DNA of 64,000 nt from Paenibacillus aceti (lineage in GTDB: Bacteria > Bacillota > Bacilli > Paenibacillales > Paenibacillaceae), in NCBI RefSeq assembly GCF_003614185.1, contig NZ_KZ987724.1:2763733-2827732 (forward strand), read 5' to 3'. Of the stretch, positions 1-64,000 are shown in pieces. How positions within the stretch are numbered: the first letter of the stretch is position 1; each line of letters begins with the position of its first letter. The notes under the pieces were generated by a model that was not told the DNA's origin, did no database searches, and saw only the letters and a program-made list of their open reading frames with translations. The translations under genes and the position numbers were made by a program.

Positions 1-1978
1 ACTTTGGAACAATCGTACCTAAAATTCCTGCTTGGTTTGCACAATAAGAAACAAACATTGCGCACCACGGCTGATAGTTCTTACCATACCATTTACCATA
101 AGGTGTATTATTATCACCTTCTTTTTTACCTTTTGGCACGTTTTCTTTAAAGCCTTTCTCAAGTTCCTTTTCAGCACTGGACAGAAATCTCCTTATCCCC
201 TCATTTTCTACAACTATATTAGAAGTGATCTCTTCACCCGGATTCAGTTCATTTATCCCCGGTTTAGAAAGCTGAGAACATTTTGTATATGTCAGTTTCC
301 TTCTTTTAACATATTTCCCCATTACGTCATCTGATAACGAAACTTCATGAATGTTCACCAATGTAATCTCTTTCCCAGAGACTTTAATTTTATTTATTAT
401 TCTTAAAGCTCCCTTAGGAGATTGATTATATAAATCGGTAAAATAAATGAGTGCCTTCTCGTCTGAAATCCCCTGTTTTTTACCTATATTTAGATATTCC
501 CGCATATCAAGCCTAGCTTGTTCATCTTGGTATTTAATTCCGATATCGGTTGATATAAGCTTTGATATTGCCTTTGCTTCTTCATCCGTCAGTACTCTGG
601 CTTTCCAGCGATCATTTTTCTTAGCTAATGCCTGATCAGTTAATTCCTTAAAAACATTAGAGTTCTCACCTAATATTTTTTTTGCCGTTTCTATATCTTG
701 TTTAATTATTCTAAGAAGTAGATCGTATGCCCTGCTTTCGTGCCACTGCAATTTCCCTATGCTAATACCTCCGGGATACCCCTTTTGTAAGTTCTTCCCA
801 TCATCTTTAGAAACTGTACTATACCCCCCCTCATTCCCGAATACGATTTGCTGCGCAACCGATATTAAATCAAAGGCTTGTTGTCTTTTTCCAGGACTTA
901 AAGGAGTTGATGATGGATTTTTCCCCTCAACATTCAAATACTTCCCCGCTGCCCCCGCGCCAGTCCACATAAATTTATAGTCGGTGTCGTCTACCATTTC
1001 GGAGGATAGGGAATACTTCTCCTTCAGGATGGTACGGAGTTTCTCGGCATAGATGTGGGCTCCGTCCATTTCCTTTTTCATATCTTTAGCCTTGTATTCA
1101 TACCAGGCGACCTGCGCTCGGCCGATCTCGCTTAGTAGTTTATGTATTTCGTCCAGCTGCTTTCTAGCCCATGCTCCCGAGGATTCCCCCTTTTTAATCA
1201 AACTTAGTAAATAAATATACTGGTTATCCAGTGGCATTAGAATCAAGATGGGTTTGTTATCCTTGATGATTTGAAGGGAAGGGTCGTAGGAGCAGGCTGA
1301 CAAGGGTGAGCCCGGATAGAGGTGGTCCAATTTAACCCGCTCACCATATAGATCTTCGTGAATTCCGTATTCTTTCAGAATTTTTCTTTGCTTTGTGGCT
1401 TCTTTATGAGCATGAGTCATTAGGGCTTGATTTCCAAAAGCCTTATACACCGCATATGCTACCTGGGCTCGGGCAATCGTATTTCTTGCCTGGAAGATCG
1501 CATCCAGCTTCTCCTTCGCTTCCTTCTGTTCCTCCTCGGTACCGTTCATCGCCTTCAGGTGTAATTCCTGCACTATGGGATTTTCAAACCATTGATCTTT
1601 TAAGTAGTTATCGGCCCCTTCACCAGCAAGCCCACCACCCGGCGTATAGTAGGAAGATGGAAGCTGATATTGTTCAATCATCGCCTGGGCTGTTCTTTCT
1701 TTATCTTGATACTGCCCGGCTGCTTGCGATAGAGCACTTGATTTTCTGGCTAGCCCTTCGGTTACTATAGCCGCTTGCTTCCTAATCTCTCTCAGATCAT
1801 CCTCCACCTCGTTTAGAGCCTGCTGGACTTCCCATTCGGAATACTCACTTCGTATCTCTCGAATCAGCTGTGAAATGACGGAATAGATCTGATGCTCCCC
1901 ACCTTCAACGGTTCTCTCTAGCTGCTTCAAATGGACAGAGAGGTCCTCCAGTTTCGTAGGGTCCACTTTAATACTCAT
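1..1978 (-). CDS. WXG/LXG-type T7SS effector with lysozyme-like and CHAP domains (partial, runs off left edge)
   Basis: The frame is open from an ATG at 1978 (AAGGAAG ribosome site 8-9 bases upstream) to the window edge, so at least 659 residues are present and the C-terminus is missing. Residues 1 to about 95 form a helical WXG100/LXG-like domain beginning MSIKVDPTKL. A middle module holds a LSACSYDPS motif, which recurs in the split toxin at 37840-40254. Around residue 380 the segment NEGGYSTVSKDDGK followed by SIGKLQWHESRA resembles lysozyme-like domains of phage and bacterial peptidoglycan hydrolases. The last residues, with NYQPWCAMFVSYCANQAG, carry the catalytic-Cys block of a CHAP amidase/endopeptidase. 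I infer a T7SS-exported cell-wall hydrolase, either an anti-bacterial toxin or a wall-remodelling enzyme for the secretion machine. It sits at the downstream end of the EssC/WXG100 operon. Confidence 0.8.
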   Translation of the reverse strand, partial: MSIKVDPTKLEDLSVHLKQLERTVEGGEHQIYSVISQLIREIRSEYSEWEVQQALNEVEDDLREIRKQAAIVTEGLARKSSALSQAAGQYQDKERTAQAMIEQYQLPSSYYTPGGGLAGEGADNYLKDQWFENPIVQELHLKAMNGTEEEQKEAKEKLDAIFQARNTIARAQVAYAVYKAFGNQALMTHAHKEATKQRKILKEYGIHEDLYGERVKLDHLYPGSPLSACSYDPSLQIIKDNKPILILMPLDNQYIYLLSLIKKGESSGAWARKQLDEIHKLLSEIGRAQVAWYEYKAKDMKKEMDGAHIYAEKLRTILKEKYSLSSEMVDDTDYKFMWTGAGAAGKYLNVEGKNPSSTPLSPGKRQQAFDLISVAQQIVFGNEGGYSTVSKDDGKNLQKGYPGGISIGKLQWHESRAYDLLLRIIKQDIETAKKILGENSNVFKELTDQALAKKNDRWKARVLTDEEAKAISKLISTDIGIKYQDEQARLDMREYLNIGKKQGISDEKALIYFTDLYNQSPKGALRIINKIKVSGKEITLVNIHEVSLSDDVMGKYVKRRKLTYTKCSQLSKPGINELNPGEEITSNIVVENEGIRRFLSSAEKELEKGFKENVPKGKKEGDNNTPYGKWYGKNYQPWCAMFVSYCANQAGILGTIVPK

Positions 1979-2054
1979 GAACAGAGCTTCCTTTCTCATT
2001 CCAATTTCTAAAAAACATGGCGACAAAAGTTTATATTTTGCCGCCATGTCGAGT

Positions 2055-4820
2055 CTAATTATTCAAATCGTCAAACATCGAACCCACCACTTTCACCTTG
2101 ATCGATTCCATGTTTTCAATACCTTCTAACTTCTTCAGTTCCTTATACATAGGATCCATTTTCTCTAAATCTGTTTTATCAAACCATACTTTAATGTTGT
2201 AGTCACCGTTTGGCATATTAGCATGGGTGTATAATGATATGTTTGTAGGGTTCACTTGGATCGTTATTCTGGATGTTTCCGTAATTTTGTAAATAGGCTG
2301 CCCTTTTTCAACATATTCACGATACACATACTTCGAATGGCTGCCTTGCGTACGAGATTCGCTATAGCCTTCCATCATCATTTTCCAGAACTTATGGGAG
2401 TCGCCATCCCTTTGATCAGTTGACTCAATAGGTTCTACTGTTTGTTTGTATCTAGATTCTTCCCCTTTTACATTCTGGTCAATGACTTTAAGCAGTTCAG
2501 CCCCATTGACACTCTTATTATTCTTTAGCGATAACACACCACTCTTTCGGATAAAACCGCCGCCTTTAGGTATAAGCTCGTCATCACTAATATTCACAGG
2601 CTGTTTCTTGTCATTGATATACATCAGGTCAGATTCATAACGGAAAGAATTGATCAGTTCATTTACTAAATCCCGATGATCAGCTGTACCCTTCTTATCG
2701 GGTTTCTTATCTTTGAAGACTACCGTCTCTACTGTAAATGTATAGCTCCCAGCCGGGTTAAAATAGTAACCTGATTTTATGGGGTAATCATACTTCTGGA
2801 GATCCTTATCCGTGGCGAATACCGCTTTGTCATAGCTAGACTTGACGTTCTTCCTATCGCTAGCTGCTTTTCTTGCCGGACCGTACTCATCCCCCATCTT
2901 ACTTGTTATGCTGTAATTAATCACAGCGCTTTCTTGCTGGGTGAAGTACCTTTTGTACTGACCTGGAACCTGCTTCCAAGGGTCTTTTTTCCCTGTCTCA
3001 TTCTGATGATGCATCCAGCGGATGACATTAAAAGGATAGGGTTTATTCACCCAATACATCGTCTTCGATTTGGAGCTTTTTGTGTTATTATCGATTTGCT
3101 GTTTGAAATCTTGTTTAGGGAGATCCTTCTTTCCGTTGTACACATACATATTGTAGGCTTCGAACACGGAGTTGGAATCGAATTCAGCTGTGGCTGTTCC
3201 TGTTTCGGTTCTGGATTTAGTCGTGCAAACTTGCTCTTTGCCTACACCAGTACAGTCAGTCCAAGTTACTGTATACGAATAAGGCCTGCTTACCGACCCC
3301 GAATAAAATATTTCCCCGGTTCTCGTTAAGGGCACATCCGGGTTACTTAGATTCTTCCATTTCTTGTTGACCGGGTCATCTCCGAAATCTTCCCTTTTAA
3401 TTGTATAGGTCACATAAGGATGAACGGTTACGACTTCGCTATTCACACTAACTTTGTTATTATGCTCTTTAAAATCCTTAAACAAATCCGTAGTTCTATT
3501 GGTAATAGTCAAGGTGCCTGTCGCGGGACCCGTCCATCTGACATCCGTCAAATCAGGTAAGCTTAAGGTCGCGGTATTACTCGGTAAATCAAATTTAACC
3601 TTTTTCGATAACATGTCGTACGGCAATGGTTTAGGGGTGACCAACTTGACGGCTTCTGGATCCGAATCGAGTACATTATTATAGAGCAATTTCTCTTCTG
3701 GATCTTTTCCATCCGCATTGATCTTGAACTTGATTCGAACATCACTTTCCGGCATCGTGAAGGAAATCGCTAATCGTCGTATATTCTTTTTCTCTATTTT
3801 TAGTGTCCCTGTCGCCGCAGTAATCGCGCCGCCAAACCGCAGATTATCCTTTTCCTGGGTTAAGGCTCTCCCCTGTTTCTTATTGATCACTTCCAGAGAA
3901 TATTGAGGATTTACTTCCGATGGAAATGTAGAACGGACAACGATGGATACGGAAACTTCATCTCCAGCTACCGCTCCTGATGGAAGGTTCTCAAACTGTG
4001 CAGATATATCACTTCCCGGTGATCGTATGAAAGGCGCAATCGGAATATCCTTATAGGTATGTTTCATATACACTCTGCCAAACCCTTGAGACAAATACGT
4101 GGGGGGTTGAATTACATGGACACGGCTTATCCAACCACCTTCTGGGGCTCCATTCTCTGAATAAACCTTTTTATTCGCTAATGAACTGTTCTGGTTATTA
4201 TACATGTATTCAGAGTAGGTCTTCCCTAAGTACTCATCATTAAGAGCTGTAAGGATTTGTTGTTCAAAATTACCGTCCTGGAGGTATTCCTTTAATTTAT
4301 CCGTAATTTCTCCTTTGAAAGAATCAGGAAATAAATCGAAATTCCCCCTTTTTACTCTTCCTTCCTCCCAAGGTAACTTAACCATTGAAAAATTATGAAG
4401 CAATTGTCCACTCCAACCAGCATCCCAAGGAAACCCTCTAGTAGAGACATCGTCACCTTCCGAGTTATAACCAGAATATCTATACATTTCCTTCCCTTTA
4501 TGAAATATTTTAGTACCATGGCTACTCCCATATACTATATCGAAACCTTTAAATTCTTGAGGTTTTTGAATTGCTTCATTGATTTGCTCCTGCACTAGAG
4601 CAGCATTAAATTTACCCTTTTCTGTTGAAGGGGGGAAGTAGTTATCTAAATCGTACAGTTCCTTCATATCTTGATTAGCTCTTTCTCGTACTTTCTCTGG
4701 TGTAAGTTCCTTGAAGTCTATTTTATTCGCTTCTTCATTACTTTCAGAATATGTTCTGATTTCAGGGATAACTGTACAAAATAAAATTACTGTTAGTAAA
4801 ATTGTAACAGCACGTTTCAT
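2055..4820 (-). CDS. Large secreted protein of the T7SS operon (possible DUF5704/Athe_2463-like)
   Basis: This 921-residue protein has a clear signal peptide (MKRAVTILLTVILFCTVIPE, then a polar stretch), so it is exported. No catalytic motif is recognised. The sequence is rich in beta-forming, Thr/Ser/Asn/Tyr segments, which suggests several immunoglobulin-like or adhesin-like modules in the middle. A WTDCTGVGKEQVCTT segment near residue 540 could carry one disulfide. It resembles in general character the long Paenibacillus proteins annotated as Athe_2463/DUF5704 domain proteins, but I cannot confirm this by eye. It lies 8 bases downstream of the stalk-domain gene and upstream of the CHAP effector, within the T7SS operon. 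It may therefore be a surface component or substrate of that system. Confidence 0.7.
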   Translation of the reverse strand: MKRAVTILLTVILFCTVIPEIRTYSESNEEANKIDFKELTPEKVRERANQDMKELYDLDNYFPPSTEKGKFNAALVQEQINEAIQKPQEFKGFDIVYGSSHGTKIFHKGKEMYRYSGYNSEGDDVSTRGFPWDAGWSGQLLHNFSMVKLPWEEGRVKRGNFDLFPDSFKGEITDKLKEYLQDGNFEQQILTALNDEYLGKTYSEYMYNNQNSSLANKKVYSENGAPEGGWISRVHVIQPPTYLSQGFGRVYMKHTYKDIPIAPFIRSPGSDISAQFENLPSGAVAGDEVSVSIVVRSTFPSEVNPQYSLEVINKKQGRALTQEKDNLRFGGAITAATGTLKIEKKNIRRLAISFTMPESDVRIKFKINADGKDPEEKLLYNNVLDSDPEAVKLVTPKPLPYDMLSKKVKFDLPSNTATLSLPDLTDVRWTGPATGTLTITNRTTDLFKDFKEHNNKVSVNSEVVTVHPYVTYTIKREDFGDDPVNKKWKNLSNPDVPLTRTGEIFYSGSVSRPYSYTVTWTDCTGVGKEQVCTTKSRTETGTATAEFDSNSVFEAYNMYVYNGKKDLPKQDFKQQIDNNTKSSKSKTMYWVNKPYPFNVIRWMHHQNETGKKDPWKQVPGQYKRYFTQQESAVINYSITSKMGDEYGPARKAASDRKNVKSSYDKAVFATDKDLQKYDYPIKSGYYFNPAGSYTFTVETVVFKDKKPDKKGTADHRDLVNELINSFRYESDLMYINDKKQPVNISDDELIPKGGGFIRKSGVLSLKNNKSVNGAELLKVIDQNVKGEESRYKQTVEPIESTDQRDGDSHKFWKMMMEGYSESRTQGSHSKYVYREYVEKGQPIYKITETSRITIQVNPTNISLYTHANMPNGDYNIKVWFDKTDLEKMDPMYKELKKLEGIENMESIKVKVVGSMFDDLNN

Positions 4821-4828
4821 AGAATCTC

Positions 4829-5737
4829 CTACTTATACCATATTTCTATGTTAACATCTCGCCAGTATCTTGATTCCACCACTATCTTATAAGTATCATC
4901 TTTAAATGTTTTTTCTAGTAATATATCCTCTCGATTTTTCTTCTCCCTAACATATTTCATAACTTCATCTACCGTTTCTTCGTTTACCTGTTGAAGTAAG
5001 ATTTCCTCAAGATCTTTAGCCTGTGCCTCAAGATCATCCCCTTCAATATTCCCGACAGTCATGTTTATACTTAAGATTGTTCTTGTATTTCCATACTCTG
5101 GTTTATAATGACTCACACCTGGCAACAATCCAGATTTATAAACACTATAATAACTAAAACCCTCCGTCGTTAATTTGTCAGTCTTCCCTTCAATAGATCT
5201 GGTTGCCTCCCATGCATCCCAATCAAAATTCTTCGATCCTGGCTTAGTCGGATCGTCCTCCACCTTCTCGCCAGAGGCCGTTGTTACTGTCCCCGTTGTG
5301 ATGCTGACCATATAATTGCTAGAGTCCCACTTTACCTTGGCTCCCAAGCCTTCGCTGACAAAGCGCAGCGGAACGAAGGTTCTGTTCGCTTTTCTTATAG
5401 CGGCGGTATCCATGAGTTTCGTAGAATCGTTGATTTTATAGGCTTTATTGCCGATCGTCAGGATGAGCTTCGTCTCATCATGCTCAATCGTCACTTCCTT
5501 CGTTTTGTTCTTCCAGCCAACCTTGGCTCCCAGCGCTTCACTGACAAAGCGGACCGGGACCTGTACCCGATTTTGCTTATCCACATACGGCTGCGCATCC
5601 GGGAATATTATTCTTTCCCCATTCAGCTCCACCCGTAGCGACAGCTTGGCCTTTCCCGCAGCAGATGATAATCCCGGAGCCATCACAAAGATGAGGACCA
5701 TGGACATCAATATCAGACTGATTTTCTTCAATTTCAT
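4829..5737 (-). CDS. Exported protein with copper-amine-oxidase-like (stalk) domains
   Basis: The ATG at 5737 is preferred because GAGGAGAGGG lies 5-6 bases before it; an upstream TTG at 5755 lacks a ribosome site. The product (302 residues) has a signal peptide (MKLKKISLILMSMVLIFVMA). It is followed by a duplicated Cu_amine_oxidN1 stalk domain: VQVPVRFVSEALGAKVGW and then TFVPLRFVSEGLGAKVKW, covering about residues 35-150. Despite the family name, these domains are not enzymatic; they are common in Paenibacillus wall and surface proteins. The C-terminal half (about 150 residues, with IDTAE-like acidic helices) is not recognised. The gene sits between the WXG100 genes and the large secreted protein, so an extracellular role connected to T7SS export is plausible. 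Confidence 0.8.
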   Translation of the reverse strand: MKLKKISLILMSMVLIFVMAPGLSSAAGKAKLSLRVELNGERIIFPDAQPYVDKQNRVQVPVRFVSEALGAKVGWKNKTKEVTIEHDETKLILTIGNKAYKINDSTKLMDTAAIRKANRTFVPLRFVSEGLGAKVKWDSSNYMVSITTGTVTTASGEKVEDDPTKPGSKNFDWDAWEATRSIEGKTDKLTTEGFSYYSVYKSGLLPGVSHYKPEYGNTRTILSINMTVGNIEGDDLEAQAKDLEEILLQQVNEETVDEVMKYVREKKNREDILLEKTFKDDTYKIVVESRYWRDVNIEIWYK

Positions 5738-5837
5738 GTTTTTCCCTCTCCTCAATAAATAATATATATTGTAAATTCACTATTTTGTCTAAATAGCGAT
5801 ACTCTGGTTTCGTCCCTATTGTTGCCCTAAAACATGT

Positions 5838-5873
5838 CAGACATGGAGGCAGTTTAAGCTGCCTCCATGTCTG
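5838..5873 (-). terminator. Perfect 15-bp hairpin after the second WXG100 gene
   Basis: CAGACATGGAGGCAG (5838-5852) pairs perfectly with CTGCCTCCATGTCTG (5859-5873) across a 6-base loop. On the minus strand it is followed by ACATGTTTTAGG, only a weak U-tract. It lies 12 bases after the WXG100 stop codon. I infer partial termination or a 3' stabilising stem that lets WXG100 mRNA accumulate above the downstream genes. Confidence 0.7.
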
Positions 5874-5884
5874 AGCTTGCCCGA

Positions 5885-6184
5885 TTACAGTCTAAGCTGA
5901 TTTGCAAGATCTGCATCGCTTTGTTGCTTGATTTCGGCGATTTTGCCGATAAGCACCTTGTATTCTTCGATCCATTTGTTAAGACTTTGTGATACTTGAG
6001 TTTTCGTAGTTTGGAAATTAGCAATGAATGCTTCTTCAGAACCGCCGGACCACCAGGACTTTACGCCTTCTACCATCGTAGCCATCCGCTTGAGGTCTGC
6101 ATCGATTTTTCCAATCTCTGATTGCAGTTTTGTTTTCAGAGCTTCCGCTTGCTGAAAATCAAATTTTTGTTGGTTCGCTGCCAT
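5885..6184 (-). CDS. WXG100 family T7SS protein (EsxA/YukE-like)
   Basis: The ATG at 6184 (MAANQQKFDFQQ) has GGAGGTGA 8 bases upstream; a GTG at 6196 overlaps that site and is rejected. The product is 99 residues, the usual WXG100 size. It is two helices around a central turn at residues 44-46: KSWWSGGSEEAF, where W-S-G is the family WXG motif. Family members dimerise and are exported by EssC-type ATPases, often as partners of LXG effectors. The C-terminal half (AEIKQQSDADLANQL) lacks an obvious YxxxD/E export signal, unlike ESX substrates with that tail. It follows a second WXG100 gene and precedes a strong hairpin, which suits a highly expressed component. Confidence 0.92.
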   Translation of the reverse strand: MAANQQKFDFQQAEALKTKLQSEIGKIDADLKRMATMVEGVKSWWSGGSEEAFIANFQTTKTQVSQSLNKWIEEYKVLIGKIAEIKQQSDADLANQLRL

Positions 6185-6291
6185 TTTTTGTTTCACCTCC
6201 TTTCAATAGCTATCTGTACTTGATCTTAATACCGCACAGCATTCCTGTTCTGAGCTCCTGCCCTGGCAGCCGCTTCGGCAGCTCTTCTTCT

Positions 6292-6546
6292 CTAGTCATC
6301 AGCCCGCTGAACTTGGGTGCTCAATCTACCTAAACGAGAAGAAAGACTGGTCATCTTGCTGGTCAACGATTTAATTTCGGTATGCAATTCCCTATACCCA
6401 GCCCTAAAAGCCTTGCCTGCATCGCCCTGCCACCAGGAGCTCGAATCATTGACCTGCCAATAGCAACGTGAGCTTTCACTATTAATGTCACCTTTGATTT
6501 CTGTGACCCTGCTGGCCTTGCTTTTGATTTCTGATACAGTTGACAT
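6292..6546 (-). CDS. WXG100 family T7SS protein
   Basis: Two ATG codons are possible; the second (6546, MSTVSEIKSK) is chosen because GAGGAG is 8 bases before it, while the first is only 2 bases away. The 84-residue product is helical with the motif SSSWWQGDAGKAF at about residues 37-49, the WXG turn. It is short for the family and Ser-rich. Next to the other WXG100 gene it could form a heterodimer, as EsxA/EsxB-type pairs do, or act as a chaperone-like partner for the LXG effector. The gene lies directly downstream of essC with about 45 bases between them. Confidence 0.9.
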   Translation of the reverse strand: MSTVSEIKSKASRVTEIKGDINSESSRCYWQVNDSSSWWQGDAGKAFRAGYRELHTEIKSLTSKMTSLSSRLGRLSTQVQRADD

Positions 6547-6591
6547 ATCCATTTCTCCTCAGAAATTTAGGATCTCGGCAATGAAGTAATG

Positions 6592-9500
6592 TCAGTTCGC
6601 AGGCACCAAGGATGGCGCGGCACTATTAGCCAGAATAGTCGCACATCTCATCCCCGTAAATTTATTCTTGTTGATAAAATAGCCATCGAAACTCTCCATC
6701 TCTTTCTCAGATGCCCCATAAGGCAATCTTGCCGAGAAAAGTCCTTGTTCCTTAATGCTCCCTAGCAGAATTCCTGTCTGCTCTTCCTTGACTGCCTTGC
6801 CAAGGCTATCCCAGTTTCCGGAGAGATCGGAGATGGTATCCGCAGCGATCACGGCTACCTTCATTCCGCGCTCCTGCTTCACAATCCGTTCGAGCAGTTC
6901 CTTCAGCGTATAGTTATCCCCATCCGTGAATTCGCTCAGCTTGTCGAATACGAATACAATTTGCTTCCATGAGCTCAACAGTTGCTTAATATCTCCGCCT
7001 TCTCGCCGACACTCCGCCATCTGCCTGCGGCGTTCATCCAGCAGTTCCTTCATTTCTTCGATAAAGGCTTCCTCAGTCTCGGCCAAATCAGTGACATAAG
7101 GAAGATTCATCATCTCGAACAATCCCATACCACTGGAATCCAGGGCATACACCTCCACTTCATCCAACATACTGACCCATGAACGAAGCAAGGTACTCTT
7201 TCCAGACATCGCCTCCCCGGCCACCATGATGACGGGCGTAACATAGAGATCGACATAGACTGGCTGAAGGTCATTATTAGCCAAGCCGATCCCAAGCTTG
7301 CCGACCTCTCTATTGATCTGCTGTATATCGATACTAGACGGCATAATAGGGATAGGTTTGGCCCTTGTCGTCTCAAGATTGGCAAACCTATTCAGAAGCT
7401 GGTCGCAAGTTATTCCTTCATATTCCGGAAGTGAAGCCTGGAATTCCAACGGCGGCTTGCCCCGTACTAGCCCACGGCCAGGAACCTTCATAGGCTCAAG
7501 CCCTTCGGTCCGTCCAACCACTCCATCGTAATCCCCTTTATCCGTCATCTGGAAAGTCACTGCGAGCTTGAAGTTAACACTGAATTTATATCTTACAAAT
7601 GCCGCGTTAGATGCTGTCGCCACCAGGTAAATACCGTATTTCGTCCCTTCCCGGGCCAAGAGCATCATATGGGCATCCAAATCCTCATAGGACTCCGATA
7701 GCGCAAAATAATTGTCAATCATCAGTACAATCGACGCCAGCTTCCTCCCACCATGCCGATAAGCGTTGAATCCACTGCTGCCACTCTGCTCGAATAGTAC
7801 TTTCCTCTCTTCCATCTCTCTGAACAAGAACATGACGAACTGATCGATCTTGGTCTTCTCTTCGATGGTCATCACTCCGCCTACATGTGGAAGCTTCTCG
7901 AAAATTCGCAGCGAGTTACCCCCGAAATCCATGATGTAGATGTTCACGTCTTCAGTAGAGTAGTAATGCGCCATAGACATGCACAGTGTTTTTAGAAACT
8001 CTGTCTTCCCCGTACCAGAAGCACCGTATATAAATAAATTTCCTTCATTGGCAAAATCAATCTCCAGCACATCCTGGCTCTGACTTCTTGGATCATCCAG
8101 CCTGCCGACAGGCACTTTTAACAGGTTCTCCTGCTCAGTCCAATGTCCAATCTCCACCCCTGATCCCAAAACACCATCAAGGTATACTAATTCTGGAAGC
8201 GGAGGCAACCAAGGGCCCTTCAGCGCTTCAATATCGGACCGTTCAGCCGTTTTAACGATATGCTCAACCATAGCGCCAAGCTGTGAAGGCAACTCATGCT
8301 TGACAATTTTCTCCTCATAGCGAGGGTAGATCTGTTCCATCCTGCCATTCAAAGAAATTTCGTAGATTCTTTTAACCTTATTTTCACTTTTCTGCAGCTC
8401 ACCTTCAGGGTCATAATCTGCTCCCGAATAAGTCGATTGGAATAGCTCGAATATTTCATCATTACCGACCTGGATGAACGCACGACCCGGCTCCTTAATC
8501 ATCGCTGCGTCAGGACGCTTGATCACATCCTTACTGTCCCGCTCATCCTGTACCTTGAGACAGATCTTGAATTTGGAGTTACTCCAGATCTGGTCATCCA
8601 CGACCCCGGCAGGCTTCTGCGTCGCCAATATCAGGTGAACTCCCAGGCTTCGACCTACACGGGCCGCACTGACCAATTCCTTCATGAAGTCGGGCTGATC
8701 CTGCTTCAACTCAGCGAACTCATCCGCGATCATAATCAAGTGAGGGATGGCCGGCATATGTCCGCCTTCATTACGGCTATAATAGAGCTTCTGATATTTA
8801 TCGATATTATTCACACCGAATTCCGAGAACAGACGCTGCCGCCTCATCAGCTCACTCTTAATGGACAGAAGTGCGCGGGTAGTCTGATTGCCCCCCAAAT
8901 TCGTAATCGTTCCTACAAGATGGGGCATCCCTTGGAATATATCTGCCATACCTCCACCCTTGTAATCGATGAGCACAAACACTACGTCATGCGGGTGATA
9001 GTTAATCGCTAACGAAATGATAATACTCTGGAGTAGCTCACTTTTCCCCGAACCGGTCGTTCCTGCGACAAGTCCGTGCGGACCATGCCCGGTCTCGTGC
9101 ATATCCAGATGGAACAGGCTGCCCCCAGCTTTCGCACCGATCGGTACACTCATCCCTTGGAACGGCTTATTTATACTCCAGCGAGATCTAAGATCGACTT
9201 CCCCCGTTTTCTTCGCTTGCAGCATATCAAGCAGGGTTAGCGAAGTAGGTAAGGTGAAGCTGCCGCCGGAATTTTTGATGCGCAGTGGAGCCATTCTCCG
9301 TGCAGCCTCACTCAGCTGCTGCAAATTCACGCTGTCCGGATTAAATGTGGTCTTTTCTCCCGTTTCCCGGTCGGCCAGCTCTCCGGTTTTGCCCTGCACC
9401 AGAATAACCTGCTTGCAGTTCATCGGAAGATAGGCTTGATGCTTGGCCATATATATGGAGGAAATCCCAAGTGAAGCACACTTGTTATAAAGGAATTTAT

Positions 9501-10479
9501 TAATCGGCTCCTCTTCTAACAAGGACGGTTCCTCAACAATAAAGACATAGTGGGGAAGTGGAATTCCACCAAGCTTCTTCATCTCCCGCTCTTTGAAGAC
9601 GGTGTTCAATTCACCGAATACTGCATGAGCGATAGCCTTGCCGCATAGCAGAAAACGAATGCCATATCCTTCACTCCACAGATGAGGCAGATGCTTGAGC
9701 CAATCCCATTTCTCCAAGCCTTCTTCCGAGGCCAAGATAACAACCCGCACATCATCATAGCCATGATGAGTGATAAGCTGCAGCAGCATTTGAGTCACCA
9801 TCTCAAAGGTCTTGTCTTCCTCACCGGCAATGCCGACGATTTCGGAAGCGATAAGATCTACAGAGACGGGAACGCCCTGCACACGGTCGAACTCAAGCGC
9901 CAGTCGCTGCGGCTCCATTAAGAGCGGATCGGTCTCCATAATGATGGCTTGCTTCGTATAATTAATCCGCAATGCAGCCGGAACACTCCCTACCCCGAGA
10001 CGGAGCGATAGGAAATCCGGGGATGATGGCGTTCTCTCCCAGAGACGATTGTCCAGCTCCTGTATTCGCTGCAGACAGGCATTAGGATCGGGATTCATCT
10101 CATTCATCGCTTTGATCTGCTGCTCTCTGGCAAGCTGCAACTCACTGCGGCTATCGGCAATGAACTGCAAATACTTCTGCTCCCGTTCCTTCTTCTTCTT
10201 CTTGTACTTCTTGATCTGGGATGCGGCACTAGTCAAGGAGACGAGCAGGGTCATGATCGTCATTGAAATGGATAGCATCATGAACATCGAATTGGAGCGC
10301 ATCGTCATCGCTAACAGCACCGAGATGACGAGCATCACCGCGGGTGGAGCCAGTATGGCGAACCATGATATTTCCGGTTTCTCATAGGCATTAGGCGGGT
10401 TAGGAATTTCAAGCTCGCCCCTCGGCATTTCCGGCAAAAACCGCGGCTGACGGCTAAATTCATATTTTTCGTTAATCAT
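6592..10479 (-). CDS. essC: EssC/YukBA-like T7SS FtsK/SpoIIIE ATPase, without FHA domains
   Basis: This 1295-residue protein is the motor of type VII secretion. Two membrane helices lie at about residues 39-82, followed by a basic linker (KKYKKKKKER). Three FtsK-like ATPase domains follow, with P-loops GTTGSGKSELL near residue 477, GASGTGKTEFL near 823 and GEAMSGKSTLL near 1091. The first domain also has a Walker B (VLIDYKGGG). B. subtilis and S. aureus homologues are nearly 1500 residues and begin with two FHA domains; here the N-terminus goes straight to the membrane helices, so the FHA part is absent. The ATG at 10479 has GAGAGGT upstream. It sits between the DUF5050-like gene and the WXG100 genes. 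Confidence 0.93.
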   Translation of the reverse strand: MINEKYEFSRQPRFLPEMPRGELEIPNPPNAYEKPEISWFAILAPPAVMLVISVLLAMTMRSNSMFMMLSISMTIMTLLVSLTSAASQIKKYKKKKKEREQKYLQFIADSRSELQLAREQQIKAMNEMNPDPNACLQRIQELDNRLWERTPSSPDFLSLRLGVGSVPAALRINYTKQAIIMETDPLLMEPQRLALEFDRVQGVPVSVDLIASEIVGIAGEEDKTFEMVTQMLLQLITHHGYDDVRVVILASEEGLEKWDWLKHLPHLWSEGYGIRFLLCGKAIAHAVFGELNTVFKEREMKKLGGIPLPHYVFIVEEPSLLEEEPINKFLYNKCASLGISSIYMAKHQAYLPMNCKQVILVQGKTGELADRETGEKTTFNPDSVNLQQLSEAARRMAPLRIKNSGGSFTLPTSLTLLDMLQAKKTGEVDLRSRWSINKPFQGMSVPIGAKAGGSLFHLDMHETGHGPHGLVAGTTGSGKSELLQSIIISLAINYHPHDVVFVLIDYKGGGMADIFQGMPHLVGTITNLGGNQTTRALLSIKSELMRRQRLFSEFGVNNIDKYQKLYYSRNEGGHMPAIPHLIMIADEFAELKQDQPDFMKELVSAARVGRSLGVHLILATQKPAGVVDDQIWSNSKFKICLKVQDERDSKDVIKRPDAAMIKEPGRAFIQVGNDEIFELFQSTYSGADYDPEGELQKSENKVKRIYEISLNGRMEQIYPRYEEKIVKHELPSQLGAMVEHIVKTAERSDIEALKGPWLPPLPELVYLDGVLGSGVEIGHWTEQENLLKVPVGRLDDPRSQSQDVLEIDFANEGNLFIYGASGTGKTEFLKTLCMSMAHYYSTEDVNIYIMDFGGNSLRIFEKLPHVGGVMTIEEKTKIDQFVMFLFREMEERKVLFEQSGSSGFNAYRHGGRKLASIVLMIDNYFALSESYEDLDAHMMLLAREGTKYGIYLVATASNAAFVRYKFSVNFKLAVTFQMTDKGDYDGVVGRTEGLEPMKVPGRGLVRGKPPLEFQASLPEYEGITCDQLLNRFANLETTRAKPIPIMPSSIDIQQINREVGKLGIGLANNDLQPVYVDLYVTPVIMVAGEAMSGKSTLLRSWVSMLDEVEVYALDSSGMGLFEMMNLPYVTDLAETEEAFIEEMKELLDERRRQMAECRREGGDIKQLLSSWKQIVFVFDKLSEFTDGDNYTLKELLERIVKQERGMKVAVIAADTISDLSGNWDSLGKAVKEEQTGILLGSIKEQGLFSARLPYGASEKEMESFDGYFINKNKFTGMRCATILANSAAPSLVPAN

Positions 10480-10481
10480 AA

Positions 10482-11306
10482 TTACCTCTCAGAACCTTCG
10501 ATTTTGAACGCTTGACCCCCGGATAACGACATTCTGTACCATTCTCTGCGGCTGCAGAAGTAGATCATGTCCTCCATAATATGGAGGTAATCCGCGCTTT
10601 CACCGCAAATCCGTATTTTATGCCCCGTCTCCGGGTCCATACGATAAATGGTCATCTCATTGCTGCGGTTGGCACAATACAAATAACGCCCGTCACTATT
10701 CAGACTATTAGGTACAATAGCTCCATCCTGCTCCGTAGTTCCTGTATGTAGATTCAAAAAGGTTAATAAGTAATGCTGCTTCTTATTAGCGTAGACTAGC
10801 TTATCGCCGATTCTAAGCATATGCACCGCCTGATCCTCTGCGACAAGCTCTCTGTCTCTGCCGATTAGACTACAACTTCGAATCCCTTGCTGAGTCGTAT
10901 AATAAATGCGTTCCTGATCGATGAGAAAAGCTTCAACTCTATCATCCACAATCCTCGACTTATCTTTGCCACTCAAGGAACAGCGATAGATAGCGTGGTC
11001 AGTTTCATTGAGATAGTAAATCCAGTCTCCGTGAACTATGACCCCGTACGCTGGCTGATCGACGAGCACTTGTGAGACATAGGTTCCCAGATCGATACAG
11101 CATAATTGATTCCCGCGCGCTTGGTCGCTGTACACAATCCTGTTCTCCTCCGCTCGGTTCATGAACCAGAACACGCCATCTAGCAGCTTCTTCTCTCCAG
11201 CGGCTTCATAATGCAGCCATGTGCCAGAGTAATGCTTAATATCTGTCAGAAGCAGATTTCTGCCGGTTCGTAGAGCTAATCCACCGTTACTACTATTTCC
11301 CATCAT
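10482..11306 (-). CDS. DUF5050-like beta-propeller protein in T7SS operon
   Basis: The 274-residue product has no signal peptide and no membrane segment. It contains repeated blades of the type DWIYYLNETDHAIYRCSL, ERIYYTTQQGIRSCSL and RYLYCANRSNEMTIYRM, typical of DUF5050 and related six-bladed propellers that bind other proteins. It ends 2 bases before essC begins and follows yukD by 15 bases, so it is co-translated with the core secretion genes. No canonical T7SS part has this fold. I infer a cytosolic scaffold or regulatory domain, perhaps taking over the role of the missing FHA domains of EssC; that is a guess. Confidence 0.75.
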   Translation of the reverse strand: MMGNSSNGGLALRTGRNLLLTDIKHYSGTWLHYEAAGEKKLLDGVFWFMNRAEENRIVYSDQARGNQLCCIDLGTYVSQVLVDQPAYGVIVHGDWIYYLNETDHAIYRCSLSGKDKSRIVDDRVEAFLIDQERIYYTTQQGIRSCSLIGRDRELVAEDQAVHMLRIGDKLVYANKKQHYLLTFLNLHTGTTEQDGAIVPNSLNSDGRYLYCANRSNEMTIYRMDPETGHKIRICGESADYLHIMEDMIYFCSRREWYRMSLSGGQAFKIEGSER

Positions 11307-11321
11307 TCAATTCGGCCCCTT

Positions 11322-11552
11322 CTATATGAGAGTAAGCAGCGCTCCATCGGCTACGCCCTCCTCTTCAAGTGTCCGGGTGTGCTCCAGAATCCGTCCCAAA
11401 GGCTCCGCCTGAATCCGATTCTCAGCTCTGATCGGCAGGCCCAACGCCTCAGACAGCATAGCCAGAAGCTCTTCCGGGGTCACGAATACCGGAATCTTCA
11501 ACTCCTTCGTCATATGTGCCCCCGCCTGAAAAGTAACTATGATATAGTCCAT
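11322..11552 (-). CDS. yukD: YukD/EsaB-like ubiquitin-fold T7SS protein
   Basis: The 76-residue product starts MDYIIVTFQAG and has the alternating strand-helix-strand pattern of the ubiquitin-like YukD/EsaB family, with the final strand GALLTLI. In B. subtilis, YukD is needed for YukE export, and S. aureus EsaB plays a similar cytosolic role. Family length is close to 80 residues, so it looks complete. Its position between the pilus-like genes and essC marks the join of the two modules in this operon. Confidence 0.85.
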   Translation of the reverse strand: MDYIIVTFQAGAHMTKELKIPVFVTPEELLAMLSEALGLPIRAENRIQAEPLGRILEHTRTLEEEGVADGALLTLI

Positions 11553-11570
11553 GCCGTCACATCCTTATGC

Positions 11571-12071
11571 TTAGTTCTTTATGGAGAGGACGAGGGTGCG
11601 TTCCTCAACCAAGGTATTTTTTTTGTTGATTCCCATCTTCTCTACCAACTGCATCGCTTTAGTTTTAAACTTATATTCAGTCTCGGCTTTCATTTTTACC
11701 ACTGTTACATATTGATCTGATATTCCGTCCCCTGGTTCCGCAAAGTCCAAGGTTACAATAATATCATTATATTTGTCATTCTGCGGTTTGAATCTGTATT
11801 CATTGACGCCATCTAGGCTCATCAAAGATAGATTCATTGATTTAAGAAATGCATCCGCAAAATATTCAGCAAACAGTTTTTCATTAACTACGGCATTTAA
11901 ATCTCTCTGGAATTTATACTCCAAACTTCGGTCCTTGGCTGAACGAGCTGATGTAATAATCGCAGAGCTAAGAATTATTTTCTCACGTCCCAGATTAACT
12001 ATTTCTATTAATGGCTGGACTATAACGGAACCTAAAATTAATATTAATAAACCAATAGCGACATTTCTCAT
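11571..12071 (-). CDS. TadE-like pseudopilin / single-span membrane protein
   Basis: The product (166 residues) has one hydrophobic N-terminal helix (VAIGLLILILGSVIVQPLI) and then a helix with LSSAIITSARSAKD, similar in style to the Ala-rich helix after the membrane span of TadE/TadF pseudopilins, followed by a mixed alpha/beta outer domain. I do not recognise it at family level. Start overlaps the previous gene stop by 4 bases, so the pair is translationally coupled. In the Tad operon these would be minor pilins; here they sit immediately before yukD. Confidence 0.65.
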   Translation of the reverse strand: MRNVAIGLLILILGSVIVQPLIEIVNLGREKIILSSAIITSARSAKDRSLEYKFQRDLNAVVNEKLFAEYFADAFLKSMNLSLMSLDGVNEYRFKPQNDKYNDIIVTLDFAEPGDGISDQYVTVVKMKAETEYKFKTKAMQLVEKMGINKKNTLVEERTLVLSIKN

Positions 12072-12571
12072 GGCTGTCCATTCCAGTATTTTAAATACTC
12101 TTCATATTCCAGATCTTTATAGTGCTTGAGCCCCGTTGTTTTTAACGCAAAAGATACTGGTATTTCCCTTTCATACTTCTCCCCCCATAATTTAACACTT
12201 AGTGGATATACAGCACTTATCGTTACTATTACTGATTCTCCCCGCTGCCTATAAGGTTTATCTGCATCCGGCATACCCTCATAATCTGAAGCGTCGTCGT
12301 AACCTCTCGCGGAATGATGGTCTTCATGTTCAGCGAAGATCTCAATATCATTGGCTTTTTGAGAAAAAATAGGACGTTTCTCTAATCGGTCCTTGGTATC
12401 ATCATAGTAGGTGTCTTTTAAGTAATTGTCACTTGCTACGTACTGAGTAACATTAAAAGTTTCAACCACTAAAGTCATGTACCAAGGAAAGAAAAAGACT
12501 AAGTTAGTAAATAGCATAATAACGATGACAGCAATAATTGAAATTAGTATTGATTTAGCAAAGGCTCGCAT
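12068..12571 (-). CDS. Single-span membrane protein, pseudopilin-like
   Basis: This 167-residue product has one N-terminal membrane helix (ILISIIAVIVIMLFTNLVFFF) followed by an acidic, His/Asp-rich outer domain that ends in a beta-rich part (SVIVTISAVYPLSVKLW). The layout, a short cytosolic N-terminus, a single helix and an outer domain, is that of TadE/TadF-type minor pilins. There is no clear G-x4-E prepilin cleavage site. It is coupled to the downstream gene by an ATGA overlap and follows the Flp-like gene by 12 bases. No specific family is recognised. Confidence 0.65.
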   Translation of the reverse strand: MRAFAKSILISIIAVIVIMLFTNLVFFFPWYMTLVVETFNVTQYVASDNYLKDTYYDDTKDRLEKRPIFSQKANDIEIFAEHEDHHSARGYDDASDYEGMPDADKPYRQRGESVIVTISAVYPLSVKLWGEKYEREIPVSFALKTTGLKHYKDLEYEEYLKYWNGQP

Positions 12572-12583
12572 TTATGTTCTATC

Positions 12584-12790
12584 CTATTGTATGAGACCGT
12601 CGATATATCCCATAAGCGTATCGAATATTCTAGTTAACCAAGACCCCATCTGACCTTGCATAGCGCCAATAATAATACCTATGACGACAATCACCCCAAC
12701 AGTAATCGCTATCTGTTTAATTCCAATATCCCCCTGTTCATCTCTCCAGAAAGAGGTTCTTTCGTTATTTCTTTGACTTTTTTGTCCCAT
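12584..12790 (-). CDS. Flp-pilin-like small membrane protein
   Basis: The 68-residue product has a polar N-terminus (residues 1-25), one hydrophobic helix (IAITVGVIVVIGIIIGAM) and a short amphipathic tail. This is the size and layout of Flp/Fap type IVc pilins, with an EQG-D junction before the helix. Unlike typical Flp proteins, the residue five after the Gly is not Glu (GDIGIKQ), so processing by a TadV/CpaA peptidase is uncertain. No peptidase gene is visible in the operon. GGAGG is 8-9 bases before the ATG. It precedes the two pseudopilin-like genes and follows the TadC-like gene. Confidence 0.7.
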   Translation of the reverse strand: MGQKSQRNNERTSFWRDEQGDIGIKQIAITVGVIVVIGIIIGAMQGQMGSWLTRIFDTLMGYIDGLIQ

Positions 12791-12820
12791 AAATAAATAC
12801 CTCCATTTATTAAATACATT

Positions 12821-13702
12821 TTATAGAAACATTTTGATAGAACTCATAACCGAAAAAGCAAAATAAACCACTATATACAACCCCAACACCCCGATCAGCA
12901 CCAGCTGAATCCTTGAATTCGTCCGCTGTCGGCGCTCCAGATCCTCTTCCAGCGCGAGGATTCGGTAGCTATCGACCTCGTTCTTGAGGTAGACCATCTG
13001 CGAGATGTTGTCATAGCCCTTGAGCCGCGTCTCCATAAGGTCACAGAACTTGATAATATAATGAATCGGCACGCGCTTCTTCAACTGCTTGAGGGCATAT
13101 TCCTCGCCATACTCGATGTTGTCAAGCATCACGCCAAGCTCTTCGGCCATATCCGTCTGGGCATTCGGCAGATAATCTCGGATGACATCCGCCAGATAAA
13201 TGTTGATCGATTTCGAATACTGGTAGTAAATCATACTGTAGAAGGCCGGGAACTCAAAGGCGATATTCTTGTTCTTCTTCTCGATCTTCTTCTCGATCTC
13301 CGATACCGGGTACATCCAGCCCAGCACGATGAAGATCGCCGTTACATAGCCGAGCAGTTGATTCGCCGTCATCATCACCATCGTGGCAACTATTCCGCAG
13401 GCCATATAGAATAATTGCTCTAATCGCAGCTCCTCCGGCTTCATCGTTAGATCGAGCCGATCGATCATTTTCTGGAATCTTATTCGTTCCGCATTACTCA
13501 GCAGCTTGCTTACATATTTCTCTGCGAAGCCGCGTTTGAAGATCTTGAATTTCTGATTGAATTGCTCGCTCTTGCGCTCCTGCAGATACTTGCGGTTTCG
13601 CTTCTTCTGCCTGCGATTGACTGGCTTGAAATAAGGATAGATAAAGACCTTGATCAGATAAATCACACAGCCCAGAGCGATCAACTTCACCAACAGACTC
13701 AT
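12821..13702 (-). CDS. TadC-like type II secretion F domain membrane protein
   Basis: The 293-residue product has one N-terminal helix (LVKLIALGCVIYLIKVFIYP), a long basic cytosolic region, a hydrophobic pair near residues 105-140 and a C-terminal helix (IQLVLIGVLGLYIVVYFAF). This is the layout of the GspF/TadB/TadC inner-membrane platform of type IV pili. The helical segment after residue 160 (FPAFYSMIYYQYSKSINIY) matches the T2SSF domain position. The ATG overlaps the previous stop by 4 bases, so it is coupled with the TadB-like gene. I infer it forms the platform with that protein and is driven by the TadA ATPase. Confidence 0.78.
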   Translation of the reverse strand: MSLLVKLIALGCVIYLIKVFIYPYFKPVNRRQKKRNRKYLQERKSEQFNQKFKIFKRGFAEKYVSKLLSNAERIRFQKMIDRLDLTMKPEELRLEQLFYMACGIVATMVMMTANQLLGYVTAIFIVLGWMYPVSEIEKKIEKKNKNIAFEFPAFYSMIYYQYSKSINIYLADVIRDYLPNAQTDMAEELGVMLDNIEYGEEYALKQLKKRVPIHYIIKFCDLMETRLKGYDNISQMVYLKNEVDSYRILALEEDLERRQRTNSRIQLVLIGVLGLYIVVYFAFSVMSSIKMFL

Positions 13703-14682
13703 TTGCTATCACTTCCAGGTCCCAGATTCCCCTGCAGTGCCTGCGTACGAGCGAAGCTAAGACAGATAATGCTAATCATGGAGGTGTTGATGACTTTGCC
13801 GAAGGTGGTATAGAGCATGAACTCGCGAAAATCCTTGACCGACAGGGCATATAGGAAGAACAGGACGATGATTACGGTCTTCAGCAGGAAATCACGATTC
13901 ATCTTGCGGAAGATCCGGTCCTTCCTGGCATTGATCTCCCGTAATACGGCATTCTCATCCACGATATCGAGGAAAATATCAGCCATCCCTTTGCGCTCAT
14001 TGTATTCGAACACGATTGCCTTCTTGGTGAAATTATCGAATTTCGGACCAAGCTGACGGTTAAGCAGCGTGATTGCCTGCTTGAAGGAATAACCGTTATT
14101 CTCACAGTTATCGATGAATTGCTGGAAATACGGTCTGATGCCGGGCTTGATATATTCATCACTCTCCATCACCTTCTTAATCGCTACGAGCACTCCCTCT
14201 CTAGCGAGGGGGCAGATGATATCCTCAGCATCCATAATGCTCTCCAGCTTCTCGGCCTTGATCGCCTTGGACTGCATAACGAAGTAGGTCAAAAGTCCAA
14301 TGAAGATAGCAACTGTTACGACCACCGACAGAGTCACGTTCTGCATGAAAATCACGATAACCAGCACAACAATCGCAAAGCAGATACACAGCAGGGACGT
14401 GAAGCTCTCTAGTGTCAGCGGCAGATTGAAGTCAATGATCAGTCCCTCCACAAGCCGATTGTACTTCGCATACACATTCTCCTTCTGCTTAACAATCCGT
14501 TCCTTCTTCATCCGCTCAACATAGCGTTTCGTATTGTATTTCCCTAAGTATTCTGCAAAAGTATCCAGCATGCCAAGGAAGAAGCGACCAGTCCCCTCGA
14601 AGAAACGAATCTCAAACATGGCATTCAGAATAATAAATGCTGCTATACCGAAGAAAAGACTAATGATTGAAGTTGTATCCAT
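13699..14682 (-). CDS. TadB-like type II secretion F domain membrane protein
   Basis: The ATG at 14682 is preferred: AGAGGAG is 10 bases before it, while a first ATG at 14691 is only 1 base away. The product (327 residues) has an N-terminal helix (IISLFFGIAAFIILNAMF), a helix pair near residues 115-160, and C-terminal helices near 275-320. The cytosolic domain includes EYNERKGMADIFLDIVDENAVL, compatible with a T2SSF/TadB fold. The start lies inside the end of the tadA gene. With the next gene it forms the two-subunit TadB/TadC platform. Confidence 0.78.
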   Translation of the reverse strand: MDTTSIISLFFGIAAFIILNAMFEIRFFEGTGRFFLGMLDTFAEYLGKYNTKRYVERMKKERIVKQKENVYAKYNRLVEGLIIDFNLPLTLESFTSLLCICFAIVVLVIVIFMQNVTLSVVVTVAIFIGLLTYFVMQSKAIKAEKLESIMDAEDIICPLAREGVLVAIKKVMESDEYIKPGIRPYFQQFIDNCENNGYSFKQAITLLNRQLGPKFDNFTKKAIVFEYNERKGMADIFLDIVDENAVLREINARKDRIFRKMNRDFLLKTVIIVLFFLYALSVKDFREFMLYTTFGKVINTSMISIICLSFARTQALQGNLGPGSDSK

Positions 14683-16129
14683 CGAACCCATACTCCTCTA
14701 TCTCATCTTCCGCAGGTTCCGTCGTCAGAAACTCGAATCGGCTTCGCTTAATTCCCGCCTTGATCATCGTCTGCTGCACCTTCTCCGATAACATGCCCAC
14801 CCGCTTATGCTTCCCGATGATCTTCAGCACCCGATGGGTATCCTCGTCTTCCACCACATCCTCAGAGATAAATTTATAAATCGGATTGATAATTGGCTCT
14901 AGTCCCTCGGAACCGATGATCTCGGAGACGGAAGTTACTTTACGTGTCCCATCGGCAAGCTTCTCCTGGAACACGACGAACTTGACTGCACTGCATATAT
15001 TGCGAAGAGCCAGTTCTGCGGGTTCATTCGAAGCCATCAGATAGGCCGTCAGGAAGCGGAAAATCGCCTCCCGATCTCCTTCCGCATGCAAGGTTGTGAA
15101 GAAGAAGTGTCCTGTCTGGGCGGCGCGGAGTGCGGTCGCGAACTCGCCTGGAGTTCGCAGCTCCCCGGGACCAATCCAGTGCGGAGATTGCCGCATCGCG
15201 TTAATCAGCAAGTTCTCCATCGTAGCCGGGCTAGCATCATCATCATCCGGAACGGATTCATATTGCAGCACATCGTTGATAATCCTGCCATGCTCCTGAT
15301 TCCCTTCCCTACGAAGCAAGCGCATTTCCGACGGATTCTCGATCGTGATGATCCGGGATAGCGGGTTAATCTCCTTGACCATCATTTCGTTGAGCGTTGT
15401 TTTGCCGCTGCCGGTCGGTCCTACTGTAATCCAGGACAGGTCAGCCTTGGGGAGCAGAGACAGCAGCTTGAACATGTTCACAGAGAATGATTCATTCTTG
15501 ATCATCATTTCCGGCGTGATACTCTTCTTGCTGAACTTCCGGATGACAACCGCGGGCATATCGTAAGGGGATATATCCGCATGCGTCGCATTGACCCGGT
15601 ACCCTTCAATCGTTCTCGCATTGACCATCGGAATCTTGGGTGTCAATCGCACCTTGGAGACGCCGAGCAGCTTGGAGATAATTCTCTCCAGATGCTCCCG
15701 ATCCAGGAAGTGATGCTCCCATGGCAATGTCTTGCCCCCTGTCTCTACGAAGATCTGCTCGATTCCATTAATGCGGATCTCATCGATCGTCGGGTCCTCC
15801 ATCGCCTTCGTAATCGGGCCATAGTGGGTGATCTCGTCAATCAGCGCTCTTTTTAAATCAACTAATTCGTAATAGCCTTCAACAACCGGTTTCTGTGAAT
15901 CTACAAACTCGTTAATATACGCCTTGGTCATCTCCCGCTTCCGTCCAGGATCCTGTTCCCGTCTGAAAGCATGCGTCGCCACCTTGGTGATATATTTCTG
16001 ACAATGCTCTAATGCCTCTTCAAATTGGATCGTCGTATATTTGTTCTTCAGGTCGTCCATGTCTTCTTTTTTGCTGACCTGATGACTAACCTTCTGCTGC
16101 ATATCACTGATTTTGGCGCGAGTAAGCAA
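14660..16129 (-). CDS. tadA: TadA/CpaF-like secretion ATPase (VirB11/GspE superfamily)
   Basis: The 489-residue product has the hexameric secretion ATPase domain. The P-loop GPTGSGKTTLNEMMV is near residue 243. It is followed by the Asp box (IITIENPSEMRLL), a Walker B-like segment and the His box FFFTTLHAEGDREA near residue 345. The N-terminal 120 residues are the charged helical region of CpaF. The start is a TTG (GGGAGA 5 bases upstream), in keeping with a gene 13 bases from its upstream neighbour. It powers assembly of the Flp/Tad-type fibre in known systems. Here it stands in one operon with the EssC secretion ATPase, giving two ATP motors. Confidence 0.92.
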   Translation of the reverse strand: MLTRAKISDMQQKVSHQVSKKEDMDDLKNKYTTIQFEEALEHCQKYITKVATHAFRREQDPGRKREMTKAYINEFVDSQKPVVEGYYELVDLKRALIDEITHYGPITKAMEDPTIDEIRINGIEQIFVETGGKTLPWEHHFLDREHLERIISKLLGVSKVRLTPKIPMVNARTIEGYRVNATHADISPYDMPAVVIRKFSKKSITPEMMIKNESFSVNMFKLLSLLPKADLSWITVGPTGSGKTTLNEMMVKEINPLSRIITIENPSEMRLLRREGNQEHGRIINDVLQYESVPDDDDASPATMENLLINAMRQSPHWIGPGELRTPGEFATALRAAQTGHFFFTTLHAEGDREAIFRFLTAYLMASNEPAELALRNICSAVKFVVFQEKLADGTRKVTSVSEIIGSEGLEPIINPIYKFISEDVVEDEDTHRVLKIIGKHKRVGMLSEKVQQTMIKAGIKRSRFEFLTTEPAEDEIEEYGFDGYNFNH

Positions 16130-16142
16130 TGTATCTCCCTCC

Positions 16143-16970
16143 TTACTGGTTACAGAGGATATCCGTTAGGCGCCTCATTTGCTTAAGAAAATATCTATTA
16201 ATTAGTGGATTATCCCTGACATACAGCTTGCCTTCCAAGGAATAAGCATAAGCTGCTTTCACATACGGCAATGCAGCGACAATTTTAAGACCGAACTCGT
16301 TGATCGCCTTGTGATCATAGTTAATATCCTGGATGTTCATCAGAATGACACTGGTAAACTTGGCTGTACTAATCCCGACCGATGAAGCGAAGTCGAGCAG
16401 GCGGACCATATTACTGGTTGCTTCAATCCGCTCTGTAGAAATGAAGAACCCGATATGTGAGAATTTCATCGCCCCCAAGCAGAACTCCAACGGAGGATTA
16501 TTCGGTATATCCACCAGCACGATATCGAACATGCTCTTGAGCGTATTGATCACATGCTCCAGATGATCGAATTCGAAGTCCAGGTATTCTTCAATCAGAT
16601 CATGCGGACTCGGGGAGAGCAGATATAGCTTCTCGTACTTGGTAGCCTGAATCTCTTCGCGGAAATCCACCTTGTCGCTCTTCAATACACGAATCAGACC
16701 CCCGCCCTTCTTATTCGGCTTGGCATCCAGATAGTGATACAGATTGGGATTGAAGACCTTCAAATCCAGCACACAGGTGTTCAAACCCTTCTGGGCGAGT
16801 AAATAGCCCAGGTTGCTAATCACAAGCGCATTGTCAACCATATCGCAGGCTGGTATAAATCCGATCACGCTATAGATGAGCTTGCTCTCCTGGAACTCGG
16901 AGCCCATATATTCCTTTGGAGATATTTTATGAAGCACCTGGTCGAGACTTAGTCTGTCGTTTTGATCCAC
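16143..16970 (-). CDS. MinD/ParA-fold protein lacking a Walker A motif
   Basis: The 275-residue product follows the SIMIBI/MinD pattern: an opening strand (SVIGFIPACDMVDNALVISN) where the P-loop should be, then VLDLKVFNPNLYHYL (switch region), IVLVDIPNNPP (Walker B-like) and FFISTERIEATSNMVRLL. The usual KGGxGKT/S stretch is replaced by GFIPACDMVDNA, with no Gly-rich loop or Lys. I infer an ATP-free partner of the CpaE-like protein at 17829-19214. The GTG start has GGAGG 7 bases upstream and overlaps the end of the CpaB-like gene. It is not a ParA partition gene: no ParB is nearby. Confidence 0.72.
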   Translation of the reverse strand: MDQNDRLSLDQVLHKISPKEYMGSEFQESKLIYSVIGFIPACDMVDNALVISNLGYLLAQKGLNTCVLDLKVFNPNLYHYLDAKPNKKGGGLIRVLKSDKVDFREEIQATKYEKLYLLSPSPHDLIEEYLDFEFDHLEHVINTLKSMFDIVLVDIPNNPPLEFCLGAMKFSHIGFFISTERIEATSNMVRLLDFASSVGISTAKFTSVILMNIQDINYDHKAINEFGLKIVAALPYVKAAYAYSLEGKLYVRDNPLINRYFLKQMRRLTDILCNQ

Positions 16971-17824
16971 GATTCCACCTCCCTCTGCAAGGTAGGCAAT
17001 TGATCCAGGATCACCTGACTGTTCTTCCGGCTAAGGATCGTGATCAAGTATTTCTTGCCATCATATCCGTTATACTTGGCGAAATTATCGATCTGTTCCT
17101 TCGTTCCCTCGAGCAGCAGCGATCTCGGTTGAATACTCTTCAGAAAGTCACCACTCTTCATCACTTCCTGCCGTTTATCCTCGCTGAGCTTAAGCACCTC
17201 TTTATAGACTTCATAGATCGAATGGCTGCTAGAGTTGAGCATATCGCGGACTTCGATGCTATTGAACAATATTTCAGTCTTCATCTTAGATCCTCCAGAT
17301 GAGTACCCCGCATTGGGATTCCCCCCTGACGAACGCTCCTCCTGTTCATAGGAGACACGGATCCTCACCCGATCTCCCGGCATCAGAATATCTCCCCCCG
17401 CCTCGAGGAAGTTATAAGGCAGAGTAAGGACTTCATGCTCATCCGCCATTTCATAGAGCCATTCGTTCTGCTGCGGCTTCTCATCCATGAATTGATCCTT
17501 ATAGAGGATGCTTTCATCCCGTAGATAGTACTTCGTGAACTTGTCGACTACAGAATTCATATCCTCAGCAAGCACCATATCGTTGGAATATTCCTTGCGA
17601 ATGATGGAGTATTTCCTGATCTGCTTCTCGGTGATGGGGACATAAGCCGGAATGCCTCCAGACTGATCTATCCGCAGCACCTCCACCGTATCTTTGGCCG
17701 CCTCATTGGCATTATTCAGGACAATATATGAGACAATAATGATGAAAATACTGAGCAATAATGCTAAAATTTTCTTGAACAGCTTTCTGTTCGGGGATAC
17801 GTTCTTTACCGTACTTAAGTCCAT
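16949..17824 (-). CDS. CpaB/RcpC-like SAF domain pilus protein
   Basis: The ATG at 17824 (MDLSTVKNVSPN) has GGAGGG 11 bases before it; the earlier GTG overlaps that site. The 291-residue product has one membrane helix near the N-terminus (ILALLLSIFIIIVSYIVL) and an outer domain with PAYVPITEKQI and LMPGDRVRIRVSY, features of SAF-domain CpaB/RcpC proteins, which are Tad pilus assembly factors. In Gram-negative bacteria it links with a secretin; Gram-positive members work without one. A Gly/Ser/Asn-rich insertion (SSGGNPNAGYSSGG) is present. It overlaps the CpaE-like gene region by only a few bases with neighbours, in line with co-expression. Confidence 0.82.
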   Translation of the reverse strand: MDLSTVKNVSPNRKLFKKILALLLSIFIIIVSYIVLNNANEAAKDTVEVLRIDQSGGIPAYVPITEKQIRKYSIIRKEYSNDMVLAEDMNSVVDKFTKYYLRDESILYKDQFMDEKPQQNEWLYEMADEHEVLTLPYNFLEAGGDILMPGDRVRIRVSYEQEERSSGGNPNAGYSSGGSKMKTEILFNSIEVRDMLNSSSHSIYEVYKEVLKLSEDKRQEVMKSGDFLKSIQPRSLLLEGTKEQIDNFAKYNGYDGKKYLITILSRKNSQVILDQLPTLQREVESWIKTTD

Positions 17825-17828
17825 AGTG

Positions 17829-19214
17829 TTATGCACCCTCCATTAGTCTTAGAAGCATCTGACCGAATGCTCTTTCGAATTCAGCTCCTGTATTGGTAAG
17901 TGGAACATCCGTCTCTATCTGGGAATCGAACCCGGAATTATAAGGAACTGACCCTGCCGTCCTCATTTCATAGCGCAAATAATCACTGAGTCCCGAAGTC
18001 AACACCTCACTTACTTTATCCGCAGTAAAAAGTTGATCCTGAAATCTGGAACGATCATTATACTGTGTGACAATCACCTTCGACTTAGCGTTCAGATAAG
18101 TTGCCTTCTCTTGATCGAGCACCACTTCTACATTCCGAACCGTACTTAATACCGCATGCAGGTTGTTAGGAACGCATAGCCCGAACACATCGATATGAAT
18201 CATCGTCTCTTTGAAACTCCTGAATAAATCCAGTGGCATATCCAGCAGGACGAGGTTAAATCTGCTTCTTAGTACCGAGATCAAGCCAATTAATTTCTCA
18301 CTGTTGTAGAATTGCTCAAGTAGTCTGTGGTCGTGAAAAGAATATCCCAGGGAGGTAAGCCATAAGTTGTCTTTGATATTAAAAGCGGTTGTCATGTAAT
18401 CTTGAGGTCTGGCGAGTGTGCGGATGAGCGACGCGCTCATTTGTTCTTCCTTGTTGGTTCTTTCGTGGAAACGGTCAAAGTACATATTCATACTTCTATA
18501 CTCCGTATCCATATCGATGATAATCGTACTTAAGCCCCGTTTCGAGGCTTCATAAGCTAAATTCACAATCGTGCTCGTTACTCCACTGCCACGATGGCCG
18601 GTAATCGCGACAATTCGGCTAATCCCCCGGCTTATATTGGCCAGTTCGCGGCTTAAGCGATCTGTAGCTTCTAATGATTCAGCAGCACCATCCGGCTTTG
18701 AACGAAAACGATCGAAGAAGGATCTTCTTTTGGTGGTGGGTTCTTTATCAACTTGCTGTTCATCCTGATTCTTATGTAATGCTTTTGAATTAGAATTAGT
18801 ATGTATCGGGGGGGACTTGTGCTTAACAGCAATATCTAGTTCAAATTGATATACATCCATGGGGGCACGGATTTTATCAATAGTTATGACTCTAAGGCTG
18901 CTATATCGAGAGGACAGCGAGGCGTAGTCTTCCACTTTCATACTGTCTCTGGTAATGAGAAGCACCGGAGCTCCTGGACGCTGACTTTCTTCCAACCACT
19001 TCAGTAAATAGGCCAAATTGTCACGATCCTGTCCCAGCTTCTGAGAAAAGGCCTCATCGGTAAGCAGAACCGCATCCACTACAGGAACTCCTTCAGCTAT
19101 GAGCTCCTTCAAGTCTTGTAGCTCTAATCCTTCAGAATTAATAACCGTAGTTCTTCTTGATAGACTATCCAATACTAATCTATGAAATCCACCGGCTACC
19201 ACTAGTAATTTCAT
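17829..19214 (-). CDS. CpaE/TadZ-like MinD-family protein with receiver-like N-terminus
   Basis: The 461-residue product starts with a Rossmann-like region (KLLVVAGGFHRLVLDSL, VLLTDEAF, VLLITRDSM) reminiscent of an atypical receiver, a polar linker near 125-190, and a MinD-like ATPase domain. The P-loop region is VAITGHRGSGVTSTIVNL near residue 208; the Lys of GxGKT is Val here, as in many CpaE-type proteins that have KGGVGATT. A switch strand (IIIDMDTEYRSMN) follows. CpaE/TadZ proteins mark the pole for Tad pilus assembly. This is the first gene of the operon, right after the promoter at 19280-19308. Confidence 0.82.
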   Translation of the reverse strand: MKLLVVAGGFHRLVLDSLSRRTTVINSEGLELQDLKELIAEGVPVVDAVLLTDEAFSQKLGQDRDNLAYLLKWLEESQRPGAPVLLITRDSMKVEDYASLSSRYSSLRVITIDKIRAPMDVYQFELDIAVKHKSPPIHTNSNSKALHKNQDEQQVDKEPTTKRRSFFDRFRSKPDGAAESLEATDRLSRELANISRGISRIVAITGHRGSGVTSTIVNLAYEASKRGLSTIIIDMDTEYRSMNMYFDRFHERTNKEEQMSASLIRTLARPQDYMTTAFNIKDNLWLTSLGYSFHDHRLLEQFYNSEKLIGLISVLRSRFNLVLLDMPLDLFRSFKETMIHIDVFGLCVPNNLHAVLSTVRNVEVVLDQEKATYLNAKSKVIVTQYNDRSRFQDQLFTADKVSEVLTSGLSDYLRYEMRTAGSVPYNSGFDSQIETDVPLTNTGAEFERAFGQMLLRLMEGA

Positions 19215-19279
19215 ATATTCACCTGCTAACGAATTATTTCCTAAATAATTAGTAAAATCTACCTCTTTATCTGAATGCT

Positions 19280-19308
19280 ATTATACAAGTAACTACATAT
19301 TCAGACAA
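19280..19308 (-). promoter_or_regulatory. Sigma-A-like promoter of the Tad/T7SS operon
   Basis: On the minus strand a -35 box TTGTCT (19303-19308) and a consensus -10 box TATAAT (19280-19285) stand 17 bases apart, about 65 bases before the start codon of the first gene. No other good promoter is evident between 19214 and the left edge, so this is likely the main promoter of the whole run. Confidence 0.65.
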
Positions 19309-19449
19309 TACCTTATATGGTTAAATTACCCTTATTAGGGACTATATAACTAGTGTCCGACGAGCCCACCCATGCCTAAAATACCTGTTTTTGTGCTTTA
19401 ATGACTACACGCTTTTTTTCAGCATCTACACGCATTTTTATGCAGATGA

Positions 19450-19490
19450 GCTAACCCCTCCTTAAGTCCTAAGTTGGAGTTAGCTTTTTT
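19450..19490 (+). terminator. Intrinsic terminator-like hairpin in the 19215-19619 gap (plus strand)
   Basis: GCTAACCCCTCC (19450-19461) faces GGAGTTAGC (19476-19484), followed by TTTTTT (19485-19490). It points on the plus strand, but no plus-strand gene lies upstream within the 405-base gap. Just before it, CATCT-acac-GCAT-tttt-ATGC-AGATG forms a second hairpin. A short non-coding transcript ending here is possible. Confidence 0.5.
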
Positions 19491-19507
19491 GAAATCACGA
19501 CTTAAAT

Positions 19508-19552
19508 TTGAAAAAATTAATATCTTGAATATAATCTTTGTTTTGCTATAAT
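19508..19552 (+). promoter_or_regulatory. Two overlapping promoter candidates for the small secreted protein
   Basis: TTGAAA (19508-19513) to TATAAT (19530-19535) with a 16-base spacer, and TTGAAT (19525-19530) to TATAAT (19547-19552) with a 16-base spacer, both on the plus strand. They point to the gene at 19620, about 65-85 bases away. The tract is AT-rich, so one of these matches could be chance. Confidence 0.5.
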
Positions 19553-19619
19553 AGCTAAAATATTACTATTCATTCTTGGTTTTCTTCTGCTACTACATAA
19601 CTAGAAGGGAGGTGAAATA

Positions 19620-19973
19620 ATGAAAAAAGTTGTATTGATCTTATTACTGGCCTTATTCTCTTTCTCTACTAGCGCATTTGCTGCCTATACTGCAACATCA
19701 CATGATTTGACAGTCAGTCAATCCGCTCAATATAAATTAAGTGTGGGGCTATGGAGCTCTACGAATGAAACTGTTGAATTATCACTTTATTCCAAAGGGC
19801 CGTCAGGTCAACTTAACAAAGTCTTCTCGACTACTGTGAATATCGGGCCAACTTCTCCGAGCCCTGTCGAGTATTCGGTAGGTTATCTTAGTGCAGGAAC
19901 TTATGTCCTCAAAGGGCAATTCGAAGGATCATATGGCAGTCTAGGACCTGTCAGTTTGAATCAAGTTTATTAA
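19620..19973 (+). CDS. Small secreted protein of unknown function
   Basis: The 117-residue product has a classic signal peptide (MKKVVLILLLALFSFSTSAF, cleavage near AFA-AY). The mature part, about 95 residues, is Ser/Thr/Gly-rich and beta-forming (ATSHDLTVSQSAQYKLSVG, VEYSVGYLSAGTYVLKGQF), like a small beta-sandwich of the pre-peptidase C-terminal type. No Cys is present. GGGAGGTGA is 5 bases before the ATG. It stands alone, reading away from the T7SS operon. A function cannot be assigned; a surface- or wall-associated role is the plainest guess. Confidence 0.75.
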   Translation: MKKVVLILLLALFSFSTSAFAAYTATSHDLTVSQSAQYKLSVGLWSSTNETVELSLYSKGPSGQLNKVFSTTVNIGPTSPSPVEYSVGYLSAGTYVLKGQFEGSYGSLGPVSLNQVY

Positions 19974-20202
19974 TATTCGAAAACGGCAGACGAATTATTT
20001 CAATTCCCTAATTGCATAAAGTACAGCTAAAACAGCATCAGCCCGCTCCACCTTCATCTTAATTGCAGAATGTACACTTAAAATAACACTTTGCCCGAAT
20101 TTCCTAAGAATGAGCTACTTTAAGTGTACAAAATACATTTGAAGGAGAGCACTTACCACAATCAAGGGAAATAAATGTTTCTTTTGCAGTTACACTGTCG
20201 CG

Positions 20203-20242
20203 CAAACAAAGAACAACCCGAGATCATCGTCCCGGGTTGTTC
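20203..20242 (-). terminator. Intrinsic terminator of the EamA transporter gene
   Basis: GAACAACCCG (20211-20220) pairs with CGGGTTGTTC (20233-20242). On the minus strand the stem is followed by TTTGTTTG, about 20 bases beyond the stop codon at 20261. Confidence 0.8.
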
Positions 20243-20260
20243 TCTATATCCTCTATCCCA

Positions 20261-21223
20261 TTAAGCCATCGCGTCATTGTTCTGTCTGGAGATGGCGAAC
20301 AATACGAACCAGATCAGCAGGAAGCCCAAGGCTTGGGCGACAGTTACGATCTGCTGGAAAGCGATCCAGTTGATCAGGACGCCGACCATCGGGAAGCTGA
20401 GCTCTGCCAGTGTGGCTACAGAAGCCTTCGTCGTGGTCAGCCCTTTATAGTACACCAGAATGCTGAGCAGTCCCGGGAGCAGCGCTTGACCGAGCAGGTT
20501 AAGTCCTACTGCGGCCAGCTCGTAGGAGCCTGACGGCAGATTCCAGGCGGCGCCTTCATTCCAGGTTACCGCGAACAAGAGTGGAAGTGCTACGACGAAC
20601 CGCAGCGAGGTCACTGTCTCATACTTCATTTGACCGACCATCAACCGACCCATCACTGTGGAGCCGCCCCATAGAGCAGCAGCGCCCAAGGATAGCAGGC
20701 TTCCGACTTGCACGAATTCACTCCAGTGACCGATCGGAATAGCGAAGCCAAAGGTTAAGAAATAAGTTCCGGCCAGCGCAATCAGGAACAGAATCGAGAA
20801 ATGACGCGGCAGTCTCTCTCTCAGCAGCAGTCTTGCCAGAATAATTGCGAATAAAGGCTGCAGCTTCTGCAACAGCAGCACTGCATTGGCGTTCCCATTT
20901 GCCAGTCCCATGGTGAACAGAATCGTCGCAATCGCCGACCCACCCCAGGAAATGAACAGCAGCGCCCCAGCCTGCTTCAAGCTCATGCCCTTCAATTCGC
21001 CACGATTCTTCCATAATACCGGAATAGCAATGAATGCGATGATAACATGCTCTAACAGAACGATTTGTGCAGAAGTGAGCGCACCCAGCAGAATAATTCT
21101 GAATAACGGATCGACTCCCCATAGCGCCGCTCCCAATACAACTAACCAAAAACCGTTTTTGGCTTTGGCGGGACGCGCCGAAGCCGCCTCCTGCACTTTA
21201 TAGCCTGTACCTACGTTTTCCAT
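20261..21223 (-). CDS. EamA/DMT family transporter, likely flavin uptake (FMN riboswitch controlled)
   Basis: The 320-residue product has ten hydrophobic helices arranged as two EamA halves (WLVVLGAALWGVDPLF at the start of the first; LSLGAAALWGGSTVMGRLM at the start of the second), the layout of drug/metabolite exporters of the DMT superfamily. The gene lies downstream of an FMN riboswitch with a terminator, so its expression falls when FMN is plentiful. DMT-family riboflavin uptake proteins (RibN, ImpX types) are known, so I infer riboflavin or a related flavin precursor as substrate. It could also be an unrelated DMT carrier wrongly linked to the switch, but the switch is directly upstream. 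Confidence 0.85.
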   Translation of the reverse strand: MENVGTGYKVQEAASARPAKAKNGFWLVVLGAALWGVDPLFRIILLGALTSAQIVLLEHVIIAFIAIPVLWKNRGELKGMSLKQAGALLFISWGGSAIATILFTMGLANGNANAVLLLQKLQPLFAIILARLLLRERLPRHFSILFLIALAGTYFLTFGFAIPIGHWSEFVQVGSLLSLGAAALWGGSTVMGRLMVGQMKYETVTSLRFVVALPLLFAVTWNEGAAWNLPSGSYELAAVGLNLLGQALLPGLLSILVYYKGLTTTKASVATLAELSFPMVGVLINWIAFQQIVTVAQALGFLLIWFVLFAISRQNNDAMA

Positions 21224-21265
21224 CTTGCTGTCTCTCCCTCTCCTTGAATACGGAGTCTTGCAGCA

Positions 21266-21306
21266 GAAAACCCCCGTGAAGCGACAACAGTCGACATCTA
21301 CGGGGG
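21266..21306 (-). terminator. Riboswitch expression-platform terminator
   Basis: CCCCCGT (21271-21277) and ACGGGGG (21300-21306) close a hairpin on the minus strand, followed by TTTT, between the FMN aptamer and the EamA start codon. The inner part (TGTCGAC/TTGTCGC) extends the stem. It would form when FMN is bound. Confidence 0.85.
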
Positions 21307-21370
21307 CTGATCAAATAAGCATGCGCGGGGGACAGGCTAATCACCTACCCGCACAGACTTATAGTTGATC

Positions 21371-21540
21371 TTCTCCCATCCGGACTTTACCGTCGGCTCT
21401 GGAATTGCACCAGATCAGTCGCTATCGTCCAACAGGACGGACAGCGAGTCGCGGGCTGTGATTCAATCGCCATGCTATGCATCGCTTCTTCAATTGAACC
21501 ATTCACCGCCGGTCAGGAATTGCACCTTACCCCGAAGATC
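21371..21540 (-). promoter_or_regulatory. FMN riboswitch (RFN element)
   Basis: Read on the minus strand, the sequence has the conserved RFN blocks: GGGGTAAGGTGCAATTCC, then GACCGGCGGT, a variable region, TTCCAGAGCCGACGGT and finally AAAGTCCGGATGGGAGAAG (21374-21392). The order and spacing match the FMN aptamer. It lies about 150-320 bases ahead of the EamA transporter, with a terminator between, so it should switch transcription off with FMN. Confidence 0.95.
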
Positions 21541-21583
21541 CATATTCAAATTTTAAATGATTTTATAATAACAGATTATATTT

Positions 21584-21612
21584 AGTATATGACTTGTTTC
21601 ATGTAATTTCAA
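21584..21612 (-). promoter_or_regulatory. Promoter for the FMN riboswitch transcript
   Basis: TTGAAA (21607-21612 on the minus strand) and TATACT (21584-21589) are separated by 17 bases. Transcription would begin near 21576, about 35 bases upstream of the aptamer. Confidence 0.6.
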
Positions 21613-21640
21613 TGATAATAATTTCAGCTTTTCATGCTAT

Positions 21641-22609
21641 TTAATATACTTTATGGATGATTTCTTCGAAATCCGGCTCCTTCATCTCGAAATCGTCAAT
21701 TTCGCCCCAAGTTCCAAGCTCCCGCAAAATATCAACCGTACTCCGTTCCTGACGGTTAGCTTCAATCGTCACGATCTCATCCTCACGATTGGTCACTCGA
21801 ATCGCCGGATCAAGGGTATCGGGCAGTTGAAATGGACCGCGGAATGTAACGCGGATTTCAGTCGGCAGACCGATCGTCTCCCGGAGTGAACGAGCCGTGC
21901 CATCGAATGTCAGCTCCCCATGATTGATCACCATCACACGGTTGCAAAGCTGCTCGATATCGTCCATATCATGCGTCGTCAATAGAATGGTTTTACCGAA
22001 ATCCTCATTCAATTGCTTGAGAAATCTCCGTATATTCCGCTTCGCATTCACATCGAGCCCAATCGTCGGTTCGTCCAGGAACAGCACATCCGGATCATGC
22101 AGCAGCGCGGCGGCCAGATCGGCTCGCATCCGCTGACCTAGCGACAGCTTGCGTACGGGCGTAGTCCAGAACTCATATAAATCCAGCAGCTCGGCGAGCT
22201 GGTCAATACGTCTGCGCTTATCGCTCTCTTGTACATTGTACATTTTCGCTAATATATCGTAGGAATCCTTGACCGGCAGATCCCACCACAATTGACTGCG
22301 CTGTCCAAATACAACACCGAGGTTGCGCACGGCCTTCCGCCGCTCCTGATGAGGGTTATAACCACCTACAACGACCTCCCCCGTGGTGGGATGAAGAATG
22401 CCGGTTAGCATTTTGATGGTCGTCGATTTTCCGGCCCCGTTAGGTCCGATATAGCCGACGAACTCCCCCTGCTCGATCTGGAAGCTGATGCCGCGCACCG
22501 CTTCTTTCCTCGTATATTCTCGCGCGAATAAAGTCCGAAGGCCGGAGAAACGCCCCTCACGGACTACCGGGGTTTTGAACACTTTGTATAAATTATTGGC
22601 TTCGATCAT
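21641..22609 (-). CDS. ABC transporter ATP-binding protein (ABC-2 type export)
   Basis: The ATG at 22609 (MIEANNLYKVF) is chosen: GGGAGGG lies 7 bases before it. The 322-residue product has Walker A (GPNGAGKSTTIKML near residue 57), the Q-loop, LSLGQRMRADLAAALLHDP (signature), Walker B and D-loop (VLFLDEPTIGLDV), and a C-terminal extension of about 90 residues. It is the NBD of a group with two ABC-2 permeases encoded just upstream (22624-24221). These three genes form one operon; the substrate is unknown, since this family (COG4586/4587/3694) is mainly linked to antibiotic or lipid export. Confidence 0.9.
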   Translation of the reverse strand: MIEANNLYKVFKTPVVREGRFSGLRTLFAREYTRKEAVRGISFQIEQGEFVGYIGPNGAGKSTTIKMLTGILHPTTGEVVVGGYNPHQERRKAVRNLGVVFGQRSQLWWDLPVKDSYDILAKMYNVQESDKRRRIDQLAELLDLYEFWTTPVRKLSLGQRMRADLAAALLHDPDVLFLDEPTIGLDVNAKRNIRRFLKQLNEDFGKTILLTTHDMDDIEQLCNRVMVINHGELTFDGTARSLRETIGLPTEIRVTFRGPFQLPDTLDPAIRVTNREDEIVTIEANRQERSTVDILRELGTWGEIDDFEMKEPDFEEIIHKVY

Positions 22610-22623
22610 TAGCCTGCCCTCCC

Positions 22624-23448
22624 TTAGCTTCCTGTACTCTGATATTTCGTAATGCCAAACCGCCAGAACCGCAGACTTGCCCCTAGACAAATCATCGCCA
22701 CCACGGCCACCGCCGCCAGCACCCAGACTCCAAGCTCACCGCGAATAATGTACAGAGCTGGAACATAGTTCACGAAGCCGACGGGGATAACGATCAGCAG
22801 CATGGAAGACATCCATTTCGGATATAACGTAAGTGGATATTGCCCAGCCGTGCGGGCGGCATCCTCGGTGAAGGTCTGCAATTCTCCGATCCGCGTCGTC
22901 CAGAAGCCAATCGTCGCTGTAGCCAGCCCAATTGAGAATAGAATGACCGCTCCAGTTACAATAATAAATAGGGTAAATGCGATGGACATCCAATCGATCT
23001 GCCCACTACGCCATAATCCGTGCAGCGACCAGCCCAGGATGAAGCCTCCCTGCAGCACCTCTCCAAGCATAATACGGAAATTACGCGGCATGATGGCGAG
23101 AAGCACGGGGACAGGCCTGGTCAGAATCTGATCCAGGTCACCTTCGACTAGATATTTTTCCAAATGATGAACCTCGTCGGCGAAGGTACGATACAGCGTC
23201 TTGGATAGCGTCATCACCGAGAACAGATAGCCCATCTCATACATCGACCAGCCTTGGATCGCTCCAAATTTATACAGGACAATGGCGACCATCAGAAACT
23301 CTGAAATTTGAATCAGCGCCGCCAGCACAGAACCGAGGAGAAAATTGAACCGATACTGCATCCGGCTGCGAACGCTCGTCTTGATCAATAAATTGTACAG
23401 CTCCAGCCATGACTTCAGCTTGCTGCTTAGCTTCAGGTTATCCTTCAT
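22624..23448 (-). CDS. ABC-2 permease (COG3694-like)
   Basis: The 274-residue product has six hydrophobic helices, such as FLLGSVLAALIQISEFLMVAI, GGFILGWSLHGL and a C-terminal VWVLAAVAVVAMICLGASL. The layout matches ABC2 membrane proteins of COG3694. A loop with LEKYLVEGDLDQILTRPVP, characteristic of this group, lies between helices two and three. It overlaps the neighbouring permease by 4 bases and ends 15 bases before the ATPase gene. It forms the channel with the partner permease. Confidence 0.85.
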   Translation of the reverse strand: MKDNLKLSSKLKSWLELYNLLIKTSVRSRMQYRFNFLLGSVLAALIQISEFLMVAIVLYKFGAIQGWSMYEMGYLFSVMTLSKTLYRTFADEVHHLEKYLVEGDLDQILTRPVPVLLAIMPRNFRIMLGEVLQGGFILGWSLHGLWRSGQIDWMSIAFTLFIIVTGAVILFSIGLATATIGFWTTRIGELQTFTEDAARTAGQYPLTLYPKWMSSMLLIVIPVGFVNYVPALYIIRGELGVWVLAAVAVVAMICLGASLRFWRFGITKYQSTGS

Positions 23449-24221
23449 CCGCCCTGCACCTCCACCTTATGCCGCAGCACTCGGGTGGCCAGCAAGCAAA
23501 TTAGCGTCAAAAAGGCGCACCAAAGCAGCGTCCCCCATATATGAGAGCCGTGTTCATAACCGAGATAAATACGCGTGGGAACATAGAGGAGATACGGATA
23601 CGGTGAATACCAGGCTAATTGAGACAACCAGGATGGCAGCCATTCCAACGGGATGAAGAAGCCGGCCAGCAAATTCACGAGGGCGTGATTGGCCCAATAA
23701 AACCAGGAGGATTCAGTAGTCCATAATGCGGTAATACCGATTAAATAATTCATGCAGATCGATATGTAAGCCGCGCCGACAACACTGATTGCAACAAGTG
23801 CAATCACAGATCCACTCTTGGGAAATTGAAGCGGAAAAATAATGAGATACAAAATGTAGATGGGAATCGACTTGTAGACAAGCTGGTAGGCGATTTGCCC
23901 CCATTCACGAGCAGCCATATGGCTGAATAAATGGATGGGCCGCATCAGATCCAGCGAGATTTGACCGGTCCGCACCGCTTGCGGAATGCCGAGTCCGTTT
24001 GAGATGAAGCTGGTAATCCACAGCAGGCTCTGCGTGAAGCAGATGTAACTGATCATGCCATGGGTTCCATAAGCGCCGAGGGGATTGTCCCTGCCGAGCC
24101 CGATCCAAATACTGGCGTAGATGAATCCGAACATCGCACTGGCGAGGTTGTGCACCATATGTGCACCACGGTACTGCAAATTGCGTGAATAGGCCTTGGC
24201 AGCCAACGTAAAATAAAGCAT
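23445..24221 (-). CDS. ABC-2 permease (COG4587-like)
   Basis: The ATG at 24221 (MLYFTLAAKAYSRN) has GGAGG 5 bases upstream; 29 extra residues from an earlier codon lack a ribosome site. The 258-residue product has six membrane helices and the loop RTGQISLDLMRPIHLFSHM, matching the GDLDQILTRPVP loop of its partner. It is the first gene of the three-gene exporter operon. Confidence 0.85.
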   Translation of the reverse strand: MLYFTLAAKAYSRNLQYRGAHMVHNLASAMFGFIYASIWIGLGRDNPLGAYGTHGMISYICFTQSLLWITSFISNGLGIPQAVRTGQISLDLMRPIHLFSHMAAREWGQIAYQLVYKSIPIYILYLIIFPLQFPKSGSVIALVAISVVGAAYISICMNYLIGITALWTTESSWFYWANHALVNLLAGFFIPLEWLPSWLSQLAWYSPYPYLLYVPTRIYLGYEHGSHIWGTLLWCAFLTLICLLATRVLRHKVEVQGG

Positions 24222-24363
24222 GAAGCACCTCCGATAAGCATTTTTGACGGCTATTCCGTCCACTTCAGACAAGGGCATTTTGCAGCAGTAGGGACAATCA
24301 TCATACATTAATCATCCAGGTAAGGCAACCCGTTTTTTTGCACGTACGTACGCAAATGGCAGC

Positions 24364-24403
24364 AAAGCCGCTATATCACTGCTTATCGCAGCATAGCGGC
24401 TTT
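24364..24403 (-). terminator. Terminator overlapping the end of lgt
   Basis: AAAGCCGCTAT (24364-24374) pairs with ATAGCGGCTTT (24393-24403). The stem includes the last codons of lgt (24383). The minus-strand tail after it has few Ts, so it is weak. Confidence 0.6.
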
Positions 24404-25147
24404 CGATTGCTTCACTATGAATATCCCGCACCCGATCACGAACAGGAAGATGGCTATAAATTGTGAAGTCGATAATACACCGACACTCCCACGCTCGATG
24501 TCCCCTCTATAAAATTCAAGTATAAATCGGCCTGCGCTATATAAGATCAAATAGAGAGCTGCGACCTGACCGTCGGCTTGTTTTCTTTTGGCATAGAAAA
24601 TCAGTGCTAAGAACAGAAGAAAATCCAACCCGCTTGAAATTAATTGTGTGGGGAGCAGCCGTACGCCTCCTGGGGCAAGAGAGGTCGATGGAAATACCAC
24701 TCCGAACGCGCTATCTGTCTCCCGACCGTAACAGCAGCCTGCCAGAAAACAGCCAATACGCCCAAAGCACTGGGCTAGCGCAACAGAGGGGATCATCAAG
24801 TCAAAATACTTCAAAAAGCCTATCCGCTTCTTGCGGCAATAGATATATCCGGCTAAGATACCGCCTATAATGCCACCATATACTACAAAACCATCTGCGA
24901 GCGTCAGCAGCAGGATTCTGGGATTATGCATAATATTCTCGATCTGGGTGAGCCAGAACAAGATTTTAGCGCCTAAGGCCCCGCCCACCAGAACCCAAAC
25001 CACCAGCGAATCAATAGGATTGCGATCGATGTTGAGCCGCTCGGCCCGCTTCATGGCCACAAAGTAAGCCGTCAGGACTCCAATTGCGATCATCACCCCG
25101 TAACCATGAACAGTAAAAGGCCCTATTGAAAATAAATCATTATACAT
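24383..25147 (-). CDS. lgt: Prolipoprotein diacylglyceryl transferase
   Basis: The 254-residue product has about seven membrane helices and the Lgt motifs HGYGVMIAIGVLTAY (helix one, conserved His), DGFVVYGGIIGG and the arginine signature GRIGCFLAGCCYG near residue 130, plus a C-terminal GRFILEFYRGD. Lgt transfers diacylglyceryl from phosphatidylglycerol to the lipobox Cys. The signature here is GRIGCFLAGCCYG rather than GRIGNFxNxE of B. subtilis Lgt, so it may be a divergent paralogue. GAGGAGGGAT stands upstream of the ATG. It is downstream of no other gene and likely monocistronic. Confidence 0.85.
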   Translation of the reverse strand: MYNDLFSIGPFTVHGYGVMIAIGVLTAYFVAMKRAERLNIDRNPIDSLVVWVLVGGALGAKILFWLTQIENIMHNPRILLLTLADGFVVYGGIIGGILAGYIYCRKKRIGFLKYFDLMIPSVALAQCFGRIGCFLAGCCYGRETDSAFGVVFPSTSLAPGGVRLLPTQLISSGLDFLLFLALIFYAKRKQADGQVAALYLILYSAGRFILEFYRGDIERGSVGVLSTSQFIAIFLFVIGCGIFIVKQSKAAMLR

Positions 25148-25240
25148 CCTATCCCTCCTCCTCTATCAAGTTCAAATATTCTCGTCAGTCAGTATCCCCA
25201 TCCAAAGAATGAGAACATGCTCGTAGCGCCATGGTAGTGA

Positions 25241-26050
25241 TCAGGAATGAATGTCCAAGTAATAAGGCACACGCTGCCTGAAAATAACCCATCGCTTATA
25301 TCCTATTTTCGCTAGTGTCCGGCGAACTTCCTCCCATTCATCTCCGACCCGCAGGGGATCGTGAGCATCCGAGCCAAAGGTAATATCTACGCCATAATGA
25401 TAGGCTTGCTCGAGGATATTAAGCGAAGGATACCAATCATTCGCGCTCTTCCGGAACCCGCCCGTATTCACCTCCAGCACGGCTCCTCTTTCGGCCATCG
25501 TCTTGAGCAAAGTTGCAATATGGGGCGCATATAAATCTTCGAACGGCGGATTCCCGCGATGAACCCGGTCCATATGCCCGATAATGTTCACCCAATCGCT
25601 CTGTACAGCAAGCTGCATCAGCTCGATGAATCTCCCGAATTCCGCCGCCTGCTCTTCCTCCGAAGCTGTGCTCCAATCCAAGCTTTTGAGAATCAGAGAT
25701 GGAGAGGTGAAGTGGATCGAGCCTATCACATAATCTAGCGGAAAGCTGCTATATACTTGGTTGTACAACGCCAAATGCTCCTTGAAAATATCCGATTCAA
25801 CCCCGATTAACAGCTCGATGTGATCCTCATATTTCTTTTTTAGTTGCAGAGCCTCTTCCACATAGCGGACGAACTCACTCTTGGCCATAGCCAAGCCTGG
25901 ATAGGGATGATCCTCATCTGCAAAAAAGTACGGAGAATGATCGGTTATCCCCAAAATCTGTATTCCCTTTGAGATGGCACTTTCAATATACTCTTCAATA
26001 GTCCCTTTAGCATGTCCACATCGTTCGTGATGGGTATGTAAATCAAACAT
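25241..26050 (-). CDS. PHP-domain phosphatase (histidinol-phosphatase HisJ family)
   Basis: The 269-residue product has the PHP metal motifs: DLHTHHERCGHAKG at the N-terminus, GITDHSPYF near residue 36, GVESDIF near 83, GSIHF near 112, GHMDRVHRG near 160 and FGSDAHDP near 232. The length and order match HisJ-type histidinol-phosphatases (about 270 residues). It could serve histidine synthesis or hydrolyse another phosphate ester. No other his gene is in the window. GAAGGAGGAGG lies right before the ATG. Confidence 0.82.
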   Translation of the reverse strand: MFDLHTHHERCGHAKGTIEEYIESAISKGIQILGITDHSPYFFADEDHPYPGLAMAKSEFVRYVEEALQLKKKYEDHIELLIGVESDIFKEHLALYNQVYSSFPLDYVIGSIHFTSPSLILKSLDWSTASEEEQAAEFGRFIELMQLAVQSDWVNIIGHMDRVHRGNPPFEDLYAPHIATLLKTMAERGAVLEVNTGGFRKSANDWYPSLNILEQAYHYGVDITFGSDAHDPLRVGDEWEEVRRTLAKIGYKRWVIFRQRVPYYLDIHS

Positions 26051-26095
26051 AGCTCCTCCTCCTTCATTTCTATGCCCTACCGCGCAAGCTCAAAA

Positions 26096-26114
26096 CTGCA
26101 AATATGCAGGAATT
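26096..26114. repeat. Intergenic palindrome CTGCAAATATGCAGG (copy 1)
   Basis: Nineteen bases reading CTGCAAATATGCAGGAATT occur here and, in reverse complement, at 60508-60527. The core is a perfect palindrome-like hairpin. A related copy CCTGCATTCTCGCAGGAATT is at 60461-60480. All are intergenic. Confidence 0.65.
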
Positions 26115-26168
26115 GTCCTCAACGCTCAGCTCTAACGCTCCACAGATCGCAAGAGTCTACTGCTTCCA

Positions 26169-27914
26169 CTATCCGTTCACTGCCGCGAACTGGCTGTTGT
26201 ACAGCCCGGCGTAGTAGCCGCCGCGTTCAAGCAATTCCTCATGGCTGCCGCTCTCGACAACATCGCCGTCCTTCATATAGAGGATCACATCCGCCTCGCG
26301 GATCGTGGACAAGCGGTGGGCGATGACGAAGCTCGTGCGGCCCTCCATCATCTTCAAGAACGCCGCCTGAATACGGATCTCGGTCAGCGTATCGATGCTG
26401 CTCGTCGCCTCATCCAGAATCAGCATCGGCGGATCGACCAGCATCACGCGGGCGATCGTCAACAGCTGCTTCTGCCCCTGCGACAAGCTGTCGCCAGTAC
26501 CGCTGATCACCGTATCATAGCCCTGCGGCAGCCGCTTGATGAAGCTATGCGCGTTAGCGGCCTTCGCGGCGGCGATAACCTCCTCCTGGCTGGCCTCCGG
26601 CTTCCCGTAAGCGATATTGTCGCGGATCGTGCCGCCGAACAGCCAGGTATCCTGCAGCACCATCCCGAAGGTGCGGCGCAGGCTGTCACGGGTCATGCGG
26701 TTGATATTCGTTCCGTCAATGGCGATCTCGCCATCCTCGACATCATAGAAGCGCATTAACAGATTCACTAGCGTCGTCTTGCCTGCGCCGGTCTGCCCGA
26801 CGATGGCGACCTTCGTGCCCGGCTCAACGACCAGATTCAGATCGGTGATCAAGGGGCGATCGGCCTGATAAGCAAACTTCACATGATGGAACGTAATCGT
26901 CCCCTGTGCTGCCGGAAAATGCACTGCCTTAGGGTCATCCTTCGGCTCCTCTGGCTCATCGAGCACCTGGAACACGCGCTGTGCCGAAGCTGTCGCCGAC
27001 TGAAGCTGCGTAATGACTCCCGTAATCTCATTGAACGGCTTAGCGAACAGATTCGCATAGATCAGGAAGCTGGACAGCTCCCCGATCGAGATCCGGGACA
27101 TAATGACCATGATACTACCGATTAAGGCGATGATCGAGAAGGTAATATTGTTAACCAGACGGGTCGAGGGATTGGATAGCGAACTGACAAATTGGGATTT
27201 GACCCCGGTCTGGTATAGTTCCTCATTGCGTGCCGTGAATTCTGCAAAAGAATGCTCCTCATAGCGGAAGGCCTGAACGACCTTCTGACCGCCGATCATC
27301 TCTTCGACATAACCGTTCAAGCTGCCCAATATACGGGCCTGATCACGAAATAGCTGCTGGGAGCGGATCGTTATGAAACGTGCCACGAAATACGTCGCCG
27401 GCGCAGACAACAGCACGACAATAGTCATCATCGGACTCGTATAGAGCATAAGCACGATCGCGCCGATGACGGTGACGATCCCGGTCAGCAAGGTCGAGAA
27501 TCCCTGCAGCAGACCGTCCGAAATTGCGTCCATATCATTGACGAATCTGCTGATGCTGTCCCCCTGCGGGTGATTGTCATGATATTTCAGTGGCAGAACG
27601 TTCAACCTGTCGAACATCTCGTCACGTAGATCATTGACCGTCTGATAGGCCAGCCGATTCGTCAGGTAAGTCAGCACCCAGCCGAACGCGCTGCCGACCA
27701 GATACACCAGGCCCAATATCGTAAGTAGACGAAAGATTTCTGCAAACTGGACCTCACCTATTCCGATCATATGATCGATCGTCTTCCCGATCAGATAAGG
27801 ACCGATCAAGCTCGCGGCCACGCTGATGATCGCACTGAGGCAGGACCATGTGGCGTAGCTTTTATATTTTCCCGTGTAATTCAATAGTCTTGTCCACGTC
27901 TGCTTCATGTTCAT
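26169..27914 (-). CDS. Heterodimeric ABC exporter subunit (consensus site half)
   Basis: The 581-residue product has the type I exporter layout: six membrane helices in the first 330 residues, then an NBD with Walker A (GQTGAGKTTLVNLL near residue 370), signature LSQGQKQLLTIAR and Walker B LILDEATSSIDT with the catalytic Glu. It is coupled to the preceding gene by a 4-base overlap. Together they resemble YfiB/YfiC or LmrCD-type pairs (multidrug or peptide export). The LysR gene on the other side of the promoter region is a likely regulator. Confidence 0.9.
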   Translation of the reverse strand: MNMKQTWTRLLNYTGKYKSYATWSCLSAIISVAASLIGPYLIGKTIDHMIGIGEVQFAEIFRLLTILGLVYLVGSAFGWVLTYLTNRLAYQTVNDLRDEMFDRLNVLPLKYHDNHPQGDSISRFVNDMDAISDGLLQGFSTLLTGIVTVIGAIVLMLYTSPMMTIVVLLSAPATYFVARFITIRSQQLFRDQARILGSLNGYVEEMIGGQKVVQAFRYEEHSFAEFTARNEELYQTGVKSQFVSSLSNPSTRLVNNITFSIIALIGSIMVIMSRISIGELSSFLIYANLFAKPFNEITGVITQLQSATASAQRVFQVLDEPEEPKDDPKAVHFPAAQGTITFHHVKFAYQADRPLITDLNLVVEPGTKVAIVGQTGAGKTTLVNLLMRFYDVEDGEIAIDGTNINRMTRDSLRRTFGMVLQDTWLFGGTIRDNIAYGKPEASQEEVIAAAKAANAHSFIKRLPQGYDTVISGTGDSLSQGQKQLLTIARVMLVDPPMLILDEATSSIDTLTEIRIQAAFLKMMEGRTSFVIAHRLSTIREADVILYMKDGDVVESGSHEELLERGGYYAGLYNSQFAAVNG

Positions 27915-29671
27915 GGTTGCATCGCCTCCTCATTGGACAGCTGTGAGCGGCAAATCTCCTGATAGACACTGCAATCGCGCTTCAGCTCGGCGTCGGTGCC
28001 GATCCCGGCGATCCGGCCGTCCTCGAAGACGATAATCTTATCCGCCTGCTGAACCGTGCTGACCCGTTGCGATACGAGGAGAACCGTCATTCCTTGGCTG
28101 CTCTCGCGGATCGACCTTCTTAAGGCCGCATCAGTGGCAAAATCAAGCGCACTCGAAGAATCATCAAGGATCAGAATATCCGGATCAGCGACGACAGCCC
28201 GAGCAATCGTTAAGCGCTGCTTCTGACCACCGGACAGATTGAGGCCACCTCTGGAAATTTGGGTGTTGTAGCCTTCAGGCATTTTGGATATAAATTCATC
28301 CGCCTGAGCGATCACTGCCGCCCGCCGGACCTCTTCATCCGTAGCCTGCTCGTCTCCCCAGCGAATATTGTCTGCAATCGTCCCTGTGAACAGCAGCGCC
28401 TTCTGCGGTACGATCCCGATCCTGCCGCGCAGCTCCTGCAGGCGATAATCTCGTACATCGATCCCGTCTACCCATATCCGCCCGGAGGTGACATCATAGA
28501 ATCTTGGAATCAGATTCACGAATGTAGATTTTCCCGATCCGGTTCCCCCGATGATGCCTACTGTCTCCCCACGAGCGATCTCTACGGATATATCACTGAG
28601 GGCCGGTTCCCCCGTTGTACTGTATCCGAAGGAGACGTGGTCGAAGACAATCGCCGGATATTTCTGCTCCTCCGCAACAGCCGGAGATACCTGTTGCTGC
28701 CGCTTGGCAGGCTCTGGATCAGCAATCGAAGGTACCGTATCCAGCACTTCATTGATCCGCGCCGCCGATGAAGCCGCCTTGGTAAATAGAATAATCAGAT
28801 TCGACACCACGATCAAAGCGAGTAAAATCTGTGTCACGTAGTTAATGAAGGCGATAATCTCACCGGTGGACAATATCCCCTCATTAATATGAAAACCGCC
28901 GACCCATAGAATCGCGATGATCGCCCCATTCACGACGAGCGTTGTTACCGGACTGAGCAGCGCCGATACCCGTCCTACCCGAATTGCCGTCGCAGTAATA
29001 TCGTCTGAGGCCGCGCGGAATCGCTCCTTCTCGGCCTGTCGTTTGGCAAAGGCGCGAATGACGCGAACCCCCGTCAGATTCTCACTTAACACCTGAGCAA
29101 TCCTGTCCAGCTTATTCTGGTATAAGCGATACAAGGGGGCAGATTTTGCAATAATAAAAAAAAGAATAATACCGAATATCGGAGTCGCCGCGAGCAACAC
29201 AAGCGACAATCTGAAATCAAGCAGCATCGCCATGATAATCGCGCCAATACAAATGAATGGTGCTCGAATCACAAGCCGGATCAGCATCGCCACCGCTATC
29301 TGCATCTGATTGACATCATTCGTAATGCGGTTAATCAGAGAAGGTGTCCCCAGGCGGTCAATTTCCGCATAGGACAGCGTAGAGATATGGCTGAACAGCG
29401 TGTTACGCAGGGTCGTTCCGAAGCCCTGGGAAGCCCGGGCCGCATAATATTGACAGATGAGCGAGCTGCCGAAGCCAAGCAAGGACATCACTACCATCAG
29501 GCCGCCCATTCTCCATACATAATCGATATCGTTATTGCCGATACCATGATTCACAATTAGAGCCACGATCGTCGGCAGAAGCAGCTCCAGAATCGCTTCC
29601 ACCAGCTTGAAGAAAGGACCCAGAATACTTTCCTTCTTGTAAGGTTTTAAGAATACTGCCAGTCTGAACAA
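27911..29671 (-). CDS. Heterodimeric ABC exporter subunit (degenerate site half)
   Basis: The 586-residue product has six membrane helices and an NBD with Walker A (GGTGSGKSTFVNLIPRFYD), signature LSGGQKQRLTIAR and Walker B LILDDSSSALDF. The catalytic Glu after Walker B is Asp here, the mark of the degenerate site in heterodimeric exporters. The start is a TTG (MFRLAVF) with GGGGATGG upstream; the start is less certain. It is transcribed first, then the partner gene. Confidence 0.88.
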   Translation of the reverse strand: MFRLAVFLKPYKKESILGPFFKLVEAILELLLPTIVALIVNHGIGNNDIDYVWRMGGLMVVMSLLGFGSSLICQYYAARASQGFGTTLRNTLFSHISTLSYAEIDRLGTPSLINRITNDVNQMQIAVAMLIRLVIRAPFICIGAIIMAMLLDFRLSLVLLAATPIFGIILFFIIAKSAPLYRLYQNKLDRIAQVLSENLTGVRVIRAFAKRQAEKERFRAASDDITATAIRVGRVSALLSPVTTLVVNGAIIAILWVGGFHINEGILSTGEIIAFINYVTQILLALIVVSNLIILFTKAASSAARINEVLDTVPSIADPEPAKRQQQVSPAVAEEQKYPAIVFDHVSFGYSTTGEPALSDISVEIARGETVGIIGGTGSGKSTFVNLIPRFYDVTSGRIWVDGIDVRDYRLQELRGRIGIVPQKALLFTGTIADNIRWGDEQATDEEVRRAAVIAQADEFISKMPEGYNTQISRGGLNLSGGQKQRLTIARAVVADPDILILDDSSSALDFATDAALRRSIRESSQGMTVLLVSQRVSTVQQADKIIVFEDGRIAGIGTDAELKRDCSVYQEICRSQLSNEEAMQP

Positions 29672-29714
29672 AATACCATCCCCATCACAGCATAGTTGAC
29701 GATTTATAGTTACC

Positions 29715-29735
29715 GGATATGATTATGACATATCC
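29715..29735. promoter_or_regulatory. Inverted repeat, candidate LysR operator
   Basis: GGATATG (29715-29721) and CATATCC (29729-29735) are perfect inverted arms with 7 bases between. They sit in the divergent gap between the ABC exporter and the LysR gene, where LysR-type proteins normally bind. Function is inferred from position. Confidence 0.5.
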
Positions 29736-29815
29736 CCTTCCATATTAATAATATTTGATTTATATCTTATATATATGAAATACATATGTCAGGCGCAGAC
29801 ACGGAGGAGGTCTAT

Positions 29816-30721
29816 ATGGATATTAGGCAATTAAGGTACTTCCTAACGATTGCAGAGGAAGGGCAGATCACATCCGCCGCCAAAAAACTGCAAATGGCCC
29901 AGCCCCCTCTCAGCCAGCAGCTGAAGCAGCTGGAGGACGAGCTTGGTGTTAAGCTGGTGGAGCGCGGTCCGCGCAGCATACGCCTTACGGATGCCGGGGA
30001 AATACTGCGGCGCAGAGCCCAGCAGATTCTCGATTTAGCCGACTCAACCTCTCGGGAAGTCAGTGATTTTGCCAAAGGCTTGAAGGGAACGCTGACGATT
30101 GGCACCGTCTCCTCCTCAGGGGCAACCTTGTTAAAAGATAGATTATCCGATTTTCATAAAACCTACACGGGGATTAAATTTGAGATTCATGAGGGCAACA
30201 CGTTCCGAATTATAGAATTGCTTCAGAGCGGCGTTATCGAGCTCGGTATCGTCAGAACCCCGTTCAACACTAGTGGTATGGGCTACAAATACGCCGAGAC
30301 GGAGCCGATGATTGCCGTCATGAGCCCGGAGCTGGATTGGGATCCGGAACAAGAGCGCATCCCCATCGCCGAGCTTCGCAATCGCCCTCTGATTATCTAT
30401 CGCCGATTCGAGCAGCTGATCCGCGAGACCTGCCAGAAGACGGGCTTCGAGCCGAATATATTCTGCAAGAACGATGATGCTCGCACGACACTGCTCTGGG
30501 CCAATGCCGGGCTTGGCATCGGGATCATCCCGAGATCCGCGTATAAGTTGGCGAACAACAGCAATCTGATCTATAAAGAAATAGGGAGCTCCGCGCTACA
30601 GACCCAAGTCGCAGCGATCTGGATCAAGGATCGGTACCTCTCCTCCCTGGCCAGAAAGTTTCTGGAGAGCTTCAGTGCTGCAGAACCGGGAAGTAGTCAA
30701 GAAGGCGGAAGATCGCTGTAA
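29816..30721 (+). CDS. LysR-family transcriptional regulator
   Basis: The ATG at 29816 (MDIRQLRYFLTIAE) has GGAGGAGG 5 bases upstream; an upstream in-frame ATG gives ten unneeded residues. The product (301 residues) has the N-terminal winged helix-turn-helix (GQITSAAKKLQMAQPPLSQQ, residues about 16-35) and a periplasmic-binding-like effector domain (LTIGTVSSSGATLL, then LGIVRTPF). The gene is divergent from the heterodimeric ABC exporter with about 144 bases between, and a palindrome lies in that gap, so it likely controls the exporter. The C-terminal end runs into the intergenic repeat block. Confidence 0.9.
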   Translation: MDIRQLRYFLTIAEEGQITSAAKKLQMAQPPLSQQLKQLEDELGVKLVERGPRSIRLTDAGEILRRRAQQILDLADSTSREVSDFAKGLKGTLTIGTVSSSGATLLKDRLSDFHKTYTGIKFEIHEGNTFRIIELLQSGVIELGIVRTPFNTSGMGYKYAETEPMIAVMSPELDWDPEQERIPIAELRNRPLIIYRRFEQLIRETCQKTGFEPNIFCKNDDARTTLLWANAGLGIGIIPRSAYKLANNSNLIYKEIGSSALQTQVAAIWIKDRYLSSLARKFLESFSAAEPGSSQEGGRSL

Positions 30722-30905
30722 CGAAACTGTGGAACGCTACTTGCCTCAAAAAAGGCGATTTGAAAATCTGAGGAAACTGGGTATCGCTATTGGGGTAATT
30801 TTCTGCATAAAACCCAGGATTTCACCGAAACAACGATATGACGTTTCGTTAGATTTCGGTTTCCCCCTATTTTGCGGAAATAGCGATATGGTGTTTCGTT
30901 AGAAG
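30720..30905. repeat. Intergenic repeat block with TAACGAAAC...ATCGCTATTTCC units
   Basis: GGAAATAGCGATATGGTGTTTCGTTA (30876-30901) is the reverse complement, with one mismatch, of the 26-base unit at 53456-53481. Decayed units lie at 30720 (TAACGAAACTGTGG) and 30832-30853. This repeated block is in the gap between the LysR gene and the PQQ-like gene. Confidence 0.75.
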
Positions 30906-30927
30906 TCAAAATTCACATAGAACGAGG

Positions 30928-33252
30928 CTATGGAGCGAGTTCCTGCTCCAGCTCACGAATACTGAAGCGCACCATGGCACCGTTCGCAGTGCCGACATAG
31001 AGCTCATCTCCAGACCTATTCATCGTCCCCTTACGGCTCACATCCTCGCGCAGCTCCGCATAACCCATTAGCAGATCAGGAATCCGCCCTAGCAAGCTGC
31101 CGTTCGACCTGTCGATCACTAGCAGATTAGCGCCGTAAGGAAGCAGCAAATCATCGCGCAATACGATATAACCGCCCCCGGCACAGGAATCCATATTTTC
31201 TGGTACATCTGCTGTCTCTTTCATTTTCCATATCAGCCTACCACTCTTCAGTTCTATCGCTGTAGGGGCACCGTCGCGGAGCAAGTACAGCATGTCCCCG
31301 GCGATGACTCCTTTCGCAGCTTTGCCCGAGATCGACCATAGTTCCGTGCGGCGCTCCGTATCATACAGTACCGATTCATACTGTGGATTATTTTTTTCGT
31401 AATCTGGAATTAGGCGGTTTCCCGCAGTCTCTCCGCTTTGCAGGCGATCTCCACTTACCTTCGGTCGCATTAGCCGCTGCACAAGCAAATAGCGTCCATC
31501 GATCACTTCAAAAGGTTCACCCGGTACAGCAGGATATTCCGCCAGGCTGCTTCCCGTCTGCATATTGAGCCGCACCCAGCGGTCACCTAGCAGGAACCAA
31601 CGATCGGGATCAGGCTCTGCGAAAGGGCCGGATCTTATTCCTCCAGGATAATAGATATCATAGTCTATAGGCCCCGATAGCTTCCCCTGTAGCTTAACCG
31701 ACCACATCACCTGTCCCGATTCCGGGTCATAAGCCTTCAGTGCCTCATCATCCCGCACAAGCACATAAGGGTCCGCGCCTCCTTCATTGAGCACCCGGGC
31801 CTCGGGAGCCACCTTCCGCTTCCATTTCAGCTTGCCCGTATTATGATCAAGAACGGATAATTCCGTGGTTGCAGGTTTTTGCGTGACGGAATCGGGACTG
31901 CTCAAGAGAATCACAGAATGACGCGCCAGCCACATCCCCATTCTGACGTCTTCCTCCGGGACTAGACCCCATAGTATTTTGCCATCGGACAGACGAATTT
32001 GCTGTAATCTATTCTCATATCGCTTCGCCTGCGGGTTATAGTCGGTCAATACCGTTACCCTATCCCCTGATTCCGCAACCTCTACCTGCAGAGTGCCAAA
32101 GCCTGCCTCTACCTGCCACAGCTTCCTGCCATCAGCCCTAGAGATCGCATATAGATGGGAGTTATGATGCATTCCGCTGAATCCACCATCATCCCCCAGA
32201 ACTAGCAGTTCTCTAGGAGTAGCCGCGAGCAAATAAGCAAAGTCCAAATCCCCCTGCTGTCGCCATACCTGCTTCAACGGTAAAGTCTTCGGCAATGGAG
32301 TATTGAGGAATTTATAAGAGAAGCGGGATTCCGCTCCGCTATAGATAGTCTGGGCCTGACCTGTACCAGAAAAAATCCAGCTCGTTCGCTCCAGCTTACC
32401 CTCGTCCGAGAAGGAGACCAGGAAATGCCCATCTGACCGCTCATATCGCCAAGTCTCCCCCAATTGCATCGGCTGGCCATCTATCATTTGCAAATTCTCC
32501 GATATCTCCGTAAATAACGGCGCTCCGAGCAGCTTCTGAACAGAAGCTCGATCCATGCCGGGAACGAGTAGCCCGCTCGTCATACTCCTGAACCTATCCG
32601 TAGATATTCGGGAGTCCTGGGCGAAGAGCCCTGAAGGAGGCAGCGGTTCTTCACTCGCTATATCCTGCTTCTGAACCCACAACAGGATCGGTTGATAGAT
32701 CTCTCCATCCTGCTGCCAAGGCTCTGGACCTACGAGTACGCCTGCCCAGCTCTTCCACTGAGCGACAGCGACCCAGACGGAAGCATCCTTCCTATTATCC
32801 CATGCTATTGAGCTGTTCGGGGCTAAGACCAGCTTAGCTCTGTCGGTCAGAGTAACCAGTCGCGGCTCATTCGGCGGCTCCATCAGAACGGCATCCTTTG
32901 ACCAATACCATAACGGCGTCCAGACATTGCCCAGATCCTCGGAATGAAGCTGAAGCAGCTCGCCCTTCCTATCACGGACCGTGAATCTGTCTCCCAGCTG
33001 TCCGTAGGATGACACATTAAATTTATAGATGTCACTCTGAGCGGTAATTTGTTCTGGAAAAAGAGGAATCCGCTGCTTGGCCTCCAAGGAGTCCCCTTTT
33101 CGCGGAAGTATATTGCTGGAGAGGTCAGGTGCGGCGGTTCTAAGATTTATCCCCGTGTGATCAGCATCAGTCCCCAGAACCGTGGCTGGTGAAGGCAGTA
33201 ATAATATGGAACATAGAACCATTCCGGCGGCCAGTCTACTTAACTGTATCAT
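30928..33252 (-). CDS. Exported PQQ-like beta-propeller protein
   Basis: The ATG at 33252 (MIQLSRLAAGMVLC) is favoured by GGGGAG 9 bases upstream; an ATG at 33270 is also possible. The product, about 774 residues, has a signal peptide. The first 300 residues hold a copper-related or unknown N-terminal domain. After it come PQQ-type blades: LYAISRADGRKLWQVEAGFG, LSVLDHNTGKLKWKRK, LKAYDPESGQVMWSVKL and LIWKMKETADV. Such propellers act as scaffolds or bind quinones; no PQQ biosynthesis gene is here. It is alone between repeat blocks, so its role is unknown. Confidence 0.85.
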   Translation of the reverse strand: MIQLSRLAAGMVLCSILLLPSPATVLGTDADHTGINLRTAAPDLSSNILPRKGDSLEAKQRIPLFPEQITAQSDIYKFNVSSYGQLGDRFTVRDRKGELLQLHSEDLGNVWTPLWYWSKDAVLMEPPNEPRLVTLTDRAKLVLAPNSSIAWDNRKDASVWVAVAQWKSWAGVLVGPEPWQQDGEIYQPILLWVQKQDIASEEPLPPSGLFAQDSRISTDRFRSMTSGLLVPGMDRASVQKLLGAPLFTEISENLQMIDGQPMQLGETWRYERSDGHFLVSFSDEGKLERTSWIFSGTGQAQTIYSGAESRFSYKFLNTPLPKTLPLKQVWRQQGDLDFAYLLAATPRELLVLGDDGGFSGMHHNSHLYAISRADGRKLWQVEAGFGTLQVEVAESGDRVTVLTDYNPQAKRYENRLQQIRLSDGKILWGLVPEEDVRMGMWLARHSVILLSSPDSVTQKPATTELSVLDHNTGKLKWKRKVAPEARVLNEGGADPYVLVRDDEALKAYDPESGQVMWSVKLQGKLSGPIDYDIYYPGGIRSGPFAEPDPDRWFLLGDRWVRLNMQTGSSLAEYPAVPGEPFEVIDGRYLLVQRLMRPKVSGDRLQSGETAGNRLIPDYEKNNPQYESVLYDTERRTELWSISGKAAKGVIAGDMLYLLRDGAPTAIELKSGRLIWKMKETADVPENMDSCAGGGYIVLRDDLLLPYGANLLVIDRSNGSLLGRIPDLLMGYAELREDVSRKGTMNRSGDELYVGTANGAMVRFSIRELEQELAP

Positions 33253-33542
33253 CGCTTTCATCTCCCCCATGCCCTGTCAACAGATTTATACTTTTTCATT
33301 GAACTCGCCAGCATACCGTCATACGCCCTGGGCTGAAACGTATTGCCATAGCTACTGTAATAATATTATTTCCTATTATATGGTTTATTTCAATTGATTT
33401 CTCTAACGGAATTGAGCGACGCTATTCCCACTTATTTCGTCTATTTGAAAATGTAACGGAAATAGCTGACCTCATATTCAGATTTTCTCCGGCTGCTCAT
33501 CCTTTTGGGAGCTAATAAGTGCTCTCACTTCCGTTAGAAATA
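33253..33542. other. Non-coding gap with decayed TAACGGAA repeats
   Basis: No gene is seen. Two TAACGGAA-type sequences (near 33405 and 33451) and an inverted CTTCCGTTAG near 33528 suggest the relics of an intergenic repeat related to, but different from, the TAACGAAAC unit. The promoter of the PQQ-like gene should be here. Confidence 0.4.
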
Positions 33543-33586
33543 AGAAAAGCCCCCAGTTCCCTACGATTGATCAGGGAGCCGAGGGC
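33543..33586 (-). terminator. Intrinsic terminator of the SLH gene
   Basis: GCCCCCAGTTCCCT (33549-33562) pairs with AGGGAGCCGAGGGC (33573-33586) with small mismatches; TTTTCTTA follows on the minus strand. It is just downstream of the stop codon at 33599. Confidence 0.78.
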
Positions 33587-33598
33587 CTTATTTAAAAA

Positions 33599-34888
33599 TC
33601 AATAAGCTTTCTTGATGGCGATCGAGAAAATCACCGTCTTGGCCGGGTTATCGACCAGGACATTCACCGTGTAGTCTCCGACATCCGCCTGCTTGGAAGC
33701 TAGCGGTCTGCCCGCCTCTACCTCGGCGCAAATATCGTCGAACCAGCGATTGAAGGCAATCGCATCATAGGAGAACAACTGGTTGGCGAAGAGTTGAATC
33801 GGCTCCTTGTTCCGGGCCAGCGTCCCTTGCCGCAGACGTACCGTGATACCATAGGTATTGTAAGTCGGGTCTAACCAGATTGCGGCCTCTTCGGTTGCGG
33901 CTGTAGCGCTTGTGTTGCCCTGCGCTGTACTCTCCTGTACCGCCTTCTTCTCCTTCTCGTCCTTGAATAGACGAAGCGTCGTATCCAGCAGATCATAATT
34001 GGTGCCGCGAAGCTGACCTGCCTGCTTCAAAGTGTCATAGGCATCCCACATTTTTCTGTCCGGGAAGGCGACGATCTTCTGTCCGCCTCCAGTCGTAGGC
34101 ACTAGACGCTGGAGCTTCTCAGCCTGGGGTAGAACCGGGATGCGTTTCATTTTGTCGGTCAGTCGGTTCAAGATCACGAGCGACTCAGCCCGTGTCACAT
34201 AGCGGCCAACGCCGAATTTGCCATCTGGATACCCTTCCATAATCCCTTTGATCAAGGCTTCCGCGATGAACTTCTGCTCCCGATCCGTAGCACTTGTCAA
34301 ATCCCCATAGCCCTGCGCCACCGTGCGGCTGAACTGTTCATCCTCCAGATATTCGGTTTCCTGCAGCGTATAGAACAGCACCTCCGCCACATTCTCACGG
34401 GTCATATTTGCCTGAAAATCACTGTACCGACCTTTATTCAGAAAATTCAAATCACTGGCAACGTCTATGTAAGGTTTGGCCCAATACCCGGTCATTGCAG
34501 GCTTGAAATTGAAATAGCGATAATCCTGCTTCAGAATCGTCCGATTCTCCTCGGTAAGTGATTCCAAGAAAGAGCTCTTCCAGCTTCGTTCCAGGTTCGG
34601 ATGCTGCTCGCTGTAAGACAGAATCAGCATTTTGATAAATTGATCGACCTTCACCGGCTCGTTCGGGCGGAAGCTTCCGTCGGGATACCCGTCCAGAATC
34701 CCCTGTTCCACCATAGCCTCAATCTCTTGCTTTGCCCAATGTCCTTTAATGTCACTGAATACCGGATCCTTCGCTCGCACAGGTACCGCCCCAACCTCAG
34801 TCTGTGATACCCCAGCGAATAGTCCGGCGATCAAGCTCAGAGATAGGAGGATACGCACACCCCTAGGCTTGAAGAAGTTTATTCTCAT
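33599..34888 (-). CDS. S-layer homology (SLH) domain protein
   Basis: The 429-residue product has a signal peptide (MRINFFKPRGVRILLSLSLI) and an SLH domain near residues 40-95: VFSDIKGHWAKQEIEAMVEQ, GILDGYPDGSFRPNEPV, VDQFIKMLILSY. A second SLH copy is near 210-250 (GIMEGYPDGKFGVGRYVTRA). SLH domains bind secondary cell-wall polymers. The C-terminal 170 residues are not recognised. Terminator downstream and a 290-base gap upstream suggest a monocistronic gene. Confidence 0.9.
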   Translation of the reverse strand: MRINFFKPRGVRILLSLSLIAGLFAGVSQTEVGAVPVRAKDPVFSDIKGHWAKQEIEAMVEQGILDGYPDGSFRPNEPVKVDQFIKMLILSYSEQHPNLERSWKSSFLESLTEENRTILKQDYRYFNFKPAMTGYWAKPYIDVASDLNFLNKGRYSDFQANMTRENVAEVLFYTLQETEYLEDEQFSRTVAQGYGDLTSATDREQKFIAEALIKGIMEGYPDGKFGVGRYVTRAESLVILNRLTDKMKRIPVLPQAEKLQRLVPTTGGGQKIVAFPDRKMWDAYDTLKQAGQLRGTNYDLLDTTLRLFKDEKEKKAVQESTAQGNTSATAATEEAAIWLDPTYNTYGITVRLRQGTLARNKEPIQLFANQLFSYDAIAFNRWFDDICAEVEAGRPLASKQADVGDYTVNVLVDNPAKTVIFSIAIKKAY

Positions 34889-35181
34889 AGAAATGCCTCC
34901 TGAATAATATAATCAAGCTGCAATGCAGCAAAATCTTGCACCATTATTCAGAAAACCACAATTTATGACAATTGTGAATAGGCCGTTCGGGCCGCCGAAA
35001 ACCGTTACAAATGATCGAAATCCAGCGCCCTTTAAGCGGATCTTGCGACCCGCTGTGCAACTTTATACCGAACCGCAGGGGTATTTAGAAGGATAACTTA
35101 GTGCCTATGTAGATCATAGTAGAGATAAACAGATGGGAACTGTCGGATAAGCAGCGCTCTTTTTTTTCGCAAAAGATGGGG
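34889..35181. other. Non-coding gap upstream of the SLH gene
   Basis: The 293 bases between the SLH start codon and the HXXEE gene hold no gene I can see. It should contain the SLH promoter. Nothing else is notable. Confidence 0.4.
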
Positions 35182-35670
35182 TTAATAATTGATTAATTTC
35201 TTACCTGCCATGAAGCTAAGCGGAATAGTCGCGACCAGTATCACCGCCATCGCCAACGTGCTGATGATGAATTGGGACATTGTAATTGTACTGCTATCGA
35301 TTCCGGTCTTGATGATTAAGGTATGTATGGGAAGGATGACTAGAATTCCAGTGAGCAACCCGGGAGAATAGCAGCGTTCGATAATCGTCACGAGCAAATG
35401 TGGGAACACGATGTTCAGGAGCATGCAGCCGACGTAGCCGAAATAAGCATATTTCAGGAGCTCCTGGTTTGGATAGAACATGTACAGCGCCGTAATCAGA
35501 TAAGCCAGTCCAGTCACCCAGAACAGACCGAACATGAACTGATCCTGGGTAATCGTCTTATGCAATTTAGTCTTGCTCACTCTGGATGATTGCCTGATCA
35601 GCCAAGCAGCTTCCTCCAGATTATGTATCGTAAAAGCAAATAAAAAGAGCAGTAGAATCGAACGATCCAT
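35182..35670 (-). CDS. HXXEE domain membrane protein
   Basis: The ATG at 35670 (MDRSILLLFLFAF) has GGGAGGG 6 bases upstream, against a frame-extending start at 35703 without one. The 162-residue product has about four helices and the family motif IHNLEEAAWL (the H-x2-E-E block) near residue 15. HXXEE proteins are integral membrane proteins of unknown function, usually about 160-180 residues. It reads away from the downstream gene at 35805, so transcription is divergent. Confidence 0.8.
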   Translation of the reverse strand: MDRSILLLFLFAFTIHNLEEAAWLIRQSSRVSKTKLHKTITQDQFMFGLFWVTGLAYLITALYMFYPNQELLKYAYFGYVGCMLLNIVFPHLLVTIIERCYSPGLLTGILVILPIHTLIIKTGIDSSTITMSQFIISTLAMAVILVATIPLSFMAGKKLINY

Positions 35671-35804
35671 ACGAATCCCTCCCTTACTCGAATTATACCA
35701 CATGTGATCTGCTTATTTAGTTCGACTTATGTAGATCAGCCGTTATAATGTAATGTAAGGTAATCCTATTGATTTACTAGTATCCGATGAGGAGGAAGAG
35801 AGAC

Positions 35805-36263
35805 ATGAACCATATATCTATTAAATTATCGCAGAGTACTGGCATTTTGCTGGAGCATGCCCGTAGGGCCGGAATGTCCGATCAGGCGATCCTTGCTGCG
35901 GTTGAAGCCAAAGATTCTGCGGCCTTTCAGCAGGCCCAGGATGAACGCTTCAGGTATGAGAATTTCATCAGTTATGCCGATGAGCATGGGGAGAGACTGG
36001 CCGAAGCCGTCAAGGAAGGCTACCGTCTGACCTTCAATACCCGGAATGGGCTAAAAAGCTGGCTAGAGCAAGCCTTCGACCTGCAAAGCGGACAAGATTT
36101 CGAAGTCGGAGAGGGGATCATCGAGAAATTGCGGCTCACCGAGCAGCAAGCTGAGCTGGTTGAACAACGCCTGGCCGTGAACTGGACTGTAGCTGAAACC
36201 AAGGAGGTCCCCGGCGGTAAGGAATTGACACTGAAGCTGCGTGCGCCGGAGGTTAGGATTTAA
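35805..36263 (+). CDS. Protein of unknown function (152 aa)
   Basis: The ATG at 35805 (MNHISIKLSQSTG) is preferred because GAGGAGGAAGAG precedes it; an earlier codon gives six more residues. The product is mostly helical, with charged segments (EERFRYENFISYADEHGERL) and a C-terminal beta part (EVPGGKELTLKLRAPEV). It has no signal peptide, membrane helix or known catalytic motif. I do not recognise it. A hairpin at 36306-36325 is shared with the next, convergent gene. Confidence 0.7.
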   Translation: MNHISIKLSQSTGILLEHARRAGMSDQAILAAVEAKDSAAFQQAQDERFRYENFISYADEHGERLAEAVKEGYRLTFNTRNGLKSWLEQAFDLQSGQDFEVGEGIIEKLRLTEQQAELVEQRLAVNWTVAETKEVPGGKELTLKLRAPEVRI

Positions 36264-36305
36264 GGAGGTATTTCCTCTTGTCACCTCGCGCGAAGACAGG
36301 GCAAA

Positions 36306-36325
36306 GAGTCTGCCTGTGCAGACTC
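36306..36325. terminator. Convergent hairpin between 36263 and 36342
   Basis: GAGTCTGC (36306-36313) and GCAGACTC (36318-36325) form a perfect 8-bp stem with a 4-base loop between convergent genes. The flanking T-tracts are short, so bidirectional termination would be modest. Confidence 0.6.
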
Positions 36326-36341
36326 TCAGCTTCCCCTCAAT

Positions 36342-37146
36342 CTATTCTTGGATCATACTCTCCGCAATCGCTACAAGATCTTCCTGTGTCAGCGGGCTTT
36401 TCTTATAAGTGGATATCTCGTATTCGACTTGGTTCTCCGGATCCTCCCATCTTAACTTGGTAGAATATAAATCATTGGAATTCGTCGAGTAGAGCGCATC
36501 GATCCCATGGATACTTAATTTCTCGAACTTTTCACCTTTACCCGGGACACGGGTGACTTCCGTAGTGAAGGGCTGAATTTTTTTAGAGCTAATCCGAATC
36601 ACATCTGAATCTTTAGGGAAGATTATCGCCGCCCCGCCTGCTTCGGTCCAGTTTAGCTTTTTCGCGTAGTATTTCTTCCCTTTTGCCTCTGCTTTGAGTT
36701 CCTTCAACATATTTTCATATGACTTGGTAAAAAACAGGGGGTACGGCGGCACAATCTCTCCAGACTTGAACATATACCCCTCCGGTAGTCCTTCCGGTTG
36801 CTGCAACTCTGGCGCTTTGTATTTGGACAACAGCTGTGTACTCGTCGTAATCTAAACTGGTTATAGAGAGATAGTTAAAAGACAGCGAATTATCAGTCCC
36901 GTTATACATTACGGTTAAATGACCCGGTTTCTTATCTTCGGGATGGAAGATGTCCATCGCCTCTTTTTTCTGACGTTCGAGGTTGAGGTTGCTCTTGCTT
37001 GATGTCGCCCCTGTCTTCGACTGTTTCTGCGAGGCAGCGCCTGCCTCTGCAATAAATCCGCTTGCTGAGCCCAATACTAGCAGAATGCTTGTGGTGGCAA
37101 TGATCATTTTTTCGTAAGAGTCATTGGATGAGTCTCCTTTCGCCAT
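36342..37146 (-). pseudogene. DUF4367-like exported protein gene with probable frameshifts
   Basis: Two overlapping minus-strand frames are better read as one broken gene. The upper frame (to 36715) has a signal-like start (KMIIATTSILLVLGSASGF) and ends on nonsense after LSITSLDYDEYT. The lower frame (36342-36830) continues with SKYKAPELQQPEGLPEGYMF and a DUF4367-style C-terminal domain (LPEGY, DLYSTKLRWED). The shift is near 36830-36845. A second possible shift is at the A6 run (37107-37112): with one more A, an ATG with AGGAG upstream would read MTLTKKMIIATTS in frame. Either real decay or sequence error. Confidence 0.6.
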
Positions 37147-37231
37147 AGCGGCTTGTGGTTTGGTTTACTTATATAACCCCTGAGCCTCTGGAAAAGGGAC
37201 ATTTCCCAAAAATTAAATGAAGTTCGCACAG

Positions 37232-37263
37232 AAAAAAAGCCATGATCTTATGGATCATAGCCG
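37232..37263 (-). terminator. Terminator of the 64-aa membrane protein gene
   Basis: GCTATGATC pairs with GATCATGGC across a 5-base loop (37239-37262) and is followed by TTTTTTTC on the minus strand, immediately after the stop codon at 37270. Confidence 0.8.
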
Positions 37264-37269
37264 CATCTG

Positions 37270-37464
37270 CTATTTGAGAAATAATAATAGGAGCAATCCT
37301 CCGATAATTACTAAGGTCGTTATGATTCTGGTCAGGAATCCTCCGCTTGTCAAAGCACCCAAGTTACCGATCTTCGAACGATTGACTGAATCAGCCATAT
37401 TGATGGTTGGGTTCTTCTTATATTCTTCGAGTTGCTGCTTTTCTTGTTCTTCCCTATGGTTCAT
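37270..37464 (-). CDS. Small tail-anchored membrane protein (64 aa)
   Basis: The product has a charged N-terminal half (EEQEKQQLEEYKKNPTI) and a hydrophobic C-terminal helix (IITTLVIIGGLLLLLFLK). GGAGG is 7 bases before the ATG and a strong terminator follows, so it is expressed as its own unit. I do not recognise it. Its place beside the RNase A-type toxin/immunity pair raises a possible accessory role. Confidence 0.65.
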   Translation of the reverse strand: MNHREEQEKQQLEEYKKNPTINMADSVNRSKIGNLGALTSGGFLTRIITTLVIIGGLLLLLFLK

Positions 37465-37541
37465 GGGGAGCCTCCATTCGAGATACTTATGTGGTCGGAC
37501 ATGATGAAATCACAGTCTTTATTGAGTCGACATCAATTTGT

Positions 37542-37826
37542 TTATAGCCCCGTTAGTTTCGCCATAAATAGTTCAATCATTTGTTCTATTTTTTTATTAG
37601 ATAAATTTCTTCTACCATGTAGATAAACAAAGTTCTTTATCTCTTCCCAATTTCGATGTTCGCTAATTTCTTTAATTTCTTGAACCAGACCTTCCACATG
37701 TAATGATGACTCTCGTTTTTTATACTCCTCAATCAACTCGCCTAGATCTGCATAATCCATACTCCAATTAAAGTAACTTTCAATAAAATATTTTAAGTTT
37801 TTATATTGTTCTTGTTCGTTAATCAA
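37542..37826 (-). CDS. Probable CDI-type immunity protein (CdiI/BcpI-like)
   Basis: The 94-residue helical, acidic product (KYFIESYFNWSMDYADLGELI, KEISEHRNWEEIKNFVYLHG) looks like small contact-dependent inhibition immunity proteins that sit directly downstream of a toxin tail. The gene begins 13 bases after the RNase A-type toxin stop. It should block that toxin in its owner. It remains intact, while the toxin gene above is split, so immunity may persist when the toxin is off. The match is by position and general shape. Confidence 0.75.
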   Translation of the reverse strand: MINEQEQYKNLKYFIESYFNWSMDYADLGELIEEYKKRESSLHVEGLVQEIKEISEHRNWEEIKNFVYLHGRRNLSNKKIEQMIELFMAKLTGL

Positions 37827-37839
37827 TATACTCTTCTCC

Positions 37840-39459
37840 TTATTCGAATACTGGGTATCCGGTAATAATTCTATAACCCGCAGGCATTGAGGTGTCTTTA
37901 ACCAAATACAACTGAGAGGTAATTAAATTATCGACCACTTGCTTTGAAGCAGAATTCCCTCCATTTTTAACATCTACACCTTTCCCAATCGAATATTCAT
38001 GCTGGACCTTTGTAATCAAATAGCCCTTTGAATTCTCATCATTTAACCAATCGGAAATTTGCTCTGCATTTTTTCTAATATTTTCTTGTGTTGCTTTTAA
38101 TGCAGTACTCTTATTGTAAAAGGTAGTTGAAGGCACTCCTTCTTGAGCAGCACGCTTTAGCAAATCTTCATTAGTTTTACTTACATGTTTATCAAGTAAA
38201 TGACCACCTTTAGACTCCATAGCATCTAGTATATCGTTACTAACATTATTCCTAATAGTAGAAGCACTAAATTTATTCGTTCCCGCAATATCTTCTTCAA
38301 ATCTCTTCCGATCTAACCTATACTGCTTCCTCTGAATATCGGGACTCTCCGCAGTCTCGATGCGATAAGTGTCTGGAACCTTGACCTTCATTCCACCTTC
38401 AGTAACCACCACGGCTCCGCCGTTCAGCTTAGGCAGTAGTTCGGAGAGCTGCTTGCTCAGTTTGCCGGATATCTTAACTCCCGATTTTACTGCTCCTTCC
38501 ACTAGCGTCAGAGCCAGAAAGGCCTTTACCAAGGCACTCCCATATCGTTTGCTCTCTTCGTAGTTAGCCTTCCCGCTCAATACTTTCTCCTGTAAATCAT
38601 AGATATCCTGGAACGGGACCACGAACTCTTCTGCAGCCCCTTCTTTCAACGCTTCCTTGATATCTTCCAGGGTAATATCTCCATTGGTGATGGCCTTGGC
38701 TAGATCATAATATCCGGGCATCGTGTCTGTCCAGAACTTCGGATTCGTAGGATTGACAGACCAGACCTGCTTCACTAACCCGCTGCCTTCATCCCAAACC
38801 TGACTCACGATTCCATCCCCGACTCCTACCGAGGTCATCGCTACCCCAACCCCACTGGTTTTCACACCCGGATCATTCCAATAACCTAGTCCTCTCTCCG
38901 CATCTGCCAGCCCTATTAGCTCTTTCGTAATTAGTCCATCTACTTCAAATTCTTTACCCTCATGATAACCACTTAATTCACGCCATACGGCAAACAGGGT
39001 ACTGTGATTATTGGCGATATACTGATAGCCTGCTACAGCAATTAGCAGCTCTTGATTATACTCACCGGTGACTTCTCCATGATACAGATTCATATCCTTA
39101 AGAAGCTGCTGCATCTTCCGGATGTCTTCCTCAGCGACTAATTGATTATACTTCTCTAACTGTTGCTCTAGCTGCTGACGATGAAGTACCTTTACCTCCA
39201 GCTCGTCATATCTCTGACGAAGCACATCTAATTCAACTTCTCCCAGCATCCCCTGCTCCAGCAGGGCTCTGATCTCTTCATCATCTAACAGCAGCGATCG
39301 GTCATTCTTTAACGGATTGTATCTACAGGCTTCCAGTAACCCTCCTTGATAAAAATCACTCAGATCGATGCCTTTGCCTTCGTTATACCATTCCCCCGAT
39401 ACCCCCATTTCTTCGAGCTTCTTCCGCTGGGCTTCGGCATATTGATGAGCCGATTCCAT
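37840..39459 (-). CDS. C-terminal part of polymorphic toxin with CdiA-type RNase A domain
   Basis: This is the 3' half of a gene split by the 47-bp repeats at 39429-39613; a frame opens at an internal ATG (MESAHQYAEA) without a good ribosome site. It holds a second-level domain (LLEACRYNPLK, matching LSACSYDPS of the effector at 1-1978), a peptidoglycan-binding-like segment (IRKMQQLLKDMNLYHGEVTG), a pretoxin region, and a C-terminal bacterial RNase A domain. In the last 115 residues, His425, Arg436 (11 apart) and the end T533-G-Y535 match the His/Arg and Thr-x-Tyr set reported for the CdiA-CT RNase A toxin. The immunity gene follows. Confidence 0.82.
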   Translation of the reverse strand: MESAHQYAEAQRKKLEEMGVSGEWYNEGKGIDLSDFYQGGLLEACRYNPLKNDRSLLLDDEEIRALLEQGMLGEVELDVLRQRYDELEVKVLHRQQLEQQLEKYNQLVAEEDIRKMQQLLKDMNLYHGEVTGEYNQELLIAVAGYQYIANNHSTLFAVWRELSGYHEGKEFEVDGLITKELIGLADAERGLGYWNDPGVKTSGVGVAMTSVGVGDGIVSQVWDEGSGLVKQVWSVNPTNPKFWTDTMPGYYDLAKAITNGDITLEDIKEALKEGAAEEFVVPFQDIYDLQEKVLSGKANYEESKRYGSALVKAFLALTLVEGAVKSGVKISGKLSKQLSELLPKLNGGAVVVTEGGMKVKVPDTYRIETAESPDIQRKQYRLDRKRFEEDIAGTNKFSASTIRNNVSNDILDAMESKGGHLLDKHVSKTNEDLLKRAAQEGVPSTTFYNKSTALKATQENIRKNAEQISDWLNDENSKGYLITKVQHEYSIGKGVDVKNGGNSASKQVVDNLITSQLYLVKDTSMPAGYRIITGYPVFE

Positions 39460-39613
39460 GTATTCACGATGGAATGGGCTTCGGCATATTGATGAGCCGA
39501 TTCCATGTATTCACGATGGAATGGGCTTCGGCATATTGATGAGCCGATTCCATGTATTCACGATGGAATGGGCTTCGGCATATTGATGAGCCGATTCCAT
39601 GTATTCACGATGG
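39429..39613. repeat. 47-bp tandem repeat, 3.94 copies, splitting the toxin gene
   Basis: The unit starting GGGCTTCGGCATATTGATGA is repeated at 39429, 39476, 39523 and 39570, the last copy missing 3 bases. The copies are identical. Since 47 is not a multiple of 3, extra copies move the frame; three extra copies (141 bp) restore it but the middle copies read TGA (39511) in one frame. One copy would give a continuous frame (HREYMESAHQYAEAQRKK), matching the paralogue without gaps. Confidence 0.95.
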
Positions 39614-40254
39614 CTATAGGCCTGATAAACAACATAAGCCTTCTGACTACGAGCGATTTCCGTAAAGGCCTCGGCGATTTTTTCTAATTCCAGCTGGGCT
39701 AGTCTCTGTGCCATGGAATCCCCGTTTTGCATCGTTTGCAAAAGGCTGGCAATTCGCGGATCTTCTTTGACAGGAGATAGACGAACCAGGAGTCCCTGCC
39801 GCTGGATCGCTTGAAGCTGGTCGAATAGATTGGAGAATCCGATGGAATCTGAATTAGGAGAATTCGTAGGGCCATATAAAATATTTCCTGTAAGATTCTG
39901 CAACGGAGCAAATGGAGAGTTCTGATCGAAGTAAGGTGTGGATATCTGTGATTGGGTCAATTTCCCGGCTTGTCTATCGGTATCTGCATAATGATTGGCG
40001 GCATACTTCAGGCCTCTTATCTTTTCTCTGAGCTGCTCATCGATATGCCTGGCAAGCATTTCAATCTCACGGAGCAGGCTCGCGGTCTCTTGGGTAGCTG
40101 TGCGCAAATCATACTCCGAGTAATTCGCTTCTGTATCATGGAGCAGACGATTCACATCTCTGGACATACCGGTAATTTCCTGTTCCATGGTCTGGCGCAA
40201 ATGCTCCACGATACTAGCCAAGTGGTCGAGCCGGTCAAGATCTATCTTTTGAAT
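39511..40254 (-). CDS. N-terminal part of polymorphic toxin (WXG/LXG-like delivery domain), truncated by repeats
   Basis: AGGAGG (40264-40269) is 9 bases before ATT at 40252-40254, so an ATT start is likely: it aligns with the start of the paralogue (MSIKVDPTKL against -QKIDLDRL). A GTG at 40275 overlaps that ribosome site. Residues 1 to about 95 form a helical T7SS targeting domain (ITGMSRDVNRLLHDTEANYS), then a linker to the repeat. Translation stops at TGA after MPKPIPS in the third frame of the repeats. With one repeat copy the gene would encode about 757 residues. It is upstream of its own C-terminal fragment. Confidence 0.75.
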   Translation of the reverse strand: MQKIDLDRLDHLASIVEHLRQTMEQEITGMSRDVNRLLHDTEANYSEYDLRTATQETASLLREIEMLARHIDEQLREKIRGLKYAANHYADTDRQAGKLTQSQISTPYFDQNSPFAPLQNLTGNILYGPTNSPNSDSIGFSNLFDQLQAIQRQGLLVRLSPVKEDPRIASLLQTMQNGDSMAQRLAQLELEKIAEAFTEIARSQKAYVVYQAYSHREYMESAHQYAEAHSIVNTWNRLINMPKPIPS

Positions 40255-40593
40255 GGAAGGGCACCTCCTGTACACGCGCTATTCACTTCATAATTTTGGG
40301 AATTCACATGGTGTAAGGGAAGAAGCCAAAAATTAATATCGTATGAGGATTAAGCGGAGTTGTGTTACACATATTCTACCAATATGTATGAGATGATACA
40401 ATATTATCCTGTATATTCTTGTTCTGGACTAAAGGGCAGTATCTCTATATTTCTATCTCTTTCTTATACCAATATCTAGGATTACCCGCCTATATAAAAG
40501 AAATAGACCGCCCTACCTATGATATGCTCCCATCATAGTAGACAGTAGAAAAAAACAAAAACTTCTACTTCTATAATGATGGGAGTTTTTCTA

Positions 40594-41283
40594 ATGTCCA
40601 AAAAGAGTCCAATTTCTTTTGAGATCAAGTTACATGTCGTAGAACGTTGTCTTCAGAATGAAACTAACCCAACTCATGAAGCGAAACGGCTTGGGGTAGA
40701 TAGGCACACCGTCACAGAATGGGTTAGAAAATATAAAGCAGATGGTTTTGAGGGATTAAAGAAGTCTAGAGGGTGGAAAGCCTATTCAAAGGATCTGAGG
40801 CTTACTGCAATCATGGATGTCCTATCCGGTAATCATTCCATACGGGAGGCGACGAAGAAATATCATATTTCGAGTAAAAGTGTTTTGACGAGATGGATTT
40901 CCAAGTATACTAGTGGGGAAGAAATGAAACCTACTCGTAAAGGAAAAGGACTATCTCATATGAATAAAGGACGTAAAACCACTCTCCAAGAACGTATTGA
41001 AATTGCTCAATATACGATCGCTAATGATTTCGATTATCAGAAGTCGATTGAGAAATACAAAGTTTCTTATCAACAGGTGTATGCATGGGTTCGTAAATAT
41101 CAATCTGGCGGTGAGGATGCGCTTCATGATCATCGGGGACGTAATAAGCCTGTAGAAGAGCTAAATGATCATGAACGGCTCAAGCTTCGGATCAAAGAAC
41201 TAGAGGCGCGAAATGAGTACCTGGAAATGGAGAACGCCCTTGCAAAAAAGTTGGCAGAGATCCGGCGACGAAATACACGTTAA
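40594..41283 (+). CDS. IS3-family OrfA (helix-turn-helix transposase subunit)
   Basis: The ATG at 40594 (MSKKSPISFEIKL) has GGGAG 8 bases upstream. The 229-residue product holds three HTH-like modules (THEAKRLGVDRHTVTEWVRKY, SIREATKKYHISSKSVLTRW, SYQQVYAWVRKY) and a C-terminal leucine-zipper-like helix (IKELEARNEYLEMENALAKKL). It is longer than the standard OrfA because of the tandem HTH parts. At A6G (41244-41250) a -1 slip enters the orfB frame without a stop. Confidence 0.9.
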   Translation: MSKKSPISFEIKLHVVERCLQNETNPTHEAKRLGVDRHTVTEWVRKYKADGFEGLKKSRGWKAYSKDLRLTAIMDVLSGNHSIREATKKYHISSKSVLTRWISKYTSGEEMKPTRKGKGLSHMNKGRKTTLQERIEIAQYTIANDFDYQKSIEKYKVSYQQVYAWVRKYQSGGEDALHDHRGRNKPVEELNDHERLKLRIKELEARNEYLEMENALAKKLAEIRRRNTR

Positions 41284-41303
41284 CCTTAGTTCGACATGTA
41301 GAC

Positions 41304-42158
41304 TTGTATCAAGCCATCCAAGAACTGCACTCGGAGAAAGGCTACGCCATCACAAAGCTGTGTAAGCTAGCTGGAGTCGCTAGGTCTGCCTATTATAAAT
41401 GGCTGAAATGGAAGCCATCCACCAGAGAACTTGAAATGATTTCACTCGCTAAGGAAGTAAAGCTGCGCTATGACAAGAGAAAAGGAGCACTCGGATACCG
41501 TCAAATCCGCACCCAATTAAACCGAAAACTCAAGAAAAATTACAACAAAAAGCGTTACTATCGAATCATGTGTGCTCTTGGATTGAAAGCAGTCATTCGC
41601 AGGAAACGACCCAACTATGTGAAAGCTTCAGAAATTCATGTAGCGGAAAATGTAATGAACCGTGAATTTCAAGCAGATGCTCCTAATATGAAGTGGTGTA
41701 CCGACGTTACAGAATTGAAGTACGGGAACGGTCGTAAAGCCTATCTGAGTGCTATTCTCGATGTATACGATAACTCTATCGTCTCATGGGTGTTAAGCCC
41801 CTCCAACAACAATAAACTCGTCATGGATACGGTGAAGAAAGCCTACTGTAAGAATTCGGGGGTCACTCCACTTCTTCATAGCGATAGAGGCTTCCAATAT
41901 ACCTCACATGAGTATAATTGGCTCCATATAAAATACGGATTTATGAAAAGCATGTCTCGTGTAAGCCGATGCTTGGACAACCAACCTATTGAACGATTCT
42001 GGGGCACTTACAAATCAGAAAGCTATTATCTTACAAAGCACGATACCTATGAAGACGTCCTCAAAGACGTTAAGGAATATATTCATTATTACAACAACTA
42101 TCGCTATACAGAGTGTTTGGATGGCTTGTCACCTAACGAATACCGACGTGCTGCATAA
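41304..42158 (+). CDS. IS3-family OrfB transposase (DDE)
   Basis: The 284-residue frame has an HTH_21 N-terminus (KGALGYRQIRTQLNRKL) and the DDE integrase core: W-C-T-D-V-T near residue 135, LHSDRGFQYTS near 200 and NQPIERFWGTYKSES near 235. It is probably made as an OrfAB fusion by -1 slippage at 41244-41250; the TTG at 41304 is the first in-frame codon after the orfA stop and is a less likely separate start. Confidence 0.9.
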   Translation: MYQAIQELHSEKGYAITKLCKLAGVARSAYYKWLKWKPSTRELEMISLAKEVKLRYDKRKGALGYRQIRTQLNRKLKKNYNKKRYYRIMCALGLKAVIRRKRPNYVKASEIHVAENVMNREFQADAPNMKWCTDVTELKYGNGRKAYLSAILDVYDNSIVSWVLSPSNNNKLVMDTVKKAYCKNSGVTPLLHSDRGFQYTSHEYNWLHIKYGFMKSMSRVSRCLDNQPIERFWGTYKSESYYLTKHDTYEDVLKDVKEYIHYYNNYRYTECLDGLSPNEYRRAA

Positions 42159-42167
42159 TGAAAAAAA

Positions 42168-42192
42168 CTCAGCTCGGTTTAACCGAGCTGAG
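42168..42192 (-). terminator. Terminator in the IS right end, active on the minus strand
   Basis: CTCAGCTCGG...CCGAGCTGAG is a perfect 11-bp stem around a short loop. On the minus strand TTTTTTTCATT follows it; on the plus strand there is no T-tract. It would end transcripts from the deacetylase operon (42281-46855) and keep them out of the transposase gene. Confidence 0.8.
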
Positions 42193-42280
42193 GAATGCAA
42201 ACTAACTATTTTGTTTTTTACACTGTCTACTTGACAGGGAGCACTTCATCCTTCGGAATAGGAGGCAATTTTCATCTTGC

Positions 42281-42970
42281 TTATACGCTCTGCGCAAGTA
42301 ATTCACTCATCGTAATAAAGTGGTAATTGCGACTTTTCAAGATCGGAATAACCCGGTCTACCAGTTCTACCGTCTGTTCTCTATTTCCCCCGGCGTCATG
42401 CAAGAGAATAATGGAGCCGTTGCAAACATGGCTTAAAACCTCTTCCGCCATTTTATCCACACCCGGCAATTCCCAATCATAAGCTTGCACATCCCTGGAC
42501 CAAAGCGCAAATTTATATTGCAATGCTTCTACGACTCCCACAGTTTCCGGGCTGAATATCCCATAAGGGGGCCGGAACAATTTACATCTATAATCCACTA
42601 TAGATTGAATCGCCTGCTCCGCCTCTAGAATCTCTCGTTCAATCGCTGCAAAATCCAGAGAGGTTAGGTCCGGATGCGAATACGTATGATTGCCGAGCTC
42701 ATGCCCTTCTTTAGCAATCCGGCGTATGATCTCCGGGTGCTCGGTCGCGAATCTTCCAAAGATAAAAAATGTCGCCTTAGCCTGATGTTTATTCAATATA
42801 TCGAGGATTTGCGGAGTATAGTTACTCGTCGGCCCATCATCAAAAGTGAAGCATACATAGGCTTCCTCGCTGTCGGACAGATGAACGCCCTGAATAACAC
42901 GTGGATCGTCGATCCCTGTAAAAGCTTTGTCTTTGCATAGCTCAATATAATTATAGACTATAGAATGCAT
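42281..42970 (-). CDS. Cytosolic NodB-type polysaccharide deacetylase
   Basis: The 229-residue product has the NodB domain: FTFDDGPTSNYTP near residue 40, GHELGNHTYSHPDL near 95 (metal His pair), LFRPPYGIFSPE near 140 and LLHDAGGNREQTVEL near 195. It has no signal peptide or membrane helix, so unlike most Bacillus PgdA-type enzymes it would work in the cytosol, perhaps on a lipid-linked or carrier-linked N-acetyl sugar. It is last in the acyl-carrier gene set; GAGGGGAAT lies before the ATG. Confidence 0.88.
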   Translation of the reverse strand: MHSIVYNYIELCKDKAFTGIDDPRVIQGVHLSDSEEAYVCFTFDDGPTSNYTPQILDILNKHQAKATFFIFGRFATEHPEIIRRIAKEGHELGNHTYSHPDLTSLDFAAIEREILEAEQAIQSIVDYRCKLFRPPYGIFSPETVGVVEALQYKFALWSRDVQAYDWELPGVDKMAEEVLSHVCNGSIILLHDAGGNREQTVELVDRVIPILKSRNYHFITMSELLAQSV

Positions 42971-43015
42971 ATTCCCCTCACCATCCCGAACGACGACGGC
43001 GCAGCCATCATGATC

Positions 43016-44608
43016 TCATTTGAAAATAGACACGCTCCAAAGCGAGTAACCAAAACGGGTCGCTTTTTCCTCACAATATATTCTGATATATCTTCCATAT
43101 CCTTGGATATCTGTAATTTGCTCGATCCCGCCCTGACCGTTATTCCTTCTATAAATATCTGTCCATTGCTTCGCGTCATTTGAGCTTTGGATTGTATATT
43201 TCCGGGCATAGGCCGCCTCCCAGTTCAGTACGACGGTAGAGAACCTGGTTGCCTGCCCAAGATCAACATAGATCCATGACACTTCCTCCTCGAACACACT
43301 GCTCCATCTCGTCTCTGCCACACCGTCTACGATATTATCCTTGCAGAACGTTATACCATCTTCGGAAGAAGCAACAACCGGCTTGTACAACGCCAAATTC
43401 TCAGTTGGATTAGGATTGATAGTGATTAGACTTACCAGACTAGGCTCGCTCACATTTCCAAACACATCTCTCGCTCGGACTGCGATAGCATAAGTTCTTT
43501 CAGGAGTTACCTGGTTAATCGTACCGTGCAACTGCTTGGAGTCGCCTACCAGCTCCCCGTCCTTAAAAATCTCATAGGAGGTGACCCAAAGATGATCCTC
43601 CGGCTCGTCCCATGCGATCTTCATATTCGTATTATTCGAATCGAGCAGAACTGGCTTCCCAGGGCGCCCTGGTCTGAACCTCGAAGTATCGATTACGCCA
43701 GCCTTGAGTAAATGCAGCGCCTCTCGCTCCATCCGTTTTATTTTTAGAATCAAGTCCAGGCTCTTTTGATAGTCATAGGTTCTGGTCACCGCAGCCTTCA
43801 TGAAAGTCAGCTTAAGTATCTCTACATTTCTGGATATGACCATATACAGATCGTGATACCTCTCGTGGAAGCCGTATTTCAACAAAGCCTTGGCAAATAA
43901 AAACCGCGAACCGGCAAGGATACTCAGTGCATCATCTAAGTGGGGGTATAGTTCATGGAGTTCTGATCCAACCTGACCATCGCTCTGGAGAAGTGCTATG
44001 AAGTAGTCGAAGAAGATTAAGCCATCCGTGTAATTATGAATATAGGCCTCTAATTTGCTGCGCAGCTTGTCCACATCCGGGCCTGCTACAGTCTCAAAGA
44101 ACAAGAAATCTTTATGGATCGGCAAAAGATTATTACACATCGTCGCCAGATCAGCCTCATCGTAGAAGAGCTCTGGATAAAGAGGGATATCCTGAATTCT
44201 ATATTGATGGCTCTCATTATAATAGTCGGTGATCATGATGGAATGTATTGAGGCCGCTTCCAGATTCAGATTATGCAGTACATCCTCAGCGTTAACCCAT
44301 ACGAATACGCCCTTATTATTGTTCAATAGCTCTAACAGCTTATCCTTCACATCCGCAAATTGCTGGAATAGAACCCGGATCGGCCTTAGACCAAGGTCTT
44401 GCATATCTGATTCTCGCAAAATATTGGACGGAAACCGCCATTTCCGTTTTCTGAGCCTGATCATTTCATGAAACACCTTGTCGCTGCTCTCCATCGCTTT
44501 GTATCCATAATAATCGACGGGCATCCCGCTAGCTTTCAGGTAGTTGATGACTTGTATGGTCCTGCAGTCCAAATAATTTAGCGAAAAATTTTTGAAAACA
44601 ATCTCCAA
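43016..44608 (-). CDS. BtrH-like (papain-fold) protein with FN3 and discoidin domains
   Basis: The 530-residue product begins at a TTG (GGGGAG 6 bases upstream). Residues 1-330 hold a Cys (SLNYLDCRTIQVINYL) and a His/Asp region (AASIHSIMITDYYNESHQYR) in the order seen in BtrH_N/C39-like folds, and it resembles the neighbouring protein at 45863-46855. A fibronectin type III domain (PVLLDSNNTNMKIAWDEPED) and then an F5/8 C (discoidin) domain (NIVDGVAETRWSSVFEEEVSWIY) follow. No signal peptide is present. The sugar-binding discoidin tail suggests a glycan acceptor. BtrH fold assignment is by eye. Confidence 0.7.
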   Translation of the reverse strand: MEIVFKNFSLNYLDCRTIQVINYLKASGMPVDYYGYKAMESSDKVFHEMIRLRKRKWRFPSNILRESDMQDLGLRPIRVLFQQFADVKDKLLELLNNNKGVFVWVNAEDVLHNLNLEAASIHSIMITDYYNESHQYRIQDIPLYPELFYDEADLATMCNNLLPIHKDFLFFETVAGPDVDKLRSKLEAYIHNYTDGLIFFDYFIALLQSDGQVGSELHELYPHLDDALSILAGSRFLFAKALLKYGFHERYHDLYMVISRNVEILKLTFMKAAVTRTYDYQKSLDLILKIKRMEREALHLLKAGVIDTSRFRPGRPGKPVLLDSNNTNMKIAWDEPEDHLWVTSYEIFKDGELVGDSKQLHGTINQVTPERTYAIAVRARDVFGNVSEPSLVSLITINPNPTENLALYKPVVASSEDGITFCKDNIVDGVAETRWSSVFEEEVSWIYVDLGQATRFSTVVLNWEAAYARKYTIQSSNDAKQWTDIYRRNNGQGGIEQITDIQGYGRYIRIYCEEKATRFGYSLWSVSIFK

Positions 44609-44625
44609 CAGGATCTCCCCTTGTT

Positions 44626-45528
44626 CTAGGCTAAGTCAACAGGTACCCCCGTCTTCTGCTCTTCCAGCAATAATCGATTCAGCTTCACATCATCGTCGAA
44701 TTCAGTCCATAATTTCACGACTCTGGTCTGGTACTTCTTAAGCAGATATATCTTCTTCTCATCGATATGACGGTCTGCGACATCACTCTCATTGACGAAG
44801 TCGAACTCTTTTTTATGCGGGTAATGAATGCTCTTAGCGTCGCGGGCGAGGATGAACTGGGCTCCATATTTTTGCATCGCCAAGCCGATATCGCAATCCT
44901 CTCCTCCCCAACTGGTAAAGCTCTCATCGAACATCCCGACATCGATTAATGCTGCTCTGCTCATCGATACATGACAGGTCCAGAAAAGTACAAACGGTGC
45001 CGGTAATTTACTGATATCATCTGAAAATTCCGTGTAAAACTTCTCTCTTATATCAAGGATCTGCTTACGGTCCAATACCTCAATCGCATCCTCAATCGTA
45101 TGGCTATCCACGATATGAATAATGTCCTGCTTGTTGCTCTCCACAACATCAAAGCCATATACATATCCAACAACGGCACAGGGTCTGGCATGGCTCTGAT
45201 GAATACGAATATGCTCGTTCAGAGCATCCGGATGCAGGATAATCCCATTATCAATAAAGACGCATATATCGCCCTTGGCTTTTCTAATCCCCATATTTCT
45301 TGCGGCGGCCGCCCTGAACCCCTGATCCTCCTGGAACTGATAGATGATATGAAGGCGATCCTGATATTCACAGACCAGCGAAAAAGTATCTTCACTAGAA
45401 CCATCATCACATACGAGCACTTCATAATCATCTCTAGGCAGGTCTTGTTGAACCAGCGAATCAAGCGAACGTCTCAACCCGGCAAGTCGATTGTAGGTTG
45501 GAATAATAACCGATATCACAGGTTTCAT
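44626..45528 (-). CDS. GT2 family glycosyltransferase
   Basis: The 300-residue product begins SVIIPTYNRLAGLRRSLDSL and has the GT-A elements VLVCDDGSSEDTF, RNMGIRKAKGDICVFIDNGI (DXD-like) and FTSWGGEDCDIGLAMQKYG (a glycosyltransferase C-terminal block like that of galactosyl-transferases). AAAGGAGG is right before the ATG. It sits between the carrier protein and the discoidin-tailed protein, and is likely to transfer a sugar within that pathway. The donor and acceptor are unknown. Confidence 0.88.
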   Translation of the reverse strand: MKPVISVIIPTYNRLAGLRRSLDSLVQQDLPRDDYEVLVCDDGSSEDTFSLVCEYQDRLHIIYQFQEDQGFRAAAARNMGIRKAKGDICVFIDNGIILHPDALNEHIRIHQSHARPCAVVGYVYGFDVVESNKQDIIHIVDSHTIEDAIEVLDRKQILDIREKFYTEFSDDISKLPAPFVLFWTCHVSMSRAALIDVGMFDESFTSWGGEDCDIGLAMQKYGAQFILARDAKSIHYPHKKEFDFVNESDVADRHIDEKKIYLLKKYQTRVVKLWTEFDDDVKLNRLLLEEQKTGVPVDLA

Positions 45529-45570
45529 ATCTATCTGGCCTCCTTTAGTATTCGCTAGAATGAACAGAGC

Positions 45571-45822
45571 TTAGTGAACCTTCTGATGCTCATGAATATA
45601 TTTCACAATATTATTAAATGTAGTGAGCTTTCCGGCGAGCAAATCCTCATCCTTGATTTTAAATCCGAACTCATTGGAAATATCATTCAACATTTGCACA
45701 TAAGAGATCGAATCAAAGCCGAAGAAGTCGTCAATGCTGTCATTCTTCTCATTCTCGGAAATCGACACACCATGTTTCAAAAAGATACTGTTTAGCTTCT
45801 GTAATACTCTCTCATCCATCAT
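45571..45822 (-). CDS. Acyl carrier protein-like (phosphopantetheine site)
   Basis: The ATG at 45822 (MMDERVLQKLN) has AAAGGGA 9 bases upstream. The 83-residue helical product carries the attachment Ser in DDFFGFDSISYVQMLNDIS (DSI motif), the standard 4'-phosphopantetheine site. The following NEFGFKIKDEDLLAG fits carrier helix III. It is flanked by a BtrH-like protein gene and a glycosyltransferase gene, not by FAS genes, so it is a dedicated carrier for this pathway, as in the butirosin system with BtrI. Acyl or aminoacyl cargo is unknown. Confidence 0.85.
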   Translation of the reverse strand: MMDERVLQKLNSIFLKHGVSISENEKNDSIDDFFGFDSISYVQMLNDISNEFGFKIKDEDLLAGKLTTFNNIVKYIHEHQKVH

Positions 45823-45862
45823 CCATCCCATTCCCTTTCTAAATGTTTTCTAAATTCTATAG

Positions 45863-46855
45863 TTATTGTTCATTTGCTACCGTGGACCACATATCTTGCT
45901 CGATCATCAGTAATTCCTGGGCCTTAGCCCGGATCAATGGAGCATCTATATCTTTATCCTCCGACACCAGCTTGTTAATAAATATTTGCTTGATCATCTT
46001 CCAGCCAAATTTGAGCTTCTTTGTGCTTTTAATAACATACTGATGTAGCGGTTCGTCGATGAGTTGCAGCTCGATTAGCTTATTGAATAACAGCTCGTTC
46101 CCGAGGTGCCGATTCTCAATAATATTAATTCCGATTAAGGCAATTCTTATATATTCATCTATTTCCGGTTTGTGTTCCTCTTTAAAGTTCCATAATCCAT
46201 CGAAAGAAAATGCAGATAGCTCCTCTGCCAATCTCTTCGCATGATCGATCACTTCCGACTTATCTAATTGATAGGGGGCCGGTTCCTCCTCGATTTCAAA
46301 TATATAAGCATGCGGCAGTTCATAATCTGGCTCAGTCATTGCCCATGAATTCGTAAAAGCCTGGATCACCCGCTCTTCCGGGATGAAATGAACCCCGTAT
46401 CCATCGATATCATCATCCAATGCGGAATACAGCTTCCTCTGCAGATCGAACCCATTCACTATCGCATAATGGCTCATATGAAACCGATCCCAGGCGATAT
46501 TCTTGGGCAGCCAATAGAATAAATCGACATTCAGTTTAATCCACTTCTGATTGGAAATCATTCCACGCAGCTCGGTCAAAAATTGAGCGGGGTCCTCGAA
46601 AAATACCGGGGTTTCCCCTTTAATCACTCTGCTCAATACAAAGTTATCCCAATCATCGGCATAATCCAGTACCTCGAGGGTAGGGGTGATAAATTCCATA
46701 TCCATAAAAGCGCCCCAACTCTTGTAAGAGTAGTTGTTCATATAGGCTGCCGACGCATAGCTGGGATCAACACTCGTAGCAATCGAATAGGCCGAATTTA
46801 ATATACAGTTCATCCAGAACTCATTGTACGGTACTAACTTCCTGAAATATTCCAT
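45863..46855 (-). CDS. BtrH-like (papain-fold) protein, possible acyltransferase
   Basis: The 330-residue product has a Cys near the N-terminus (EFWMNCILNSAYSIAT) and a His/Asp region (RFHMSHYAIVNGFDLQRKLY, then ALDDDIDG), in the order of the BtrH_N/DUF4872 fold, whose butirosin member moves an acyl chain from a carrier protein to an amine. A C-terminal helical half follows. The carrier gene starts 40 bases after it. I infer it as the acyl or aminoacyl transferase of the set. Sequence similarity is by eye only. Confidence 0.65.
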   Translation of the reverse strand: MEYFRKLVPYNEFWMNCILNSAYSIATSVDPSYASAAYMNNYSYKSWGAFMDMEFITPTLEVLDYADDWDNFVLSRVIKGETPVFFEDPAQFLTELRGMISNQKWIKLNVDLFYWLPKNIAWDRFHMSHYAIVNGFDLQRKLYSALDDDIDGYGVHFIPEERVIQAFTNSWAMTEPDYELPHAYIFEIEEEPAPYQLDKSEVIDHAKRLAEELSAFSFDGLWNFKEEHKPEIDEYIRIALIGINIIENRHLGNELLFNKLIELQLIDEPLHQYVIKSTKKLKFGWKMIKQIFINKLVSEDKDIDAPLIRAKAQELLMIEQDMWSTVANEQ

Positions 46856-47137
46856 TTTATCCCGCCTCTTAATTAAACTTTGTCTACAATAAATGAATAA
46901 ACATAGAAAAGGATTAACTGGTAAGATTAGACGGACAGCTTAATGGGTGACAGATAAGAAGAGAAATGATACCAAGGGTGATGTGAGGATCCTGAGGAGA
47001 AATCTGTTGGTACTGCAACGCATTACTGCGGATTAAATCTATCATACAATTTACAACAAAATAGATCAATAGTGTAAAATAGTATCGCTAGCTATCCTCT
47101 CTTTTGTAGGATTAAGCAAGAAAATGACGTATTTTGT
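46856..47137. other. Non-coding gap between two minus-strand operons
   Basis: About 280 bases hold no gene I can see. The promoter of the carrier-protein gene set should lie here; the tract near 46870-46930 is AT-rich. I see no riboswitch or repeat. Confidence 0.4.
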
Positions 47138-47163
47138 AAAAAAAGAGGTGCTGTTCGCACCTC
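47138..47163 (-). terminator. Intrinsic terminator of the PH-domain operon
   Basis: GAGGTG (47145-47150) pairs with CACCTC (47158-47163), followed on the minus strand by TTTTTTT. It is about 25 bases after the stop codon at 47186. Confidence 0.85.
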
Positions 47164-47185
47164 TTTGCATCGATCATATCCGGCC

Positions 47186-48724
47186 TCACTCTACTATAAT
47201 ATCCTCTCTCCGGCCCAGGTACCATTGATAAAATGTAACCGCCAATCCGTTGGGAACATCCTTCATTTCTGTATGATGCACAGACTTCGCCCGATTGACG
47301 GTTTCCACAGTAGCCAGGCCCAGCCATTTCTGGTAGAAGGAGCGTTTGACTTTCACTTCAATGATTTTGTCCCGCTTTGAAATAAATAGCGTAGTCGTCA
47401 GACTGCCTAATCTGAATTGAACAAACTGCTGATTAATCGAGTAGCGTGTATTAAAGTAAGCCAGAATTCTGCACACAACAATCAATAACAGCAAAATGAC
47501 AGAAATAAGCCACCAGGCTTGGGAAATGCCCCAGATCACTGGCTTAAAATAAGCTAAGGCAGCTGTCGCAATGATCCAGGTCCAGCTCGGTCTGAACAAG
47601 CGCACCCAAAATGAAACCTTCGGGAGAGCCGTCATCTCCTGGGTTACTTCATAAGTAGGCAGAAGCTCCGATATCATTTCATAGGCACGCGGAGCAGGCA
47701 GAAAGGGATAGAGTGAATTCATTTCCAATTTATCCCTTTCTGAATCCGTGTTGCCGGCACTGATCAGCTTAACTTCAGCCAAGCCGAAAATTCGCTTCAT
47801 AATAGACTGTGTAATCTCTATGGCTTGCACCCTATTTTTAGCAATCTTAAAAGCCGTTTCATCAATGACCCCTTTGGTGATATAGATCGAGTCATCATCG
47901 GAGGAAATCTCGTATTTCCCATACTTCATGAAAGTTCGAATTACCCCGAAGGCAATGCAGGCAATCAGTAGAAGGATCGCGATCCCCGTAATTACCCACC
48001 ATGAATTCGCAATGGAGTTCAGGGCTCCTTTGGCCTCATTCTCCACATGGAAGATATCATTAATCTTCGAATAAATCGACAGGGTCAGTGGAATCAGCAG
48101 GAAGAAGCTGAAGGATGTGAAGGAAGCTTTTAACGTATCCCTTCTCGTTGGGCGAAAATGAATCCTTCGTGCTGGTGGTGCATTACCACTCATCTCTTCA
48201 TAGGCCGTTTCTCCAAGTTCAGCTTCAGCGCGGATTTCATCGCGCACCTCATCACGAACTTCACTAACTTCACGTGCATCACGAACCGAAGCCTTCAGAT
48301 GCTGCTCCAGACGATCTGCTTCCCCCCGAGAGATGACCTCAAACTCAACCGCTGCGTCATCTCCCCTCATGCCCGTCTCAAAACGGATCGAGGTCACCCG
48401 GAATATCCGATGAAATACAGATGTACGACGATTTATATTCTGAACCTTAGAAAAAGGAACCGTCCGATTCGATTTATTAAAAATCCCTGAATAAATATGA
48501 AATGAAGTATCATCGAGCTTATATTTATGGGTAAACCACTTCAGAATAATATAAACGATACTGATTACCCAAAATAATAGAAAAGCGATTCTACCATACT
48601 TAATGAATGCTGAGTTCGTGCCTTGTTTGATGATAAATAATAAAGCGAGAAAAAATGTATTTTTGATTAGCTTCCATAGATCATATAGAATATTTATTGG
48701 AGAATAGCGCTTCGCTCCCGTCAT
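47186..48724 (-). CDS. PH-domain membrane protein (YdbT-like)
   Basis: The 512-residue product has pairs of membrane helices and three bPH2 domains, for example around FHIYSGIFNKSNRTVPFSKV with QNINRRTSVFHRI, later KYEISSDDDSIYITKGVIDE and RVQAIEITQSIM, and ISKRDKIIEVKVKRSFYQKW. B. subtilis YdbT has the same build. An ATGA overlap couples it with the YdbS-like gene. YdbS/YdbT are linked to resistance to class IIa-type bacteriocins such as amylocyclicin; that role here is inferred from family only. Confidence 0.85.
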   Translation of the reverse strand: MTGAKRYSPINILYDLWKLIKNTFFLALLFIIKQGTNSAFIKYGRIAFLLFWVISIVYIILKWFTHKYKLDDTSFHIYSGIFNKSNRTVPFSKVQNINRRTSVFHRIFRVTSIRFETGMRGDDAAVEFEVISRGEADRLEQHLKASVRDAREVSEVRDEVRDEIRAEAELGETAYEEMSGNAPPARRIHFRPTRRDTLKASFTSFSFFLLIPLTLSIYSKINDIFHVENEAKGALNSIANSWWVITGIAILLLIACIAFGVIRTFMKYGKYEISSDDDSIYITKGVIDETAFKIAKNRVQAIEITQSIMKRIFGLAEVKLISAGNTDSERDKLEMNSLYPFLPAPRAYEMISELLPTYEVTQEMTALPKVSFWVRLFRPSWTWIIATAALAYFKPVIWGISQAWWLISVILLLLIVVCRILAYFNTRYSINQQFVQFRLGSLTTTLFISKRDKIIEVKVKRSFYQKWLGLATVETVNRAKSVHHTEMKDVPNGLAVTFYQWYLGRREDIIVE

Positions 48725-49218
48725 TGCTCAACTTCCTTTATCTTCGCATAATGCGCAATTTGATTCCTTAACTTGATGGCAACATCTTTAGGCAGCGCTG
48801 GTATCGAATGAGAAGAACCCATGGTTTTCACAGATATAGAATAGAGCCCATACTTTCTTAGAAACGGACCTTGATTGGTTTCCACCGATTGAATTTTCGT
48901 CATCGGGACCAGCTGATGCACCTCGTTAATCGCCCCTGATTTCAGCTGCAGGAACTCAGCATTTACATCGTATCGCCAATTTTTATATAGCAAGAAGGGT
49001 TCAATAAAAATAGACCAAATCGAAAATAGAACCGAAATGATCGTGAGTACGATTATAATCCAGCCGATCCATTCCCTCCACGCATATGAATAATCGAAAT
49101 ATAACAGCACCCCAAGAATCATCAACATAATTAGACTCGAAATCGTTTCCTTAAATATCCATACCTTAACCGCATCTTTCGACAGACGCCCTTGGGGCAT
49201 CCCGATCTCACTATCCAT
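48721..49218 (-). CDS. PH-domain membrane protein (YdbS-like)
   Basis: The 165-residue product has two membrane helices (SSLIMLMILGVLLYFDYSY and IGWIIIVLTIISVLFSIWS) and one bPH2 domain (WRYDVNAEFLQLKSGAINE, TKIQSVETNQGPFLRKYGL). The motif pattern is that of YdbS. The stop overlaps the start of the YdbT-like gene by 4 bases, so they form one unit and probably one complex. Confidence 0.85.
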   Translation of the reverse strand: MDSEIGMPQGRLSKDAVKVWIFKETISSLIMLMILGVLLYFDYSYAWREWIGWIIIVLTIISVLFSIWSIFIEPFLLYKNWRYDVNAEFLQLKSGAINEVHQLVPMTKIQSVETNQGPFLRKYGLYSISVKTMGSSHSIPALPKDVAIKLRNQIAHYAKIKEVEQ

Positions 49219-49377
49219 CTAATCCCACCTACCTCATCTTCCTCTTATATTTACACGTTTGTAATAGCAAAAGGTTTCATGAAACAGAACAATGTAGCGT
49301 CAGCGTTTGCTAGAAAAGCTCTGCAAAAACAAAGAAAAACCCATGTCTATTATTTAGACATGAGTTTCACTTTCGTA

Positions 49378-49460
49378 TGCGGTAGAGAGGACTCGAACCT
49401 CCACGGGCGTACGCCCACTACCCCCTCAAGATAGCGTGTCTGCCATTCCACCACTACCGC
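49378..49460 (-). tRNA. tRNA-Leu (GAG)
   Basis: Minus strand. GCGGTAG pairs with CTACCGC at the acceptor end, discriminator A. The loop TTGAGGG gives anticodon GAG between CTATC and GGTAG, with a long class II variable arm. CCA is not encoded. Confidence 0.93.
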
Positions 49461-49465
49461 ATATA

Positions 49466-49540
49466 TGGTGACCCGTAGGGGATTCGAACCCCTGTTACCT
49501 CCGTGAAAGGGAGGTGTCTTAACCCCTTGACCAACGGGCC
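49466..49540 (-). tRNA. tRNA-Glu (TTC)
   Basis: Minus strand. The anticodon loop CTTTCAC lies between CCTCC and GGAGG, so TTC. The T-arm GTTCGAATC and an encoded CCA end (49466-49468) are present. Confidence 0.93.
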
Positions 49541-49662
49541 ATATTCAATTCAGTTTCAAAAGCAGCGACAAGAATGAGTATAGCAAAAACTAATAAACAT
49601 GGCAAGAAATTTTTTTGATTTTTTATAGTTTTTGAGATATGCCCTTTATCAAGAGATAACAA

Positions 49663-49689
49663 AAGCTCCCGGCGAATACGCGGGAGCTT
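49663..49689 (-). terminator. Hairpin between tRNA-Ser and tRNA-Glu
   Basis: AAGCTCCCG...CGGGAGCTT forms a 9-bp stem, with TTTTGTTATC beyond it on the minus strand. It probably ends transcription of the upstream Asn and Ser tRNA genes. The gap 49690-49825 holds a partial copy of the Ser tRNA end. Confidence 0.65.
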
Positions 49690-49825
49690 CTTGTTACTAC
49701 TTCAGAACGGAGAGAGGGATACTCTCACTTCGTTGGAGACTGCGACGTATCGCTATCGAAGCCTATGCTCCGACGAACCCTCCTTCTGAGGATTCTCATC
49801 CCTTACAAGTGAAGTTAATTCAGAA

Positions 49826-49914
49826 CGGAGAGAGAGGGATTCGAACCCTCGCACCGCTTACGCAGTCTAACCCCTTAGCAGAGGGTCCCCTTATAGCCAC
49901 TTGGGTATCTCTCC
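49826..49914 (-). tRNA. tRNA-Ser (GCT)
   Basis: Minus strand, 89 bases. Acceptor GGAGAGA pairs with TCTCTCC. The anticodon loop CTGCTAA gives GCT, with a long variable arm and T-arm GGTTCGAATC. CCA is not encoded. Confidence 0.93.
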
Positions 49915-49919
49915 AGAAA

Positions 49920-49996
49920 TGGCTCCCCGAACAGGACTCGAACCTGTGACAACTCGATTAACAGTCGAGTGCTCTACCGACTGAGCTATCAGGGAA
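49920..49996 (-). tRNA. tRNA-Asn (GTT)
   Basis: Minus strand, 77 bases. The anticodon loop CTGTTAA lies between CTCGA and TCGAG, so GTT. T-arm GTTCGAGTC and an encoded CCA end (49920-49922). Confidence 0.93.
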
Positions 49997-50213
49997 TGCT
50001 AAATAACTACCAGAGTAAGACTAATTTTATTACGCTTTCATCAGAAAGTCAAGCCACCTCCAGAAGAGACATGCCCCTCAAAAAAAGGAATAGCTTAGGC
50101 ATTTTCCCCCTTGCCAAATTCCAGTTCGTGAATATAATGAAAGAAACGTCAAAATTATTTTAATGTTAAATAATATTTCACGTTTAAAATAATTGAATGA
50201 AGGGAAGATGTTT

Positions 50214-51476
50214 ATGCCTGAAGCCGTTTTGATGAAAGAGAAGAAGCTCTCCAGCCTGCTTGCTCACAAATCATTCATTTATTTGCTGCTCGCCAGAGTC
50301 ATTTCCCATTTCGGCGATTCCATCGATTCGATCGCCTATAGCTGGATGGTCTACATGCTGACAGGATCAGAGATCATGATGGGCACACTCTTCGCCCTGA
50401 ATTTCGTGCCTGGTATTCTGTTCAACTTCTTTTCCGGGGCTCTGGTCGATCGCTGGCCGAAGCGTAATGTCATCATCATTACCTACTCCTGCCGCGGTTT
50501 GCTCGTCATCTTCACTGCTCTGCTGTATTGGCTAGGCTGGCTCCAGCCCTGGCATCTGTATGTCCTAACATTCACGATCTCCACGATAGAATGCTTCTCA
50601 TCCCCTGCCGAAATGGCTATCATTCCGGCTCTGATTCCCAAACCCAAATTGTTAAGCGCCAACTCGATCAGCACCTCTGCAACAAGAACAGCCGAATTGG
50701 CGGGCCTGGCGATTACCGGTGGCATTATCGCTTTTTTCGGTATTTCTGGAGCGATATTGATCGACGGCCTTACCTTTTTCACGGCCGCCGCACTGATCGC
50801 TTTCATCCGTACTGATGAAGTAGAGGGCATACCGACTGAGAAAGACGAAGCTAATAAATCAGCCACTTTTATAGGGGACATTAAAATCGGACTCAAATTT
50901 CTTCTCTCGAACCAGCTGATCGTCACCATCGTTATCGTATCTGCGTATGTGAATTTATGCCTGGCCCCCTATAATGTACTGATCCCGGTCTATGTGGCGG
51001 AAATTCTCAAATCCGGTCCGCAGGGACTCAGCCTGCTCGGTATCGGTCTGATCAGCGGGATGATCGTCAGTGCGCTATGGATAAGCCGGAGAGGAGACCG
51101 TTTCAAGAAAAGCCAGCTGATCATGCTCGGCTATTTGATGCTTGGCCTAAGCTATGCGCTGCTGTATCTGCCTACTTTTATCCCTATCCATGCGCTCTAT
51201 TTCGCGACCGCTTTTACTTTTTGTATGGGCTTATCCGTCTCGCTTGTGAACACCCCTGCTTCCACATATTTCATGGAGACCGTGCCGAAGGAGCTGCTCG
51301 GAAGAGTCGGCGCGATTTACAGCATGATATGTACTATAGCCATCCCCATCGGCGGATCACTAGCCGGGATTCTGGGGGAATCGATCAGAGTCAATATTTT
51401 GTTCTTTGTTTTCGGTCTACTGATGATCCTCCCTTTCTTCTACCTACTCACCCAGCGCAGCTTCCGCCAAATCTGA
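50214..51476 (+). CDS. MFS transporter (MFS_3/EntS-like)
   Basis: The ATG at 50214 (MPEAVLMKEKKLSS) has GAAGGGA 8 bases upstream. The 420-residue product has twelve membrane helices and the MFS loop GALVDRWPKRNVIIITY near residue 75. The shape matches the MFS_3 branch (multidrug or siderophore efflux). A winged-HTH regulator gene follows on the same strand 95 bases later, so the pair is probably linked. The substrate cannot be read from sequence. Confidence 0.88.
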   Translation: MPEAVLMKEKKLSSLLAHKSFIYLLLARVISHFGDSIDSIAYSWMVYMLTGSEIMMGTLFALNFVPGILFNFFSGALVDRWPKRNVIIITYSCRGLLVIFTALLYWLGWLQPWHLYVLTFTISTIECFSSPAEMAIIPALIPKPKLLSANSISTSATRTAELAGLAITGGIIAFFGISGAILIDGLTFFTAAALIAFIRTDEVEGIPTEKDEANKSATFIGDIKIGLKFLLSNQLIVTIVIVSAYVNLCLAPYNVLIPVYVAEILKSGPQGLSLLGIGLISGMIVSALWISRRGDRFKKSQLIMLGYLMLGLSYALLYLPTFIPIHALYFATAFTFCMGLSVSLVNTPASTYFMETVPKELLGRVGAIYSMICTIAIPIGGSLAGILGESIRVNILFFVFGLLMILPFFYLLTQRSFRQI

Positions 51477-51570
51477 CAGAATCGGCCTGTCTTGTGCTTT
51501 CCCTTGCATGAGTTATACTAAAATGAGCAGTACTACGAATTCATTAGAGCTCAGGGGGTAAGCCGTAGCC

Positions 51571-52122
51571 GTGAAGAAGGAACTCAAAACCTTAGAAGAA
51601 ATCCGCATCTACTCCGATCCCTACCGGATTCAAATCTTAAGTGAATTTCATAATTTCAATCGCCCTGCAACGGTAAAAGAAGTGGCCGACGCGCTACACG
51701 AGGTGCCCGCCAAGGTGTACTATCATGCCAAGAAGCTGGAGAGCATAGGGATGCTGCAATTGGTAGATACCCGGCTGGTGAATGGGATTACCGCTAAATA
51801 TTATGAGCCTTACCGGGGGCAGGTCGTTATTAGCAAGAGTGGGGTCGATGACAAGATCAAGCAGGTGTTCCAATCGGAGACTGAGAAGCTGGTCTCGAAC
51901 ATCTATGAAGATAGCAGGAAGCGGTTCATGGAGAGCTTCGGGGCAGGCAAGCAGCGAGGAAATCTGACGAATGCGAGTGTTTATTTAACCGAGGATGATG
52001 CCGAGCAATTATTTGCGATGATCAATCAGTTCTGTGAGGAGCATGGTCAGCCCTCTGCTGGAGAGAAGCGGGATCGGTACGAGCTGCTCTTCACTCTTTT
52101 ACATAATCCAAAAGGCAAATAA
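51571..52122 (+). CDS. ArsR-like winged helix-turn-helix regulator
   Basis: The 183-residue product begins at a GTG (AGGGGG 12 bases upstream). Residues 1-75 are a winged helix: IYSDPYRIQILSEFHNFNRP and ATVKEVADALHEVPAKVYYH. This is the helix-turn-helix of MFS-linked ArsR-type regulators. The C-terminal 100 residues are a helical region without a known motif. The gene follows the MFS transporter and may regulate it. The 3' end overlaps the minus-strand gene at 52047-52310 in the same bases. Confidence 0.82.
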   Translation: MKKELKTLEEIRIYSDPYRIQILSEFHNFNRPATVKEVADALHEVPAKVYYHAKKLESIGMLQLVDTRLVNGITAKYYEPYRGQVVISKSGVDDKIKQVFQSETEKLVSNIYEDSRKRFMESFGAGKQRGNLTNASVYLTEDDAEQLFAMINQFCEEHGQPSAGEKRDRYELLFTLLHNPKGK

Positions 52123-52310
52123 AAAGAACCATCTTCTCCAGGATAGAAATGATGGTTCTTATGCTTATTTCTATTCAGTTGCTCCAGCTTGCTCTTCGTC
52201 CGCCTTGTTCTCATATCTGCGAATGCGAAGGTGCCTCGTCCATCCTCCGGGTTACGCTTGCCCTCCCTGACCCATTTCTGGCGGAGTTTCTTTGCTTTTG
52301 ATATGGCCAT
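52047..52310 (-). CDS. Conserved small basic protein (MAISKAKKL family), end uncertain
   Basis: The product starts MAISKAKKLRQKWVREGKR and reads on to HKNHHF, which is how short conserved Firmicutes proteins of about 60-65 residues in this family begin and end. The frame continues for 30 more residues into a hairpin (52124-52160) and then over the 3' end of the regulator gene. A translation of about 60 residues is likely the functional part. Function is unknown. It lies opposite to the sprT-like gene start. Confidence 0.6.
   Translation of the reverse strand: MAISKAKKLRQKWVREGKRNPEDGRGTFAFADMRTRRTKSKLEQLNRNKHKNHHFYPGEDGSFYLPFGLCKRVKSSSYRSRFSPAEG
52124..52160 (-). terminator. Intrinsic terminator inside the 3' end of the small basic protein frame
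   Basis: AAGAACCATC (52124-52133) pairs with GATGGTTCTT (52151-52160) and is followed by TTTTTATTTG on the minus strand. It could also end the plus-strand regulator transcript. It lies before the stop codon at 52047 of the minus-strand frame, an unusual placement. Confidence 0.75.
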
Positions 52311-52357
52311 ACATAACTCACTCCCTATGCTTTGATACCTCTAGTATAGCATAGAAT

Positions 52358-52825
52358 CTATCCCTTTATCGTATGCAGCTTCAACACACCGGAGCAGCGT
52401 CCGCAGCGATACCGTGCAGGATCTACCTTACGCTTGCGCATATACTCGGTCCCGCATTGTACGCAGATTAGCTTATACCGATAGGGTAGCGTTCGGCGTT
52501 GGGCTTTCCCCGGCAGGGTCTGGCAATAACGGCTACCCTCCACCTTCTGTAGCAGCGCTTTGAATTCAGGGTCCCGATGCTTGTACCCTCTGCCAGCCAG
52601 ATGGAGATGGTAATGGCATAATTCATGCTTGATAATCTTCTCCACCTCATCCGTGCCATAGGTCTGCAGCTGCGCCGGATTAATTTCGATATTATGACTT
52701 TTCAGAAAATACCTGCCCCCGGTCGTCCTCAAACGCGGATTAAATGAAGCCTGGTGACGAAAAGGAACCCCGAAGCTCCGCAATGAAATTTCCTCCACCC
52801 AGGCCTGTAGCTGTGTATCGTCCAT
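52358..52825 (-). CDS. SprT-like metalloprotein (YdcK)
   Basis: The 155-residue product has the zincin motif HELCHYHLHLAGRGYKH near residue 65 and a C-terminal zinc finger (CVQCGTEYMRKRK with CGRC). SprT-like proteins are small metalloprotease-fold proteins, and B. subtilis YdcK is the same size and sits beside cmpA and tex, as here. The protease activity is presumed from the HExxH-like site. Its neighbourhood supports vertical inheritance. Confidence 0.9.
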   Translation of the reverse strand: MDDTQLQAWVEEISLRSFGVPFRHQASFNPRLRTTGGRYFLKSHNIEINPAQLQTYGTDEVEKIIKHELCHYHLHLAGRGYKHRDPEFKALLQKVEGSRYCQTLPGKAQRRTLPYRYKLICVQCGTEYMRKRKVDPARYRCGRCSGVLKLHTIKG

Positions 52826-53013
52826 CGTTGCCTTTTCCTCTCTTTGGATTGCTCTCTTTTTGCTACCCGTCTAATGTACCTGCCAGATTCCGTCAATGAT
52901 GATGTGGATGATATGGATGATGCCGATGATACTACGGATTATACTTGAATTTTAACTTCCTCTTACGCTACACTGTCAAGTAAGTAATGACCGAACAAAG
53001 GAGATTATTCGTG

Positions 53014-53367
53014 ATGCCCTCAATGAGATATGTGATTCTACAGCAAAATACTGACCTGAGATTCGTTGAAATGCCCGAGGAATATGCCTATCAGTTAAGC
53101 GCCTTAAATCTGCGTCTGAATAAGGAAATCGCTAAGTTAACCGCAGCTAATGTTCCTAGCCTACCGCTGGCTATCGCTGAGTGCGACCGTCTCGATCTGC
53201 TGCAGCCATCCCTGCAGATTACTAGCGGAATGGACTATATCAATGAACTGGAGGCCGTCTTCGCGGCGATCCGGGAGGAGAATTATCCGCTGGTCTCTCT
53301 GCTCACCGAGATTCGCGCTCTGCAGGCGCAGCTGGAACAGTGGTATGAGGAAGAAGGGGTCATTTAA
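53014..53367 (+). CDS. Small protein of unknown function (118 aa)
   Basis: The ATG at 53014 (MPSMRYVILQQNTD) is favoured by AAAGGAGA 9 bases upstream. The product is helical and acidic (LNLRLNKEIAKLTAANV and DYINELEAVFAAIREE) with no signal or membrane helix. I do not recognise it. It stands between the sprT-like gene and the repeat block, on the opposite strand to sprT. Confidence 0.68.
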   Translation: MPSMRYVILQQNTDLRFVEMPEEYAYQLSALNLRLNKEIAKLTAANVPSLPLAIAECDRLDLLQPSLQITSGMDYINELEAVFAAIREENYPLVSLLTEIRALQAQLEQWYEEEGVI

Positions 53368-53455
53368 AAGCGGAAAACCCGTCACCGTGGAAAAGTCTGT
53401 ACATTTCAGGGCAATTCCGGCTGTTGCAGAAGCCTTGGCCAGGCTTCTGGAGCTT

Positions 53456-53638
53456 TAACGAAACTCCATATCGCTATTTCCACGGAATCGGCACCTTTTC
53501 GAATCTAACGAAACACCATATCGTTATTCGGGCAATAATCGGCCATTTCGCCCCATATTTGTCCCAATAGCGATGCCCAGTTTCGTTAGATTTTGAAATG
53601 GCTCCTTTTGACGCAAATAGCGATACCTAGTTTCGTTA
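53456..53638. repeat. Cluster of TAACGAAAC...ATCGCTATTT intergenic repeats
   Basis: Four related units in alternating orientation: 53456-53481 (TAACGAAACTCCATATCGCTATTTCC), 53506-53531, 53566-53588 and 53615-53638. The first matches, by reverse complement with one mismatch, 30876-30901. They are short palindromic-type intergenic elements found in both gaps. Confidence 0.85.
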
Positions 53639-53750
53639 CGATTTTGAGCAGCAGCTATCTACAATTTGAAGCCTGTCTGAGCATATTTGCAGGTAGTTTT
53701 CGAGCTTGTACTAGCCTAACTCGCGCTAATTCGCACGGGAAGTTCCCCCG

Positions 53751-53822
53751 AATCGCGATCACGTATCACGATCACGCGGTCGCGATCACGTTTCGCGGTC
53801 ACGAGTCACAAATCCCGATCAT
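53751..53822. repeat. Degenerate CGATCACG tandem-like block
   Basis: The tract CGCGATCACGTATCACGATC, and its continuation, repeats CGATCACG or close variants about six times. It is in the gap between repeat copies and the cmpA start. Confidence 0.6.
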
Positions 53823-53925
53823 AGGTTCAAACGGCACTCTTCTCCTCTAAATGGGCGGACCTGCACTTTTTCCGGCATTCCCCCATATGCTAAACGTACT
53901 AAGCTTGCCGGAGGAGGAGATATCA

Positions 53926-54075
53926 TTGCCAACTTGGCTCAGTAATCAAATCATGCGCGCCTTCCATAAACGGGATCGCCGTCAGATACGGTTGCTCAAT
54001 GATTGCTGGTTCTTCTACTACAACCGCCAATGGACCAATGCGGATCAAACTCAACTGCCTCGTTCTAAATCATAG
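53926..54075 (+). CDS. cmpA: Cortex morphogenetic protein CmpA
   Basis: The TTG at 53926 follows GGAGGAGGAG by 8 bases. The 49-residue product has WLSNQIMRAFHKRDRRQIRL and NDCWFFY, the conserved core of CmpA, which in B. subtilis (37 residues) controls spore cortex assembly with SpoIVA and ClpXP. The B. subtilis start also lies at a Pro-Trp-Leu segment. The tail of about 12 residues is longer than in Bacillus. Gene order tex-cmpA-ydcK supports it. Confidence 0.88.
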   Translation: MPTWLSNQIMRAFHKRDRRQIRLLNDCWFFYYNRQWTNADQTQLPRSKS

Positions 54076-54089
54076 CCTACACTAAGAAA

Positions 54090-54110
54090 GCCCGCCGTAC
54101 CCCGGCGGGC
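54090..54110 (-). terminator. Intrinsic terminator between cmpA and tex
   Basis: GCCCGCCG (54090-54097) pairs with CGGCGGGC (54103-54110) with a 5-base loop; TTTCTT follows on the minus strand, which serves tex. The plus-strand side is not followed by a U-tract. Confidence 0.78.
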
Positions 54111-54127
54111 TGCTCTGTTATTCAGGA

Positions 54128-56350
54128 TTAATTACCGGCATCAGCTGGCTTGCGCATCGTCAATCCAACTCTGCCCTTCTTCAAATCTACATTCAAAACC
54201 CAGACCGTCACATTATCCCCTACGGAGACGACGTCCATCGGGTGCTTCACGAAGCGATCGCTCAGCTGTGAGATGTGTACAAGCCCGTCATTCTTGATTC
54301 CGATATCGACAAAGGCTCCGAAATCAATCACATTGCGCACCGTACCCTGCAGTTCCATCCCCGGTGTTAGATCCTCGATCTTGAGTACATCAGTACGGAA
54401 TATCGGCAACGGCAGCTCCTCGCGCGGGTCACGTCCCGGACGCTGTAGGCTGTCGATAATATCGCGCAGTGTCGGCACGCCAACGCCTAGCTGTGCAGCC
54501 ATCTTCTCCAGCTGCACAGCAGCGAGCTTGCTATTCAGCTCCTTGGAGCCGAGCTGCCCCATATCGACATCCAATTCTGCGAACAACCGCTCCACGACAG
54601 CATAGGACTCCGGATGGATCGGCGTGCGATCGAGCTCAAAGCTGCCATCGTTAATGCGCAGGAAGCCGATGCACTGCTCGTACGTCTTGGCACCTAGACG
54701 CGGCACCTTCTGCAGTTCCTTCCGGCCCGAGAATTTTCCATTCTCATCCCGGTACTTCACGATGTTCTTGGCGATAGTCGCATTCACACCAGATACATAA
54801 GACAGCAAGGATGGCGAAGCCGTATTGACGTCGACACCGACATGGTTAACCGCCGATTCCACGACATTCTTCAAGCTCTCGTCCAGATGCTTCTGGGATA
54901 CATCATGTTGATATTGCCCCACACCGATCGCCTTCGGCTCGATCTTGACCAGCTCGGCCAGCGGATCCTGCAGCCGGCGCGCAATCGAAGCCGCACTGCG
55001 CTCGGCGACATCCAGATCAGGGAACTCCTCCTGAGCCAGCTTGGACGCAGAGTATACACTGGCGCCTGCCTCATTCACGATCAAATAAGCAAGCTCCTGA
55101 TCCTTCCTTCCGGCGATGACCTCAGCTACGAATTGCTCCGTCTCCCGCGAAGCTGTACCGTTGCCGATCACGATCAATGAGATTCTATACTGATCGATCA
55201 GCCGATTAAATATTCCGGCAGCTTCCTGCTTCTTGTTGTTAGGCGGTGTCGGATAAGTCACGGCCACCTCCAGCAGCTTGCCTGTCTCATCCACGACAGC
55301 GAGCTTACAGCCTGTGCGGTAAGCAGGGTCTACCCCAAGCACCCGCTTGTCACGCACCGGAGGCTGCAGCAGAAGATTCCGAAGATTGCCGGCAAAGATC
55401 GCGATCGCCTGATTCTCCGCCTTCTCCGTCAGTTCAGCGCGCACCTCCCGTTCGATCGAAGGGGCGATCAGGCGCTTATAAGCATCCTCGATCACGATAT
55501 GAAGCACATCCTCCACAATCGAGCTGCCCTTGATCCAACGCCCGGCAATATGACGGTGAATCGCCTCTGTCTCCACCTCCAGCGACACCTTCAATACATT
55601 CTCGCGCTCTCCCCGATTCATAGCCAGAATACGGTGGGAAGGCATCTTCTTCGCCGCTTCCCGGTAGTTGTAGTACATCTCATACACCGATTCTTCCTCC
55701 GGCGTCTTCGCTTCAGATACCATGAGGCCGTGATCCATCGTATAACGCCGTACCCATGCCCGGGTCGCCGCTTCATCAGAGATCTCCTCGGCGATAATAT
55801 CCATAGCGCCCTGAACCGCCTCTTCGGCTGTCTCAACGCCCTTCTCGGCATCTATATACTGGGCTGCCTCCAGCAGTAGATTCCCTTGCTTCGGCTGCGC
55901 TAATATCCACTGGGCCAACGGTTCAAGCCCCTTCTCCTTAGCCACGCTGGCCCGGGTCTTACGCTTCTGCTTATATGGTCGATACAGATCCTCGACCTCC
56001 TGCAGCTTCACCGCTTGTCCGATCGCCGCAGCAAGCTCTTCGGTCAGCTTGCCCTGCTCCTCGATAATCCGCAGCACTTCACGCTTGCGTTCTCCTAAAT
56101 TACGCAAATATTGCATCCGTTCTGCGATATCCCGCAGCTGATTCTCATCCAGCTCTCCGGTCATCTCTTTCCGATAGCGGGCGATGAACGGAATTGTATT
56201 TCCCTCATCCAATAATGAAGCCGTCGTTCTTACCTGCTTCAGAGACAGATTCAGTTCCTTGGCAATTTGCCGGACAATTTGTTTCTGCTCCTCGGCCCCT
56301 GATGGCCCTTGACTTGCTGTTGTGGTTGCAGTGCTATCTAATTGTGACAA
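54128..56350 (-). CDS. tex: Tex family RNA-binding protein (YdcI)
   Basis: A TTG at 56350 (MSQLDSTATTTASQ) is favoured by AGAGGA 7 bases before it. The 740-residue product has the Tex N-terminal region, a YqgF-like middle (RVLGVDPAYRTGCKLAVVDE), a HhH domain (LLSYVSGVNATIAKNIVKYR) and a C-terminal S1 domain (LTPGMELQGTVRNVIDFGAF). Tex binds RNA and is linked to transcription processes. B. subtilis YdcI lies in the same place relative to cmpA and ydcK. Confidence 0.95.
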   Translation of the reverse strand: MSQLDSTATTTASQGPSGAEEQKQIVRQIAKELNLSLKQVRTTASLLDEGNTIPFIARYRKEMTGELDENQLRDIAERMQYLRNLGERKREVLRIIEEQGKLTEELAAAIGQAVKLQEVEDLYRPYKQKRKTRASVAKEKGLEPLAQWILAQPKQGNLLLEAAQYIDAEKGVETAEEAVQGAMDIIAEEISDEAATRAWVRRYTMDHGLMVSEAKTPEEESVYEMYYNYREAAKKMPSHRILAMNRGERENVLKVSLEVETEAIHRHIAGRWIKGSSIVEDVLHIVIEDAYKRLIAPSIEREVRAELTEKAENQAIAIFAGNLRNLLLQPPVRDKRVLGVDPAYRTGCKLAVVDETGKLLEVAVTYPTPPNNKKQEAAGIFNRLIDQYRISLIVIGNGTASRETEQFVAEVIAGRKDQELAYLIVNEAGASVYSASKLAQEEFPDLDVAERSAASIARRLQDPLAELVKIEPKAIGVGQYQHDVSQKHLDESLKNVVESAVNHVGVDVNTASPSLLSYVSGVNATIAKNIVKYRDENGKFSGRKELQKVPRLGAKTYEQCIGFLRINDGSFELDRTPIHPESYAVVERLFAELDVDMGQLGSKELNSKLAAVQLEKMAAQLGVGVPTLRDIIDSLQRPGRDPREELPLPIFRTDVLKIEDLTPGMELQGTVRNVIDFGAFVDIGIKNDGLVHISQLSDRFVKHPMDVVSVGDNVTVWVLNVDLKKGRVGLTMRKPADAGN

Positions 56351-56465
56351 ATGCGATTCCTCTTTCGTATCAAAATACAATTGTCTATATTATCACAAAC
56401 TTTTCGGCGCATTTCCAGCATTTCCAGCGCTTCCATCCCGCACCGGCCGGGACAAAAATAACAAA

Positions 56466-56489
56466 GCACCGGGTTATACCACCCGATGC
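56466..56489 (-). terminator. Intrinsic terminator of the DUF4190 gene
   Basis: GCACCGGGT (56466-56474) faces ACCCGATGC (56481-56489); on the minus strand TTTGTTATTTTTG follows. It is 16 bases from the stop codon at 56505. Confidence 0.78.
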
Positions 56490-56504
56490 CAAGTCTCTCG
56501 CAAG

Positions 56505-56882
56505 CTAGAAATTGGAGTAAATCTCATTACCTCCGGTTGATCCAGCATAAATCACCAAGACCAACACCATGAAGATAAGTATAATTCCCGTAATAATCGT
56601 TCCGATTATCCCGCATACCATCCCCGCGATGGCCATACCCCGGCCTTGTTCGTATCTCCTCTTGATCTCTTTAAGTGATAGGCTTGAGAATATAATCGCC
56701 ATAATTCCCAGGATAATCCCGATATAAGGAAACAAAATGAATAAGGTTGATAAAATTCCCAAAACCAATGCCGCAATCGATTTACCATTCGTCTTCGGGA
56801 CGACCGGAGGGCCCGGCGGAAATGGCGGCGGATAGTTATTCATGACTGAATATTGATACTGATCTGACGGATTTTGATCCAT
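56505..56882 (-). CDS. DUF4190 membrane protein
   Basis: The 125-residue product has a Pro-rich N-terminus (NNYPPPFPPGPPVVPK), then two hydrophobic helices separated by a short charged turn: AALVLGILSTLFILFPYIGI and GMAIAGMVCGIIGTIITGII, with SLSLKEIKRRYEQGRG between. This is the DUF4190 layout. Function is unknown. It has its own terminator; it is transcribed away from the efflux operon. Confidence 0.85.
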   Translation of the reverse strand: MDQNPSDQYQYSVMNNYPPPFPPGPPVVPKTNGKSIAALVLGILSTLFILFPYIGIILGIMAIIFSSLSLKEIKRRYEQGRGMAIAGMVCGIIGTIITGIILIFMVLVLVIYAGSTGGNEIYSNF

Positions 56883-57146
56883 TCAAAAAGGTCCTCCCCA
56901 AAAATATATAGTTACATTATAACAGATATCCCCAATCGTGAAGAGTAGCCTCCAATAAATTTCTTTCAGCAAACATTCAGCTTCTATTCAGATCATATTC
57001 AGCCTGGCCTCACCCCGCTTTCATCTTCACCCAATAAAATAACAATATGTTGTGAAATCATATAAATATATAAGTTGAACCGGTGACGCCGAAGCCAAGG
57101 CCTTGCTGACGGTTCAGCTCATATAGGAAAGCTGGAGTGATTCAAT

Positions 57147-58472
57147 TTGCGGAAGAAATGGTTATGGATTGGCATTATGTTCGTTGCACTAGCTCTTATT
57201 GCAGCCATATTGTGGCTGACTCTCCCCGGTAAGAAGGACACGGCGGAAGCACCACAGCAGAGGACTACCAAAGTGAGCAAGGGCAATATCACCGTAAGCG
57301 TCTCGGGGTCAGGCTCTGTCATTACTACCGATAGCGAGAGCATCCGCACGAAGGATGAAGGTAAAGTTAGCAAGGTCCACGTCAAGGTCGGGGATACCGT
57401 CAAGAAAGGACAAGCCCTGTTGACCTATGAAGCCGAGGATTTCTCCGATAATCTGGAAGATCAGGAGACGACACTGCAAACGCAAAAATGGGATCTGGAG
57501 GATTTGCAGGATCAATACAAACAACATGTTCAGGCAGGCGCTTCTGAAGAAGAGCTAAAGCAGATCAAGAAGTCGATCGATAAACAGGAATTGAATATTG
57601 AGAAAACGGAGAAGAATATCGCTTCTATTAAAGAAGATATGCTTCCTCCCGACCCGTTAACCTCGCCGATCGCCGGTACAATTACGGCCGTCAATATTAC
57701 TTCAGGAGAGCAGACTAAAGCGGGGACTGAATTATTCGTCATTACTGATTATCAGAACTTAAGTGTCAAGACACAGATTGATGAATTGGATATCTCGAAG
57801 GTTCAAAAAGGCATGAAAGCGAATATTCAACTCGATGCCCTGCCCGATCAGACGATCGAGGGCGAGGTTAACCATATTTCGAATGAAGGCACCGCATCCA
57901 ATGGGGTATCTCTGTTCGATGTGACGATCAAGATGAATCCTACAGATAGCGTGCGGGTCGGCATGTCCGCTGAAGCAACGATTATTGTGGATGAGCAACA
58001 AGACATCCTTAAGCTTCCGATTGAAGCCGTACAGAAAATAGGCGAGAAATATATGGTTATGCTGCCTTCGTCTACGGAAGATGCGACAAAAGCAAGTGAT
58101 GACTCCGCTGTTCCAAGTTCACCAAAAGGTCCATCACAAAGTTCAGCAGAAGCTTCAACGGAGGCTTCAACAGAGATTCCAGCACGCAGCACAGAAGGTG
58201 GAAGACGAGGCTCATCAGGAAAAATGACAGAAGTCAAGGTGGGCGTTCATGACGAGAACGATATTCAAATCGTCAGCGGTTTAAATGAAGGGGACGAGGT
58301 TATTATTCCGACGATCGTCAAATCAGCGAATAGCAATGCATTACAAGAGCAAGCGATAAAAGGTGGAGAGATGAGGTTCGGCGAATCTGGCGGCGCTATG
58401 TCTCAAGGAAATTTAAACAGAGGCAGCTTCCCTAGCAGCGGAGGCGGAATGTCCAGAGGAGGTGGCCAATAA
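57147..58472 (+). CDS. HlyD/MacA-like efflux adaptor (YknX-like)
   Basis: The 441-residue product starts at a TTG (MRKKWLWIGIMFVAL), has an N-terminal membrane helix, a barrel-sandwich (TKVSKGNITVSVSGSG with KVGDTVKKGQALL), a coiled-coil hairpin (residues about 105-160), and a beta-barrel (LPIEAVQKIGEKYMVMLP). The C-terminal 100 residues are Ser/Gly-rich and of low complexity (GGAMSQGNLNRGSFPSSGGG). MacA/YknX adaptors link ABC permeases to the wall or outer membrane. It overlaps the ATPase gene at ATG/TAA and starts the operon. Confidence 0.88.
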   Translation: MRKKWLWIGIMFVALALIAAILWLTLPGKKDTAEAPQQRTTKVSKGNITVSVSGSGSVITTDSESIRTKDEGKVSKVHVKVGDTVKKGQALLTYEAEDFSDNLEDQETTLQTQKWDLEDLQDQYKQHVQAGASEEELKQIKKSIDKQELNIEKTEKNIASIKEDMLPPDPLTSPIAGTITAVNITSGEQTKAGTELFVITDYQNLSVKTQIDELDISKVQKGMKANIQLDALPDQTIEGEVNHISNEGTASNGVSLFDVTIKMNPTDSVRVGMSAEATIIVDEQQDILKLPIEAVQKIGEKYMVMLPSSTEDATKASDDSAVPSSPKGPSQSSAEASTEASTEIPARSTEGGRRGSSGKMTEVKVGVHDENDIQIVSGLNEGDEVIIPTIVKSANSNALQEQAIKGGEMRFGESGGAMSQGNLNRGSFPSSGGGMSRGGGQ

Positions 58473-59191
58473 TGCCGGGTGCAGCAGTTCAATCAGCAGC
58501 TCAATCGCCCTTGATTGAAGTCAGACAGCTCGGTCACGGATATGTGATGGCCGGAGAGATGATGAAGGTGCTTACCGACATTAACTTTACGATCCATTAC
58601 GGCGAATTCGTCGCGATTATCGGCCCCTCGGGCTCGGGCAAATCCACGCTTATGAACATGCTCGGCTGTCTTGATATCGCCAATGAGGGCACCTATCGAT
58701 TAGAGGGCGTGGATACCAGCAAGCTATCCGACAATAAGCTGGCCAAGATCAGAAATGAGAAGATCGGATTTATTTTTCAATCCTTCAATCTGTTGTCCAA
58801 GCTGACAGCTTATGAGAATGTGGAGCTCCCGCTCATTTACCGTAATATCCCACATAAAGAGCGGGCGAGCATTGTCGAGAAGTCCTTGCGAACGGTCGGT
58901 CTTCACGACCGCATGCACCACAAGCCGCCGCAATTGTCAGGCGGTCAGCAGCAGCGTGTAGCCATCGCCCGCGCCATCGCCGGTAATCCTCCGCTTCTGT
59001 TAGCCGACGAGCCAACTGGAGCGCTCGATAGCAAAACCGGAATCGAGGTCATGGAGCAAATGAAGCAATTGAACGCTCTGGGGCACACGATCATCCTTAT
59101 TACACATGATCTGTCGATTGCGGAGCAAGCCAAACGGGTCATTCGTATTCAGGACGGCAGAATCGTAGAAGATCGAGGTGAGGCAAGGTGA
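58472..59191 (+). CDS. MacB-type ABC transporter ATPase (YknY-like)
   Basis: The 239-residue product has Walker A (GPSGSGKSTLMNMLGCLD near residue 50), the Q-loop (FQSFNLLSKLTAYENV), signature LSGGQQQRVAIARAIAG, Walker B with D-loop (LLLADEPTGALDSKTG) and a switch His (ILITHDLSIAEQA). It matches the LolD/MacB ATPase group. It overlaps the permease gene by 4 bases. The operon likely exports or handles cell-envelope stress agents, as in YknXYZ, where the known effect is protection from a toxic peptide SdpC. Confidence 0.92.
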   Translation: MPGAAVQSAAQSPLIEVRQLGHGYVMAGEMMKVLTDINFTIHYGEFVAIIGPSGSGKSTLMNMLGCLDIANEGTYRLEGVDTSKLSDNKLAKIRNEKIGFIFQSFNLLSKLTAYENVELPLIYRNIPHKERASIVEKSLRTVGLHDRMHHKPPQLSGGQQQRVAIARAIAGNPPLLLADEPTGALDSKTGIEVMEQMKQLNALGHTIILITHDLSIAEQAKRVIRIQDGRIVEDRGEAR

Positions 59192-60360
59192 ATCTGCTGC
59201 AGAGCATCAAAATGGCCTGGAAGAGCATTATAGGCACCAAGGTCAGATCCCTATTAACCATGCTCGGAATTATTATCGGCGTCTCCTCGGTCATCGTGCT
59301 CGTCTCAGTCGGGCAAGGGACTACTTCACAGATTACTGCCCAATTAGAAGGGCTGGGGACGGATTTATTAACCGTCAATATTATGGGCAGAGGTAACACG
59401 ACCTCGCTTTCATTAGATGAGGCTATGGAACTAGGTGAGATCGCTGGTGTCAAAGCGGTCTCTCCCGTGATCAGCGATTCGGTAACCGTCAAGAAGGGCA
59501 CCACTAATGACTCTGTGTCTATTGAAGGGATTGTTCCTTCGTATGAGGAGGTGAAGGACTTCCATGTTCAATCCGGCCGCTTTATTATAGATCTGGATAA
59601 TGAGTTTCGGATTAAGGCCGCTCTCATTGGTACGGAGGCAGCTCAAACCTTCTTCGGCAGTGAGGATCCTGTAGGGCAGACCATTCAATTGAACGGAACC
59701 AGCTTTCAAATCGTCGGCCTTCTGGAATCCAAAGGCTCAAGCTTGACAGCTTCTAACGATAATAAAATACTCATTCCGATCACGACCGCCGAGCGTACGC
59801 TGCGCAACGGTGGAATTCGTTCCATCACCGTCCAGGCTAATGATTCGAAGCAGATCAGCACCGTGAAAGCCTCGGTTGAAGCAGCGCTCGATAAAAAATT
59901 TCAGAATGCTGATAATTCCTACAGCATCTTCAATTCGCAGGATATGCTGGATACGGTAAATTCCACCACCCAGACGCTCTCCCTAGCCCTGGGGGGAATT
60001 GCCGGTATTTCTCTGCTGGTAGGCGGCATCGGCATTATGAATATTATGCTCGTCTCGGTCAGCGAGAGAACGCGGGAGATTGGAATCCGGAAGGCCATCG
60101 GCGCCAAAAGGATGAATATTCTGTTGCAGTTCATGGTTGAATCGACTTTCCTCAGCGGATTCGGCGGATTGGCTGGAATCGGCTTGGGCTATGGATTAAG
60201 CGCCCTAATCGGTCACTACACCTCGCTGACTACGACAGTGCCATATTCGATTGTGCTGATCTCGTTCCTCTTCTCCTTATTCATCGGCATCATTTTCGGC
60301 GTGATCCCGGCCAATCAGGCCGCCAAGCTGCGCCCGATCCATGCTCTGCGAACCGAATGA
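59188..60360 (+). CDS. MacB-like permease (FtsX family, YknZ-like)
   Basis: The 390-residue product has one N-terminal helix (SLLTMLGIIIGVSSVIVLVS), a long outer domain (residues about 45-270) and three C-terminal helices (ALGGIAGISLLVGGIGIMNI, GFGGLAGIGLGYGLSALI, IVLISFLFSLFIGIIFGVIP). The MacB/FtsX motif VSERTREIGIRKAIGAKR is near residue 295. It is the last gene of the operon and has a terminator at 60395-60421. Confidence 0.92.
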   Translation: MNLLQSIKMAWKSIIGTKVRSLLTMLGIIIGVSSVIVLVSVGQGTTSQITAQLEGLGTDLLTVNIMGRGNTTSLSLDEAMELGEIAGVKAVSPVISDSVTVKKGTTNDSVSIEGIVPSYEEVKDFHVQSGRFIIDLDNEFRIKAALIGTEAAQTFFGSEDPVGQTIQLNGTSFQIVGLLESKGSSLTASNDNKILIPITTAERTLRNGGIRSITVQANDSKQISTVKASVEAALDKKFQNADNSYSIFNSQDMLDTVNSTTQTLSLALGGIAGISLLVGGIGIMNIMLVSVSERTREIGIRKAIGAKRMNILLQFMVESTFLSGFGGLAGIGLGYGLSALIGHYTSLTTTVPYSIVLISFLFSLFIGIIFGVIPANQAAKLRPIHALRTE

Positions 60361-60394
60361 AGAATGAGCATACCGCAGCCCACGCTAAAAACTC

Positions 60395-60421
60395 AAAAGC
60401 CTGCAAAAGTGCAGGCTTTTT
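60395..60421 (+). terminator. Intrinsic terminator of the YknXYZ-like operon
   Basis: GCCTGC (60399-60404) pairs with GCAGGC (60411-60416) and is followed by TTTTTCAC on the plus strand, about 35 bases after the stop codon. Confidence 0.85.
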
Positions 60422-60460
60422 CACATTTTCCTATAAAATCAAGCCGATGTGGCACAAAAA

Positions 60461-60527
60461 CCTGCATTCTCGCAGGAATTCACCCTCACAAGAGCAAATA
60501 TCCGCGAAATTCCTGCATATTTGCAGG
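60461..60527. repeat. Intergenic CCTGCA...TGCAGG palindromes (copies 2 and 3)
   Basis: CCTGCATTCTCGCAGGAATT (60461-60480) and AATTCCTGCATATTTGCAGG (60508-60527). The latter is the exact reverse complement of the sequence at 26096-26114. Confidence 0.65.
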
Positions 60528-60564
60528 CTTTAAAGTCTCCCCATCCTTCCCACAAAAGAAAAAA

Positions 60565-60584
60565 GCACCCGAATCATCGAGTGC
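60565..60584 (-). terminator. Intrinsic terminator of the endoA gene
   Basis: GCACTCG...CGGGTGC forms a stem and is followed by TTTTTTCTTTT on the minus strand. It is about 30 bases after the endoA stop. Confidence 0.8.
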
Positions 60585-60616
60585 TAGCGTGAAAGGCTCG
60601 CTTCCATGCTTTATCA

Positions 60617-60967
60617 TTAAAAATCAATCAAACCTAGACTGATTAACAATGCGTCATTGACTTTCTTCATCGTCTCATCGTCTAAATGTGTGATTTTATC
60701 GGTTAATCTTTGTTTGTCGATCGTTCGAATCTGTTCCAGTAAAATGACGGAATCACGATCAAATCCGTGCGTAGCTGCATCAATTTCGACATGAGTCGGC
60801 AGCTTGGCCTTCTGAATTTGAGCTGTGATGGCAGCAACGATAGCTGTAGGACTAAATCGATTGCCGATATCGTTCTGGATGATTAGCACCGGTCTTACCC
60901 CTCCCTGTTCAGAACCAACTACTGGGGAAAGGTCTGCAAAGAATACGTCACCGCGCTTTACGATCAA
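60617..60967 (-). CDS. endoA: EndoA/MazF-type mRNA interferase toxin (PemK family)
   Basis: The 116-residue product matches EndoA/NdoA from start to end: [46 protein letters not shown] and [12 protein letters not shown]. The family cuts mRNA at UACAU-like sites. The antitoxin gene precedes it with 3 bases between. B. subtilis has the same pair between alr and rsbR. It was not found to be degenerate. Confidence 0.95.
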
Positions 60968-60970
60968 TGG

Positions 60971-61252
60971 TTACACCCCGCTTACTAGGCGGTCCAGAGT
61001 GATGTCTGCATCTTCCTCTGCTTGGAACGCTTCAGAGGCCATGGAAAGGTTAATCTTAGCCATCTCCATATAGCCTCGCTGCATTGATTCACGGATGAAT
61101 CTCTTCTTCCGCTCATTTAGGTACAGCTTCATGGCTTGCCGGATCAATTCGCTGCGGTTGGAATTCTCCATCGCCACGATTCCATCTACCTCCTGTAAAA
61201 GATGATCCGGTAAACTGATCATGATTCGTTTGGTATTGTGCATATTGGCCAT
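60971..61252 (-). CDS. EndoAI/MazE-type antitoxin (ribbon-helix-helix)
   Basis: The ATG at 61252 (MANMHNTKRIMIS) has GGGGGTGGAAG upstream. The 93-residue product has the ribbon-helix-helix block TKRIMISLPDHLLQEVDGIV and NRSELIRQAMKLYLNE, as in B. subtilis EndoAI (YdcD). It blocks EndoA and represses its own operon. It is downstream of alr by about 245 bases with no clear terminator between. Confidence 0.92.
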   Translation of the reverse strand: MANMHNTKRIMISLPDHLLQEVDGIVAMENSNRSELIRQAMKLYLNERKKRFIRESMQRGYMEMAKINLSMASEAFQAEEDADITLDRLVSGV

Positions 61253-61497
61253 CTTTACTTCCACCCCCAAAACCTTATCGACCCAAAACCCTTGCATTAA
61301 AACTCAGTATAGCATTATTCAAGGGAATTTATACAAGAAAATATATGCCGAGAGTATATCAAGTATGCTGCATATCATTATAAACAAAAATGATAGTAGC
61401 GTACACACCTGATTCTTTCCATATTCCTATCATTCGATAACCTCAGCATAAAATCCTTCAAAGTCGCAGAAAGTTTTTGTTGGTTTTTGTCAGGTAT

Positions 61498-62688
61498 CTA
61501 CGAAAGAAGCGGATTAAGCACTAATTCCGTCGCCCCTTTACGCTTATACACCCGTGCAACCCGATGGGCCATCATGCATACCACTTCGTAATTGATCGTT
61601 CCAAGCAAAGCAGCCAGTTCCTCGGCGGTAATTTCCTCGCCCGATTGCTGACCGATGAGTACAACCTCTTCGCCGGCTTGAATTTCTTCGGCTTGTTCCG
61701 CCAAAGTTTGTAAAGAAATCATACATTGATCCATACAAATTGTTCCCACTACAGGGACGCGGTTTCCGCGTATCAATACCTGTGCCTTACCGCTCATCAT
61801 TCGGGAATAACCATCAGCATAACCAATCGGAAGGGTTGCAATTCTCTCTTCCCCAGCGGTTACATACTTGGCCCCGTAGCTAATAGCTGAACCGGGCGGT
61901 ACGGTCTTCACGTAGACTGTCTGAGTCTTCAGCGACAGCACCGGCTTCAGTGGAACCCGCTCCTTCACAACCTCGCTGGAAGGATACAGGCCATATAAAG
62001 CAATACCAATTCGAACCATTCGGCAGGTAACTTCTGGTAAATCGATGGCGATAGCGCTATTGCCCGTATGTATTATAGGGATATGTATCCCCTGATTCCG
62101 AAGCGCTTCGACCACGCCCTGAAAACGTTCGTATTGTTCCAATGTATAACCTTTGTCTCTTTCATCCGCAGTCGCAAAATGGGTGAACATCCCTTCCACT
62201 TCCACATGTGAAATTTGCATAGCCCGACGGATGAAATCAACAGCATCTTGCCCCGGCTGCAGACCAAGACGTCCCATGCCGGAATCGATTTTGATATGGA
62301 CCTTCAGCTTGTGTGCGAAATCTGCAGGATCCAGTGCCGCAATCTTATCAAGTACATCCTCACTGAACACGTTAAGGGTAATATCGTGTTCCCAAGCGGT
62401 TCGTACTCCTTGCGGGGAGGTATATCCCAGAATCAGAATGGGCAGGGTAATTCCGGCCTTCCTTAGCTCTAGCGCCTCGTCTAAGAAAGCTACGCTAAGA
62501 TAGTCGGCGCCCAGCGCCTCCAGTTCCCGGGAGATCGGAACTGCACCGTGTCCATAAGCATTGGCCTTCACGCATGCTAACAACTTAACTTCCTCCGGTA
62601 GTCTGCGGCGAAATGCTTCATAATTGGCACCGAGTGCATCCAGATCAATTTCCGCTTGTGTGGGTCGATAATTCACTTGCACTTTCAA
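61498..62688 (-). CDS. alr: Alanine racemase
   Basis: The 396-residue product has the PLP Lys block ACVKANAYGHGA (Lys41), the family motif IKIDSGMGRLGL, the Arg/His region GNSAIAIDLPEVTCRMVRIG and the catalytic Tyr in GSAISYGAKYVT, with IGYADGYSRMMSG later. It converts L- to D-alanine for peptidoglycan. Length is usual. Gene order ydcC-like, alr, endoAI, endoA follows the B. subtilis order. Confidence 0.95.
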   Translation of the reverse strand: MKVQVNYRPTQAEIDLDALGANYEAFRRRLPEEVKLLACVKANAYGHGAVPISRELEALGADYLSVAFLDEALELRKAGITLPILILGYTSPQGVRTAWEHDITLNVFSEDVLDKIAALDPADFAHKLKVHIKIDSGMGRLGLQPGQDAVDFIRRAMQISHVEVEGMFTHFATADERDKGYTLEQYERFQGVVEALRNQGIHIPIIHTGNSAIAIDLPEVTCRMVRIGIALYGLYPSSEVVKERVPLKPVLSLKTQTVYVKTVPPGSAISYGAKYVTAGEERIATLPIGYADGYSRMMSGKAQVLIRGNRVPVVGTICMDQCMISLQTLAEQAEEIQAGEEVVLIGQQSGEEITAEELAALLGTINYEVVCMMAHRVARVYKRKGATELVLNPLLS

Positions 62689-62818
62689 GTCACCTTCTCC
62701 AATGTTTTCAAAAAGTCCATGCCAAACGATACAATTATCGTAATGTTATGAGGTTCTCATGTCAATTCCGCTGCAAGCCCCATATTTGCAATTATGTGAA
62801 GTAATATTTTGGACGAAG

Positions 62819-62866
62819 AAAAAAAAGACGGATTAACGGTACTCCTGCCGGGATCATATCACCGTC
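62819..62866 (-). terminator. Intrinsic terminator of the YdcC-like gene
   Basis: On the minus strand GACGGT...ACCGT and GACGG...CCGTC can form a hairpin across 62827-62866, followed by TTTTTTTTC. It lies between the lipoprotein stop and alr. Confidence 0.6.
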
Positions 62867-62897
62867 AGGCTGAACCGAAAACCGCCCTATTTCCCCA

Positions 62898-64000
62898 TTA
62901 TTTACCTGTCTGATCCTGCATGGAGGCCGCGATCTTCACCATCTCCGTCACCGGCAGATTATCGCTAGTAATCCGGAACTCAAGCCCCTCGGTCGTCCAT
63001 GTCAGGGTCTGCAGATCAATGCCAGTAAGCAGGCCTGCTGTGAAGCCAAGGTCTACCACTTGACCCGGAACGAGTGAAGTAGCCCGGTCAGCCGCCCTCG
63101 TCTCGGAAATCGTAAATTGATAGGCCCCGTCATACCTTAGCATGACAAGACTGCGATCGGTATCTTCAATCACTTTATCGTCCTTATATACTACTCCGTC
63201 TGGTAAATAAGTCGGAATTATGATTCCAAAAGGATCTGACATTGCCGGCAAAGAGGGTACTTCCGTCCCTTCTCCGCTGACGGCTGCATCCGGCGAATCC
63301 GTTCCGATTCCCGCTGCTGCCTCATCCTTAGACGTCACTTTCTCGATCAGCATTCCCGTCTCATCCACCTCAAGCAGAGTTCCCTTCGCATCCTGGGAAG
63401 CTGCATCCAGATTGCGCTGCATATCGAATGACTTATCATCGAATTTAGTATTGAAGTCGAACTTGTCGAACTTCACCTCTACGACCACCTTGGCCTGGGC
63501 ATCCGATACCTGAACTTGCTTCGGCGCATAATTCTCCTTGTTCAGCCAGATCTTCTGACGCACCAAGGCATGGGTGTTGTAATTCGCCGCTACATCGAAT
63601 ACATAATTATCCTTGTCGCTTACAAACTGCCTTGAGCTGTCGCTTAGAATGCTTCGTATCAGCGTCTGATACAAATATACCTGGCCCTGATTCTCGGGCC
63701 AATCGCTCTGGAAGCGGAAGCTCTTGTTGAGGCTTGGCGTCAGCACATAGACGCCCTGATCATTGCGCAGGACAATCTGAGTAATATTCTTCTGCGCGTT
63801 CGTGAGTGCGATCCGGTAGTAGGATGGCTTCTGATGCCATACCTCCACCTTGTATTCTTGCGGACTATCGCCAGTGTACAAGGTCATCGTCCCGGAAGTC
63901 TGGTAGCTCTCCAGTTTGGTAACGACTTTGTCCAAATCCTTAACGACACCTGCGGCGTCCTTTTTCCCGCATGCGGTCATTACGATGCCAAACACGATTA
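62898..64000 (-). CDS. YdcC/LolA-like lipoprotein (partial, right edge)
   Basis: The frame runs off the right edge, so the start is missing. The first visible residues include a lipobox-like MTAC (FGIVMTACGKKD), so it is a lipoprotein. After it, SYQTSGTMTLYTGDSPQEYKV, HQKPSYYRIALTN and VYLYQTLIRSIL follow the LolA-like/YdcC (sporulation) domain up to about residue 210, then a C-terminal region. B. subtilis ydcC is next to alr. It probably works in the forespore or envelope. The domain call is by eye. Confidence 0.82.
   Translation of the reverse strand, partial: IVFGIVMTACGKKDAAGVVKDLDKVVTKLESYQTSGTMTLYTGDSPQEYKVEVWHQKPSYYRIALTNAQKNITQIVLRNDQGVYVLTPSLNKSFRFQSDWPENQGQVYLYQTLIRSILSDSSRQFVSDKDNYVFDVAANYNTHALVRQKIWLNKENYAPKQVQVSDAQAKVVVEVKFDKFDFNTKFDDKSFDMQRNLDAASQDAKGTLLEVDETGMLIEKVTSKDEAAAGIGTDSPDAAVSGEGTEVPSLPAMSDPFGIIIPTYLPDGVVYKDDKVIEDTDRSLVMLRYDGAYQFTISETRAADRATSLVPGQVVDLGFTAGLLTGIDLQTLTWTTEGLEFRITSDNLPVTEMVKIAASMQDQTGK

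Follow-up and report, generated by a model that had tools for sequence, protein, structure and literature searches.

The locus described here raises the question of why genes for a Tad-type pilus machine and genes for a type VII secretion system (T7SS) lie in one run, and whether the two halves serve one process. In the window, by which we mean the whole 64,000-nucleotide stretch of Paenibacillus aceti DNA that was analyzed, nine Tad-like genes on the minus strand (19214 to 11571) run into the genes for YukD, a DUF5050 protein, EssC and two WXG100 proteins, with intergenic gaps that are short or negative; all features given below lie on this same strand. The 14-gene run, always on one strand, is kept in 26/26 related loci (in two of them BLAST missed the small pilin gene, which an HMM recovered where these genomes were represented by another copy). 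The junction between the two halves, from the stop codon of the TadF-like gene to the start of the YukD gene, measures 10-21 nt in all 26 loci. From the Tad-like genes through YukD, DUF5050 and EssC to the WXG100 pair, the genes are tightly spaced, and the run occurs as a whole or not at all.

The arrangement itself is not new. The T7SSg, composed of TsgA1, TsgA2, TsgB, TsgC and TsgL and adjoined by Tad genes, has been published (Garrett, Higginson and Palmer 2024, PMC11217815), and its authors could not decide between a functional and a coincidental pairing. All five core components are present in the window: TsgB, a YukD/EsaB ubiquitin-like protein (76 aa, 11322..11552; PF08817, E 4.7e-8); TsgL, the DUF5050 protein (274 aa, 10482..11306; PF16472, E 8.2e-26); TsgC, the EssC translocase (1295 aa, 6592..10479; TIGR03928, 1283 bits against a cut-off of 778); and the WXG100 proteins TsgA1 (86 aa, 6292..6552; PF06013, E 3.4e-12) and TsgA2 (103 aa, 5885..6196; PF06013, E 2.1e-5, its 25.1 bits falling just short of the 27.3 cut-off). 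EssC has two N-terminal hydrophobic segments and three ATPase domains, all with intact nucleotide-binding motifs. No FHA domain was found among the best 25 of its 40 Pfam families, and N-terminal FHA domains would have no space ahead of its first hydrophobic segment (residues 40-58). With its five core components, an EssC lacking FHA domains and the adjacent Tad genes, the locus matches the T7SSg, and the core parts show no difference. It differs from other T7SSg loci in that its EssC is a mosaic with a boundary at about residue 700, and in that the cargo slot is taken by a CHAP protein, while a cassette of the lipase type, which in many relatives follows EssC, is located at a distance of about 1 Mb. 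The locus of Paenibacillus aquistagni strain 11 (L074/L122), a strain named for T7SSg cargo in the same paper (PMC11217815), falls inside the same locus set as the window (EssC 66-67% and TadA 79-80% identical). An apparent in-frame TAG in the EssC of four other genomes (G084, G126, G172 and G222) is taken as an alignment overrunning the true stop; the ORFs are stop-free across essentially the whole protein.

With regard to the Tad-like genes, Tad identity is confirmed from sequence for TadA only. TadA (489 aa, 14660..16129) is a TadA/CpaF-type secretion ATPase (PF00437, E 1.7e-29). Among proteins of solved structure it comes closest to CpaF pilus-assembly ATPases (E 4e-41), and its Walker A, Walker B and His box are retained in 44/44 sequences. 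For TadB, TadC, CpaB, Flp and the pseudopilins, the names come from gene order and topology. The first gene encodes a TadZ/CpaE-like ATPase (461 aa, 17829..19214; 26/26 loci), with MinD-type ATPase matches far below the cut-offs and a marginal profile match (24-31% probability) to the presumed TadZ of a second Tad locus in the same genome. It is followed by a CpaB/RcpC-like protein (295 aa, 16949..17836; 26/26 loci), assigned by its position and its single N-terminal hydrophobic segment, and by a second CpaE/MinD-like protein (275 aa, 16143..16970; 26/26 loci) with weak MinD/Eps matches. No Tad family match was found among 14 members of the CpaB-like protein; at the second Tad locus, CpaB does give a TIGR03177 match (1.7e-13), although one that stays under the family's cut-off. 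After TadA come a TadB-like (330 aa, 13699..14691) and, by position, a TadC-like membrane protein (293 aa, 12821..13702), each with three hydrophobic segments and neither with a T2SSF match among 14 members; at the second Tad locus, TadB matches T2SSF weakly (0.0037) and TadC does not match.

The remaining three genes encode the putative filament subunits. The Flp-like pilin (68 aa, 12584..12790) has a lysine at position +5 after the conserved glycine, the position at which the usual Flp pilin has a glutamate. Of 46 distinct pilin motifs, 44 have the glycine in the usual spacing (those of L141 and L173 do not and were excluded), and among these 44 the +5 residue is Lys or Arg in 43, Gly in one and Glu in none. 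When counted strictly from the nearest glycine, the L173 pilin would have Glu at +5. The two pseudopilin-like proteins, at the TadE position (167 aa, 12068..12571; alignment A3) and the TadF position (166 aa, 11571..12071), both have a long N-terminal helix followed by a beta-sheet; an AlphaFold2 model of the former (pLDDT 82.6) gave no Foldseek match at E<=0.001. There is no prepilin peptidase gene within the run, and three Peptidase_A24 genes lie elsewhere in the genome. The machine resembles the Tad (Flp, type IVc) pilus in its TadA/CpaF ATPase, gene order, topology and small Flp-like pilin with a conserved glycine, whereas it differs in that TadB, TadC, CpaB and the pilin-like proteins lack a Tad family match, in the Lys/Arg at pilin position +5, and in the run being without a prepilin peptidase gene.

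The survey of TadA-EssC neighborhoods suggested earlier has now been run, and the association recurs across genomes of both the family and the phylum. Among 246 family genomes, the 27 with T7SSg-type EssC (at least 63% identity) are also the 27 with this TadA (at least 76%), and the two are adjacent in every case. These genomes belong to five of the 19 genera, and all five genera include genomes with neither. Among 398 phylum genomes the two occur in the same four, in the fourth of which (G333) a contig end cuts the operon within tadA. These counts are not independent, because the genomes are related; the samples of 246 and 398 also overlap. A T7SSg-type EssC without this Tad was not found in 28 genomes. 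A scan of species genomes with two short peptide patterns, which may miss relatives, yielded 44 TadA relatives, of which 34 have the EssC half nearby on the same contig and three more are consistent with this across contig breaks; several of the loci L101-L144 are from species also present in the genome samples. In L134 and L135 the Tad-adjacent EssC, a protein of about 1530 aa with 34-35% identity, is without the third Walker A motif and may be another subtype. As a control, TadA was searched for by HMM in stretches of about 20 kb around 52 other EssC loci and found in 0/52, a set from which the T7SSh, described in PMC11217815 as adjoining other Tad genes, may be missing. Of the HMMs used on these loci only that of TadA has a positive control, having found an ordinary TadA at 1e-39. 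The YukD HMM, made from T7SSg members, found nothing in the 52 loci, which indicates that the HMMs for the smaller parts detect close relatives only.

Gene trees, built from the window and 25 loci (L066 was excluded, its EssC match being broken by an insertion), point in the same direction. Of the 23 splits of the Tad tree, 21 are common to EssC residues 1-650 and 16 to residues 721-1295, and the agreement with the N-terminal half of EssC is about equal to that between Tad's own halves. The short proteins DUF5050 and YukD have 16 and 14 of the 23 splits in common with Tad. The C-terminal half of EssC agrees less well with Tad and, in the window, tracks the cargo genes. The comparison shows that the membrane-proximal half of EssC has one history in common with Tad, while the C-terminal half is exchangeable along with the cargo. 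Neighboring genes share histories in any case, and tree congruence is no proof of joint work. The view that the Tad and T7SS halves behave as one genetic unit is upheld by their joint presence and absence, the 10-21 nt junction, the 0/52 control loci and the congruent trees.

At its two ends the locus departs from the original prediction, which had a single operon run from one promoter to an LXG-type effector. The tight run from Tad to the WXG100 genes stands, but two genes that had not been listed and a strong 16-bp terminator-like hairpin (5837..5874), located 3' of the second WXG100 gene, precede the effector. Such a hairpin (9-15 pairs, 8-26 nt past the last WXG100 stop) occurs in 9/26 other loci and is absent in the other 17. 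The two genes, which we consider accessory, encode a secreted protein with a copper-amine-oxidase N-terminal (stalk-type) domain (308 aa, 4829..5755; PF07833, E 5.4e-36), found in relatives at varying distance or not at all, and a 921-aa protein with an N-terminal hydrophobic segment and no Pfam match (2055..4820), with relatives at a minority of loci. The effector, a candidate cargo of 788 aa with a WXG100-like N-terminus (1..2047), ends 319 nt outside the window. The complete protein has a CHAP (peptidoglycan hydrolase) domain at residues 654-743 (E 9.3e-13) and a WXG100 match at residues 26-117 that is below the cut-off (E 2.7e-3); no LXG family is listed for it at E<=0.1, so the LXG label is to be dropped. 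As to the promoter, a site with 10/12 consensus positions does exist upstream of tadZ (19280..19308); it is a consensus match only, such sites are not more frequent in the region than expected by chance (32 found, 37.7 expected), and in only 2/27 loci do the 160 nt upstream of tadZ contain a site of equal strength.

Taken together, we propose that the T7SSg operon encodes a divergent Tad-type filament machine together with EssC, and that the two probably act in one export or delivery process. TadA would extend a short pilus or pseudopilus, and this filament would either establish cell contact or provide a path through the thick cell wall. EssC would supply WXG100-tagged cargo, such as wall hydrolases and lipase-like proteins, and the target would probably be other bacteria. 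As a precedent for a joint process we counted the Kil pilus of Myxococcus, a Tad pilus whose action at its tips depends on a T3SS-like complex (PMC12075869). M. xanthus Kil and its needleless T3SS* (PMC8460266, PMC12075869) resemble the present locus in that a Tad pilus is tied to a second secretion-type complex, but the partner there is T3SS basal body-like and here a T7SS translocase, and Kil/T3SS* acts on other bacteria by contact, whereas for the window locus killing is a prediction. Counted against a joint process were the histories that neighboring genes share in any case, the lower tree agreement of DUF5050 and YukD with Tad, the occurrence of Tad without adjacent EssC in five genomes, and the lack of T7SS likeness in the Tad-like parts, for which no recognizable T7SS family and no clear fold match were found.

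Another possibility, which we consider rather unlikely, is that the two halves are co-expressed only: the Tad pilus would attach the cell to surfaces or partners and the T7SS would secrete independently, the shared operon reflecting the same need. On the one hand, this is favored by five distant genomes that carry the same Tad with no EssC beside it. Three of them, namely Herbivorax sp. ANBcel31 and two MAGs, have sufficient flank around this Tad and yielded no EssC; the other two have EssC on another contig only. Likewise, in P. faecis a transposase gene (IS110-type by eye) sits between the halves. In some Clostridia the halves are adjacent in different layouts, and in Acetivibrio straminisolvens and A. 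mesophilus (EssC 47-49% identical) they are convergent, so that one shared transcript is impossible. On the other hand, because adjacency persists even there, shared transcription alone is no explanation. Moreover, mere co-expression would permit EssC to occur alone, which was not seen among the 28 genomes mentioned above. The dependence looks one-sided, in that T7SSg-type EssC would accompany Tad and Tad can stand alone.

Less probable still are two readings in which the Tad parts take the place of T7SS envelope proteins. The first, which we regard as unlikely, is a two-motor machine, a T4P-T7SS hybrid, in which a TadA-driven pseudopilus of the Lys5 pilin would replace the envelope proteins and carry or admit EssC cargo. 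The second, proposed in the original prediction and in our view improbable, is that the Tad parts physically replace EsaA, EssA and EssB and form a wall-spanning conduit for EssC cargo. The locus shares EssC, YukD/EsaB and WXG100 proteins with the T7SSb (Ess/Yuk) of Bacillota, but its EssC is without the FHA N-terminus, and two WXG100 proteins, DUF5050 and Tad-like genes are found instead of EsaA, EssA and EssB. The predicted absence of these three from the locus was corroborated: a Pfam search of the 17 locus proteins, covering for EssC the best 25 of its 40 families, listed none of their families. The genome has one EssC copy, which rules out a further T7SS equipped with an EssC of its own. 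These results, the co-inheritance of the N-terminal half of EssC with Tad and the one-sided dependence favor replacement; the survival of Tad without EssC in other genomes argues against it. Finally, a coincidental neighborhood carried by common descent, raised in PMC11217815 because few genera were known, is very unlikely and was rejected: the joint occurrence in the same 27/246 genomes, the joint presence and absence in the 398, the 34/44 TadA relatives with EssC near (and three more across contig breaks), the adjacency kept in more than one layout and the 0/52 control loci all argue strongly against it.

These findings bear on the mechanism by which T7SS cargo passes the thick Gram-positive wall. 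The genome counts sharpen the prediction to be made for the joint process favored here, namely that T7SSg-type EssC would depend on Tad and not the reverse. If this is true, the system would offer a second motor that can be deleted, with which wall crossing or contact-dependent delivery may be studied.

From position 19214 downward on the minus strand of the window (C1:2763733-2827732, in a genome of 5.6 Mb), nine Tad-like genes continue into the genes for YukD, DUF5050, EssC (6592-10479) and two WXG100 proteins, as the original prediction had described, with 18 nt between the stop of the TadF-like gene and the start of the YukD gene. The five T7SS genes are those of the published T7SSg core (PMC11217815). 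That report places a full Tad pilus gene set next to T7SSg in all organisms and leaves unclear whether the two are related or merely co-located (PMC11217815). The arrangement in the window is already known: it is T7SSg with adjacent Tad genes. P. aquistagni strain 11, named as a T7SSg organism (PMC11217815), is in our locus set (L122, genome G037), its EssC being 66-67% and its TadA 79-80% identical to those of the window. EssC is present in a single copy in the genome. PF01580 is otherwise matched at full strength by one 906-aa protein, presumably SpoIIIE/FtsK, and weakly by a single further hit. Elsewhere, the genome contains one more WXG100 gene, a second TadA-type gene at C1:5510664 and three prepilin-peptidase-family genes, all outside the run.

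The family sample comprised the genome of the window and 245 others. Among these 246 genomes, EssC formed a group at at least 63% identity (27 genomes), the others among the matches listed reaching at most 45%, and TadA at E<=1e-40 formed a group at at least 76% (27 genomes) besides 12 genomes at 33-37%. The two groups are the identical 27 genomes, spread over 5 of 19 genera, each of which also includes genomes without either gene. The run is conserved in all 26 fetched loci, with all 14 genes on one strand and 10-21 nt between the TadF-like and YukD genes. Flp was found by BLAST in 24 of these loci and by HMM in the remaining two genomes (L122 and L123). In the phylum sample (398 genomes), the high EssC and high TadA groups are the same 4 genomes; in the sole one outside the family (G333), a contig end cuts the operon within tadA and the remainder opens another contig. 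Over both samples, a T7SSg-type EssC is accompanied by Tad in 28/28 genomes having such an EssC. As a control, the nine Tad-like HMMs were run on 52 further EssC loci from this family (~20-kb windows, some genomes entered twice), with zero matches. The absence of TadA is informative, because its HMM does detect the ordinary TadA of the genome (1e-39), along with six further TadA relatives. The YukD HMM had no match in the same 52 loci either, and therefore the HMMs of the smaller parts detect close relatives only.

The TadA alignment was also used to scan 84,980 species, each represented by one genome; 45 loci resulted, and L145 (23% identity) among them was discarded as spurious. In 34 of the remaining 44, the EssC half is close to Tad on the same contig. 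Thirty of these have the gene order of the window, including loci of Alkaliphilus, Acetivibrio alkalicellulosi and three Clostridia at 64-65% TadA identity (L138, L139, L141); two (A. straminisolvens, A. mesophilus) have convergent halves with 32 nt between them, and two have an EssC of just 34-35% identity upstream of tadZ (L134, L135). Contig breaks intervene in L114, L129 and L142, whose layout is consistent with the pairing, and the contigs of L137 and L140 are too short past Tad, in genomes without EssC at E<=1e-30. The real exceptions to adjacency number 5 of 44. In L112 (Herbivorax sp. ANBcel31) and in two MAGs (L128, L136), genome searches found no EssC at E<=1e-30; in L130 and L133, EssC is present on another contig than Tad. 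Genes may be missing from draft genomes. Because of these exceptions, Tad can be said to occur without an adjacent EssC. In Herbivorax, the TadF-like gene is the last of the run, and ~6 kb further on there is a gene for a prepilin peptidase (PF01478, 2.3e-10).

Some individual loci deserve mention. In two Clostridium MAGs (L134/L167 and L135/L173), the EssC of 34-35% identity beside this Tad is longer, at ~1530 aa, and has no third Walker A motif; here, another T7SS subtype may be joined to this Tad clade. At L163 and L164, an EssC of 42-43% identity has a YukD-like gene a few kb off, in a genome without a TadA match at E<=1e-50, and presumably represents a different T7SS subtype. A transposase gene, IS110-type by eye, separates the Tad half from the T7SS half in Paenibacillus faecis (L126:15218-16237). 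The reading frames of tadA and essC are both fragmented in Paenibacillus sp. D2_2 (L143:9979-19541), which may reflect sequencing errors or decay.

The identity of TadA is secure, its nearest solved protein being CpaF (4e-41), and its motifs are kept in 44/44 loci with minor variation. The Walker A lysine motif of EssC is kept in 44/44 loci for domains 1 and 2 and in 42/44 for domain 3, the two without it being L134 and L135. The TadB-, TadC-, CpaB-, Flp- and both pseudopilin-like proteins match no Tad family, nor the second Tad locus of the same genome, which is itself weakly recognised. This more ordinary locus (L097:7615-19810, around C1:5510664) encodes a CpaB (TIGR03177 match) and a 1652-aa surface-type protein. 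Read by eye, the Flp-like pilin keeps Gly at -1 and has Lys/Arg at +5 in 43/44 distinct motifs (Gly in one), whereas the presumed pilin of the second locus has Glu at +5. An acidic residue stands at +1 in 37/44 motifs and Glu at +6 in the remaining seven, never both, and thus one negative charge near the Lys is seemingly retained, as might be expected if the mature pilin N-terminus still packs in a filament. This pilin feature also occurs in Herbivorax, where EssC was not found at E<=1e-30, and is therefore a trait of the Tad clade, not of T7SS coupling.

Tree distances of TadA and EssC over the 44 loci correlate at 0.877, equalled in 0/2000 permutations, which is evidence of common inheritance only. 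For the trees of 26 loci, joint Tad and EssC 1-650 have 21/23 splits in common (r 0.975, one strong conflict), the same number as found between the two halves of the Tad set (r 0.954); with EssC 721-1295, the joint Tad tree shares 16/23 (r 0.905, four strong conflicts), and the two EssC segments share only 14/23 (r 0.866). The short DUF5050 (16/23 splits with Tad, r 0.935, no strong conflict) and YukD (14/23, r 0.782, three strong conflicts) show that split counts alone cannot rank short proteins. The window EssC is a mosaic with a breakpoint at ~residue 700, up to which its nearest relative is P. faecis (L126), then the L059 clade; past it, EssC, the WXG100s, the stalk protein, the 921-aa protein and the cargo are nearer to L071. 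The window itself directly displays exchange of the EssC C-terminal part together with the cargo end. In S. aureus, cargo specificity is set by the EssC C-terminal region (PMC5994694). We take the hereditary unit to start with tadZ and to include EssC up to and including its first ATPase domain, the cargo end being the exchanged part.

The WXG100 pair is followed by a 16-bp hairpin (5874-5837) and then by genes for a secreted stalk-domain protein, the protein of 921 aa and a candidate cargo of 788 aa; the cargo gene extends 319 nt past the edge of the window. This cargo had been predicted as an LXG-type effector; instead, its sequence shows a CHAP domain (E 9e-13), and its N-terminus resembles WXG100 below the family threshold. 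Proteins in this downstream slot have a WXG100-like domain with a YxExxVQ-type motif, read by eye, which is N-terminal in CHAP and peptidoglycan-binding proteins and C-terminal in lipase-like proteins; the latter are also recorded for T7SSg (PMC11217815). A cassette at C1:3765685 (L098:10001-15341) in the same genome, with no EssC found within the surrounding 20 kb, encodes four proteins: a WXG100, one of 403 aa, one resembling lipoproteins and a lipase-like one of 811 aa that has a WXG-like domain at its C-terminus. Their relatives lie downstream of EssC in 16/26, 9/26, 12/26 and 18/26 related loci, respectively, which fits a cargo swap. At L216:10257-11695, ~18 kb beyond the cargo gene, a 352-aa protein with a helical N-terminus like that of the cargo by eye is followed by a 122-aa ORF, possibly another cargo locus.

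We consider it somewhat probable that Tad and EssC take part in one delivery process. That they are merely co-expressed is a less probable reading. It is unlikely that the Tad parts fully replace EsaA, EssA and EssB structurally, as had been entertained, and this Tad also occurs without an adjacent EssC. A coincidental pairing is very unlikely. For participation in one delivery process, the nearest precedent comes from Myxococcus, where the killing tips of the Kil Tad pilus require a T3SS-like partner (PMC12075869). WXG100-tagged cargo would be pushed over the membrane by EssC, and the Tad filament would supply contact or passage through the wall.
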